A DNA stretch of 64,000 nt, taken from contig CAIIXF020000010.1 of the NCBI GenBank assembly GCA_903813345.2, forward strand, positions 35,391,425 to 35,455,424, written 5' to 3'. The DNA is from Owenia fusiformis (taxonomy: Eukaryota; Annelida; Polychaeta; Sabellida; Oweniidae). The position numbers were made by a program, and so were the translations under genes. The notes under the pieces are model-generated. The model ran no database searches, was not told where the DNA came from, and saw nothing but the letters and a program-made list of their open reading frames with translations. This document shows positions 1 through 64,000 of the stretch, in pieces (position 1 is the stretch's first letter; every line of letters begins with the position of its first letter).

Positions 1-1883
1 TATGATATAGTATCTTACAGACTTTCTGTCAGTCAAAACGTTTAGATTTTATGTTGTTCAACCAATTCATTCAGCTAAACCTTCAATTGAACCAGTTCTA
101 AACGTGTCATATCATCCAAATACATTTTGTCAATCCGAGGTAATAAATCATTTATAAGAATATATTTATGAATATTAATGATCACAAATAAAGCTCTATT
201 GTGAATTGTTATCGTTGACAATTTTGTTTTTGTTTTGTAGTGATGATCACCATTATTTTTTGCTACTTATATGTTTTTGAAAAAATATCAATGGGGTTTT
301 TCTTGATTAATTAAATGTATGAATTCGGGTTTACCCAGAGATGATGTGTATGCTGAAAAAAGATTTGCTATAAGAGTATTCAAACGCGTATGTTACTTGG
401 TAAAGATCTATTTGGTGCACTATTTGGGTAGCTAGCTACATTCATTTCTACTCCCTCCATTTACTCAAGGCGTTTCGTCTTGCTGTAACACTTCGTGAAC
501 AGAAGCAATTGACATGTCACTGTGTTTATATTTGGCTAGTTGGATGAATTTGGACAGGTTTGCGGATAACGTCATCGAAAAACTCCGAGACTTGTTTAAG
601 CAAGGGTCAATTCAATACCCGGGGCTTAGTATGTGTATCGAACGAAACGACATCCGGGACTTGGTATGGTTGAAACCCCCATCGCTTTGGCGAGATGACA
701 GACATATTACGTCTCTTGCGTGCCACCTTCGTATGCACAAATTCAAACCGGTTAGTTTTTGAATATGATACGTCGTTGTTGATGTTTATTACGATTACGA
801 TTATTACATTCGCCCTTGGTTGAAGGAGGCTTAGCTTACCTTGTCGATCCTCTAGTCAAAAAGAGCTAAAGAAGATTAGATTCCTTCAGTTCAAACGTGC
901 AATTAGTTAATTGAAATACATATCACTATAAATATAAGCAATCGAGATTGATGTAATCATCAAATCACACTCTTTCCATTTGTTTGTAGCAATTACTAAA
1001 TGCTATAATTCATATTGAAGCTTTCATTAAATGCTATGCAAGCTCCTTTTGGGGATCATTTTTATCTTCAGCATCTAAATGTATATTTATTTCAGCTATA
1101 TTCAGAGCGTGGCAACTGACAATAAAATATCATTTTGCAATATGAACTACATTTCTAATTTTATACTTTAGAGGATAACGATTATAATGTACTCAATGTG
1201 CAGTGCAGTGTTGGATTGATTTTCGTCGCCATTTTGTTTCTCTTAGTAAGGAAGTCAATACAGTTACTTTCAACAAACGACTCACACATACAGACATGAT
1301 TCTGATTAATAGTCGGCTACTACAGTACTTAGACAGTAAAAATAGCACTTATGAAAATGATGTTACAGGGTGGCTCATAGAAGACTTCTCGATTTGATTG
1401 TATCCGTCGTACATTCCCCTCCAGAAGTTAAGCAACCTGAAATCCACTTTTTGATCACTAATTAAAACCTGTTCATGTTTTGCGATTAGAAATATTCATA
1501 TTTGTCATAAAATTATGGACTACTGTTATCGTGGAACAAAATTATGATACTATTTCTCAAATTGCCAAACTTATGACAGGGAGTGTACCTTCGAGGTATT
1601 CGAAGTCTCCAAAAATGAAAAACGTACGATTAGTGAAGTATGCATTTCCAAAAATATACATCACTTATGAAATCACCAAAAATATGTAAAGCAATGAAGA
1701 ACAATTTTAGAAATATATTATTAACAATTAATTGAGGAAAAACATCCGTTCAATAAGCATGTTTTACATTATTCCACAATTTCTATCCTCTCTTCATTTC
1801 ATTAAAGATTTAAACCGTCCTATACTCTATATCACAAGATTTGATATCTGAAAGATATACATCGGACAGGATAGATTATTTAC
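1..1883. other. AT-rich stretch left of K2P copy 1
   Basis: This is AT-rich non-coding sequence apart from one coding-like segment at about 503-750, listed separately. If K2P copy 1 is an ordinary gene, its next exons on the minus strand should fall here or further left. I looked for the codons that follow the first pore helix (Tyr-Gly just after an acceptor) and for a second pore motif and saw neither. The check was by eye and not exhaustive. Confidence 0.5.
503..750 (+). CDS. possible internal exon, unknown protein
   Basis: An open frame runs from an in-frame stop at 496 to beyond 750. It ends at a plausible donor (CCG|GTTAGT at 751) and begins near plausible acceptors (AG at 501-502 or 504-505). 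The segment is richer in G and C than its surroundings. Its translation looks protein-like, with stretches such as IERNDIRDLVWLKPPSLW and HLRMHKFKP, charged and aromatic rather than low-complexity. I do not recognise the family. No neighbouring exon on the plus strand was identified, so it could be one exon of a gene with large introns or a chance open frame. A methionine at 514 could also be a start. Confidence 0.3.
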
Positions 1884-2331
1884 CTATTGTGGTAATGACC
1901 GTTGTTGAGAAAACGACAGATTGTGGGTATGTCCAGACGTATGACGGCCCACCTTCTAAGCCAAGTTTTTCACATTCTTTACCATCGTAACCAATCGCCA
2001 TGACTTTTCGCCTGAATGTATTCAATGTCCTATCGAACTGTCCTAACTTTCGCTCATCGTTATAACGTTCATTTTTAATTTTGACGATGCGTTGTAGAGT
2101 CACATTGTGCAGTTCGACGTATTCCTTTCGCTGTTTTTGACATTCTTCATGTTCATTATGTTGTTCCAAGTGTTCAAATACAAAGCCCCCGATAAGTAAA
2201 TAAACCACGACCAAAATGCACGAGCCAACATTGGAAAAGATAAATTTAAGAAACCTTTTACAATTGAAAACTTTCCCAAAACTTGCAAACTTTTTCTTTA
2301 TTTCTTGCGAACGTTCTCTTAAAGCTTCCAT
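1884..2331 (-). CDS. K2P potassium channel first coding exon, copy 1 (divergent)
   Basis: The exon encodes 149 residues plus one base. In order it has a basic cytosolic start, TM1 (about residues 32-55, ending GGFVFEHLE), an extracellular cap with an N-glycosylation sequon (HNVT), the shared IGYDGKEC block, and a first pore helix ending VITTIG. It stops at ATAG|GTAAAT, a phase-1 donor inside the first Gly codon of the T-I-G-Y-G selectivity filter; K2P genes commonly carry an intron at this spot. The family makes dimeric background K+ channels in the plasma membrane. This copy is the most divergent of the four: its N-terminus and cap differ greatly, while the TM1 end and pore helix are kept. 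The start is the first ATG, at 2331. The remaining three TM segments are not visible downstream (below 1884). It is either a gene continuing left of the window, an alternative first exon, or a truncated duplicate. Confidence 0.85.
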
Positions 2332-5085
2332 TTTAGTATGCGCAATAAAAATCCTACAATCTTCTAATAACCATCATATACTGAACATTATATATACATT
2401 AGTATAGAAAAGTAATTTTGTTTAGTTTATATATAATTTGAAATCTCTAATTGTCTATCTTGTGAAAACTATGACCGAGCTTCTCCTCTTTTGTATATGT
2501 CTCTATTTTGTAAATATTTTTAATAACTAATGGTGTAGCTTTTACGAGCGTGTACAAAAGGCATTAAGCACAATGTTATAGTATGAACAAAAATGAGACA
2601 TTAATTAATTAATATATGCCTGCAATTATCTAATAGTCACGATGCGTTTTTATTAGAAGTCGCAATTTTTCTACGATGGCTCACTTCTATAAAACAAATC
2701 ATTCGCGTCAGAGGACATCTTTGATTTTAAGAAATCGAAATCGTAACATTTAAGTTATCTTCAAGAACTACCGTAGATGTAGTTAAATCAGAAATGACAT
2801 TACAGACTAGAGAACACATACTATCAACGTATACTAATAAATAGTATCGGTTTTCAAACCATCTATTAATATCAGCGTGTCGAACGGGAGCTTCGATCAT
2901 ATGCACATCAATGATAAAACTGATTAATGCGAAAAATATTTCCATACCCAGAGGGAAATGAAATACCCCGAGGGAAATAAAAATGAAAGTGTCAGTCTGA
3001 ATTAAATATTACAAAATGTAGTGAAACTCAAACTCAGATTGAATTCTAAAATGAACGAGATATATGGTTTTAACAGGTAAACAATTGGCCCTTGGGCGTA
3101 TAAAGTTCTCTTTTACATGGTACTTGGCGATCGCCCACACAATATCAAACGCTGGCTGCAGATCTAGGCTGCATAGTATAGACACGAAAAATCTGCAATT
3201 TATAGAAAACGATCATCCGTGGTCAGATACATATCATAAAAAGGGAGAAGTGTAACGACGGTGATGAATTATTGGTTTCGATGATATGTTTACGATGTTA
3301 GTAAAGCCTTAGTGGATATAATCGTTGCTTAGCAACTTGAGATGCTAAAGGATAGCTTTATGATCAGGTATTCAGCTTTGTTGAGTAAATTAATATCCGC
3401 AATAACTGGACTGAAAATTGATGGAAAAATAATTCTTCTTGTGATCTAGACTAACAGTAGAACTGATAGGCACGTGTAATCTAAAATCCAATATTCTTTG
3501 TTTGATATAACAACACATAATACAATGCGATAAATCATATCATGATCGTCGACCAATATCAACAATATACTGCGATAAAATATGATTGCTCGTTTAATTT
3601 CCAAATGATCGTTATGGATTTCTACCTTTCCAATGATCCGGTTTCGATCCACTTTTATAAGAATAAAGAAATAAAACCATGTTCGACCTTTCTTCACCCC
3701 ACTTCATTAACGAATTGCTACAATGTCCAGCGTTAAAATATACCCCTGCTCAATCTGAATCCTCCAATCATCTCCTAGCATTTGTGAAAAGATACACCCA
3801 TGAGGATGCACTCCATACGTGTTAAAGTATTACTTACAATTCTTTGATCTCAGACTATAACAATTCATGCTTTCCTTGCAATTTGCGTGTGATTACATGA
3901 ATATTTTCTCCAAAGCGTTGCTACTAAAAAGGTATTTGCCTGATTTATATTCACGGGGAAACACATGATTAACCTTTTTGTACCCGCGGATATAGAAAGT
4001 TTCATTGAGCCAACTAAGATAAAAAAAGGTAGGAAAGAGAGGTATTCGAAGGTTTGTCTTTTAAACAATATCAATTCTTCACAAGGAATCGAGTGAATTC
4101 AGAAAAAATGATCAGACGGTATGTCAATATTAAAAGATATAGGAATGGGTTAAACTAGAAGAAGCATAATATTACTTGATCAGCACAATGGTTTGGTTTG
4201 GTAATTAACACTTAGTGCATCCCCTTTAAAATGATACAAGAGCACAGATTAGGCAACCACAACATTTATCATTGGAAAGCAAAACGACGCAATATCTATT
4301 TTATCTCGATATAAAATTAACAACGGCACTATGATTAAAACTACTTATCCCAAAAAGGAAACGGAAGAAGTGTCCAGAACAAAGGAAAATACAATTAATA
4401 ACTTCGATTTATTAACTGATGCAAAAACATTAGCCTCATATTCCATCGATCTTCGCTGTTTTTTTAATTTAAAGCAATATTTGAATATATTATGCCGTTG
4501 GAAACTGCTAGAAAAAACTAGGTTATGTTTTCTAAAAGGCAAACGAAAGGGCTTTCTTTGAGAGGAAAATAGGTAACAGTTTCACTCATTTCTTCTTCAT
4601 TTCTGTTGATTATCATCAGATTTTCTGGTTGTTAAAATAAGACATTTCATGAATTCGACCAAGTTTTGATAATACTTAATGTCATAGCAAGACTGCTTTG
4701 TCAGAACGTCTCCTTATTGACGTTTACGTAAAGAAAACTGAACACCTCTTTTGAGGATTCATTTAATTGTATGCTTGAACATAATGTTATTATCGAACTA
4801 TTCTCCCGGTGACACCCTTTTCTTGGTTATGTTAATCTATATACTGGGGATACATCACTTACTAAATTTAGTTTAACCTCTAAATTTAGGTTTGCGACTT
4901 CTTCAAACAAAAATGCACACCAGATTGCTTCAACATCCTACAAATGAAAACTCATTATACTTATTATTATAGGTAGTAATAGTAAACACCATTTCCTACT
5001 ATCTATATTTACCATTGTGTCAATATTTCCCGGTATTCGCTTACTGGTTATATTTGGATGATTATGCTTAATAAACAAGACCTAC
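2332..5085. other. spacer between K2P copies 1 and 2
   Basis: This is AT-rich sequence with no recognisable exon. It lies directly downstream of K2P copy 2 on the minus strand, so second and later exons would be expected here if copy 2 were an independent compact gene. Short minus-strand open frames at 2727-2945, 3446-3697, 3865-4074 and 4345-4542 do not resemble TM2, the second pore or TM4 of a K2P channel. Confidence 0.5.
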
Positions 5086-5515
5086 CTATTGTAGTTATAA
5101 CAGTGACTGAGAATAAAAGGGCCCCAGCATAAGACCACTGAAATGACGGACCACCCGTTTCACCCATAGTATCACAATCTTTCCCATCATAACCAATCTC
5201 CAAAACATTCTGACGGAAAGTTCTCAACGTTTTGTTGAATTCTTCCTCGGTTTTCGAGACAGCTAATGTACTGGAGAGGATCTCCATTAACCTTATTAAT
5301 GTTTCGTTCTCTTTTGGGTTGTACTGATCCCTTGCCTTGACACATTCTGTCCATTCATTATGTTTCTCTAAATGCTCAAATATAAAGCCACCGGCGATAG
5401 AGTAAGCCACGACCATACCACAAAGCCCAATATGGGAGAACAAAAACTTTAGAACTTTCTTGCATGTTTGTCCAACTGATCTTTTCTTCTTTTCGGTTTC
5501 CTCAACATCTGCCAT
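5086..5515 (-). CDS. K2P potassium channel first coding exon, copy 2
   Basis: The exon encodes 143 residues plus one base, ending at ATAG|GTAGGT. Residues 1-20 are acidic then lysine-rich and cytosolic. TM1 spans about 24-46, followed by EHLEKHNEWTECVKARDQY. The cap carries the sequon NET at residue 70 and a KTEEEF helix. An IGYDGKDC block follows, and the pore helix (about 125-143) ends VITTIG. It is very similar to copies 3 and 4; differences concentrate in the middle of the cap and spare TM1 and the pore helix. The start is the ATG at 5515, in a context shared with the other copies (MADxEETEKKK). The phase-1 donor falls inside the first filter glycine, as in copy 1. No second exon is visible before copy 1, about 2.7 kb downstream. 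Confidence 0.9.
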
Positions 5516-6089
5516 TATTTCAGGTATGTATTGTCTTTGAGTTTCTGCTTATTCTACCCCCTGAGAGTTGTTGAAACCAGTTGACGACTATTGATTCACT
5601 AATGTTATAGTCTTAATCACATGCTAATTATCACACCACTGACTCGCGTTAATCCATTCCAAGTACCCTTAAGTTTCTCCCAATGAAATCTGTATGCAAT
5701 AATAATCAGTGATACCACTGTAGTGCTGGCTACTTTATATCCTAACTCAACTATATTTTCAAATGTTTCCTCAGAACATCGTCTAGATAAAGCATATGCA
5801 TCAGTTCTTCCTTTATCTGCATCTTTAGCGCGTTTTATTGAAGGCTGGACTCCGGTTAAGCTCAACGACTTAACCACGGATCAATGGCATGGATCAATGG
5901 AGGTTACCTGTATACCCTTTGTTCGTCTTAAACAACAATATCGACCGACCCAACAACCATGAAAACCTCAATCCAAAGCGCTTAATAAATGGTTAATATT
6001 GCCAGGTTATTGATCCTAATCTGTTGCACTCTATTTCTTATATAACGTATGTCCACTGAGAGGTTACTGTAATCGTGTCAGCTGAAATT
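5516..6089. other. upstream flank of K2P copy 2
   Basis: This is probably the 5' flank and promoter region of K2P copy 2 (minus strand). Overlapping open frames on both strands at 5617-5962 have moderate complexity but match nothing I know. No TATA box or other core element can be singled out. Confidence 0.35.
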
Positions 6090-7510
6090 AAGGTAGTTGT
6101 TGAAGGGAGGAGGCTTGGGGATTATCGTTGAAATTTTGATTCAATTAAGAGTAATATCATGATCACGTTTATCTAAGAGAGACGTTGAAGCAAATGTTTG
6201 TCATTGGAATTTTGATTCAATAAAGAACAATATCATGATCACATTTATCTAAGAGAGACGTTGAAGGAAATGTTTGTAATTGGAATTTTGATTCAATTAA
6301 GAATAATATCATGATCACGTTTATCTAAGAGAGACGTTGAAGCAAATTTTTGTCATTGGAATTTTGATTCAATTAAGACCAATATCATGATCACGTTTAT
6401 CTAAGAGAGTTGTTGAAGGAAAAGTTTGTAATTGGAATTTGATTCAATTAAGAATAATATTGTGATCACGTTTATCTAAGAGAGACGTTGAAGGAAATGT
6501 TTGTAATTGGAATTTTGATTCAATTAAGAATAATATCATGATCACGTTTATCTAAGAGAGTTGTTGAAGAAAATGTTTGTCATTGGAATTTTGATCCAAT
6601 TAAGAATAATATTGTGATCACGTTTATCTAAGAGAGACGTTGAAGGAAATGTTTGTAATTGGAATTTTGATTCAATTAAGAATAATATCATGATCACGTT
6701 TATCTAAGAGAGTTGTTGAAGGAAATGTTTGTAATTGGAATTTTGATTCGATTAAGAATAATATCATGATCAAGTTTATCTAAGAGAGACGTTGAAGAAA
6801 ATGTTTGTAATTGGAATTTTGATTCGATTAAGAATAATATCATGATCACGTTTATCTAAGAGAGACGTTAAAGGAAATGTTTGTAATTGGAATTTTGATT
6901 CGATTAAGAATAATATCATGATCACGTTAATCTAAGAGAGACGTTGAAGGAAATGTTTGTAATTGGAATTTTGATTCGATTAAGAATAATATCATGATCA
7001 AGATTATCTAAGAGAGACGTTGAAGAAAATGTTTGTAATTGGAATTTTGATTCGATTAAGAATAATATCATGATCACGTTTATCTAAGAGAGACGTTGAA
7101 GGAAATGTTTGTCATTGGAATTTTGATTCAATTAAGAATAATATCATGATCACGTTTATCAAAGAGATCTGTTGAAGGAAATGTTTGTCATTGGAATTTT
7201 GATTCAATTAAGAATAATATTGTGATCACGTTTATCTAAGAGAGTTGTTGAAGGAAATGTTTGTAATTGGAATTTTGATTCGATTAAGAATAATATCATG
7301 ATCAAGTTTATCTAAGAGAGACGTTGAAGAAAATGTTTGTCATTAAAGTTTTGATTCAATTAAGAATAATATTGTGATAACATTTATATAAAAGAGTTGT
7401 TGGAGGAAATGTTTGTAATTGGAATTTTGATTCAATTAAGAATAATATTGCGATCACTTCATTGGAATGTTGGAATAACATTGTGATCACGTTCATCCAA
7501 GATAGTTGTT
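6090..7510. repeat. 76-bp tandem array, block 1
   Basis: About 18 head-to-tail copies of a 76-bp unit are present. The unit reads roughly TTTGTNATTGGAATTTTGA, then TTCAATTAAGAATAAT, then ATCATGATCACGTTTATC, then TAAGAGAGACGTTGAAGGAA. Copies differ at a few fixed positions: ATCATG versus ATTGTG before ATCAC, and GAGACG versus GAGTTG versus GATCTG near the end. In this block the GAGACG form dominates. The unit has no open frame and contains the palindrome TGATCA. The period was read directly from repeated words (8461 to 8537 in block 2). Confidence 0.95.
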
Positions 7511-8160
7511 GTAGGGGAGGTATGACCCTTAAATTATTTGCAATAATTTTATCAGAAATAATCAATTATCATATAATCTGCATGAAATTTCATCTCATCT
7601 TTAATTGATCCATTTCCTCTCAGGTAAAACAAACCAGATGTAAATCGCATGATAACTTTCTGTACTACCTTATATCAAAGAATATCACTATCACCAAAAC
7701 ATAAATTCAAATAGTATATTTTAACATGTAAACGTCATGAAAAACCTAATAAATACTGAAACCATCTGCAGAATAAAACAAGCTTCTCTGGTTGTAGAGT
7801 TGGGGTTCAAACGGATCCCCAAATCCTTCAAGTTTCGATTCGGCTAAGAATAAGATGGTTGTTGTAGGAGAGGTTTGTCATTGCCGTTTTGACTCAATTA
7901 AGAATAATATTTGATCCACTAAATCCACGGCAAATGTTGAAATAATTAAAATATTTCCACACCGACCTCAGAGAAAATATTTCCAGTGTTATAATCGATG
8001 ATTTTATCGATTAAAAATAGTCTTGTGAATTCGTTCGATATCTGCTGAAATATGGTATGTATACTTGTGTTGATTGTTAATAATTACAAAATAGGTAGGG
8101 TAAAGAAAATGTCAAAGTCGTTTGTTCTTGTCCCAGAAGCAATATTTTGTTATTTCATCG
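7511..8160. repeat. unique spacer A inside the array (duplicated at 10163)
   Basis: This is non-repetitive AT-rich sequence between the two blocks of 76-bp units. The same sequence recurs about 2,652 bp further on, at 10163-10810, with small indels and substitutions. The spacer and its adjoining array block therefore form one large duplicated unit. Shared words include GGGGAGGTATGACCC and CATGATAACT. No gene is seen. Confidence 0.85.
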
Positions 8161-10162
8161 CCCAGAATTTCATTAAGAATAATTTTGTGATCACTTCTAT
8201 CCATGAGAGTTGTTGAAGGGGAGGTTTGTCATTGACGTGTTAAGTCAATTAAAAATAATATTGCGATCACGTTTATCTAAGAGAGTTGTTGAAGGAAATG
8301 TTTGTCATTGAAGTTTTGATTCAATTAAGAATAATATCATGATCACGTTTATCTAAGAGATCTGTTGAAGGAAATGTTTGTCATTGGAATTTTGATTCAA
8401 TTAAGAATAATATTGTGATCACGTTTATCTAAGAGAGTTGTTGGAGGAAATGTTTGTCATTGGAATTTTGATTCAATTAAGAATAATATCATGATCACGT
8501 TTATCTAAGAGAGTTGTTGGAGGAAATGTTTGTCATTGGAATTTTGATTCAATTAAGAATAATATCATGATCACGTTTATCTAAGAGAGTTGTTGGAGGA
8601 AATGTTTGTCATTGGAATTTTGATTCAATTAAAAATAATATTGCGATCACGTTTATCTAAGAGAGTTGTTGAAGGAAATGTTTGTCATTGGAATTTTGAT
8701 TCAATTAAAAACAATATCATGATCACGTTTATCTAAGAGATCTGTTGAAGAAAATGTTTGTTATTGGAATTTCGATTCAATTAAGAATAATATTGTGATC
8801 ACGTTTATCTAAGAGAGTTGTTGAAGGAAATGTTTGTCATTGGAATTTTGATTCTTCAATTAAGAATAATATCATGATCAAGTTTATCTAAGAGAGTTGT
8901 TGAAGGAAATGTTTGTCATTGAAGTTTTGATTCAATTAAGAATAATATTGTGATCACGTTTATCTAAGAGATCTGTTGAAGGAAATGTTTGTTATTGGAA
9001 TTTTGATTCAATTAAGAATAACATTGTGATCACGTTTGTCTAAGAGATTTGTTGAAGGAAATGTTTGTCATTGGAATTTTGATTCAATTAAGAATAATAT
9101 CATGATCACGTTTATCGAATAGAGTTGTTGAAGGAAATGTTTTCTGATTGGAATTTTGATTCAATTAAGAATAATATCATGATCACGTTTATCTAAGAGA
9201 GTTGTTGAAGGAAATGTTTTGTAATTGGAATTGTGATTCAATTAAGAATAATATTGTGATCACGTTTATCTAAGAGAGTTGTTGAAGGAAATGTTTGTCA
9301 TTGGAATTTTGATTCAATTAAGAATAATATCATGATCACGTTTATCTAAGAGAGTTGTTGAAGGAAATGTTTGTCATTGGAATTTTGATTCAATTAAGAA
9401 TAATATTGTGATCACGTTTATCTAAGAGAGTTGTTGGAGGAAATGTTTGTCATTGGAATTTTGATTCAATTAAGAATAATATCATGATCACGTTTATCTA
9501 AGAGAGTTGTTGAAGGAAATGTTTGTCATTGGAATTTTGATTCAATTAAGAATAATATTGTGATCACGTTTATCTAAGAGAGTTGTTGGAGGAAATGTTT
9601 GTCATTGGAATTTTGATTCAATTAAGAATAATATCATGATCACGTTTATCTAAGAGATTTGTTGAAGGAAATGTTTGTCATTGGAATTTTGATTCAATTA
9701 AGAACAATATCATGATCACGTTTATCTAAGAGAGTTGTTGAAGAAAATGTTTGTCCTTGGAATTTTGATTCAATTAAGAATAATATCATGATCACGTTTA
9801 TCTAAGAGAGTTGTTGAAGGAAATGTAAGTCATTGGAATTTTGATTCAATTAAGAACAATATCATGATCACGTTTATCTAAGAGAGTTGTTGAAGGAAAT
9901 ATTTGTCATTGGAATTTTGATTCAATTAAGAATAATATCATGATCACGTTTATCGAATAGAGTTGTTGAAGGAAATGTTTGTCATTGGAATTTTGATTCA
10001 ATTAAGAATAATATTGTGATCACGTTTATCTAAGAGATCTGTTGAAGGAAATGTTTGTCATTGAAGTTTTGATTCAATTAAAAATAATATTGCGATCACT
10101 TCATTGGAATGTTGATTCAATTAAGAATAACATTGTGATCACGTTTATCCAAGATAGTTGTT
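8161..10162. repeat. 76-bp tandem array, block 2
   Basis: About 26 copies of the same 76-bp unit as block 1 are present. Here the GAGTTG ending dominates and ATCATG and ATTGTG subtypes alternate in runs. Several neighbouring copies are virtually identical, which points to recent local amplification or homogenisation. No coding potential is seen. Confidence 0.95.
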
Positions 10163-10810
10163 TTAGGGGAGGTATGACCCTAAAATTATTTGCAATAATT
10201 TTATCAGAAATAATCAATAATCATATAATCTGTATGAAATTTCATGTAATCTTTAATTGATCCATTTCCTCTCAGGTAAAACAAACCAGATGTAAATCGC
10301 ATGATAACTCTCTGTACTACCTTAGATCAAAGAATATCACAATCACCAAAACATTAATTCAAATAGTATATTGTAACATGTAAACGTCATGAAAAACCTA
10401 ATAAATACTGAAACCATCTGCAGAATAAAAAAAACTTCTCTGGTTGCAGAGTTGGGGTTCAAACGGATCCAAAAATCCTTCAAGTTTTGATTCAGCTAAG
10501 AATAAGATGGTTGTTGTAGGGGATGTTTGTCATTGACGTTTTGACTCAATAAAGAATAATATTTTAATCACGTTTTGATCCACTAAATCCACGGCAAAAG
10601 TTGAAATAATTAAAATATTTCCACACCGACCTCAGAGAAAATATTTTCGGTGTTATATATAATCGATGATTTTATTAATTTAAAATAGTCTGATATATTG
10701 TATGTATACTTGATTGTTAAATTACAAAATACCTGTAGGTAGGGTAAGGAAAATGTCAAAGTCGTTTGTTCTTGCCCCAGAAGCAATATTTTGTTATTTT
10801 CATCGCCCAG
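10163..10810. repeat. spacer B, second copy of spacer A
   Basis: This is a near-identical copy of 7511-8160, lying 2,652 bp downstream. A few small deletions distinguish it, for example near 10680-10720. It marks the second period of a higher-order repeat made of one array block plus one spacer. Confidence 0.85.
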
Positions 10811-11420
10811 AATTTCATTAAGAATAATTTTGTGATCACTTTTATCCATGAGAGTTGTTGAAGGGGAGGTTTGTCATTGACGTGTTAAGTCAATTAAACA
10901 TAATATTGCCATCACTTCATTGGAATGTTGATTCAATTAAGAATACGATTGTGATCATGTTTATCCAAGAGAGTTGTTGTTAGGGAGGTATGTCGTTAAA
11001 GTTTTGATTCAATTACGAATATTTTTGTGATCACGTTTATAACAACTCTCTTAGATAATTATCATGTTTATCCAAGAGAGTTGTTGTTGGGGAGGTATGT
11101 CGTTAAAGTTTTGATTCAATTACGAATATTTTTGTGATCACGTTTATAACAACTCTCTTAGATAATTATCATGTTTATCCAAGAGAGTTGTTGTTGGGGA
11201 GGTATGTCGTTAAAGTTTTGATTCAATTACGAATATTTTTGTGATCACGTTTATAAAAACTCTCTTAGATAATTATCATGTTTATCCAAGAGAGTTGTTG
11301 TTGGGGAGTTGAGGTATGTCGTTAAAGTTTTGATTCAATTTGGAATATTTTTGTGATCACGTTTATCTAAAAGAGTTGTTATCGGGGAGGTTTGTCATTG
11401 AAGTTTTGATTCAATTAAGG
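10811..11420. repeat. degenerate array tail with 107-bp palindrome-bearing unit
   Basis: After a few degenerate 76-bp units, the array changes to a 107-bp unit repeated about three times (tacgaatattttt at 11014, 11121 and 11228). The new unit contains AACAACTCTCTTAGATAA, the reverse complement of the unit end TTATCTAAGAGAGTTGTT, so each copy can fold back. This variant arose by an inversion within a unit followed by tandem amplification. Confidence 0.85.
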
Positions 11421-11646
11421 TCATTGAACTATATTCTACTACCTTTTCAGATTCTTAATTTTTCTCATCATATGCAATTTTAGGGAAACTGTTGGGCTTC
11501 CTTAATTGGACTATCGATGAATATAATTCATCTATAATTCATTTCAAGGGTGTGTATGTGGCGGGGGGGGGGTAAAAACAAACAAATGGGCTCTCTTTTC
11601 AGATCGTCATTTTCCACGTATCTATTATATGACATTTCCGTATTTA

Positions 11647-14600
11647 GACAGGTTCCAATTTCAGAATATCTCAAGGGAAAGGGTTTTTGAGGCATTTTTT
11701 AGAAAAAGCAACAGACCTATTTCTTCTGGATCAGTTTTTCATGCTGATAAAGATATTAAAAGATGACAGCTCAACGGGGTGGTCACGACACTGAATTTTA
11801 GCGTTTTTACCCCCCTAGGAAAATATTCTAGGGGTACTATGAAACTAGTTCATAACTCAAAGGATATATAAACTATTGTTCTGAGTTCTACAGCATACAT
11901 TGTTAGTACAGAGATGAATACTACCCTAAAGTTATAGGTTGATATCTTTGTTGGTTTTGGAAAAATACAATTAATTAGAAAAAAATATGCAATTTTTGTC
12001 ATTTTTTTCTTGCTTATTTTATATTTGTAGCTTCAAGCAAAATATGATAACTTAAACAGCTCAAAGTAGTATTCTAACAACATTTCCAAGCTATGTGTGA
12101 TATTGTAATACATCTATTATAGTGATGAAGTACTATTTTGTAATTTTAATATGACTTTATAGTGCCCTACCCCTGGTAAATAGAAGAAAGTTGGTGTGGT
12201 TTTCTTCTGTTTTTTAACATTTTATTGTCTTCTTAGTTGAAGATACAATCAATTCTGTCAGTTAACCATGAGAAGCTTTACAATGGTTAACTATTCCCAT
12301 GAATAGAGGGTTGGGACCTCAAAAATACTGTTAAGTGGCATCCTTGGGCAACCCTCTTCAGAGCATTTTCCTTATACTCCGATAAAATCTGCAGGGGATA
12401 CTATAAGAAACCTATATATCTAAGATACTAATGAAGATACTGAATTCAAATTTTCAGGATTTGGTCCTGGTATGATAGGTAATCTGTATGACAAAAATGA
12501 CAAAAAGAAAAAACTCTGTTGCCATAGTAACAAGAATACGACACTATTTGTTTCCTAAGAAATGTGTTTTAAGAGGTTTTGTCATTCTCTTCATATTTTT
12601 AATTCTAAATATGTCTACAATGTGGGATGATTAAAATTATGGTTAAAAAAAATATTTAAAATTATTAAGTAATCTTTTCTATTGTTCTATTGTTCTCTAA
12701 AACAGAAGTTGCTAGGGCGACACATAGATCATAGAAAAAATCCTGAGATGATCGCTCTATTTGTCAGGAAATTAAAATGGAAACTGAAAAATGAGTTTCT
12801 TCCTACTGAATAGCAATTTGGTAGACCATGGCTGACACGCACAAGAGAAAACGTCTATCAGTTCTATGTCATTTTGTTGTTATTCTTATTTATTTATCGT
12901 GCTCTGGGACTTATAACACTTAATGCCGAATCTTTTCCAACTGCAAAGGAAGGCAAGATTTTAATAATGAACATTCATATATCTCAACAAATATGGCCTA
13001 AGATTTGGACAATGATGATGAAACTCTGAGGGAAAATTAGACGAAACATTAATGTGAGTGGTCCAAAAATAACACTTACATGTTTTGAAAAAGTTATGCT
13101 CTCGGGTAAATCAGTGCTCATTTAAGGATAGTCTGAATCAGGTGAATTTTTTAACCTAATTGTACCCCTCCCCCAAACACCCAAATTTTGACAATTGTCG
13201 AAAAGTGGCAAACAACAATTAAACAAACATCATTAAAGTTCAATATGGCTATTTCGCTTCTATGTCATAAAGATGTGGTACGATCTCAGGTCAATCAATA
13301 AAGTTCACAAGTGACACTCTATCTTATGAAGAAAATATTATCGTATTTGAAGACATGTCAAGAATTTGGTGGAAATAATTTTGTCACTCCTGATTTGACT
13401 TGGAAAGGTTCAGGTAAGTAATCACAAACAATTTCAGACAGTTATATCTTTGATTATGACTATTTTCTGACCATGAAGACAGGTATACAGGGATAATTAA
13501 GTCAATCGGACTCAGAGATATTTCACTAGCAATCAACCCATCAATATATTTTTTCAAAGTTGTTGACCTCATTTTCACCAAAAATGCCATCATTTTAACA
13601 ATGTTAACAATTCGGTGTCTTTAAAGTCCCTGGAGCAATCCACTTTTCCTCTTAGGAAATAGAACATGTCTCAAAGCATATTCTAATTATGCATTCAACA
13701 ATATAATTAAAGGTTGCATCTTTGGTAAAAATTAGGTCAACATTTTTAGTAAAAAGTATGTTGATTGGGCCATTCCCTTTAATATCACTTAGGTCTGATT
13801 TCAATCATTATATTTACTTTTCTTGAAGATAATGAATAGATCTAAAAGATATAAGTCAGAAAATATTCATAATTCAAGTTAGAATTGTCTGAAGTTGTAC
13901 AGTAGAACCTGTGTAAGTGGAACACTCTCCGTTCTGCCACAAAGCGTACCACTTAGAAGGTGTTCCACTTATGGAGGTTTTGGGTTCGCAGGGAACATAC
14001 AAGATCAAATATAGGATTTATATGTATCATTGGAAATATGATTCTCCCTTCATTACAGGGCAGGTATATACCATTAATAATCCATTTAATTTACTCAAAA
14101 AGGTATCTGACATTCGTAATCCTCCTCATTCTGCCAAAAATGTTTTCTGACATTCTTAATCCTCCTAATTGTGCCAGTCTCGGGTACAAAGATTAGTCAA
14201 TTAAGTTTTAAAGACTTGTTCCTACTGCTAATAATTCAATTGTTTTTAAATGACATTTTTAATCTTACTTATTAAGTTTGAAACAAACAGCAAGGGATAT
14301 TAATTAGTGGTAGCATCACGTGTCCAGTTCTACAGGAGGTTAATCCAATTTTCTGAATGATAATCTTATGAAATCCTAATTTGCTGATTATCAAATTTAT
14401 TATTGGTTGCATCACATGTTGATCTCTACAGGAGGTTAATCCATTAAAGTCCTAATTTGCCAATTATCACAGTATTACCTGTTTTCATACCCAGATATCA
14501 TTGAAGGAGATTAATTCTGTTTACATATATCAATATTGAAATCTATGGAAATTGACTGTTCCACTTAGCAGGTTAATTTTTCAATATGGGGTGTTCACTG

Positions 14601-15565
14601 TTCAAGTTTGGAGGTGTTCCACTTACAGAGGTTCAATTAACATTAAGTCAATGGGTTTTTAAAACGGGACTTTGAAAAGGCGTTCCACTTGGGAGGTGTT
14701 CCACTTTCAGAGGTGTTCCACTTAGCAGGTTCTACTGTACATTACTTGTGCATGATGACCACCATAGTCTAGTTGCTCAAATGAGATCAATTGATGATTA
14801 TAATGTTCAGACTTTATGTCAATGTCGAGACTGTATGCCAACCTCTCTAGTATGTGATTACACGAGATTTCATTATGATACATGTACTAAATTGAAAACT
14901 TACATATAAAATATCTTAAGTCCTATATTCTAGTAATAAATGAATTAGAATGTCACCTAACATTTGATGATGGTATGAATTTATTGATTTGGTGTCTATC
15001 AATACATGTTTCTAACTTAATGCTGCAAAATGATAAAATTCACCACATCCACTTTCTTCAATTTTCCAGGGGTAGGGCACTATAAAGTCATATTAAAATT
15101 ACAAAATAGTACTTCATAACTAAAATAGATGTATTACAATACCACACATAGCTTGGAAATGTTTTTAGAATACTACTATGAGCTTTTAAAGCTGTCATAT
15201 TACAAATATAAAATTGGCAAGACAAAAATTGCATATCTTTTTCCTGTTTTTTGTATTTTTCTGAGACCAATAAGGGTATCAACCTATAACTTTAGGATAG
15301 TATTCATATTTGTACTAGCAATGTATGGTGTACAATTCAGAACAATAGCTCATATATCCTTTGAGTTATGAACTAGTTTTATAGTACCCCCTAGAATATT
15401 TTCCTAGGGGGGTAAAAATGCCAAAATTTAGTGTCGTGACCACCCCGTTGAGCTGTCATCTTTTAATATCTTTATCAGCATGAAAAACTGATCTAGTAAA
15501 AATAGGTCTGTTGCTTTTTCTAAAAAATGCCTCAAAAACTTGAATTATTGGAATTGGAACCTGTC
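11647..15565. mobile_element. 3.9-kb DNA transposon with ~0.5-kb terminal inverted repeats
   Basis: The ends are GACAGGTTCCAATT at 11647 and its complement ending at 15565, flanked by TA on both sides. The inverted arms extend inward to about 12200 and 15040. They match closely over long stretches, for example CAACGGGGTGGTCACGAC in the left arm and its complement in the right, and the CCCCCTAGGAAAATATTCTAGG block. The interior (12200-15040) has no sizeable open frame, so this looks non-autonomous. A pogo-type MITE sits inside it at 13900-14737. The TA duplication fits the Tc1/mariner group, but the superfamily is not settled because no transposase is present. Confidence 0.8.
13900..14737. mobile_element. 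pogo/Tigger-like MITE
   Basis: The terminal inverted repeats are CAGTAGAACCTG at the left and CAGGTTCTACTG at the right, flanked by TA on each side. The subterminal sequence repeats GTTCCACTTA and related words (AGTGGAACAC), as seen in pogo/Tigger-derived short elements. It is 838 bp long with no transposase. It is nested in the 3.9-kb long-TIR element and so is younger than it. Confidence 0.85.
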
Positions 15566-18325
15566 TAATTGTGATCACACCGTGCATTATCCTCTGTATT
15601 TCGACTTACATGGCAATGAGACAATAACATCAATAGAGAAACACGAAAATAATGAACGCGAGCGGCGGTGTAGACTCTGTACGCATATCCGTTAACAATT
15701 ATCAATATATATCGGCAAATTTACAGTGACCGTGACTGTCTTCCATTTAGAATGAAAGATGATAGGCCTCTTTCTTCTATTTTCTCATGTAGTCGATTGG
15801 CATTTCTTATAGAAGTTCTATATTTAAATTGATTCTTTATTTTGGTTTTGTGCAGCGTGGAGTGAGCTTAACATGTAAATATGCGTCTTGTCTCCAGCAT
15901 GTATTGTAATGACTTAATTTTGAATGAAATGTCAATTTTTGTTATGGTCCCGAATCGTGATATTGGTGCTTGAATGACGGAGGGGGGGGGTATTAGACAA
16001 TGTTTCTTTTCACGGTGGATTATGATTAGGGATAGTTGGGGTTTATTATCCCTATGACTGGTATACTAGCTATATGATATTTTTTATTTATTTATCTATA
16101 TATCTATTTATTTGTTTATTCGTTTTAATTATTTATCTATCTCTTTAGTCATGCAAATACCTTCACTTTTGTAACCGTGCCACATACACTTTTTTAGTGT
16201 GTGACTAAACATAAAACCGACTAAAGACATCTACATGAAAATAATACGATGAGCAATGCAAATATTTGATTTTGCTACCACCGTCATCGTACTCGAAGTA
16301 GTTTATCAAAAGTCCCGGGGCTTGTAGCATTGGCATAGGAAGCGTTTTACGGCGTTATTCGATAGTCTTGTTGGATTGAATAGTCAATATTACCCTTTAC
16401 ATTCGTCCGTTGTAAAAGGGTAGGAGGTCCTATTGATTTATGGTCCTGCCCTTATTATCTTATACACAATCAAGGCCAGTAAGGGCCGTTGAGAAAGGGG
16501 ACCATAATCCCTGGGGGACCATAATTTATTTCACACCGTCTTCCCTTCTTATAGGATAGCTTCGTCATCTAAGCGCGGGGTAGTCAATAGTATTGGACGC
16601 TACATTAATTTAGTGCATTACTCTATGTTTAATCGCTGTATACTCTATGATTTATACTATTATCTTAATGAAACAAGTGGAAACTTATGTAACATTAATC
16701 AAAGTTCACAAGGAGAATAATAAGGATAGACAAATAATAGGTAAAACATTCGTAATAAAATAATTAACAAAGGGCTATATATTGACTCGCCACGTGATCA
16801 AATCTAACCAATCATAATATTGCAATGATATTCTTCTGTTATACAGGTATTCTTCCAGTCAATTAGAATATTGATACCTTGAGGAATCATCAAACTTACT
16901 TATTGATGTGTTGCATCCTATAAATACAGTTTACCGGAGCTATGCTTATGTTTAAAGTTGCTCTAGGCACATACTTGTCCTATGTTACTTATATGTTAAT
17001 GGGCGTAGCTATGAGGGGGGGGGGCGATGGTTCCAATCGCACCCCCAAAAAAGAAAGAAAGCAATTTTGTAAAATTTAATGAAAAAACATTAACAAATTG
17101 TAGTTCGAAATGCTTAGAATGCACCATATACAATGTATATTTTGAAAATACTCTTTTTAGGACTCGCTTCGTTTGCAGTGATACAAACCCCAAACGTCAC
17201 GTCTCCCTTGACAATTGCTGGCTTCGCCCCTGATGTTATTAATTCACTTTCTAATTTTGTGTTCAGTGCATACGATGACATGTGCGAAGATGGTATCGCG
17301 CGGTACTATCTTCAGAACATATTCTATTGTGCATAGAAACCCAAAATACCAAGCATTCAATAAAGATGAGTATATAGTTATTCAAGTAGAAACCTACGTG
17401 TAACTTCAGAACCTATTCTTTTGTGCATAGAAACCCAAAATACCAAGCATTCAATAAACATGAGTATATAGTTATTCAAGTAGAAACCTACGTGTAACTT
17501 TAGGTTTCCCGATCTAAAAATGAAATACTTGAAACTGAACGGGAACTGAAATAGTACAAAAGCATGTGCGTTCAACACGCAACCTGTTCGACTTATTTGC
17601 AAGCTCAACTCTCTCAGGTTGTGAAAACAGTAGCAGTCGCATGTTTCTATTAAAGTTTTATTGTCGCAGAGGTCTGAATTATGCAACTGATATTATATTG
17701 ATCATTTATCATATATTTATCCCTGTAAATGAATCAGTTAGCTTATACATAATGGTAAACATTTATTGTAATCCCACTAATTATTCCTATTTTAAGCTTT
17801 TAAGCTAAGTTTGATAAAACTGTAAACTGTAAAAAGTGAACGATCTGCCCTTAGAATTAAAAAGGCACAAACACAAGGAACTCGTTGTACTCCTTTCATA
17901 GGAAGAGGAAATGTTTCACTCTTATGATACTTTCAGAAAGGAAGCCTGTTGTTACAATGATAAATAACATACAGTTCAGGGGTATATAGAATGCTAATTA
18001 CCGCACTATCACCTTCATGAATTATTGTATTTTATTATTTTATTAGTTCATTCACATCAGTTTCCTTTTTAATAAGTGTTGTCCCCTTGTTCAAATTAGT
18101 TTTCTAAACGTTTATCTAAGCTTGACTTATATAATTCAATTTTTATTTCCTTCAATTGTTCATTACGGAAACAATTTTAAATAACTACGATATATTAAAC
18201 TTTCTAAGTAGGCTATTAATCGGGAAATAAAAAGACAGACAAAGATAAAGCCCAACAAACAATACGAAATATAAAAAATACAAATCGACGATCACAAGAC
18301 CGGTTTTGTTTTAGAATAAACCTAC
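15566..18325. other. intergenic region downstream of K2P copy 3
   Basis: No gene is recognised. It contains an ATTT-type simple repeat (about 16081-16142), a G-run near 17017, and a 94-bp exact-phase tandem duplication (listed separately). Between about 16998 and 17232 there are weakly matching ends (GGGCGTAGCTA and TGGCTTCGCCCC) that might be an old MITE. Minus-strand second exons for K2P copy 3 would be expected here if it were an ordinary gene; none was recognised. Confidence 0.45.
17310..17497. repeat. 94-bp tandem duplication
   Basis: Two adjacent copies (17310-17403 and 17404-17497) share nearly every base, including GTGCATAGAAACCC, CAAGCATTCAATAAA and AAACCTACGTGTAA. The high identity suggests a recent duplication. 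No function is evident. Confidence 0.9.
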
Positions 18326-18752
18326 CTATTGTAGTAATGACAGTGACTGAGAATAAAAGAGCTCCGGGAAAAGTCCACTGAAACGACGGGCCCCCCTTTT
18401 CACCCATATTATCACAGTCTTTTCCATCGTAGCCGATCTCCAAAACATTTAGCCGAAAAGTTCGCAATGTTTTGTTGAATTCTTCTTCTGTTTTCGAGAC
18501 AGCCAAAGTGCTTGTAACAATTTCCATGAGTCTATCAATTGTTTCATTTTCTTTTGGCAAATATTGGTCTCTTGCTTTAACACACTCCGTCCATTCATTG
18601 TGTTTTTCGAGATGCTCAAATATAAACCCACCGGCCACCGAATAACCGACCACCATGCTACAAAGCCCTATATGTGAGAACAAAAATTTGAGCACTTTCT
18701 TGCATGTTTCACCAATTTTCTTCTTCTTCTTTGGCTCTTCAGTTTCCGCCAT
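18326..18752 (-). CDS. K2P potassium channel first coding exon, copy 3
   Basis: The exon encodes 142 residues plus one base, closing at ATAG|GTAGGT inside the first filter glycine. The start is taken as the ATG at 18752 (MAETEEPKKKKK), which aligns with the starts of copies 2 and 4; the frame stays open upstream to 18797 but without an earlier ATG. TM1 is followed by the cap with sequon NET, then KTEEEFNKTLRTFR, IGYDGKDC and a pore helix ending VITTIG. Compared with copy 2 it has SVAGG in place of SIAGG at the TM1 end and several changes in the cap helix after the sequon. About 12.8 kb of repeats and transposons separate it from copy 2. Confidence 0.9.
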
Positions 18753-21324
18753 GTTGTCAGATCTCACTTGTTGTTTGTCTTTGAATTGATTCAACAAATG
18801 ACTGTTTGTTTTTTATTTTTACTCCAAAAATCTTATTAATGGAATAATAACTGATGATGCTTTGTAATTGATGTCTAATTTGTTACAATTCGTGATCCCA
18901 AAGATCGACAAGATATGTTACATCTTACATCAAGTGCCCTAACTTCTGAAGTGAACGGGTTCTGTATTGGTGTATGTACATTCCAAAGTTGAATAACCAT
19001 ATCAACAAATACGATTTTGCGGCGATCAATTGACCGAATCAATCTCAACATTCACTACACTGTTAGAATTTAGCAATAATATCGACATAAAGAACCATGA
19101 AATTTTAAAACCCAATGTAATTAATGAATGGTAAATAATACATTTCCCTGATGTTATTGATTGCATCTTCGCATGTATACAAAACCATTGTTTTCTATTG
19201 TATTCTTGTTGTCACTACCGAAAAGAAAAATGTAACGATATTCACATTCTAAATTCAGAATGTGCAAACATAACCATTTCCGAAAAACGAGTAATTCTAC
19301 AAACAGCTAGTGAACATCGTAACACTTGAAGAAATATATGAGTTATATTCACTTCTTTCAAATTTTAGATAAAAATGGCGGGAAATATGGAATAAGCAGA
19401 CGACACTTCAGCGATTGGTTAATAGGCTCCATTCACGCAGAGTTAGAGAATGCAAATTATCGTGACAGTACCTCTTGTGGATAAAAACATCAACAAACGC
19501 GTTATATTATATTGAATTTAAATAATAATGACAATGACAAGTAATCATTATTTCGTTCAAAGGAAAAGTCAATACCCGGGTAGTTCGCGAAGTAGTCGCG
19601 TTTCGTTCAGTGAAGGAGTTGCGCGCGACTCAAATTGGCAGCTGACATACAATAATATTTAGACACATGCTTACTGTATGTCCCGCTGTATGTCTTAGAT
19701 AAAGTAATGAACTGATGGTATTTTGCAGCATATAAATTATTATTCGATCCAATATCAGGGTTCCATAAATCTTGATCATAATTAACCCGACCTGTAGTCA
19801 TTCATTATTTATCAATTTGGCAGACAGTCGGTGTTATAAAAAAATATAAATAGATAAGCACACCGGCGACTTTTCCCAAATATTTTACATCATGTAACCA
19901 TGAATTGTGTATAGCATAGATAAATCAATACACTCCCCATCGTAAGTTTGGTAACTGATTTGGTAAGTCGTTTTCGGATCAATTGTCAAAGCACATTTGT
20001 TTGACGATTTGAAAGATCAACGTCATGAATGCCATTCTGTTCGTAAGTCAAGTGAAGGTGACGAAAAGAACTACTAGTATTCGAAGCTTAATGCCGAGGA
20101 TGACCTTCAATGGACGTAGGTTCACGGACGAAAGTTTTATAAAGGTACCATTGAGACACCCATAAGATTCAAGAGAGTACAGAGGACATCATCACCAGGT
20201 AAAGGGCGACATCTATAATTCACTGTTCATTTGAGATATAAAATCAAAGTTGAAATCGAAATAAAAAATTTCGGAAAAGATGTAAAATGGTGTTATAGCA
20301 GTTTGAGAAAAATTCGTATTACTCTTACACGCATAGCGTAACATGCGCCAAAACCCTGTGTTCCAAATATATGAGCAACGGTGTATATCTTGTGTTAGCC
20401 TAAGAATTGAACCACTTAATGTGATATCGACATTTTTGCTTTAGGATATTGGTGGAGATATTGAAGGTAATAAAATATTAATGTACCAACATAATTCTTT
20501 TGCAAATCAAGTAAATCACGCCACCTATCGGATATGGTGTCATTTTACATAATTGTACACCTTCTTCTATCAAAAGAGGGCATATTTGTCAAGAGTGGAT
20601 AAGTTGTATATTGTATATGAATTCGCGTGTTTTCTCGTTATTAGAAAGTTTAAGCTAGCGACATTTTTCACAACGTAACAGTGAACGCAAAGCCAATGGA
20701 TCAATACAATATATAGCGCATACAGAACAAGCGCTACTTAGTCTTTAGTCTACTTCAAATACCCGATCAGCTTCAGAGCTGAGTTTAACAGGAATCATTA
20801 TAACTACCAATGGCATAGTACACGATGATATGTAGTCTATGCAACGGACCAAGTAAACACTGTAACCGAACGAGTATTTTTGTGAGAAAACCACATGCAT
20901 TTGTATAGGGCAACTTATGCGTACATGTTGACGTTTCGATTTTATATGCATTGCTTAATTAAAGTCTCTGGATATCGGCCGGGTTAGTTAAGTTTGTATG
21001 ACTTCTAGGTTCAATAGACGTTACATGGCAACGTAAATTATATTAAACAACCCATCTTGATGGTATTTTGTCTAATGACTATGGCGTCCACTATCAATAT
21101 TTAATAGCCTACATCCATATCTTAATCAAACTAATTGAGCATTATCCTCATTCTGTGTCCTATATAGCGAGAAAATACCTCAACAGTCAACACACAGGCC
21201 GTGGGGTCACATGACATTGCCAAGCCAATCATAGCAATAAAATATTGTCATATGACACATAGCTTGAAAACACATTTTCGGTCGCACATTGTTGTTTACT
21301 CTATAATTGCATTTCGATAAAGTA
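18753..21324. other. upstream flank of K2P copy 3 and intergenic DNA
   Basis: This is the 5' flank of copy 3 followed by AT-rich sequence. A short segment at about 19565-19640 (CAATACCCGGGTAG then GTTGCGCGCG) has a diverged relative at about 31575-31640, so it is probably a dispersed repeat. No exon is recognised. Confidence 0.4.
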
Positions 21325-22305
21325 CAGGGCGTTCAATAAGTACTGATAAAATGCTGTAACTTTTTTATTTTTTTCATATATCTGACTACTTTTCGTAGGG
21401 TGCATTTTTGAGTATTATACTAATGTAGTGTAGCCAAAGGAGGTTAGTGGTGGATCAGGTCTGCACGAAAGAAGTTGCTTAAGCACCGCGGGCAATTTGT
21501 CCCACATCAATGTCATTTCTAAATAATTATGAATAACATGGTTTTCATGACTAACACTTGAATCAGTCATGTCTGCAATGTTACTGATAGGAATTCATTC
21601 AATATTTCTTTTATTGCATAAATCTGACAATGGGAAGTTGCAGCTTTTGGTCACCCCTGTCTAGGTTCATCTTCAACTGACTTTCTCCCTCTTTGAAATA
21701 GCAGAACCGGCGATACATGCTAGGGGTAGATATAGTGTCCTTCCCATAAGCTTTATGAATGTCCTTTATCGTATCCTGTTTTGATTTACCTAAGTGTATA
21801 TAGAACTTGATGCTGCTTCTAATTTGATGGTGAATATTATTGATATTCTGTTCAGCAGCCATGTTGTTGATGACATAATTTCTGCAGAGTTCATGGGATG
21901 TATATTTTTCAATGATGTCATCTGAATAATCTTAAAGTGCCATGTGGTGTAATTGTATTCTTATGAATTGCTCCTTGATGTCATTTCCACCTTACAAACT
22001 GCTCTTTGATGTCATCGATAGGTGTTGCAAAGGTATCTTAGTATACAACTGTTTATTTACCATCTATCAATAATAAAATCATGTATGAAAATGTTCATAT
22101 TTTAAGTCGGTTATTTTTCGTGCAGGCCTAAACCACCACGAACCACCTTAGGCTCAACCCAGTACCATCTTTCTGTTAAAAAACACTCTTGAGACTCCCA
22201 CAGTACATCAGTACAATGCTCAACAATATGCAGTAGAAAAGTTAGTCAGAAATATAAAAGATTTAAAAGTTACAGCATTTTTATCAGTACTTATTGAACG
22301 CCCTG
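21325..22305. mobile_element. mariner-family transposon, deleted internally
   Basis: This 981-bp element is bounded by inverted repeats CAGGGCGTTCAATAAGTACT (left) and its complement (right). The arms are about 38 bp and the element is flanked by TA on both sides. It carries the N-terminal part of a mariner-type transposase on the minus strand, listed separately. The catalytic DDD/DDE half is missing, so it cannot move by itself. Confidence 0.9.
21611..21862 (-). pseudogene. mariner transposase N-terminal fragment
   Basis: The 83-residue frame includes IKFYIHLGKSKQDTIKDI and AYGKDTISTPSMYRRF followed by CYFKEGE. This is the helix-turn-helix DNA-binding pattern at the start of mariner-type transposases (KFxxxLGKS...AYG...W/RRFKEG). 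The ATG at 21862 is a natural start. The frame then runs out with no catalytic domain. In mariners this region binds the inverted repeats. Confidence 0.8.
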
Positions 22306-23534
22306 TAGATATACTTTTAGTAAAATTAACACGGTATAAGTATGCTTCATAGTCAAAAAAAGTATTGGTGTTACAGATTAAAATACAGTATAATATCTCC
22401 AAAACAGGATTTTTCAATTTCTGCACATGGAAAGTTTCTAACTAAAGTTAATTTTAAGGTAACATAAATCAAAGATCACAATTTTTGTATAATTTCTTGT
22501 TAATTATGTTGCAACATTCATTTATCAAAAATGCCAGTATTGGGTATGACTCATTTAATCTATCGAGATATCACTATAAAACAAATATAAAAAAAACAGT
22601 TTTCGAAATTGAGATTATATGGAACATATCCTAAAGCTACAGCTAAACACTCATCAAGCCATAGCTCTTATGCCATTGCATGGAAACAACTAGCTGAATT
22701 GAAAACATCTCATCCGTGTTATCATAATGATACACCAGTCCGGATCATCAGCGATGATTCCACATTGGTTAGCTGTCAATTTCCAACGTAATTTATTTGT
22801 TATGATAAAGTCTATGTCAATATTACATCGACGCAAAGTGCATTAGATTTACCATAAACCAATACTGTCATGCTAATAGCCAGCAACAATTCAGGCAGTG
22901 CATAATAATATTATGAACGAGTTTCAGATGGAATATAACAGTTTTTTACGAAGGCCCCCCACGAAGTGGGCGGAGCCATTCGTTCTATGGACCGACTGTC
23001 GACCATTCACGTGACCAAAAGTCCGCCATTATTACCTTATATGGCAAATCATCAAAGCAACGATCACGACGTCAAATGTTGTGTTTGTGATGATATGACG
23101 TTATATAACATAAACTATGACGTCAGTTACTTATTGCCCTATCAACTAAACAGACAAGAAAGCTAAACGGCACACATCACAGTGTTTAATATATTTTAAT
23201 TTGTGACGTCATTAATATGTTACCTAACCAACAGAAAACAAGCAGTTACATGTAGTTTGTTCATTGTCTTTCTCTGTGGTATTTTCATAAAAAGTGGATC
23301 AGTTTTGTCAAAATAGCATTATGGCCTTCGTATTTTTCTAGTGTCATTTTCACTTGATTTTCTTGTTACATTGTCCCAAGAATGTCATTCTTTACAACAA
23401 GATACATTTATGAACATGATTTTTCTGATTCTTATTGATGTTTTTTCCCTGTATCAATAGCTGAGAAGTTTATCGATTACCCATAGTCTTGTACCAAGAC
23501 CACTTTCTTCCTTATCTTCAGCTTATTTATTAAT
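22306..23534. other. intergenic region, no gene seen
   Basis: This is AT-rich with a slightly GC-richer patch at 22950-23170. An open frame there (22966-23166) lacks any recognisable motif. Nothing else is supportable. Confidence 0.4.
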
Positions 23535-24790
23535 TTTAGGTACGTTTTCCGTCTAGGAATTTGATACATGTAATCTTAATTAGAGGTTCGTTTTGAAATG
23601 ACGTTATCAGCCTAGGAACGTGCTAACCATGGTATTAACGGGGAATTGGTTTTTAAATGTCGTTATCCGTCTAGGAACGTGCTAACTAACAGTATGGTCT
23701 TAATTTGAGGTTCGTTTTGAAATGTCATTTTCAGCTGAGGAACGTGCTAACCAAGGTCTTAATTCTAGGCTCGTTTTGAAATGTCGCTATCCGTCTAGGA
23801 ACGTGCTATTCAAGGTCTTAGATTGCGATTCGTTTTGAATTGTCGTTATTTGCGGTTCGTTTTGAAATGTCGTTATCCGTCTAGGAATGTGCTAACCAAG
23901 GTCTTAGATTGCGATTCGTTTTGAATTGTCGCTATCCGCCTAGGGACGTGCTAAGTAACAGTATGGTCTTAATTTGAGGTTCGTTTTGAAATGCCCTTTT
24001 CAGCTGAGGAACGTGCTAACCAAGGTCTTAATTCGAGGTTCGTTTTGAAATGTCGTTACCCGTCTAGGAACGTGCTAACCTTGGTCTTAACGGGGATTCG
24101 TTTTTAAATGTCGTTATCCGTCTTGGAACGTGCTAACTACTGCATGTAATGGTCCTTATTTGCGGTTCGTTTTGAAATGTCGTTATTCGTCTAGGAATGT
24201 GCTAACCAAGGTCTTAGATTGCGATTCGTTTTGAATTGTCGCTATCCGCCTAGGAAGCTGCTAGCCATGGTCTTAACGGGGACTTGGTTTTGAAATGTCG
24301 TTATCCGTCTAGGGACGTGCTAAGTAACAGTATGGTCTTAATTTGAGGTTCGTTTTGAAATGCCCTTTTCAGCTGAGGAACGTGATAACCAAGGTCTTAA
24401 TTCGAGGTTCGTTTTGAAATGTCGTTACCCGTCTAGGAACGTGCTAACCTTGGTCTTAACGGGGATTCGTTTTTAAATGTCGTTATCCGTCTTGGAACGT
24501 GCTAACTACTGCATGTAATGGTCCTTATTTGCGGTTCGTTTTGAAATGTCGTTATTCGTCTAGGAATGTGCTAACCAAGGTCTTAGATTTCGATTCGTTT
24601 TGAATTGTCGCTATCCGCCTAGGAACCTGATAACCATGGTCTTAACGGGGATTTGGTTTTGAAATGTCGTTATCCTCCTTTGAACCTGCTTACCATAATC
24701 TACTTAATATGAGGTTCGTTTTCCCCTTAGGAACGTGCTAACCATGGTCTCAATTCGATAATCGTTTTGAAATGTCGTTATCCACCTTGT
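23535..24790. repeat. ~60-bp tandem array with 369-bp higher-order period
   Basis: About 20 copies of a 58-65-bp unit are present. The core words are GGTTCGTTTTGAAATGTCG, TTATCCGTCTAGGAACGTGC and TAACCAAGGTCTTA. Distinct monomer types (for example AGTAACAGTATGG, and the CAGCTGAGG variant) recur in the same order at 23943 and 24312. That gives a six-monomer higher-order repeat of 369 bp. No open frame is maintained. Confidence 0.95.
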
Positions 24791-25892
24791 AAACAAAGAG
24801 GAGAAATTAATTAGTTAATCTGGTACATTATGCTGTTCGAGTATCATTAGAAATTAAAATGACGCTCACAAACACACGTTCGCAATTCACAGTTTTTAGC
24901 CGATCGTAGTTTTGGCGCATCACAATGACGTTTTTAATTGATGAGTACAGTGTAATTGATGGGAACGATTAAACATTGACACGGGGGTATTTTCTGATTC
25001 CTACCATGTTTACATTCCGTTCAAACATTCTTGTAGATCGATATATGGCATTTAGGTTATGACAATGTGCCAGAATACTTTTAATTAATATATTTCATAA
25101 ATAATTAATTAGTAATTAAGTAGGAAGATGGGACTGATTCGTTCGAATTAAATGTATATGCTATTGTTGTTATTATCATCCTCCCTGCTTTACTGATAAA
25201 TTCTTTCAAAATCATGCAATTTTTCACCATTCTGAGTGATTTTGGCCATATTTGGGCAAAGTTATCTAACCTGAACCCCCTTGGAACTTTTTAAAAAGTG
25301 ACCCCCCCCCCCCCTTGGCAAATCCTGGCTCCTGGCCTGATCTGTAATCTTCATTGGACATGCATATCATTATAAATTCATATAAAAAATATAAAACGTT
25401 TCACATTTTAGAGGTTGTATTTTATACTAATGACTATATTGCGATTGTCTATAACATGACATCCTCTGACACCAGGGGTAGTGCGAATTTTGTCAACTAA
25501 GGTAAACTATGGGGCAACATAAATAGATAGGAGCACAGGGGCTTGATGTAACAATATGCCAGTAACAAGGGAAGAGATAGATTAGGATTAGGTGGGAACA
25601 AAGAGTCGATGTAACAATAAAGTAATGAAAATGTACAATAAAGTAATGAGAGCGTACAGGGGCGAATCTCAAAATCACAAGGGTGGGAGAGGGGGTCAAG
25701 AATGTCGCTTTTGAGGCCCGCCAAAGGGAGAGGCTAGGCCCCATCCCGATATCTACCACTATAAATGTAAGAGATAATGAGAACACACGACCGGGCTTCG
25801 TATATCAATATGCTAATGATAATATAAGATATAGATTAGGCCTATGGGTGCGGGGGCTTGATTCAACAACATGTACGTAGTATAATACCTAC
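24791..25892. other. downstream flank of K2P copy 4
   Basis: No exon is recognised. It holds a 13-base C-run (25302-25314) and, at about 25530-25680, loosely repeated words (AGTAATGA, GTACA, CAATAAAGT). A second exon for K2P copy 4 was looked for here and not found. Confidence 0.4.
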
Positions 25893-26322
25893 CTATAGTA
25901 GTAATTACAGTAACAGAGAACAACAGAGCCCCAGGGTAAGACCATTGAAAAGCCGGCCCATCCTCATTACCCATGTTCTCGCAGTCCTTCCCATCATAAC
26001 CGATCTCTAATACATTAAGACGAAATGTTCTCAAAGTTCTATTAAACTCCTCTTCCTTCTCAACTAAAGTTCTTTGGCTACCCATCACCTTTACCAATCG
26101 CTTTATTGTTTCGTTCTCTTTGGGCATATACTGGTCCCTTGACTTGATGCATTCTGTCCATTCATTGTGTTTTTCCAGATGCTTAAATATGAAACCTCCG
26201 GCAATAGAGTAAGCCACGACCATACCACATAGCCCAATATGGGAGAACATAAACTTTAGGACTTTTTTGCATATAGTTCCCAATGTTTTCTTTTTCTTTT
26301 CTGTATCATCCATATCAGCCAT
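25893..26322 (-). CDS. K2P potassium channel first coding exon, copy 4
   Basis: The exon encodes 143 residues plus one base, ending at the same phase-1 donor (ATAG|GTAGGT). It starts at ATG 26322 with MADMDDTEKKKK. TM1 is almost identical to copy 2 but ends FIFKHLE where the others have FIFEHLE, so one acidic residue becomes lysine just outside the membrane. The cap keeps WTEC and the sequon NET. It diverges most in the next helix (VMGSQRTLVEKEEEF), then returns to the shared TLRTFRLNVLEIGYDGKDC and the pore helix ending VITTIG. Of copies 2-4 it is the most diverged in the cap. Confidence 0.9.
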
Positions 26323-27448
26323 TGTTGATTCGTTATCTCAAACTTAAATGAGGATATCCCGTTCCATCATCCGCTCGTTATTGATATAATCAAGTATCAT
26401 TTCCGATGTGTCAATACACAGTATCCATTAAAATATGACTTGATTTTATATGTCGTAAATACACTGTGCCATATTCAATTCCAGCTTCTTTTGATTTAAA
26501 TCGTAGAATTGTATGAGTGTCAGCTCTCTCGGTTATATCACCAAGGTTACCATGACATTCAAATGCACCGATGAACTTCAGGAATTCCACTTCAATCTGC
26601 ACTGATTTTATCGACAGTTTCTTCAGCGATGTCGGATATCGCCCATCAATTCAAATTCATGCTTCGTGTCATCTCGTATAATATCTATCATTTAAGATTC
26701 ATTATTGGCGATAATATCTCCCGAGAATAACGCACAATTAGGTTTCAATTTAAAGCGTTTTTCTCATGCGTGATTTGTTCGATTTAGTAGGATAAATTCC
26801 GCGAGATGGATGAATGCAGACTGTCTCTTAAAGACCTACTTAACAGGTATCGACCCCATAGCTAGATATTTTAATATCCTATGTTGATGATGTTTTTTCT
26901 GATTAACCATAAAACCCTCTACTCCCCAAGTAGATCGATTCCAATTACTCCATCATGTTCCCCGTTGTGTCGTATATCGTCCATAGTAATCTTATGTAAT
27001 CATAATATAGGCACCCATCCGAGACGATATTTAGTTAACAAGCTCGGAATTGCAGGAGCGTTAATCAATATTAAACAGATTGAAAAATATTGACTGAGAT
27101 GCCTATGTAAACATTTAAAACAATCCCTAAGAGACTCATTACATGTTCTCTTTGTCGTTATAAATAGAGAAAAGTTTACATTTGAATATTTATTATTGAA
27201 TACATTAGAAAAGTATTGACATTAAGGCAAATGAATAATTTCCGAGACGCTATTTCTATGTTCTTTTTTTCTTTATAAATAGTAAAAAATTTTCTATGAT
27301 TGCTCTCCCTTGTGGAGGAATAAAAGATACGATACAATATAACTTGTAGATGCTGAATTGGTCATGAAATTGGGACTTTTTTCATCCGTAATACATTACT
27401 TAAGATAACAAAGATGAACCATCGAAATGTGGATATCATGTGTTCAAT
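26323..27448. other. upstream flank of K2P copy 4
   Basis: This is the 5' flank of copy 4. A minus-strand frame at 26411-26602 is protein-like but unrecognised and could be an upstream exon or chance. No promoter element can be singled out. Confidence 0.35.
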
Positions 27449-29710
27449 AGTACAATAACGTCATTTCGAAGGGCAATATAGTGAAGGCCCAAAAGGTCCA
27501 ACATTTCACTATATTGCCCGCAGAAATGACATTATTACCACCGTTAATGACCGGGACTGAAACAGCAAGAACATTTTACGCACTGAACGATATCTAATTT
27601 CCCGGGGAAAATTGCCGGTCATAAATTACATTCTTGACCGGCAATATTGACCACCGCTATGACGTCACATATTCCTCAGGTCGATATAGTAAAATGAATG
27701 CCTTCTAAACTAGCACTAATTGGCTCGGCAAGGTGGTTATAATACGTCTTCCTCTACATGCAATACTATTCTACATTATTTTAACTAGAAAATATGTGAA
27801 TGTCCCAATTTTTCGGCCTAGCCTGTATGTCTTTCTTTCTTAGAGAAATTCTTTATTTTGGATATTTTGCGGAAAGACTGGAAATTATCAGATCCTGCAA
27901 ACTGTTTGATATTGACTGAGAAGAACAATGTTGACGAATCGAAGCATTCAACATATCCTCCGTAATCTTCGTTAATGGAGAAACTCACTGAAGTACGTCT
28001 CGATAATTCATCACTGTTTTCATATTGAAAACTATAATAGGAAATCTACAACGATACAAAGCAACCAAGTCTGCTATAAATCCACAAATCGACGCAAATC
28101 AAATACAAATATCACCATATTGAATCATTTTTTTAGCACTGGATGACCTTTTCAAGAGAAGACACAATACGGGGGTAAATAATTAGTATCTTAGCAACGA
28201 GAAAGCGAACAGGTTGTAAATGTTCTCATCGGTAATTTCAGTTAACTATGGCTAGTAAATTTACCATACGCCATGTCAACATGCTGTTACATGGAATATG
28301 CCATATATTGATGGTCGCGCAGTATTTGTGAAACAGGTGGATATGCCAAACTGATCACCTGCGGAATATGGCATATTCCATCGGGGAGTATGGCATATTG
28401 CGCAGTAAATAATCCGATACATTGATGTCAGTGAATACCCGATATACACTCCCCTCCATAACTTTATTTAACAAAAGTGATATGTTTCTTCAGGTTCAAC
28501 AAAGTTATAGGGCTTTAAAGTCAAAATTGTTTGTAAAAAACCTCTCCCATTGAAATAACACAGGAGGCGAAAAATTATTTTCAAAAATGACTTTGAAGCG
28601 CTGTAACTTTAATATTCATCAAATAAACTAAACACTTACTGTACAAAAAGTTAGACAAGTCAATTTTCTATATAAAAATATTTTTTGCTGAATCTTTTAC
28701 TGAAAAGATATCCTGATTTCTGATTTGGCCCGAACCCTCCATTTCCCATTGGATTACATGGGAATGACGATTTTCATTAATTCATCAAAATCATCAATTT
28801 TTGACGTATTGTAATTTAGGAAAAAAATTGAGAAAATTTGGAGGTATTGGAAATAAAGTCAAGTTACGTTTCCCTCAATATTATAAGTTATTTCATCGAA
28901 GGTTAAGTAAATAAAAATTCAAACGTAAAGAGGCTTTAACACGTAGTTCAATGGGGGAGCTAAGGTTGCCAAACTTATGGAGGGGAGTGTACATCCGCAG
29001 AATATGCGTACTCACCTGCGGTATGTGGCATATTTTCGACAGAGTTACTATTCTAGAATTCTTTGAGTATGTAAATATGACATTTAAATTGATACATGTG
29101 GTATGTATGGAAGCAAGCCAAATATTGCAGTATGGCAATATTTTGATCACCCTATACAGTATAGCTATCACTAGGCGTCATAAATAAAACAGAATTTCCG
29201 GCGATCACAATATTCCAGGTTTAATCAGATGTCGCCGCCAGTGCAATCGTGGCTGAGACCATAAAAATTCATTTTGATATATATATACTGTATCAGTATA
29301 ACAATGTCATGTCTATCTTTCAACCAGAAACGGGTTTCTAGAATGGAATTAATAGAAAGCCATGAAATCTTATAATGGTTAAACTCTTCGAATACAACTC
29401 CACCATCAATTCCAATTATTACCACATTGCCGGGCCAGTTCTAGGGGTTTTAGTGCTAGTTTAGAAGGCGTTAATTTTACTATATCGACCTGAGCAATAT
29501 GTGACGTCATAGTGGTGGTCAGGAATGCATTTCAGACCGGTCGAGAATGCATTTAACAACCGGCAATTTTCCCCGGGAAACTAGATATCGTTCAGTGCGT
29601 AAGATTTTCTTGCTGTTTCAGTCCTGGTCGTTTACGGTGGTAATAATACTAATAACGTCATTTCTGCGGGCAATATTGCCCTTCAAAATGTCTTTATTGT
29701 ACTATTGCAT
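27449..29710. mobile_element. 2.3-kb long-TIR DNA element with nested MITE
   Basis: The inverted arms of about 280 bp lie at about 27449-27760 and 29430-29710. Both carry CAATAGTACAATAA, GCCCGCAGAAATGAC, CGCACTGAACGATATC, CCCGGGGAAAATTGCCGG, TATGACGTCACATATT and GCCTTCTAAACTAGCACTA. The left arm has an extra small hairpin (GGGCAATATAGTGAA and its complement, 27472-27521). There is no transposase. The interior is interrupted by a TA-flanked MITE at 28447-28989. A diverged relative lies in the PKS intron at about 51500-51800. Confidence 0.75.
28447..28989. mobile_element. TA-flanked MITE (CACTCCCCTCCATAA ends)
   Basis: This 543-bp element has ends CACTCCCCTCCATAA and TTATGGAGGGGAGTG and TA on both sides. 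There is no open frame. It is inserted inside the long-TIR element at 27449-29710. The TA target fits Tc1/mariner-mobilised MITEs. Confidence 0.85.
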
Positions 29711-30167
29711 GTTCTTACAAATCACAAATATTCAAGTGTTAAAATGGAGTCAATGTCAATTGACGACGTGTTGTTTTTTTACTGGCCTGAGTTTGTACTT
29801 TACGAAACATTTAAAAAACTATTATCAAAGCTATACAAGAAAGAAATGGTCAAACGATTGTACATTTTATTTAATCTATACAATGGAGTGAAGAAAATGA
29901 CATGTTTTTCAATTAGTACTGTATTTGCTAATTTTTAACTTGTTTGCTAAAGTCCCAGGAATTCAAATAATCAAACACTTAAAAAAATCAAGGACAAACA
30001 ATTGTTTTGAAAAGATTTTCAACCTTTAAATCATGACAAATAATATTTAGATAAATCATGTTTCCAATCTTTGCATGGTACCTTTATTTTGCAAGGACCG
30101 TTTGATGTTTACTGTCCAATATCAATGCTCCTGACACTATAAGAACGAAACCAACCAATGTGAAATA

Positions 30168-30741
30168 CAGGGTGGTCAAAAAAAATGGAAACCCTTACAC
30201 CATTTTCCTCATATATTTGTCATTTTAAGAAATAACTTCTTGATATTTTGTACATTTGTACATTATTCAATTTCATACCAGCCTACTTCATTTCATGACC
30301 ATCGAATTGATATTAACAATGTTACAGCACTTTACAGAACAGCCCTAGTGGCCACTATTGTGCTGTCGGGCCACCTGCACTCCCTGTCCAAAATGTCCCT
30401 ACCTGTAGGGTTATTGCAAGGAAAAAGTGTATGAGAAAGACCTCAGGACAATCACAAACCTAAAAAGTGAGATCATCCGTATCATTCAGGCCATACCTGC
30501 TGAGGAATGCATTCGGCCCATTGACAACTGTGCAGGTTTGCCTACAGCGCGATGATGGCCAAAATTGAAGCATGTTATTCAAAGTGCTGTAAAATTGTGA
30601 CTATCAGTCTGATGGTCAGGAAATTTGGTAGGGTGGTAGGAAATTGAATGATGTACAAATGTGTGAAATATCAGGGAGTAATTTCTTAAAATGATAAAGA
30701 TATTAGGAAAATGCAGGGTTTCCATTTTTTTGACCACCCTG
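30168..30741. mobile_element. TA-flanked mariner-like MITE (CAGGGTGGTCAAAAAAA ends)
   Basis: This 574-bp element has ends CAGGGTGGTCAAAAAAAATG at the left and the complement ending ACCACCCTG at the right, with TA at each border. A second shared block, GTTACAGCACTTTA, lies inside. A one-ended relative sits in the PKS intron at about 51309-51495. There is no transposase. Confidence 0.85.
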
Positions 30742-33700
30742 TACAATGCAAATACAGCGAAATGTATCATTATTCTTTTTATTGAATCTATATGTTGAAT
30801 TTGTTGCCATGTCTATGATAAATTTTACAAAAATAATCAAATTCACTAAAATGTGTTTTAATGTATTTGAATGCCGGGGCCTCTCTCAAAGACATCTTAG
30901 ACACTGTCTATAGCCATTCGTTCTTTGTTCATGGAAATTCCCTTTTTTGCCTCCGCCTAGAAAATGTTTCACACTCATTAACTTAAATTCTTGGCGATCC
31001 TGAGTACTTTTAAAAAATGTTGGTCACTTTCACACTTGACTAATAACCACATGGTTGAATGTTTTTTGGGTTAAATTACGTTTTTCCAAGAGTAGTTTTT
31101 CCAATGTAGTAGTTCAGTATAATTCAGTTGATGCGACATCTATCTAAACCCTTGACTAGCGGTATTTGTTTGTTGTAAGCACATTTTATAAAATCAATAG
31201 CAACGATCAGAAAAGGGCGTCGACTTTTGCCAATCAACCGAAGATACCTCAAGAAAAGCCGGAGATTGCCGAAGATTGCCGAAGCTTTTCTTTGCAAACG
31301 AAGTTGGCCGAGGGAACCACGAATGTTAAGAGGACGTCTCTAATTGGTCAAAAATAGGGGCTCGGCATTCTCCGTCAGATTGAATCGGCAAAATTCGGTT
31401 GTATGGCTTACCTTCGGTTGTATGGCTTACCTTCGGCTGCAAGGCCCAACCTCGGTTGATTGGAAAAGATGCTGTCCCGATCAGAAAATGGCCATAAAGG
31501 GCAATTGTAGAAAAACGCAAAATGATACAGAACCTATAACCCAATTACATCGCATCGGGTTAATACAAGGGAAAGATCAATACCCGGTGATTTCAGCGGG
31601 AAGTGGCGTTTCGTTCATTGGATGAGCTGCGCGCGCACGCATAAATGTGATTATCCAATATAATTAGGGGAGGGCTATTTGAAGTAGTTTTTGGTCTCAG
31701 GCGCGACCCAGGGCTGTTGTCTTAAGGACATTTCGTTGAAAATGAGCCATTCGGCTGATAATTGGTAAGAGTTTGCGATCTTATAATGTATAACTGTTAC
31801 TCATACACATATTTTGACACGATTCTGTTGGAAATAAGCTTTGAACCGAGAGATATTCACGATTGATATGCACATTTTTGATTGTGCCATTGCTTTTCTA
31901 TTGCACAATCCATGTATTGATAGAAGAAACATTAATAATACAGATTGGTTTACCTTCAATACATGGCAGACACTACATATCGGTCTATTAATACCAGTTT
32001 GTGCCTCAAATAGTTTTATATTTCCATCCACGGCCTGGAGCCTGGGTGTGTTTGTCTCTTATGTGTATGCTTGTGCATGGACTTCTAATCACTAGCAGAA
32101 TTTAACATGATGCAAACTCGACATTATAACTCATGCTGTAACATTTTGACTTCGCTGGAAAACAATAGGAATTATTTTTCTTGCCAATCAATCATGATAT
32201 CACAATCAAAATTTCAGAATGATCAATCAGGCAATGGCCCAAATCAAGTTATAACATTATATGATATTCAGCAAGAAGTCCGGTAGAAATACAGAATATT
32301 TAAACATCAAAGCTGAAAGTTAAAAGCTAATCTGTCAATTTTCTGTCTGCAAAAGAGCGTCCCAAGAGCGTTTACATTTGACACAATAACAGACTGAGGC
32401 TTTGAAATCTAGGATTCCCCAGGAAAATATGACGTCATACTAATTAGCATAAGGATTTCCCTATTGGTGTGGGTCGAGCCTTGTTCGAAAACACAATCCA
32501 TAAATACATGCTAATTTCTAAGGAGATAGGAAGTGTATAACGTGTTTATCGATTTTGTTTAAAGATTTAATCAATTATCAAATTGTTTAAGAAGTGGATA
32601 AAGTGGTCACACTTGCTTCAATTCATAGCGAAATCGACGGATAGAAACTGAGTGAATTCCCGATATCCTACCCCGTATTACTGTAGGCTATAAGCACAGT
32701 GACCTACAGAGGGCGCTATCACAAACAAGTACTGGACGAACCGATAAATTCCCGGGTATTGTAACGCCCTTGGTTAATATGCATTTATTGATATTAAGGT
32801 AGTTGTACCTTGGTATAATTCATTAAATCAATATAAATTAAAACTCAAAAATTACTTATCAATTTGATTCTCATTTTTTGGTACAAATACCATGAGATTC
32901 TCATTGCGTTGCTCCGTCATGGGATTTCGACATGCTATTTTGAATTTCTTAGTTCTCGCATTACATTCGTTTGATCTTCTTATATTTCTACAATTTGCAA
33001 ATGATCCCCCTGGGCTACTTTGTTCAAATTTTTGGAGAATTTGGTTCATCATTTGCCGAGAAATTACTTTACTAAAAAATGTCTAAGTTTGTTTTGGGAC
33101 ACCCGATATATACACTTTATCTTAACGTAAAGGCCTCTGGGTAAACAGCCACATTAATTTGACCTTCAAGCCACATTGATTTGATCTTCTTGTGACAATT
33201 AAGTTTAAAATGGGTGTGTAAACAAATACTTTTTAACAAAACTTCGAGAGGACACCTCTTGTCACCTGTCCCATGTCCGACGCGGGCTATGCGCTTGGTT
33301 TCTGTAGTTTTTTTTAGCGGGGGAGTCTTCTAACTGTTAATGGGGTGGTTATTCTTCTGAAAATCGTCCAGGAAAGCAATTTTAAAAGCTATACACATCA
33401 AAACCCAGTAGGTCTGTCAAAAAGACATGCAAGCGAATGTCGGAACATATCGAGTGCTTCTTCAAATTGCCTTGAAACTAATAGAAGTCCTGCTCCCAAA
33501 AATGCTCATACTCTCTTTCTTATAACTTAAAAGGTACTATTTTATATTCATATATTTGTCATTGTAAACTCAGTATGTACACATAAACATGTGTCTACCG
33601 TTGAAATCTTTATCATTATGTAATTAATGTAATTATGTAATTAATAGATTAAAAAATTAAAAGAAGTCCGGCTCAAGTATTTACAAATTCCCGTTCGTTA

Positions 33701-34554
33701 ACCAATATCAAACGTTGTCAATAACTACCGATCGATCCCTCGAAACATGACTTGAGAAAGGTGAACTATTGTCAGAATTTAGAAGGCTCAATTCCTATTG
33801 TATCTGTTTATCCGGGAGTCCCCATTTGAATAGGTTCGTCTATTATATAATACACTGGTATCCTTGGCTTTATGTCCGCGTATGACTATTTACCCAATGT
33901 GATGAACATATAGAAATATGTTCCATTAGATCTTATTTATGTTTGTGTCTCGTGTCAATGACCTCAGGTCGATTTTAAAATTAAAGGAATGGCTAAATAG
34001 AACAGTTTCTTTCTATTGCCACATTATATTTGAACTTTGTGGGAATTGTACACAAACATGTAGTTTCCAAGATCAGCACGGATAACAATTGAAATTATTT
34101 CTTCCTCAGTTCCTATTAGTTCTTCATCTTTGATGTAACTGAAAGAAACAAATACACAAATTTACTCATTAACTTCCTGAATTTCTTCCTTTTGGCAACT
34201 ATAAATATTTGTTAAACAATAAACAGACACAAAGGAAGCTTTCAGGTTATGAACTTGGTAATCGGTCCTTTTGCATTCGGTTATACGTCGCATTTATTGC
34301 TCGAATATATCGCGCGAATTTCCCAGATTTAAAACATTCTCGACTTTCTTGATTTTGTGCACTTATTTAATTAGGCTTCGGGTATTTTTGGGTTATGTAG
34401 CGTTCTTTCATTCTTAAATATTTGATTATGCATAAATTTCGATGGTATGGTGAATTATTCCTTGACAAACCAAAGGAAATCCTCTAAAAGTGTGATAATT
34501 TCTTAAATACCTACCCATCAACCTATTTTTGTGTGCATAAATAAGAGTTATGTA
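30742..34554. other. gene-poor intergenic region
   Basis: No gene is supported. There is a GC-richer patch at about 31190-31640, including two tandem 19-bp copies of CGGTTGTATGGCTTACCTT at about 31397-31434; part of this patch resembles 19565-19640. The rest is AT-rich single-copy sequence with only short open frames. Confidence 0.4.
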
Positions 34555-34952
34555 CTGGGAGGTTTTGGATATGGGGTTTATCCAGAGGGAGATATGCATA
34601 TCTCCCTGAGGGACCGTAGGGACCGAAGGGAGATGTGCATATCTCACGAGGGATGAACCCAATATCCAAACCGACCATACATAACTGCTTTATCCTATAC
34701 CAAGTAGAGTTTTCAGGGGAATATGGCCATTCCAATAGTGCAAGGTGTAAAAATAAACAAATTATTCATATGCAAAGTCATTTTATTGCATTACCGGAAG
34801 CAGGAAGATATGCACCGGAAGCGGGAAGATATGCACCGAAGCGGGAGATATGGCGGGAGATACGGAGGTTCTGGATATGGAAACCTCAAAATCAGGATAC
34901 GAGATATATCTTACCAACTTATCTCCCTTAAACTCTACTTGGCATAGGATAA
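34555..34952. repeat. two adjacent inverted repeats (palindromic element)
   Basis: The first hairpin pairs GGTTTTGGATATGGGGTTTA (34561) with its near-complement ending at about 34672, around a GGGAGATATGCAT core. The second pairs TTATCCTATACCAAGTAGAG (about 34691) with its complement at about 34930-34952. It encloses repeated GCGGGAAGATATGCACCG words. It is probably a MITE remnant; no target duplication was identified. Confidence 0.6.
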
Positions 34953-37012
34953 ATTAGAATATGGATAGTAATATGATATCAAGTTTGAAATTATCATTTG
35001 TGACATCATGGACGATCTTAGAATGTGTGCAATTTTCAAAAAATCAACTTTGAAACAAAATCATATCTTGAAATTCATGAGAAATTCAGAAGATAATTCC
35101 AAAGAAGATATGAAATGAAAGTCTCATTAAATATTTTAATTGAAAAATAAAAAATATACAATGATAAAGCACCTAGTAAGACATCAGATAACTGTAGTCC
35201 CTGACCTCTGAGCAAGAACACCTCAAACACTGTACGAAATTTCATTGAATTAATTCTCAAGAAATCATTAAGACAGCATAATGATCAGTTAAGAGCTTTG
35301 CATAACATGTGATTTCAAAGTCAAATATTTGATAATGAGTTGGAAGAGGAAGAAAGGAGAACTGCGAAACACCCGAATGGAAAAAATGATCAGCTCACAC
35401 GCATCTAGGAAGGTTTCTAAGAATCGGGCTAGAGAACACCTGAAAGCTCTTTGTGATTGCATTGAACGCAGTTCCAAGATATCACTCAAAAGGTACAGCC
35501 AGACCAAAAGATGACTTTAAGACTGCTGGAAGACGATCTTCATTTATGATCTTACCCTCTCTATACTCACAAAATGCAGCTTAAAAAGAAAGTAAACGAA
35601 TGCGATTGGTTTAAACAAACCTTTTGGTTGACACAAAAAATCTTACATTTTGATTTCTTTCAAAAGTGGGTACATTTTTTAATTGGCCATTAAAAGAAAA
35701 ATATTGAATGCTATGTAACAAAGGACCTATACACCCTCCATTGGGATCTCCCCATGGGGAAAAATAATTCATCTGATTTTTCAAAATGAGTATTCTGCTT
35801 CAATTATTACATTTATATGCACACTAGTATCTTGTTGACCTATATTCAGCACTGTATTGATGTATAGGCCACTTATTAGGGTCATAATTCAATCATGAAG
35901 TGTAGAGGCATAGATCCCAAACTAGGAAGTATTTTTGTGTCTGTCAAAATCCATTTACATCCTACACATCCCTGCATCTTATCAAAATATGTTACTACAT
36001 AATGAAATATAATAGTATAATCTTTGGTTTTACAAACTTGTATGACATTTGATAAGTGTAAAAGTTGTTTTTGGAGCATTTTACTATAGCAATTTTGTAG
36101 GGAAAAAATTGATGAAAAAATGTACAATCTTTTAATTTTAAGTATGACCTGAATCGATTGCAAACTTCATATTTGCACATTTGATGAGATAAACAATTTC
36201 TGTCGTATTATGAAATTATTAAGTTTGCAATCGATTCAGGTCATAGTGTATTTTTGGTATTTCTGTCATAATCAATGGCCTCTATTGGGATCTGCTGATA
36301 TCCTCATGTTAAGTCAATGGTGCACAGCCCCATGTAAGTCAATACAACCTTACTGAACGAAATGATCCCTATCTCAGCTTATGTGTGTCCGAGCACTTTA
36401 ATATTTTCCAAAGTATTATATGCCATTTTATTCTTCATGTTACACCTACGAATGATTCATTTTGACCATAGGGATATTTGCCAATAATCGCACCATGTCC
36501 TTTGTCTCACATTGTCATTCATAGATTGTAGTTTCTGTACATGAAACTTGACGCTGATTACATGTGTAATAAAGAAATTATTTCATTTTTGGAGGGTTCT
36601 GTATTTTTGGAGCACCCTGTATATGTAGAGTTTATTAATTATTCAAAACCAGGATTGAGAGGTTAAAATGTTTGTAGCAATGTCACCGGTTTTTTAAGAA
36701 CTCTTTTAATACTAAAAAAATGAATCGAGATATCGGAGCATACGATGTAGTTACTGGAGGTTAAAGATGTAGAAATGTTCAAAATTGGATTTGAAAGAGG
36801 ACATTCCCCTTTCTATGTAAAATTATTACTTTCATATAAAATTAGAAGTGTTCGACTTCTAAGAAAATAGATATAACATGGAACAATGAGAGCAAAATGA
36901 TTCAAGTTGTAACGCATTTTCGATGCTAAATATCAACTCTTCGTTAATTTATTCTAATTTTTCCTCACAACGGTAAGAGCAAAGAAACTGAAAGAATGGT
37001 TAAAAATGTATA
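34953..37012. other. intergenic region with one strong hairpin
   Basis: No gene is recognised. At 36146-36246 the word TATGACCTGAATCGATTGCA is followed about 70 bp later by its exact complement, forming a stem of about 26 bp. Near 36612-36622 the word GAGCACCCTGTA resembles a mariner-type right end, but its left partner was not found. Confidence 0.45.
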
Positions 37013-37532
37013 GACGTGTCGCAAAAAGGTCGCACACGCATTGTTACACATTTTCGCTTTTTAACACCACAGAATGTGACGTTTTTCGAGAAAAATGCAC
37101 ACATATGGAAATCCTTTCGTCCTCCACATTTGCCACTATATCTCAAAATATTTAAGGCGAATAACTCTGATATCGTATATGTATTAACAATGGGATAGGA
37201 GCATCATAAAACACGAATCAATTGATATTTTAGGTGAAATAAATATACCTGTTGCTGTGCTTGAAAATAGGCGAATGGCGTAAATTAGCCCTATTTTAAT
37301 GAATTTTGAAAACCTTTCGTCCTCCACTTTTCCACATACAACAGAAACAGATACTTTTGCGAACAAAATCAACTATTTATTAATAAACTAGAGTTTAAGA
37401 GCAAAATAATCATGTATGATTTATTAAAAATTGATCTCGTATTTTTTGTTTAATGTACACCTGAAAAGTTGAAGGTAGCAAAAAATGAGCAAAAAAGGTC
37501 GCTGTCAACAAATTCTATTTTTCAAACTTTAT

Positions 37533-37840
37533 TTTGGCAAAACTTATAGGGCCCGACCAGACAGCCTTTATCAAAGATCGTTTTATTGGCGAAAACATAC
37601 GGTACCTAGAGGATATTCTTGAATATTCAAAGAAAATGTGCATTCCAGACATTATTTGCATGGTCGATTTTTTTAAAGCCTACGATAGTGTTGAATTCGA
37701 TTATATAGAACATGTGTTGAGACTTTTTAATTTCGGGGACACACTAATTAAATGGGTAAAATTATTCTATACAGATATAAAGAGTTGTGTTTTGAATGAT
37801 AATAGATCAACTGGCTGGTTCGATATTAAAAGATCATGTA
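37533..37840 (+). pseudogene. LINE reverse transcriptase, fragment 1
   Basis: The frame opens directly at the LINE 5' truncation and covers reverse transcriptase motifs up to the SCR of SCRQG. It contains GPDQTAFIKDRFIGENIRY and MVDFFKAYDSVEFDY, the block with the first catalytic Asp (usual form VDFxKAFDS). The Foldback-like element interrupts it exactly within the RQGDP motif. Confidence 0.9.
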
Positions 37841-37849
37841 GGCAGGGGG

Positions 37850-38760
37850 GGTTTCTAGACAACTCATCCCAAGACAACCCATCCCAAGACAAGTCATCCC
37901 TAGGACAACTCATCCCAAGACAACTCATCCCAAGACATCTCATCCCAAGACAACTCATCCCAAGACATCTCATCCCAAGACATCTCATCCCAAGACAACT
38001 CATCCCACTTGTATAATTGATAAATTATTTTGTCCTCTATATTATATCTCAGATTATATATATAACTTTTTCATTTTTATGATTGCAAAGTGATTTTTGA
38101 TTACACACTAAATTTTTAATACTGATTTTTAACATTTTAAACTGGCACTTGAAAGTTATATTTTACTTGTAAGTACTGCCGCTATTTTGATTAATTCTGA
38201 GATATTCTAAATATATTTGAGAATATAGATTTGAACATAAAAGTCATAGACATTATTTCCAAATTTAATCATCATTAATCTGAAAGTTTGAAATTGGCAA
38301 TCTTATTTAGGATTAAGCCAAAATATTTTAAAACAAAGACTGAATTGATCTGAGAGAATTATTCTGATGGCACCTTGGATAATACATTCTAACTGAGTTA
38401 ATCCTACACCTTTGATGATCTTTGATTTAATAATCAAAGTATATATTAATTTGAACATGTTTGTCTTTATCCCAATCAGTCAACAAAAATTCAAAATATA
38501 GCATGAAAAATGTATATAATAAAAAACAAAGATATTCCATGACCAGTGTGCTAACTGCTAAAATCTCTAAATAGTTTTCAATCTTTCAAAAGTGAAAATT
38601 GATTGTATAAAATTATGTTATATTTCAAGTTGGGAAGAGTTGTCTTGGGGATGAATTGTCTTGGGATGAGATGTCTTGGGATAAGTTGCCTTGGGATGAG
38701 ATGTCTTGGGGATGACTTGTCTTGGGATGAGTTGTCTTAGGGATGAGTTGTCCTGTTACC
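37850..38760. mobile_element. Foldback-like element with tandem-repeat TIRs
   Basis: This 911-bp element is flanked by the 9-bp duplication GGCAGGGGG (37841-37849 and 38761-38769). Each terminus is a short-period array: about ten 15-bp units of the type AAGACAACTCATCCC at 37857-38006, and about eight in the opposite orientation at 38636-38754. The outermost bases match as inverted repeats (GGTTTCTAGACAACTCATCC against GGTAACAGGACAACTCATCC). Tandem-repeat inverted ends plus a 9-bp duplication are the marks of Foldback (MuDR-related) elements. The middle is AT-rich and non-coding. Confidence 0.85.
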
Positions 38761-39006
38761 GGCAGGGGGACCCCTTGAGTTGTTTGACATTTATCTTAGT
38801 GATAGATGTCCTGGCGATTAGAATTAGACAAGATCGGGCTATTAAAGGGATCCGCTTGGGAAATAATGAGCAAAAGATCGGGTTATTTGCTGACGATACA
38901 ACACTGACAGTAGATAGCAAAGAATCTCTTAAACTGGCTTTAAACATTTTTGATGAATTTAAAGATATTTCTGGATTATGTATTAACAAAGAAAAGACAG
39001 AATGTA
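38761..39006 (+). pseudogene. LINE reverse transcriptase, fragment 2 (FADD)
   Basis: This resumes the reverse transcriptase at RQGDPLSCLTFILVIDVLA and includes LFADDTTLTVDSKESL, the YADD-equivalent active site with Phe in place of Tyr. It ends at SGLCINKEKTEC, where a mariner element is inserted at a TA. Confidence 0.9.
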
Positions 39007-40098
39007 CGAGGGGTGATCAATAAGTAATGGACGCTTTTTTACACAGATACTTTTTATAGATCAATCCCTTTGATTTTCCTACCAGTGATACATCATTCAA
39101 TTATCTATCAATTCTGAAGATTTGAAGACAAGATATATAATACATATTGATATATCCTTATTTCCGTGAAGGAGGTACAGGTACCCCGGGACCGACATTT
39201 ACGTCACATATTCAGATTTTAGCCAGTTTGGTAAATTTCAGTTAGATTTGAACGTTTTATATGCAACAAGTGTTGTGTTGTTTAAAAAAATTTGCTGACT
39301 GGTAACACATAAACAGAAAGTATTGTAATGTCAGAATGTTGTACGGTAGGGGTTTGCATGTCAATTTGAGAAAGCATTCAGTGGAAGAAAGGGGTGGTGA
39401 GAGAAGGGAACACCCTACTCCATATGGACAAAGCACCTGCCCAAAGATCTCAAAATGTTCAGAAAACAATATCCCTGGACCTCAAAATTGAGCCCTTGGC
39501 CAATGCACCATATTATCAAGATCTGCGTGACTTGGTCATTTCTATACTACTTATTTCTATAGAGAAAGGACGCAGGTTTATTGACATTGATGAAATAAAA
39601 CAACCCGTGCAACTGCATCTTGCTACCATGTCAGAGAATGGATTCAGCCTTGTCTCACAATCTTGAGTTAAGAGGATGAGGAATTGTGTACATGTAGCAC
39701 TTGATGGAAGCTATTTAGAGGGCCCTGTGGAATGAATGTGGCATGAATACCACATAGTGATGATAAAATATTCAAAATTATTATATTATTACTATGGCAT
39801 AACAAAATGGGGTAATTCATGACCATAATGGTTTGTTTTGTTCAGCCTGCATTCAACTGCATTGCATGTTAAACAATCTAAAATAGCTTCAGAATATGTG
39901 ACGTAAATGTCGGTCCCTGGGTACCTGTACCTCCTTCACGGAAATAAAGATATATCAACATGTAATATATATATTGTCTTCAAATCTTCAGAGCTGATAG
40001 ATAGTTGAATGATGTATCACTGGTAAGAAAATCGAAAGGATTGGTCAATAAAAAGCATCCGTGTAAAAAAGCGTCCATTACTTATTGATCACCCCTCG
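39007..40098. mobile_element. mariner-family relic with ~220-bp TIRs
   Basis: This 1,092-bp element has ends CGAGGGGTGATCAATAAGTA and the complement, and TA on both sides (39005-39006 and 40099-40100). The inverted arms extend for about 220 bp with roughly one difference in ten. They share ACCAGTGATACATCATTCAA and GAAGGAGGTACAGGTACC. It contains the C-terminal part of a mariner transposase (listed separately). It splits the LINE reading frame. Confidence 0.9.
39394..39663 (+). pseudogene. mariner transposase C-terminal fragment, decayed
   Basis: The translation contains LLHMDKAPAQRSQNVQKTI and NAPYYQDLRDLV, then GRRFIDIDEI and MSENGF. These align with the mariner pattern HxDNAPAH...PPYSPDLAPCDF...GRRFxSDEEV...MSKNGF. 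The catalytic DNAPAH has become DKAPAQ, so even the remaining part is inactive. The N-terminal half is absent. Confidence 0.8.
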
Positions 40099-40100
40099 TA

Positions 40101-41539
40101 TGTATATTGGTTCAGAAAGATCTAAAACTGAGGATAAGTTATACGGTTTAAAATGGGTTAAAGATCCAAGTAAATTTCTGGGAATTTGTGTCTCATATAA
40201 TAAGAAATCAGATGATTTTGTTATCTTTGAGAAGAAATTAGACTCGCTTCAAAAAGTATTGAAAATGTGGTCAAGAAGAAATTTAACTTTATATGGTCGA
40301 GTTCTGATAATCAAAACGCTTGGTATTTCTAAACTGGTATATTCCATGTCAATGACAAATACCCCAAATGATATATTAACAAAGGCACAACAGATAATTT
40401 ACTCATTCCTATGGGGTGTAAAAACGGAAAAGGTTAAGAGACGAACTTTAATTGGTGATTACGACGAGGGTGGTCTAAGAATGATTGACATGTTTTCAAT
40501 GGAAAAAGCACTTAAACTGATGTGGCTAAAAAGATTAATCGAACCTCGACAAAGTCATTGGAAATATATTCCAGAATTGTACTTTAAACCGCTTGGGGGA
40601 ATTAAGTTCTTTATACAATGTAATTTTGATATTAAAACAATAGCCCACGACGTGCCAGAATTTTACTCAAATATTTTACAAATTTACTCTGATATAAGGA
40701 ATATGCAAGCTCCAAGAACTAGTTCTGAAGTTAAAAGTGAAATACTCTGGAATAATAGATTGGTCCTAATTAATAACAGAGGTCATAAATAAGCATCTTA
40801 TGAATAATGGGGTCGTTTACATAAATGACCTCCTAAATGACCAGGGACATTTTTTACAGTATTATGATTTTAAGGCAAAATACAACGTACAAATTAATTT
40901 TATTGATTATTATGCTATAATATCAGCTGTACCGAAGGAGTGGAAACGCTTATTGAAGTGAGACTTAACTTCAGTCTTTGAACCGAGCCTACAAACGGAT
41001 CTTGTGCATTTAACACTTGGCGAAAAACCAGTGTCATTGAATGGTTAAACAGTGAAGTCAATTCAAAAAATATTAAATAGAAACAAATATTTGGAACCAC
41101 TGTATAAAAATGAACATGATCGTGAGTTAGGAAGAATAGATTACTTTAAAATGGCTTATAGCTGCACGAAACAAAATAAATTTAATATAAGATTCTACAT
41201 GGTATTTGTACCACAAATGCTTACTTAACGCAGATAGGAATTAAACAGGATGCTAGATGTAGTTACTGTCCATTAAGAGACACTTTAAAGCACAAGTTTT
41301 GGGAATGTAGGCGGGTTCAGATTTTTTTGAAAGCTATTAAAGAGAATTTGGGGAAATTATTCAATGTAAATCTTAATGTTAATGCCCATGATATGGTGTT
41401 CGAAAGATCTGTAAATAATGAAAACACTTTGCTAAACAGGCTATCACTAGCAATCAAATATTATATATATGCAAAACAATTTAATGAGGTAAATCCCAAC
41501 TTGGACGTGACTCAATTTGAAAATACCATGTTTATATTA
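40101..41539 (+). pseudogene. LINE ORF2 C-terminal half, fragment 3
   Basis: The frame continues across the mariner insertion with YIGSERSKTEDKLYGLKW, SKFLGICVSY and RNLTLYGRVLIIKTLGISK, and then GGLRMIDMFSMEKALKLMWL. A frame change near 40780 follows. The homologous reading continues as NKHLMNNGVVYINDLL and AIISAVPKEWKRLL. After more damage the CSYCPLRDTLKHKFWEC motif appears at about 41258-41310. The last readable part is ENTMFI at the TTA where the 5-kb element inserted. Confidence 0.85.
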
Positions 41540-41995
41540 TAGTGTGTGCCAAATTGCTTTCTAAGTGGCTTAGTTAGGCTAAACCTATGTTGTGGTAGCT
41601 TACTATGAATTGACCCATAGTCATTTTAGATTGATCTATTATCTATTCATTTTTACTTGTCTGCAGTCAAAATAGTGACACGAAAGGGCTAAACGGCTTG
41701 CACCAAGGTGCGACCGTCAAAAAGATGAGTTTGAAAAATATACATTTTTTTAAATAATACTTGTAAGTATACAAAATAAATGCAAATTTGATATTGATGT
41801 GTAATGATAGTCCATTCGGGTGTGGTAATTTTATGAAAAACAATTATGGTAAAAAATTGGATATTTATGACCTTAAAATGCGATTTCAATTAAAAAGTTA
41901 CTGTTGTCAAGGATATTATTCCTATTTTATATAGTCAGTGTTTTTTAAATATACCAATAACCATTTCATTAGTTTTTGACAAAGCAAATAATTAT

Positions 41996-42241
41996 AGGGC
42001 TCACACAAGGATCAACTTTGTTCATAGCATTTTCAAATTAAGTGATGTTTTGAAAAAATACGAAGGTAAACTCAATTTTATTTTTTATTTGTTGAAGAAA
42101 AAAACAATTATATGTTTCTTTTCTTGTTTCGACTGAAAAATCTCAATTCATCGCCCTTGCTTCGCACTTGCTTCGCAAGCAGAAGAGTCTACACCAGTAC
42201 GAAAAAGTCTTCAAAAAAGTTGATCCTTGTGTGAGCCCTAC
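41996..42241. mobile_element. hairpin MITE, left copy (AGGGCTCACACAAGGATCAA)
   Basis: The outer 22 bases, AGGGCTCACACAAGGATCAA onward, recur as an exact complement at the other end of a 246-bp segment. A related segment lies at 45814-46050. The sequence just outside also matches inverted (AATAACCATTTCATTAGTTT against its counterpart near 42270), so the hairpin is the centre of a larger palindrome. Confidence 0.65.
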
Positions 42242-42487
42242 AATTATTTACTTTGTCAAAAACGTATATAATGGTTATTCGGATATATAAAAATCATTTA
42301 ATAGGTAAAATAGGAAAAGTATCATTGACTTTTGATTTTGAATAAAAAAAGTATTACGAGCATATAGTGCAGCACTTAGTTTATAGCTTGCAGACAGTGA
42401 TCTAAGAGGCACCATCTTGTAGTAATGGGTGTGACAGTGATGAGACGGGAATTGATTTTATTAATGCAAGTTTTGACAATCCTAGTA

Positions 42488-43333
42488 AGGGAACATGGGG
42501 CAAAGCGGCCCAAAAAATTTAATTTTAAGTTGTTCTGTACGGGGTATTTTCATATCTGTCAATCATCGCGCACTTTGATGTTCCACTTTATTAATGGTTT
42601 GTGGTTTACATTTTTCGAGTGTTTTATACTTTCCTAGGACTATCTTCTGTGATTTTTTAATGGTCAAAAATATTGTCGAGAGTGGGGCAAAACGGCCCAT
42701 GGGTGGGGCAAAACGGCCCACCCTCTGTTACATGGGTTTTGAAACCAAAATTAATCAATTACAAGACTCGTCCACAAACATCTTATCTCAGACGTTCAAA
42801 CCTTTGACAGATAAAGTATTCTTAACCCCTACCATAATTCTAGTCATTCGATATGTGTCGGAAGGAAATAAGGCACAAGCCAGATGTTAAAATTGTTACA
42901 TTTGAAAACCAATTGTTCTTGCACAATAAGATTTTTGTATGTTATAACATGTGTGGGCCGTTTTGCCCCAAAGACATGTGAATTTTCAAATAGACGTCAT
43001 TTTAATTTGCCTAATACTTGAAGCTCGAAATTTTTACAAATAAAGAATAAAAGTGCACACTCTATGTAAAATGTTAAATCAAAACGATATTCTATTGTTG
43101 CCGGATTTTTTCAGAGATTCTCGTGAGAGGGGTAACTTCCCAAAAAGAGGGTGAAAAGTAGAATTACCTCTTACGTAAAGCGAGACGCTGCTTGGTTAAA
43201 AATGGACGGTCGAGAAGGTGGCAGATATTTCAAAATTCGATTTTGTGACTTTTGAAGAACCATCTTTTTATAGTTCAAAAGATATTTCGATGGGCCACTT
43301 TGCCCCAGAGGGCCGTTTTGCCCCATGTTCCCC
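42488..43333. mobile_element. TA-flanked MITE with GGGGCAAAACGGCCC repeats
   Basis: This 846-bp element has ends AGGGAACATGGGGCAAAGCG and a complement ending CCCCATGTTCCCC, bordered by TA. The end motif GGGGCAAAACGGCCC recurs inside at about 42683-42723 (twice) and, inverted, at about 42955-42970. There is no transposase. Confidence 0.85.
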
Positions 43334-43739
43334 TATTGATGGTTTATCTTACGGACGTCATATTAAAAGATACCAATTTGCATTACATCAACATCAAAGA
43401 AGTTTGATTTGTTCACAGATACGTGTCAGAGTGATACCTGTAGCAGTTGCACTAGATTGATATACAACAAGATATGTGTGAGCATTCATTGCAACATTTA
43501 CTTAAGAGTTATAATTCTACTAAATCTGATGGAAGATTAGATAATTGAAGTCTATCTCTTTTGGTTTATTCAATTTGAATAGTACTTTTGCAATAAAGAT
43601 ACCTTAGTTTTGAAACATTAGCTGCAATTTCATTTCAAAAAGATCAGTTTTCAACTTCGTACTATGTTTTGTTCATAAAATGTGTATTCAACATAGGTCA
43701 AAAGTCAGGGTAATTTCAAGTTTAAAATATCAATATCTA

Positions 43740-44390
43740 GGATAGTTGGCATTTTAAGACATTTTGCCGATGGTGTGACCCTTCACAACCGATGATTATG
43801 TGACCTGAGGTAAAGATCAACTGAATGGGTGTAGGTAATTTCAAGGTCAATATCTAGCAATTTGGTGTTTTAAGGCAATTGAGAACAATTCTGACCCTTG
43901 ACAACCGATTATTAGGTGACCTGTTGTCAGGGTCAAGGTCTATAGGTCAAGATCATTTCAAGGTCATCAATATCTAAATATTTGGCGTTTTTGGGCTGAG
44001 GTTACCCTTTGTGAATCATGAATGTGTGACCTGAGGTCAAGGTTATTTCAAGGTCAAATATCAGTATCTAAGTATTTGGTATATTAAGGCCCTGGTATCT
44101 GCTGTGACCCCTAGCGACTCATGATAGGGTGACTTCCAAGGTCAATATCTCGCAATTTGGAGTTTAAAGGCAATTGAGAACAATTGTGACCTTTGGCGAC
44201 CAATGATTAGGTGACCTGGTGTCAAGGTCATTTCAAGGTCAATATCTAAGTAGTTGGCAAATGTGGGGCTACAGTCCTATTTAATGACCAATGATAAAAT
44301 GACCAGAGATCTATAAGTCAATGTCTGGATCAAGATCATTTCAAGGTCATAGCTCAATATCTAATTAGTATTTGGCGTTTTGGGGCTGAA
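43740..44390. repeat. degenerate tandem repeat rich in TCAAGGTCA
   Basis: A diverged unit of about 120-180 bp is repeated four to five times. Each copy has a gtgacctgaggtcaaggtca-like part, then TTTCAAGGTCAATATCTA, a TATTTGGCGTTTT part and TTGTGACCCTTGGCGACC. At least six exact TCAAGGTCA words and many near-matches are present. Confidence 0.8.
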
Positions 44391-45813
44391 CGTGTTTTTG
44401 TGAAAACAATATGATTTTTCTTATGTAAAGTCCCTGTGATAAAAATGATATCATCCAATTTCTTCACTTGAAAAGAAAAAACATCATGAATCCCCCTCAA
44501 CCTTTATTTTTCAACTTATTTTTTATGATTTCATTCTGGTTTGATTCCTTGACAACTTAATGATACACTACATGATTTTACTACTATATGTACGGGTATA
44601 AGCATCAAATGTGGTGCCACCTGTTGTTAATAACATTCGTAAACATAATGCTTGAATGTATCAATAAATTGAAATTGAAAATATAAATATTTGAAAATAT
44701 ATCTGAAATATTATTGATAAGATCCCCACCTTGTCACTTTTTGAAAAATATTAGGCTTATTTTCTAAAGTATTTTTTCTTAATTCGAACATATCAAAATT
44801 TCTTCTACGCTAATGAATTAACAAATTCTGAAAAGGGGACGGGTATTGAAATGCGATAAAGTTAAAAACCACAAGTTCCATGTTATTTTCCATTGGAAAA
44901 ACTCAAACTATCCATTGTTTTCAACATAATTGTGGTCATTGAAAATTGATATCTCCAAAACTAGACTTTCATTACTATTCTACTAATGAAAAAGTTTTAG
45001 ACCACTTGTTGAATAATATTTTCATGCAATTCAAATAAAAAAGAAGAACCTCTGTTGAGTAAATAATTTCAAAAAAATGTTGAGATGGGTTCCCCATTCA
45101 TATTTTTTTTAATTGTTTGAATGATATTTTTCTAATCATTGAGAATTGAATTTTCTTGAAAGATAACATATTGTGTTTTTGAGAAATGTCATATTTATAT
45201 TGAGAAAGTAGTCATGGTAAAATATATGACGATCAGATATCACTTGCCATACTATACCTGGTCCTTTGCAAATTTGAAGTGAATTGTAAAATCATATCAG
45301 AAGAGAGGACATCCAAATATGAGGTCATTAGTTTAATGACTGCAATCAGTAATCAACAGCCAGGAGAGTTACTTTCTCTAGTAATTCTGAATTGGATCAC
45401 TATTGTATTGTATTGTATAATATGACCATTTAATTCACACTAGTTTCTTCATATGCCTGGACTAAAAAATCCCGAATCTGTTTGGGTGAAATAACCAAAT
45501 GTGACCAATAATATGAGTATATTTGAGTATTGTCTCTTCACTTTCCAGTCAAAAATGTAAGATTTAAAAATATTTTTACAAATAATTGCAGTAAAACATG
45601 CAAAATATAATGCACATTGGTTATTGAAATGTAAAGATAGTCCATGAGGGTATGGTTATATTATTAAAAACAATTATGGTAAAAATTGGGTATTTCTAAC
45701 CATATAATGCTTTTTATTCCAAGTTCAAAGACATTCTTCCTATTTTACCTCTGAAATGATTTTCATACCACCGAATAACCATTATATCAGTTTCTGGCAA
45801 AGTAAATAAGTGT

Positions 45814-46050
45814 AGGGCTTACACAAGGATCAACGTTTTTTAAGACTGTTTATGTACTTGTAGATCCCCTGCCGTTCTAAGAGGAAGAGCAATGAATTGC
45901 GATTTTTCAGTCAAAACAATGAAATAAACACACTCTGTTTATTTTGTTAATCATTTAACAAATAAAATTGTGTTTAACCTTATATTTTTTCAAAACATCA
46001 CTAAATATGAAAATATTGCAAATAAAGTTGATCCTTGTGTGAGCCCTATA
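45814..46050. mobile_element. hairpin MITE, right copy
   Basis: AGGGCTTACACAAGGATCAA at the left end pairs with TTGATCCTTGTGTGAGCCCT at the right end of a 237-bp segment. It is the counterpart of 41996-42241 and likewise lies at the centre of a larger palindrome formed by 45548-45813 and 46051-46300. Confidence 0.65.
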
Positions 46051-46494
46051 TTTATTTACTTTGCCAAAAATGAATATAATGGTAATTAAAATATTTTGAA
46101 AACATTGAATAGGTGAAATAGGAATATTATCATTAACAACCATGACTTTTGAATAAATATGGTATTTTCAGGTCAGAAATATATAATTCTTCACAATTAT
46201 TGTTTTTTATAAAAATGGCCACACGCAAATGGACTATCATACTTATCAATACCAAATTTGCCTCCTATATTGTATACCCATTGCTATTATTTGAAAAAAA
46301 TAATTTTTATCAAACTCATCTTTTTGATGGTTGCACCTTGCTGCAAGCCGTTTAGCCCTTTCGTGTCACCTTTTTGAGTGCAGACAAGTAAAAATGAATA
46401 GTTGATGGACCAATCTATAATGATAATGGGTCACTTCATAGTAAGCTACCACAACATAGGTTTTTGTGATTTTCTGGGGTTTTGGCACACACTA

Positions 46495-46633
46495 TTAGTC
46501 GCAACAGTCATACCCAGAACTTCTGGGTATGACTGTTGCGAATGTCTGAATGAATGGAGGTGGTGTGAAAGTGGTTTAATATTTCATCTTTGCCTTGTTT
46601 AATGTACTATTTTATGTTTGATTCAATAAAAAA
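46495..46633 (+). other. LINE 3' end with near-perfect hairpin and A-tail
   Basis: This is the last piece of the LINE. It begins at the TTA duplicated by the 5-kb element and contains a 20-bp perfect stem with a one-base loop (46500-46540, CGCAACAGTCATACCCAGAA and its complement). It ends in ATTCAATAAA plus an A-run, next to the AAACTTTAT duplication. A 3' hairpin recognised by reverse transcriptase is known for some LINEs; that role here is inferred. Confidence 0.75.
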
Positions 46634-47011
46634 AAACTTTATGACGTCACAATATGGGACGCTTACTAAAATTCATCTTTTGAAATAAAATATCCATCTA
46701 CCTTTTATCAAGACGAAAAATAAGTATAATGGTCATATATTGTTTGAGTTATGAGCGTTTAAAGACGAAAAATAATTCAAAATGTAACGTGTCAACAGGG
46801 GATATTTGCCAGATGTTTTGGTAAAAAACTATTTTTTAAAAAAGAACGCGCAAGAATCGTGAACATAGTGTAGTTGATCTAAAACCTTCAACGAAACAGC
46901 TTTAAAATGATATATAACTTTAATTAGAATATCATCTTATAATCCGGGGAATCAAAGCTACATTCACGCGATACCCTTAAAAACAAATGCGCCACCTTTT
47001 TGCGACACGTC

Positions 47012-48284
47012 ATAACTAAGTAAACACTAAGCTCAAGTATTAGAGAGTTCAACTTTTGTAGGTCAGTGAGGTTTATGACGTCAATATATGATAAAAACAA
47101 CTCTAACAATTTTGTAAGTCGTTCTATTCAACCCTTTCTAACTTTTTACCATGTTAATGAAAGTCTTTGAAACGCTCTATTTAGTTAAAGTATACATACG
47201 TTGTACTTCTGAATGTTTGGTATGATAATAAGAAAATTTAATTAAATATGATAGATAAAGCGGCACACACCTCTTTTTAATTTACAGAGGGTATGCAAAC
47301 TCTAAAATCGGTTTTGAATGTAAATGTAAATACGTGGAATTTGAGAAGACCTTGATGATAAATCAGGGTTACTTTTTAGCCTTTTTTACTATCATCATTT
47401 TATTTGTATGTTATACATTCACCCCCTTCCAGTATTTACCCTTGTCCGCTTTAAGCATTGTGAATATGTTTAATGACCAAATATGTAACGGGCAGTTTCA
47501 ACATTGACATACCGAATAGAACGCAATCCATTGCTATTGACTTAAAGTGTGCTAGAAATTCTGTGGAGTTTACAAAAGTGTTTACTACAGATTAGACAAT
47601 TTGAACGGTAGGCAAGTTTTAACCGAAATGTTACAATTTGAAAATGAATTAAAATGGCCAAAGGTGTATAAAAATATATGAACAGTTCCAGACCATATTA
47701 TTAATATGTCAATTAATATTTTTGGAAATAAAACTGATGTTTCATCAGATATAGCTTGCAAAAATAGTCAAGTCCTGATTCGAACATTGCATTTCTACCC
47801 AAGGGAAAACATTTAATAAATTACCACTCCGAAAAATCTACATAAAATGTTGTAACGATCAAGTCAATACTCTGTTTATTCGTGTGCTCTTGGCAGAAAT
47901 ACCTGCAATTCGTTTTAAAATTTAATGTACAACCTTGTTTATATTGAACATTTGGGTGATTATTGAATTGTAATGCTGCAAAACCTGAAATAAAAATCAA
48001 TTAAAAAGAAAATACCAACTCGTTCTTTGCTTGACCTGACTTTATTTTACTGACCTTTACTGGGTCAGACAATCAAGAGTTATGCAAGACGTATTTAAAT
48101 CCGTGCAACAAATCAGTGCCAGTCGTGATAAATGGTACAAAATTCTACCGTGTACAATTTCTATTCTTGAGAACAGTCCAGGGTACATGTACATGTAGCA
48201 AACTACATACATTCACGTGTATCAAATATGGCCAAGTAAACCTTCATTGATAAGTATTCCTTAATTTTGTCAGTTCGTATCATA
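47012..48284. other. intergenic region, no gene seen
   Basis: This is AT-rich sequence. A weak LINE-like stretch at about 47620-48000 (ending AATAAAAATCAATTAAAAAG) may be another old retrotransposon tail, but no reverse transcriptase motif can be read. Confidence 0.35.
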
Positions 48285-48925
48285 CAGGGTGTCCCGAAAG
48301 TATGGGGCCCCCCCTAGGCAGACATATTCCAGTGTCCTCATAGTATGTGTCATATATCATTTTAAAGCTTATCCAAACTTACATTGATTTGCCAAGTATC
48401 ATGGTTTAACTCCCAAATGGGAAAAAGTTACAGTCATTTTAAAAGTTAGTGTTTTGTCAAAATAAAGTTCAATTTTACACCACACTACAAGTCAATGAGT
48501 CCCCCTTGGCCATGTTAACAGCACCAATTATTTTCAGATATGACCTTAAAAGCCCTTCAAATAGGGGTGTGGAATTTTATAACCCTCTTAAAACCTGTTC
48601 AGGCACTTTAGAAGAGTTCCATTGGAGTTTCTACCCTCACCGTTCTCTTTTTCCAACTCAATATCTATCCGACCCGAAAAGAATTGCTGCTGTTAAGATA
48701 GCCCGGGAGGACACATTGACTAGTGATTTGGTGTTAAATTGAACTTAATTTTGACCAAACACTAAATTTTGAAATGCCTGTAATTTTTTCACACTTGAGA
48801 GTTGAACCATGATACTTGGCAAATCAATGTAACTTTGGATAAGCTTTAAAATGATATATGACACATACTATAATGACACTGGTATATGTCTGCCTAGGGG
48901 GGGGGCATACTTTCGGGACACCCTG
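48285..48925. mobile_element. TA-flanked mariner-like MITE (CAGGGTGTCCCGAAAGTATG ends)
   Basis: This 641-bp element is bordered by TA. The inverted arms are about 150 bp and share CAGGGTGTCCCGAAAGTATG, CATATATCATTTTAAAGCTT, TTGATTTGCCAAGTATCATG and GTTAACT-like words. The ends are typical of mariner-derived MITEs. The interior frame (48449-48742) does not resemble a transposase. Confidence 0.9.
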
Positions 48926-49301
48926 TAAATTGCATCTTTAAAGATATTTTAAATGTTCAAGTTGTATTCTAAGAATGAGAATATCACATTGGAGAAGTTA
49001 TTCATTCCTCGACGTCCTGTCATGTATCCTATTTTTACCCACGCTATATCAATTCATACACCAAAAGTCAATTCACATTATGAATTGCATGATAAAACAA
49101 AAGTTTATATTTGAGTTATATTATCTTTTTAATAACACATTTTGACAGTATTGACTCTTTAAACCCATAAACTGCCATCGCATAAACACCCACTATATTC
49201 TCCGGCACGCTTTAAGTTTACGCGTATTATGTCATCCCACGTTAGCCAATACAACACTAGCCATATCCAATAGAATTATCCTCATTTTAAAGTGAGATGT
49301 G
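48926..49301. promoter_or_regulatory. probable 5' flank of the PKS gene
   Basis: This lies between a MITE and the proposed first PKS exon. A CCAAT word sits at 49246-49250 (GTTAGCCAATAC), with another, TCCAATAG, about 20 bp on, some 35-55 bp before the proposed start codon. No clear TATA box is seen. If the gene has a further untranslated exon, the promoter lies elsewhere. Confidence 0.25.
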
Positions 49302-49325
49302 ATGATGTCGAGTCGGAAAATAAGC
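49302..49325 (+). CDS. PKS exon 1 (proposed)
   Basis: ATG at 49302 follows an in-frame stop (TGA at 49293) and encodes MMSSRKIS before a strong donor, AGC|GTAAGTAAC. The donor leaves phase 0, which matches the exon beginning at 51105. It is the only good start plus donor I found in the right phase upstream, but so short an exon could be a coincidence; translation might instead begin at the ATG at 51075 with no upstream coding exon. Confidence 0.45.
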
Positions 49326-52300
49326 GTAAGTAACAAATATTCTTATTATTCGGGAGTAAAATGTTTAAATACTTTCAAATGTTGTTTCAAAATATTGGAA
49401 AGAACATAAGGAAATTGTATGGAACTTTTTTTCTTGAGAACTTTTCTTTTATTGTTTACATGTATCGATAACATAAATACTACTGCGCAATTAATTCAGA
49501 ACTGGTAAAAACTACCCTTTGCATTTGTGGATCATTTATTCTTATCTTTAAATTAATTTACATTATTACATTATATTTTTTATAAATAGTTTATAACTAT
49601 GCTCCCGGAAAATTAAAAGATTTTTTAATTGAAGAAAAAATTAACGCAACACAAATAATGATGTGATAAAAATGTATTAGATTGCAATACTCTATACTAT
49701 TAAAATAAGCTAAGCTATACTTCGTATTTGTTGATACACACTCTTAGAAGATAGCTTTAGAACTAACCTCTGCACTTCGGGTAAATATATACAGAGCTAG
49801 TTCAAATATTTTGAGGTTGTTCGCACTTGCATAAAAAATGAAAATTGGGGACATTTTACAAAACTATTTCCAAAACTCTGTAAATATCCATACGAAAAAT
49901 ACTTATTTTATTAATATGTAATTGTAATTATGAAGATTAAATAGAAATTCTCATTTGCGGATTTAGCTGAATCTTTAGAATTATGGCATTGAGATTTTTG
50001 TTGTTGATGCAAAGATATTTTGTAGAAAGACGTGAAGCAAGCTCGCTTCAGCTGTTCAACTGTTCAGGAACTACATGTTAAAACCTAAATAATTTAGGAA
50101 AACTCAATGATCGGAGCTGTCACCCCCCTCCTCCCAGTCAAATCAACTAATCTTTACGGACAGGTAGTTTAAAGCCCATCCATAGTCAGTACTCGTTCTT
50201 AACTAGTTCTAGCTCGTTTCACATGCATCGTTACACATCCAAAGTAGGATCGAAGTACGGCAATTCTTGGCGTTCAAACGGCGTTCTCAGAACGTCCATC
50301 TCGTTTAAGATACGTTGTCATTCGGTCTTATTGCAGGGGTTGTAGCTCTAGAAGACCATCCCGTCAGGGCAAGTCCATGAAGTTCGAAAAATAGCTTTCC
50401 GGTTCTAGCCACGCCTTATCCATTCGTAAACAATTTAACCCGCTAGACAAAACGTTTCAAGAACGTAGCGAGAACTTATTGTGTGTGATATTTTGTGTTA
50501 CCCTACTATCACAGCAAGGTAGTTGTAACTATGTTCTCGAAAACAGGCTTAAACTGTGTACGACCAAATTGGACGTACGTACTAAGAACCGTTTGGGGTC
50601 TATTTACAAACTTCATGAACTTACTCCAACGGGTACGTCCACCAAGAACTGTATTGTGACGTATTGAGAATGAGGTAGAACTAACTGCAAAAGTGATTAC
50701 GGACTATTAAAAGATATCAACGACTTGACAAAAATATGACCATTGTGCGACCTGAACGAACAGAGAATGAGATGAGCGAATTGAAGACTATTTTTGAACA
50801 AAATAGCAAATTATTTTAGACATATTTCCCGACCACAGACAGATTTAGCCCGTTTTACATTTGTGTAGGACTGGCATGGATAGATTTAGAACTAGTTTGG
50901 TGATAGCGGGGGGTGGGGGTCGCTTACTCCCAATCGGTCCTCAATTTTCGAGCGAATCTTCGTTGAATTGGAAAATTGGTGATTAAATGCAATCTGGATA
51001 TTTTGAATGTATTCATCTTTTTTTGCTTTGAGTTTCCACTCCGTTTGTTGTATCCTTGTGTGTGTACATCTATGTTTAACGTTTACGCTCTGTATTACTT
51101 AAAGGCATCTGATGTAGATGGCGGACCAGGCACCACCACCGACAATGCAGCACTTCATCCGGATGTTGCAGATCAAAAAACAGAGGCTTGGCCGGGATAT
51201 AAAAAGATAGCTATAGTTGGTATTGGTAAGTTGATACAGATTATATAAGTACCTACATTTCAAAATGCAACCCTGTAATTTGGAATTGTTTTTTGGGAAT
51301 TTCACATGTAGGATGGTCAAAAGATGGAAACCCTTTCGCTGTTTTCTTCATATCTTTGTCAATTTAGGGAATAACCCCCTGATATTAAGTACATTCAATT
51401 AACTACTTGTCTTTTATATTCCACGACCATCAAACTGATAGCTTTAATGTTACAGCACTTTAAGAACATGCCCCAGTGGCCACTTTTGCGCTGTAGACAA
51501 ACCAAGGCCGCAGGCCCAAGGTCCAATATTTCACTATTTTGCCCGCAGAAATGACGTTATTACTATTATTACCACCGTTAATGACCAGGGCTGAAATAGC
51601 AAATTTGAAATAGAAAATCTTACGCACTGAACGATATCACTTTTCCCGGGAAACATAGCCGGGCGGATAATGTCATTATTGCCCGACTAAAGTCATTAAC
51701 GCCCGACACCATATTGCTCATGTCAATATAGCAATCTAAATGCCTTCTCAACTAGTACTAAAACCCCTAGAACAGGCCCTGCGAGGTGGTAATAATAGGT
51801 TTTCGTAAAATGCTATTCCATTTTATTTCATTTATAAGACACCATTTCCACAAAAGAAAGTGGGTGTGGCTTTCAAGATAAATGTTTTGAATTTGAGTTG
51901 TTATGAATCAATCAACCAACTTATCAAATAGTTAAAACAATCCAAACATGTTACTAAAGATACGAAATGTTAACATTGAAAAGCGTATTGATTTTACATG
52001 AAAGAAGTTTGAGGTCAACGTTCTTCTACGTATTTAACTTTGCAAAATAATTCAATGTCAACGCCTCTAGAAAAAATTCCCATAATACATTAGGATAAAT
52101 ATTTGCTCCTGATAATGAAATAACTATTGAAAAAACTGTGTGTCTAACGAAAGTCCGTAAATATGTTTCTGATACATTGTTCTTTTCAATGATTGATTTA
52201 ATGTTTTGAATCTGAGTTGTTATAAGTCACTTAACCAACTTATCAAATAGTTAAAACAATTCAAACATGTTACTAAAGTTACAAAATATCAACATTGAAA

Positions 52301-55300
52301 AGCGTATTGAATTTACAAGAAATTTGAGGTCAACGGTCTTCTACGTATTTAAAGAGATCGAGTCGTCCAGATTTCCATTCTAGACAATCAGTAATGTCCC
52401 AATATAATTGCTCATAAAACATCATACATACCTTAGGTATATCTTGAGACCAAATCATAAGCACGATATCGACAATATATTGAGGATATCAACAGGACAA
52501 CCAACTGTCAGAATTGAACGCAATAAGTCGAAAACAGAATAAATACAATGTTTCTTTGGGATTTATCTATATTGTAACCCTTAGAAGTAATAAATATGGC
52601 TTCTCTTGTCAAAATAAGGAAAAGCCAATCAGACTGGAACAAATTTGAGCGGGCTTTTTAAATTTTATTTGAATTTCTATTGATGTAAGTGGAAATTCAT
52701 CAAATTGATACTGTTAACGAATTATTTCAAGCCTCAGAATTGATAAGTTGATAAACAAACTTGTTTTGCATCAAATAACACGAAAAAATCAGGGGGTTAC
52801 TCGAATTGTGTTTTTAGGAGACCCGATCTCTTTAACTTTGCAAATAATTCAATGTCAACGCCTCTAGAAAAAATTACCATGATACATTTGTATATTTATA
52901 TTTATCAATTGAGGTTTATTTTGATCGACGATTGTAATGATTTCATACTAGCATGACATCTATATTAAAGTTTGATTACTTATCCGTGAATTCAATGTAC
53001 TTTGTCTATACACATGTATTGTGAATGTTTGTTTCCGTCATGCGCATTGAGCAATTTAAAAAAATACATGAATGACGTGTATTGACGAATCTAGATATTT
53101 TCTGAATAAAGGTTTCATTTCTAGGTTGTCGAATGCCAGGAGATGTAAATAGTACGGATGCTTTCTGGGACGTCATCTCAAATGGCAAAGACACTGTTTC
53201 CGACATCCCACCAGACCGTTGGTCGACTGATGCATTCCATAATCCAGAGCAGTCGAACCCAGGTACCCACGTAACCAAACGATGCGGATTCATTCAAGGT
53301 ATAGACCAGTTTGATCATACATTTTTTAAGATTTCACCTCGAGAAGCCGCCATGATGGACCCACAGCAGCGCCATACCCTAGAAGTTACCCAGGAAGCAT
53401 TTGATGACGCTGGTATTGACCCAAATACTCTCGACAAAAGATGTGGAGTCTATATGGGGATCGGAATGATGGACTACCCCTCCATGATAGTGGGTGATGC
53501 AAATCTCATAAACCCATACACTAACACAGGTTTTGTACATTCTTTATCAGCAAACCGTATTTCTTTTGCATTCAACCTAAAAGGACCGAGTTTGGCTGTT
53601 GACACTGCGTGCGCATCTTCCATGACAGCTCTCCATCTTGCATGTAATGCCATCTGGAACAAAGAATGTGAAGTTGCAGCCGTAGGAGGAAGTAACATCC
53701 TACTAAGCCCTGAAATGACAGTTGGGTTCAGTCAACTTGGAGTTCTGTCTCCTGATGGAAAAGTCAGACCATTTGATTCAGAAGCTAACGGCTATGTAAG
53801 AAGTGAAGGCTTTGGAATGTTAATTATCAAGCCACTCGATGCTGCTATCGCTGATAGGGACCACATTTATTGCTCCATACTTGGGACTGCAATAGGAAGC
53901 AATGGACACAACCAGAGCATCACGATGCCATCGAAAACAGAGCAACTACAGCTGATACAAACTACATACCCGAGATTTAACGTTTCTATGAAAGATGTTT
54001 CCTATATTGAGGCGCATGGCACTGGCACTCCTGTCGGAGACCCTTCAGAGGCCAAAGCTATAGGCGAGGCGTTTAGGTCGCAACGATTGGCCGCTGATAA
54101 ACCTCTCCGAATAGGCTCAAATAAGGGAAACTTTGGACATATGGAGTGTTCGTCAGCTGTCGTAAGTACCATCAAAGCTGCTCTTATGTTGCATAACAGA
54201 ACCCTATGTCCATCAAGCAACTTCAACAAGATCAACCCAGCAATAGACTTACACAAGCTCGGCATCGAAATACAACAGGAATTAGAACCCCTTATGAATG
54301 ACAAAAAACACGTATTTGGTATCAACAGTTTCGGATTTGGTGGGGCATTGGCTCACACAATCATTGAAGAATATGCAACGAAGGAGATGCCTTTAGGATC
54401 AGCTGGGTGGAAATTTGGAGAAGATGGCAGAGAAGGAAAAATGATCCCAGTTCCCCTGTCTGCAAAAACGGACGCAGGACTAATCGATCTTGCTAAGAAA
54501 TGGCTAAGGTTCGAATCAGATAAAGATGCACAGAGTATTGCGTCATGGTTGGCCACTCGTAGAACTCATTTTGAGTGCAGAATCGTCATAATAGCCAAAT
54601 CTGGAAAGGATTTTCGTGAAAAACTTCAACGTGCCATTGAAGGAGAATCCTACGATTCAATTTCAAGAGGGGCAACTCCAATCAGTATTGAAGAGAGAAA
54701 CATATGCTTTGTTTATCCTGGACAGGGTCAACAATGGGCGAAAATGGGCGTTCAATTATACAAAAACGAAAAGATCTACCGCGAAAGTATCGATCTATGT
54801 GATACGGTTTTTCAAAAATTGAGTGGCTGGTCCATTGTTGTAAAATACGGTGTTTTCACAGGTAAGCAAAAAGTTGATCACCATCTCGATCAAGTCATCA
54901 ATAATGCAATTGTATCTGTCCCGGCTATTGTCTTCCACCAGATTGCACTGACTAATCTGTGGAAATCATGGGGCGTCCATCCCCGTGCAGCTGTGGGGCA
55001 TAGTTTGGGGGAGATAGCAGCAGCGTTTGCATGTGAAGGTGTTACCTTAGAAGAAGCAATAGCGGTTGCTTTGTACAGAAGTGAGGAACAGGCAAAACCT
55101 ACAGATAATGGAGGTATGGCTGCAACTAGAATGTCAGAAATGAATGCCCGAGAATTCTGCGAGAAATTCGACGATTTGTATGTTGCATGTATAAACTCTC
55201 CATCATCTACAACTATAGCAGGACATCTTCATACAATCGAGAAACTTTCAAAAGAAAATCCCTCCACGTGGAAGCAACTTAGAGTCAAGTCTGCCTACCA

Positions 55301-58300
55301 TTCCCCATACATGGATAGAATCAAAGAAGGCTTTACCAAACGACTAAGTATGAAGCTGGTCAATGACGTGGAACCAAAGATCCCAATGTATTCAACCGTG
55401 ACAGGTAGAAAAATGATGAATGGTTTTCATACTCAATATTGGTGGGAAACCATCAGGAAACCTGTACTGTTTCAACATGCAGTTGAACAACTCTTTGAGG
55501 ACGAATTCAATGTGTTTGTTGAATGTGGAGCCTCGGCCACCCTTTTGACCTCTGTCATTAAAACAGCCAAGAATTTGAACGTGTCATCACCTATCGTTAT
55601 TACATCTTGTCAACGAGAGAAAGATGACTATAACAACATGCTTACTGCTGCAGGCAATCTACATGTAAATGGTGTTTCACTAGACTGGGGGAACATCACC
55701 GGAAATTGTCAAACATGGGCCGCATTACCGAGTTATCCCTGGCAGCACCAGAAACATTGGGCCGAATCAGAGTCTAGTAGACTGAAACGTTTGGGACTCG
55801 TTCGAACGAATTTCAAAAACAGCAATGGTGATATTTCCTTGAAGGATTATCCATTTCTCGCTGATCACAATGTTTTAGGAAATGTTACATTTCCCGGTGC
55901 AGGGTATATAGAATACATCACCCAAACATGCATAGCGGAAGATGAAAATGTGTCCTTCTCTGAAATAAAATTCAAGAATGTTTTAGTTTTTGGTGAGAAA
56001 GAGAAGCAGAAAAATGTCCACATAGAACTCATTAAGAAAGGCGATCATATATCAATTGTCAGTGGCGAAACAGCTCATATGGAGGCACGCATCAGTACAA
56101 ATAAACCGACGACAGGATGTAATGATCAACCCATATTTCCTGAGACTGGATCTGCAAATGTGATTAGAATGAACAAAGATGAAATATACAAAAATTTCGA
56201 TTGCGTCAAGCTGAAATATGGACCTGCATTTCAAGTACTACATGAGGTATTATTATACGACGGGGAAGCCATTGGTGTGATTCGAGGCGATCAGCACCAC
56301 GGAGAACGAATAGGCAGTAATATCTTAGATGGTTGTTTTCAACTCGTTCTCATCGCAAGTCAAAAACATAAGACATCAGCTTATATTCCAACCAGCATCG
56401 GTTCCATTGATGTATTCTTGCCTAGGATGAGAACAGAGCTTCCACTCAAAGCATGGGCTAAGATAGTTGACGTCAACTCCTTCACTATAACAGCAGATAT
56501 CACAGTCTTCTCAGACAATGAGGAGATTATCAGAGTCACAAAATTGGTTTGCCAAAATATGGATGGGATGACTCCTGGTATAGACATAAACAACTGTGTG
56601 TATACAACATCTTGGCAACCAATAGAGGCAAATCTTGGTTCAACTGATATAATGAATTATATATTGAATCCTCGAAACCTCAAACACAATTACCCCGAGG
56701 AAATGAAGCAAGTTGAATCCCTTGATCCATGCATTGAGAGAATAAGAGGAATTTGTGCACGCTTTTTCAAAAGAGCACTAGAAACGATCAATGAACTTGA
56801 TTTAAGCCCAAGTTGTTGGATGCAGGTTACGTGGCTGAAGAAAATTGTCAGAGAGGATAGCATGTGTATCAACATTGATGACATTGAAAGTATGATGAAG
56901 GATATTGAAAATGCATGTCCTGAATCCCAGGCTGAACTCAGGCTATTATGGAAACTTGGAAATATGTTACCAGAAACTCTACGAAATCAGACACACACAT
57001 CCATTGATGAAATGCTTGGTGACGATTTATCCCTTATCAACTCACTCACCACGCGTCTATACGAGAAAACAACTTCAGATTTAGTTTATAAGGCGATTAG
57101 CCAGTCATTGCAGTCAAAGAAGATTGTACGAGTTTTAGAAGTTGGGTGTCGCATGGATACACTGGCTCAATATCTCTTGGAACCACTCCAAGGCTTAATC
57201 AACGCCGGGAGGGTTGAGTATACATGTACAATGCCGAGATCAAGCACCCTTCCAAATGACTCAGAGATTCAGTACAAAGAGCTCGACGTTGAGCAGAGCG
57301 TGTCTACTCAAGGGTTTATTCCACATTCCTACGACATCGTCGTATGTATGGACAGTTTATCCTTAGTTTTGGATTTTGAGGATAGACTGCGAAATGTGAA
57401 GGACCTACTATGTCCCTTTGGGTGGTTGGTGATTTATGAAGCATCGAACTCGCAAAACATTTCAAATATCACATTTGGATGTCTTGAGCGATACTTGGTG
57501 TCTAAGCAAAATGGCCACCGGCTTCAGAAAACTCACCTCGAGAACCAGTTAGAGAACAGCGGATTTAAAGATGTTGCCCGTGTGTCAATTCCAAATGATT
57601 TTTTCCATTCAATTATCATTGGGGTAAACACAAATGAACAATGCTCACAAAACAATTCCTCTGTTACTAATGTGGTGATATACTCAGAGCAACTGAGTAA
57701 TATTGATATCGTTGATCCCTGGGAAATTGCCTCGAGTAGAGCAACCCTATATAATATCATAGACAGTGCAAATGAGCCAGTCGATGTTGTTCACTTATGG
57801 GAGGAAATGAGTTCCCTTGAGGATCTTCTAGATATAGTGAAATACATTTCTAACACACCAAACTGCAATAGCTTCTCTGTTGTGGTAGATGAAAACACCA
57901 TCAGTAGTTCAATCCCAACTGGGTTTCTCAGAGTTGCTGTGAATGAAATAAAGCACATCCGAATCTATACATTCAGGGTTGCAGGATTCGAGGGAAATGA
58001 TGTACTACCTGAAGTTATCAGCATTATTCAACATGGGGACATTCCGGATTCAGAGATTATGCTTGACAATCGCAATAGTAAGGTTCCCCGAGTAATGAGA
58101 GCAGAAATGCCTAGCCAAGGAACATTAAAGTCATCGAGATGGTTGATTGATTTCCAGGGTCCCCATGCAATAGACAACTTAATATACAGGTCGTTGCCAT
58201 CTGAACCACTGTCAATGGGAGATGTACGAATAAAGGTATTAGCAGCTGGAGTCAATTTCAAAGATATCATGATTGCAACTGGAAATCTGAAAGATCTCAA

Positions 58301-60628
58301 CATCACCCCTCAGTTTGGCATTGAGTGCACAGGTGTTGTCGCAGAAGCACATGATTCAGTTGGAAATGTGAAAGTTGGTGATAGAGTTTTGGCGTTTGCA
58401 AACAATTGCTTTGCATCAGAGGTAGTATGTGACAGCAGACTTCTAGCTAAATTACCCGAGAGCATAGACATAAACGTTGCAGCAGGAATGGGTATTGTGT
58501 TCTCAACAGCTTACCATGCCCTTGTTGAGCGTGCCAACCTCCAAGAAGGGGAGACTGTTCTCATTCACTCTGCATGTGGAGGTGTTGGTCAAGCCGCAAT
58601 ACAGATAGCAACTATGTGTGGAGCAAAGATCATTTGCACTGCTGGTTCAAATAGGAAGCGTGATATTCTGAGAGAGCAATTTAGAATCGAACACGTGACT
58701 AATTCACATTCACTCACGTTTGCTGACGACGTAATGAAATGGACTGCTAACAAGGGAGTTGATGTCATACTTAACTCACTGAGTGGCGAGTACATCAAAA
58801 AAGGATTGAAAATTCTTTCTCATGGTGGGCGTTTCTGTGAGATAGGGAAGCGGGATATTCTTGATAATTCAGAGCTTGAACTGAATCCATTCCTTCAGAA
58901 TAAATCTTTTCTCTCTGTTCAGCTCGATGTCCTGATGCTGAACAGACCGGAAAAGATGACTAAGCTGCTTGAGAAAGTTATGTCACTCTTATATAATGGG
59001 GATGTTCGACCAATCCAAACAGAACTCCGGGATATCTCTCAGTACAAAGAAACACTGAGATGGATGATGACTGGTCAGCATATTGGAAAAGTTGTGTTGA
59101 AGATTCCGATGGACTTCTCTCCTGATAATGTCCTCCCACCGACAGAAATGTTTACAGATGACGGTTGTTATCTAACAACAGGCGGCCTTGGAGGTGTAGG
59201 TCTTGAGGTTGCTCGTTGGATAGGACGTAAGGGAGCCAGACATATTGGACTACTATCTCGGCATAAATCATTAACATTCCAACAACGATGCACAATGCAG
59301 TACCTTCAGCGATTAGGTTGTCAAGTAGTCCAACTTCAAGCTGATGTAGGTGATAAGCGTGCCCTTTCGAAAATCATTGGTGAGCTTGAGGAAACAACAA
59401 ACAAGCCTTTGATAGGAGTTTTTCATCTAGCCGGAAACATAGATGATGCAAGCATACAAAAACTAACAAAAACTCAAATAACCCAAATACTTAACTCCAA
59501 AGTTGATGGTGCAAGAAACCTGCATGAACTAACACAAAACAAAAACTTAAAGCATTTTGTAATGTTCTCGTCCCTGTGTACTGTCATAGGTAACGCAGAA
59601 CAAGGAGCATACTGTTCCGCAAATGCCTACCTTGACAAACTCTCTGAACACAGGCAGTCAGTTGGTTTGCCTTCATTGGCTGTTCAGTTTGGAGCCATAC
59701 GGGGAGCGGGGTTCCTTGAGAGGAATGCAAAGGTGACAAATATTATGGACACCAGGGGCCTATTGTCTCTACATATCAACGAGTGCATCAACTTCCTTGA
59801 GAAAGCCATGAGATGTACAACTACCCCGGCAGTCATAGGATTTTCTAATGCGGTAAGAAAACTTTGTAATTAAACTTCTATATATGATAAGCTGTCTTTA
59901 AATTTAATCCATTTAGATCTTACATTTCTCATAGTTTTTGACAAAACATGCACATTGAATAAAGTAATAGCAAACTGAACATCCATACATCCTCCATGGT
60001 CTTGAGAATGGGAGCATGTCTGTACTTAAAGTATTTTCCCACCTTTCTTCCAGGACTGGAACCTTATACAGGGAATGAGCCATCCAAGTCATATGCAGTT
60101 TCGTCATTTACAGAAGGTCCAAACTCAAAAGAAAGGTAACTGCATGAATCCCTTTTGTTTCAACTGATGATTATCCTTGTATTGATCAATCGTAAGAACT
60201 ATATTGTTGAAATAATTGTTGCAAGTAACAAAAACAACATCTGAAGACAACATTTAAAGTCATTGAAGAAAAATTGCTTTCAAATAAAATGCCCGTTATT
60301 TGTTCATCACTCACCGCCTAGACTTATTGACAATCATTTGAATGGTGATACATTTTCAGTAAAATGCCAGAATAGCAGAGAAGATCTACATCTGATGATA
60401 ATAACAAAACTGTCCGAGATCTTGTGTACATCTGCTGAAACAATCGACGAGAATAAGCCAATGACAGACTATGGTGTAGACTCTCTCACAGCAGTAGAGA
60501 TGGTCCAATGGGTCAATAAAGAGCTGGGAATGAACATTTCTCAGCTGGACATTTTAGGGGGAATGTCAACTGGATCATTGGTAGACAAGGCTATGAAGGG
60601 AAAGATCCCATTGTCCGAAAAAAACTGA
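49302..60628 (+). CDS. highly reducing type I polyketide synthase, five-exon gene
   Basis: The proposed exons are 49302-49325, 51105-51225, 53125-59852, 60054-60135 and 60360-60628. The total is 7,224 bases (2,407 residues plus stop), and all junctions keep frame (phases 0, 1, 0, 1). The domains in order are KS (about residues 41-465), AT (about 575-880), DH (about 940-1240), degenerate C-methyltransferase (about 1340-1520), ER (about 1690-2030), KR (about 2060-2250) and ACP (about 2330-2400). No thioesterase or reductase domain follows. Such synthases extend a malonyl-derived chain on the ACP arm and reduce each keto group fully, working iteratively; all reductive domains look intact. Related PKS/FAS-like proteins in invertebrates make pigment precursors, polypropionates or unusual lipids; the product here cannot be told. 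This is not vertebrate-type FAS: that ends in a thioesterase, and this gene does not. Confidence 0.88.
49326..51104. other. PKS intron 1 (proposed)
   Basis: This AT-rich 1.8-kb sequence runs from GTAAGT to TTACTTAAAG. No other gene is recognised. A short open frame at 50479-50667 has no known motif. Confidence 0.4.
51105..51225 (+). CDS. PKS exon 2: linker and start of KS
   Basis: It encodes a polar linker (ASDVDGGPGTTTDNAALHPD) and then YKKIAIVGI, the beginning of the ketosynthase fold. It ends at ATTG|GTAAGT in phase 1. Joined to the exon at 53125 this gives IAIVGIGCRMPGDV, the standard KS opening, so this junction is secure. The acceptor at 51104 (TTACTTAAAG) is plausible. Confidence 0.85.
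51309..51495. mobile_element. solo end of the GGTCAAAA MITE family
   Basis: The sequence AGGATGGTCAAAAGATGGAA, then CATATCTTTGTCAATTTA and GTTACAGCACTTTAAG, parallels the left half of the element at 30168. No right end is present, so this is a truncated copy. Confidence 0.7.
51500..51800. mobile_element. diverged arm of the 27.4-kb long-TIR family
   Basis: It shares CCCGCAGAAATGACGTTATT, ACGCACTGAACGATATC, ATGCCTTCTCAACTAGTACT and AAAACCCCTAGAACAGGCCC with the arms at 27449-27760 and 29430-29710. Only one arm is present. Confidence 0.7.
51881..52893. repeat. ~320-bp direct duplication, second copy interrupted
   Basis: Copy A (51881-52115) and copy B (52200-52352 plus 52832-52893) share AACTTATCAAATAGTTAAAA, AAACATGTTACTAAAG, CATTGAAAAGCGTATTGA, TCTTCTACGTATTTAA and CAATGTCAACGCCTCTAGAA. 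Copy B contains the TTAA-flanked element; copy A keeps the uninterrupted site. Confidence 0.85.
52353..52831. mobile_element. 479-bp MITE with TTAA target duplication
   Basis: The ends are AGAGATCGAGTC and GACCCGATCTCT (inverted, one mismatch in 12), flanked by TTAA on both sides. The uninterrupted site CTACGTATTTAACTTTG at about 52031 in the neighbouring duplicate proves the TTAA duplication. Strict TTAA targeting is the hallmark of piggyBac elements, though the end sequence is not the usual CCC type. No transposase is present. Confidence 0.85.
53125..59852 (+). CDS. PKS exon 3: KS-AT-DH-pseudoMT-ER-KR in one exon
   Basis: Numbering follows the 2,407-residue model. KS has DTACASS with Cys211, EAHGTGT with His346 and NKGNFGHMECSS with His387, a complete triad. 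AT has YPGQGQQWAKMG, GHSLGE with Ser675 and AYHSPYM with His774. DH has HNVLGNVTFP with His963 and DGCFQ with Asp1117. The methyltransferase-like region reads LEVGCRMDTLAQ at about 1387-1398, where active enzymes have a GxGxG glycine motif, so it is probably a structural pseudo-MT. ER has the NADPH motif ACGGVGQAA near 1867. KR has TTGGLGGVG near 2068, Lys in NSKVDGARN, Ser in FSSLCTVIG, and Tyr2211 in YCSANAYLD. The acceptor is TTTCTAG|GT and the donor GCG|GTAAGA (phase 0). A 6.7-kb exon is unusual beside the tiny flanking exons. Confidence 0.97.
60054..60135 (+). CDS. PKS exon 4: linker between KR and ACP
   Basis: It encodes 27 residues plus one base, beginning DWNLIQGMSHPSHMQFRHLQ, a helical linker like those between KR and ACP. 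The acceptor TTTCTTCCAG is strong; the donor is AAAG|GTAACT (phase 1). It fits in frame between the exon ending at 59852 (phase 0) and the ACP exon at 60360. Confidence 0.75.
60360..60628 (+). CDS. PKS exon 5: acyl carrier protein and stop
   Basis: After the acceptor CATTTTCAG, two bases complete a Val codon; then come 88 residues and a TGA. The carrier motif is YGVDSLTAVEMVQWVN, with Ser2360 (codon 60482-60484) as the phosphopantetheine attachment site. FDIxG-like LDILGGMS follows, and the protein ends after KIPLSEKN. Nothing resembling a thioesterase, condensation or reductase domain follows before the stop, so chain release must be by another protein or by hydrolysis or transfer in trans. 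Confidence 0.92.
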
Positions 60629-62849
60629 ATTTGTAACCCTTTGATACGCTCCCATAAAAACGGTTTGGCAAGAGGCAAGATTTAAACCATGTAAAAGCAT
60701 TAACAAATTCTTCAAAGTTGTCATAAATGTCTTCAGGTCTACGGCACTAATATGTAGCGATTAACGTAACTTAATAATTTTACACAATATTTGACCTTTT
60801 CCCATTTACAAACTTTTATAGACCTGGAGTGGGAGAAGGGTGATTTTCAATCAATAAGAAATGTTCAATGAGAGTAAGTTCAAGCTGTTAATATACTGGG
60901 CCAATAGATTTTATGTTAGTGCGAGTATAATTGCAACGAAACAACTTCATCTATAACTAAACAACATTTGTTAAACAATCAAGTCTACATTAATGTTGAT
61001 TGCATGTATGAACGAAGTATTGAAAAATCATGGTATGCTTAGTATGTTAATTGATTTTTTATATTTTAGTTCTTTTGTTAAAACAATTTCGTTTATGCCA
61101 TATATTTAGCTCACAATTAAGCTATTGTTATTATCCACTTGTGAGCTATTGTTCGTCATCGTCATTCTGTTTGTCTGTCAGTACTTGTTGCTACTTGAAA
61201 TCCTTACGACAATCCATTTGGTTTAACTTTTTTAAATGTGTCTATATAATGTTTTTAAAAGCCCCAAAGGTACAGCTCGCCTCGCTAAAAAATGACGATT
61301 ACTTTTATTACATAAAAATCAGGTTTACAGCTTTTTGTCATGACTCCGCAATTATTCCATAAAGCTTAACATTTTCCAGGTACCTTTCTGTAAAGGTTTG
61401 AAATAATGTCTACAAGTATTGGCAAAAATACTATTTGTATGTTGCAAATATCCAAAATGGCCGTCGCTTTAATCACTTTTTGTGGTATGAATCCAAAATT
61501 ATTGCAACTGGTTACTTAAAATTGTACAAGCAGATAAGTATACAGGTTAATAATCTGTCTGAAATATGTCTAAAATGCATATTCACCATGTGAGCCCAGT
61601 ACCCATGGTACTATTCATTAAATATTGTAATATAGTTCAATACGAGTTTTTGGATCGATGTATTAGATAAAGCAGATTCCTCTAAATTATATTGTAAACA
61701 CTGTATATATTTAGTCTCACCTTGCAAAACAGAGGGATTTGATGTGCACCATATATACAGAGTGGGACAAAAAAGAGCGTCAATATTATTTGAAAATAAA
61801 CATTTTAACAAGGCACGGGTATGAAAAACACATCCGCTGTTGGTGAAGCAACCAATTTTAAAATCCATTGTCAAATCTTGGGAGGATAATAATTATCGAC
61901 AAGTAAAAAATATTGACGTTTTTGGTCCACTTTCTAATTAGTCATAAAGTATAGGCGAAACGCTGGCAAGGGGAATTATCAACGACTGGGTGTTGTTTGG
62001 GTTTAAAGGAGTTTGTATAGAAACCAGCAGTCCAAACCATCCATCTCTAATAACAGAAAGAATGGTCAGATTATTTGCCTCATATTGCCATATAATTATT
62101 TGCTCTAAGATGGAGGGAAACGATTCATGAACGTAAAAAATAAGATTTAAAAATAGGATATTAATATTTCATTCTATTGAGTTGAATATCTGTGCATCTT
62201 TCGCATCGTGAAGGTTTTAATCTGGAATAGAATTAAAATATGTACATTTATATAGATTTTAACCTCTGTTTATAATATGCCATAGCTATAATAATGATAT
62301 CCACTGTAAAATGTAAATTAATTTTAAAAATCCCATAAGCTGTGTACCGTAAGGTATTCACCTGTTGTCTAATAAGCACGACCAGTGAATATCGCTTTAT
62401 CTCCCATGGCACGTGACAGGATTTTGACCAATCATACAATCGAAAACTTAACAGTAATGAATAATATTCCATCAATATTGTTTTAATTACTTTGAAATGA
62501 ATCTATGTAGTTTTAATAAAATTAAATAAGTGAAATAAAGAATTTCTCCTCTTATGTTTGATTTAGACAGGGATGAATAAAAGTATTTGCTTTCCAATTA
62601 GACTATAGATCAAGAAAGAGTTGCTGAACATTGCTGCCATCTATTTATCTGTATTACATACCTAGCGAAGCATTTGTACGGAAGTCAATGGGAAAGTTAG
62701 CGAGCTATATCCACCGATATTGCCCGATTACCCCGATATAGCCCGCTTACCTCGTTTTGATATTAGATTTCTTTAATAACCATGATAATATCATGACGTC
62801 ACGTCATTGATACAAAGTGACCATGTGAACAAAGGCATGTAATACATCA
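60629..62849. other. downstream of the PKS gene, no gene seen
   Basis: No canonical AATAAA was noticed just after the PKS stop; CCCATAAAAACGG at about 60650 is the nearest A-rich candidate. The rest is AT-rich with short open frames of no known type. At about 62700-62755 words such as CCGATATTGCCCG and CCGATATAGCCCG repeat loosely. Confidence 0.4.
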
Positions 62850-62962
62850 GTTATGTCACTATGACGTGAAATATGCCTTCGTTCTTGCCCAAATATAGAG
62901 CCTCCCAAGGTCGGCCTATATTGGGAGAACTCAGGCATATTTCACGTCATAGTGACATAACC
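62850..62962. repeat. 113-bp hairpin (short palindromic MITE)
   Basis: GTTATGTCACTATGACGTGA at the left end is matched by its exact complement at the right end. The arms continue inward for about 45 bp with a few differences (AAATATGCC, then TTCTTGCCCAAATATAG against CTATATTGGGAGAAC). The stem is long with a short loop. It is probably a foldback MITE. Confidence 0.8.
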
Positions 62963-63065
62963 TCTAAATATAGCACTTCATATATACCGATACCTTGCAA
63001 AACAGAGGAGTTGCACCATTGTACAGAATGCACGGTGTATAACCCAAACGTTCCTACATGCACGA

Positions 63066-63840
63066 CGGAGCGTTTCATTTACGCGGAAACGCTCCGGAGC
63101 GAAATAAAATGACGGCTAATGAAGATTCCACTATGACCGTAAGTATTGTTTCTCTCGTTTCTCTTACATATCATATGTTATGGTGAAATATTATGTACCA
63201 TTCGATGAACAATACCGTGAGGAAAGATCTTATTTATTCAACTTCTGGTGGTAAACTGTTATTTGCTTGATCAAAGCTCCGTACTTGTAGATCGAACGAA
63301 TCTGAAGATGACGATTTGACCACAAATTACGAATTAAACTAGTATTTCTGTTAAAGTAGTAGATCACAAACTCATTTCCTAAAGTCCCAGTCCAAATCCA
63401 TTACTTGTTCTCGAGAAATCGCTTGTTTTCCTCAAAACGCTCCGTCGATTTAGAACACAATTTTAGAAACGCTCTTACCATTTTGTTTTGATATCATTTT
63501 CAGATTATTAGAGAAGAGTTCCGAATCGAATCTTTCTCTCAAAAACGTGTTGTACTTGTTAGGCAAATTGAAACATCTGAACCTGGTGGTGCTAAACGTG
63601 CAACTAGCTGATTTAAGCCTACATTAGATGATGTCATGCCTACATGTGTGCTAAATCATAGAACTATAGAAAAATACTAAAATTTATATGTGAATTAATC
63701 TTTCTTCTTTTGATGCCAAGGGGCATAATAGATCTTTTCTTTCGCTTCCTGAAAGGGAAAGGCAAGCTATATATTTCCTAAACTGATCTAGACTACCGGA
63801 GCGTTTCCAGTTCACTGTGTTAACCAGATCGGAGCGTTTC
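63066..63840. promoter_or_regulatory. cluster of GGAGCGTTTC motifs
   Basis: GGAGCGTTTC or its complement occurs exactly at 63067-63076, 63086-63095 (inverted), 63798-63807 and 63831-63840, with one-mismatch copies at 63434-63443 and 63466-63475. The inverted copy at 63086 ends 13 bases before the ATG at 63109. Such clustering in AT-rich DNA suggests a binding site or a repeat-derived motif; the factor is unknown. Confidence 0.4.
63109..63611 (+). CDS. possible two-exon small protein (45 residues)
   Basis: Exon 1 (63109-63138) encodes MTANEDSTMT and ends at a consensus donor, ACC|GTAAGTATT. Exon 2 (63504-63611) follows a good acceptor (ATCATTTTCAG) and in frame encodes IIREEFRIESFSQKRVVLVR, then QIETSEPGGAKRATS and a TGA. 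Both junctions are phase 0 and the intron is 365 bp. The protein is charged, without a membrane segment or known motif. It may be a real small gene, the start of a longer gene with different splicing, or chance. It sits inside the GGAGCGTTTC cluster. Confidence 0.35.
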
Positions 63841-64000
63841 TTGAATATGAGAATGTCATCATTTTTAAGACTGGATTTCGGTCATCAAATCACTATTACG
63901 ATAATGTATGGTGCGTTGAAGCATTGGAATTTGACTAAAATATACGTTGGTGCTCTAATCTTGGCTCAACTAATCACATGTATCGACAAAAGGGTTTTGA
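63612..64000. other. right edge, no gene seen
   Basis: AT-rich sequence carrying two of the GGAGCGTTTC motifs (63798 and 63831). No exon is recognised before the window ends. Confidence 0.4.

What the first reader, a model, noticed from the sequence alone, without database searches (positions are those of the whole stretch)
1884..26322. Four paralogous K2P 5' exons with no downstream exons between them
Seen: four minus-strand exons with the same layout (start, TM1, cap, first pore helix), all ending at an identical phase-1 donor inside the first Gly of the first selectivity filter, and no recognisable TM2, second-pore or TM4 exon after any of them. Known: K2P genes often have an intron at this filter position. 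Inference: the cluster may supply alternative first exons spliced to one shared set of downstream exons left of base 1, so that cap and TM1 are swapped while the rest of the channel stays constant. I am not aware of such an arrangement having been described for K2P channels. Alternatives are tandem genes with exons I failed to see, or truncated duplicates.
Basis: partly seen in the sequence, partly recalled or inferred. Interest (0 to 1): 0.75.

Follow-up and report, generated by a model that had tools for sequence, protein, structure and literature searches.

The report
Potassium channel with swappable first exons
In this animal genome one potassium-channel gene appears to carry five interchangeable front halves and a single shared back half, so one gene could make five channels that differ in their outer cap and first pore.

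Summary
The four minus-strand exons sit exactly where reported. A fifth copy lies just left of base 1 (window -73 to -565). One 266-residue exon (window -14990 to -15789) supplies GYG-TM2-TM3-second pore-TM4-stop, behind a good acceptor and in the matching phase. Each first exon plus this exon gives a complete K2P frame of 408-430 residues. The next K2P-pore match on this chromosome is 8.8 Mb away, and profile scans of 114 gap-free kb find five first exons and one second exon. Four related K2P loci in the same genome are 1:1, including two tandem genes on C5. The five exons are old (silent sites near saturation) yet intact, with omega about 0.06, and their similarity stops near the exon borders. 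I read this as one gene with a variable-first-exon array, built like UGT1 or protocadherin clusters, that swaps M1, cap and first pore helix. No RNA evidence was available, and constraint on the terminal branches of E3 and E1 is not shown. Confidence 0.87.

The parts
25893..26322 (-). E1, alternative first exon (143 codons plus 1 base): N-tail, M1, cap, first pore helix, TTI of filter 1
25887..25892 (-). donor of E1, G|GTAGGT, phase 1 in the filter Gly codon
18326..18752 (-). E2, alternative first exon (142 codons plus 1 base), same layout
18320..18325 (-). donor of E2, G|GTAGGT, phase 1
5086..5515 (-). E3, alternative first exon (143 codons plus 1 base), same layout
5080..5085 (-). donor of E3, G|GTAGGT, phase 1
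1884..2331 (-). E4, alternative first exon (149 codons plus 1 base), the most diverged copy. Two further parts of the gene lie left of base 1 and so have no window coordinates: E5 at -73 to -565 (genome C10:35391351-35390859) and the common second exon at -14990 to -15789 (genome C10:35376434-35375635), both minus strand
1878..1883 (-). donor of E4, G|GTAAAT, phase 1

Best explanation
One K2P gene on the minus strand, about 42 kb long, with five tandem alternative first exons (E1-E5) and one common last exon. Each first exon encodes N-tail, M1, extracellular cap, first pore helix and the first half of the first filter. Shown from sequence: the five exons and their donors, the single common exon with its acceptor, the matching phase, and a complete channel frame for every joining. 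Inferred: each first exon has its own transcription start; its donor is joined to the common acceptor; first exons lying in between are passed over because they offer no acceptor; cells choose among starts, so cap and first pore vary while TM2, TM3, second pore, TM4 and the long loop stay constant. Also inferred: the array arose by repeated duplication of the first exon in the long first intron that this K2P subfamily already had.
For: Five first exons in one orientation and one second exon behind them in matching phase; complete frames of 408-430 aa. Joined E2 and E4 products (2 of 5 scanned) each hold two Ion_trans_2 domains; the E2 product matches KCNK3 at E 6e-25 with a stretch running across the junction. 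Only one second exon: PF07885 gives 67 matches genome-wide, two near the locus, both in the common exon, next on C10 8.8 Mb away; the common exon as query gives 20 matches, one on C10; profile scan of 114 kb without N. Four of four other loci of the subfamily are 1:1. Old but constrained: third-position differences 0.45-0.68 against 0.09-0.37 at positions 1-2, omega 0.061 on 141 codons, five terminal branches together differ from 1 at p 3e-40. Similarity between copies is confined to the exon and at most about 15 bases past the donor.
Against: No transcript data. Separate terminal-branch tests do not reject neutrality for E3 (omega 0.31, p 0.83; 1.36, p 0.97 with outgroups) or E1 (p 0.060; 0.099), and E5 is borderline (p 0.023; 0.081). 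No promoter evidence for any first exon. Acceptor-like sites close upstream of E3 (-45) and E5 (-24) exist at the looser setting. Introns of 14-41 kb would be needed, though two relatives have 16 and 45 kb.
Confidence: 0.87

Rival explanations
1. One normal gene (for example E5 plus the common exon) with first-exon duplicates that are truncated and not used, or only some of them used.
For: No RNA evidence for use. Terminal-branch omega of E3 and E1 does not differ significantly from 1. E4 is much diverged (48-50% identity to the others).
Against: All five frames, start codons and donors are intact although silent sites are near saturation; E2, E4 and (in one of two models) E5 are separately constrained, and E2 plus E3 together give omega 0.055, p 1e-27.
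Confidence: 0.08
2. Tandem complete genes whose own second exons were missed or lost in assembly.
For: C5 in the same genome does carry two tandem complete genes. A GYGNI reading stands at window about 2949.
Against: Genome-wide and profile searches find one second exon; the 114 kb hold no N. Second exons as old as the first exons would not be identical and so should not collapse in assembly (inference). The GYGNI stretch has no acceptor AG and no further likeness.
Confidence: 0.03
3. The five exons are mutually exclusive second exons behind one shared untranslated leader exon, chosen by splicing and not by promoters.
For: Acceptor-like sites at the looser setting upstream of E3 (-45) and E5 (-24).
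Against: E1 has none within 500 bases at either setting and E4 only one, at -475. The five stretches together hold 1 against 7.1 expected (stricter setting, which 4 of 6 known acceptors pass) and 8 against 14.3 (looser, all six pass). Random windows were not matched for composition.
Confidence: 0.1

Closest known systems
UGT1, GCNT2 and protocadherin alpha/gamma variable-first-exon clusters (PMC1885805, passages seen)
   Same: Tandem array of large, paralogous coding first exons, each able to join one common downstream part; the variable part is the N-terminal recognition half, the constant part the rest.
   Different: A K+ channel, split inside its selectivity filter; one constant exon in place of 2-4; an invertebrate-type genome; own promoters and splicing not shown here.
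K2P genes with alternative upstream exons: twk-40 of C. elegans (PMC9049526, passages seen); mammalian TREK N-terminal variants (recalled)
   Same: K2P gene with more than one start exon, and for twk-40 reported differences between isoforms in behaviour.
   Different: There the isoforms share the whole 393 aa channel and one at least gains an N-terminal stretch; here M1, cap and first pore helix themselves are exchanged.
Related K2P genes of the same genome: two on C12, two on C5
   Same: Same two-exon layout with the intron in the first filter Gly; first introns of 44.7 and 16.2 kb in the C12 genes.
   Different: One first exon per second exon in all four.

Membership tests
[quoted passage not shown]
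   Two Ion_trans_2 stretches in the joined E2 and E4 products (the joined E1, E3, E5 products were not scanned); filters TTIGYG and TTIGFG.
[quoted passage not shown]
   Joined E2 product: best match KCNK3, E 6e-25; 127 PDB sequences at E <= 0.001, 60 shown, K2P on top.
[quoted passage not shown] dimer; K+ leak current | not testable with these tools
   TM and cap limits are mine by eye and by alignment; no TM predictor, structure model or assay was run.
Variable-first-exon gene clusters (UGT1/Pcdh type) | Tandem array of paralogous coding first exons in one orientation | tested here: met
   Five exons, minus strand, E <= 8.1e-68 to the profile.
Variable-first-exon gene clusters (UGT1/Pcdh type) | One common downstream part with matching splice phase | tested here: met
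   One second exon, phase 1 acceptor.
Variable-first-exon gene clusters (UGT1/Pcdh type) | Each first exon has its own promoter | tested here: inconclusive
   Only indirect: few acceptor-like sites upstream of the five starts.
Variable-first-exon gene clusters (UGT1/Pcdh type) | Transcripts joining each first exon to the constant part | not testable with these tools
   No RNA data held.

The most novel reading that the evidence does not exclude
A leak channel diversified the way protocadherins are: cell-specific choice among five starts swaps cap, M1 and the first half of the first filter on a constant core. As K2P channels are dimers, co-expression could give up to 15 subunit pairings, with the cap as tuned outer surface or partner-choice surface.
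Probability: 0.35. Interest if true: 0.8.

Novelty: new variant of a known kind. Interest (0 to 1): 0.63.

Why it matters
It would be a natural domain-swap series in a K2P channel: five caps, M1 helices and first pore helices on one constant core, split exactly in the selectivity filter. That makes directly testable how much of K2P gating, partner choice and localisation is set by the cap and first pore module. It also extends the variable-first-exon architecture to a pore-forming channel, and such an array could easily be misannotated as broken tandem genes.

Tried and rejected
Tandem complete genes: rejected after genome-wide second-exon searches and profile scans of the locus. The GYGNI reading near window 2949 was looked at as a possible relic of a lost second exon: it shares 13 of 15 bases with the start of the common exon by my own count, has no acceptor AG and no further likeness; I treat it as chance.

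Branch-by-branch selection tests gave mixed results and are reported as such. In one search, NG86 saturated and YN00 failed for 8 of the 10 pairs among E1-E5, so I use likelihood values and raw position differences. The topology was set by me as (E1,(E2,E3),(E4,E5)) and that follows the tree. A first, uncalibrated acceptor scan (none in 300 bases upstream of any of the five) was replaced by the calibrated one.

Species identification failed: a search for the assembly size in papers listed nothing fitting.

Ten literature searches were made. Eight bore on this arrangement. Three listed all they found (11: 2 papers, 12: 6, 27: 7); the other five listed only the top 20 of 362, 15 of 253, 12 of 805, 10 of 1,326 and 12 of 5,395, and I saw titles and abstract beginnings only. 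No listed title or abstract start described such a K2P gene. The library lacks most subscription journals. Structure prediction was not run: the spliced products are not literal translations of one stretch, and a first exon alone would say little.

Full report
WHAT WAS CHECKED. I fetched flanks to get 114 kb without any N: C10:35351425-35465424. The four reported exons are at the stated places, all on the minus strand: E1 26322-25893, E2 18752-18326, E3 5515-5086, E4 2331-1884. Each has an in-frame stop upstream in the genomic DNA, an ATG, M1, cap, first pore helix and TTI, and ends after the first base of the filter Gly codon. Donors are G|GTAGGT in E1-E3 and G|GTAAAT in E4.

WHAT LAY OUTSIDE THE WINDOW. 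Left of base 1 is a fifth first exon, E5, at window -73 to -565, donor GTAGGT. Farther left, at window -14990 to -15789 (genome 35376434-35375635), is one exon preceded by tttttcag. It opens GC TAT GGG and encodes 266 residues, counting the Gly completed by the upstream G, through TM2, a long charged loop, TM3, the second filter TTIGFGD and TM4 to a stop. Joined to E1-E5 it gives frames of 409, 408, 409, 415 and 430 residues. Two of the five joined products, E2 and E4, were scanned with Pfam; each has two Ion_trans_2 matches. The E2 product matches solved K2P channels, best KCNK3 at E 6e-25, with one stretch (residues 122-192) running across the junction. TM limits are mine, by eye and from alignment.

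ONE COMMON EXON ONLY. PF07885 has 67 matches in the genome. Two lie near the window, both in the common exon; the next on C10 is 8.8 Mb away. This search does not see first exons, which end before the filter is complete. The common exon as query gives 20 matches at E <= 0.01; one is on C10 (itself), and the next best are on C12 at 54% and 44% identity. Six-frame pieces of the 114 kb (6269) searched with a six-member second-exon profile give this exon (E 1e-81), then nothing below E 0.17; a seven-member first-exon profile gives the five exons (E <= 8.1e-68), then nothing below E 0.19. The locus's own exons were members of both profiles.

INTERNAL CONTROL. Searches with three first exons found relatives at E <= 0.01 at C10 (five), C12 (two) and C5 (two; one of the two only with the C12 query). 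Each C12 and C5 first exon has one second exon behind it: C12 567159/521869, C12 12007866/12024496, C5 27249206/27256219, C5 27259998/27261203 (profile rescan of nine held loci). So four of four other loci are 1:1 and C10 is 5:1. C5 shows what ordinary tandem K2P genes look like here. The six second exons whose borders I printed all start at the same place after an AG, and the two C12 first introns are 44.7 and 16.2 kb. I infer that the intron position and a long first intron are older than the array. K2P genes elsewhere (C1, C8 and others) were not paired with first exons.

NOT DEAD DUPLICATES. Amino-acid identity among E1-E5 is 48-85% in the ten pairs. Third positions differ at 0.45-0.68 of sites and positions 1-2 at 0.09-0.37; likelihood omega is 0.02-0.16. 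A codon model on 141 shared codons gives omega 0.061. All five terminal branches together give 0.061 and reject 1 at p 3e-40; E2 plus E3 give 0.055, p 1e-27. Singly: E2 0.035 (p 1e-4), E4 0.09 (p 0.003), E5 0.028 (p 0.023), E1 0.118 (p 0.060), E3 0.314 (p 0.83). With two C12 outgroups and 128 codons: E2 p 3e-5, E4 p 0.001, E5 p 0.081, E1 p 0.099, E3 omega 1.36, p 0.97. So constraint on E3 after its split from E2, and on E1's own branch, is not shown. In 3-kb flanks, likeness between copies is confined to the exon, from no earlier than 4 bases before the ATG to at most about 15 bases past the donor; the other listed matches are neighbouring copies that fall inside the flanks.

PROMOTERS. There is no direct evidence. 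Acceptor-like sites in the 500 bases upstream of the five starts number 1 against 7.1 expected at the stricter setting (p 0.007; 4 of 6 known acceptors pass it) and 8 against 14.3 at the looser one (p 0.05; all six pass). The random windows were not matched for composition. This leans to five true first exons, not to mutually exclusive second exons behind one leader.

WHAT VARIES. Mean pairwise identity among the five is 0.49 in the N-tail, 0.59 in the cap, 0.75 in M1 and 0.72 in pore helix and filter. All five have four Cys with the same spacing. E1, E2, E3 and E5 have two N-glycosylation sequons in the cap and E4 one. At the place of the first cap Cys the two C12 relatives have other residues. 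That a cap Cys can link the two subunits of a K2P dimer is recalled, not tested.

HOW IT MOST LIKELY WORKS. Inference: each first exon is transcribed from its own start; transcription runs through the first exons farther on, which offer no acceptor, to the common exon; the donor joins the common acceptor over 14-41 kb. The choice of start sets cap, M1 and first pore helix. If the protein tree is rooted on C12, E5, the copy nearest the common exon, branches off first (support 69), then E4 (95), with E2 and E3 as sisters (69). This would fit E5 as the oldest position, weakly.

KNOWN OR NEW. The architecture is that of UGT1, GCNT2 and protocadherin clusters (PMC1885805, passages). In K2P genes alternative upstream exons are known: twk-40 of C. 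elegans has isoform-specific upstream exons before a shared 393 aa channel (PMC9049526, passages); mammalian TREK N-terminal variants are recalled. Eight searches of an open-access library listed no K2P gene that swaps M1, cap and first pore helix; five of these lists were capped, so this is weak evidence of absence. I file it as a new variant of a known kind.

LIMITS. No RNA, no related genome, no species name; the assembly is taken as given.

Noticed in passing
window 53106-59873 (+) and 60245-60628 (+): A large single-exon type I polyketide synthase frame (2255 aa: KS, AT, DH, methyltransferase, ER, KR domains) followed by an acyl carrier protein exon.
   Followed up: partly
window 21611-21931 (-): Piece of a mariner-type transposase (HTH_48) between E1 and E2.
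   Followed up: partly
window 37489-41542 (+): Reverse transcriptase piece of a retroelement (RVT_1 for 37489-38016; the frames after it were judged by eye).
   Followed up: partly
window about 2949 (-): Reading SGYGNI resembling the start of the common exon (13 of 15 bases by my count), behind a pyrimidine-rich stretch but without an acceptor AG; probably chance, possibly a relic.
   Followed up: partly
L009:746-8707 (+), 30-40 kb left of the window: Repeated Kazal-like and Kunitz-like Cys-rich frames on the other strand, the next gene beyond the K2P 3' end (by eye, not scanned).
   Followed up: no
G000 C5:27249206-27261999 (L018, L019): Two tandem complete K2P genes of the same two-exon layout, a useful contrast to the C10 array.
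   Followed up: yes
G000 C8:14490864-14523074: Cluster of three K2P second-exon-like places, some matches with stop codons inside; introns or decay not resolved.
   Followed up: no
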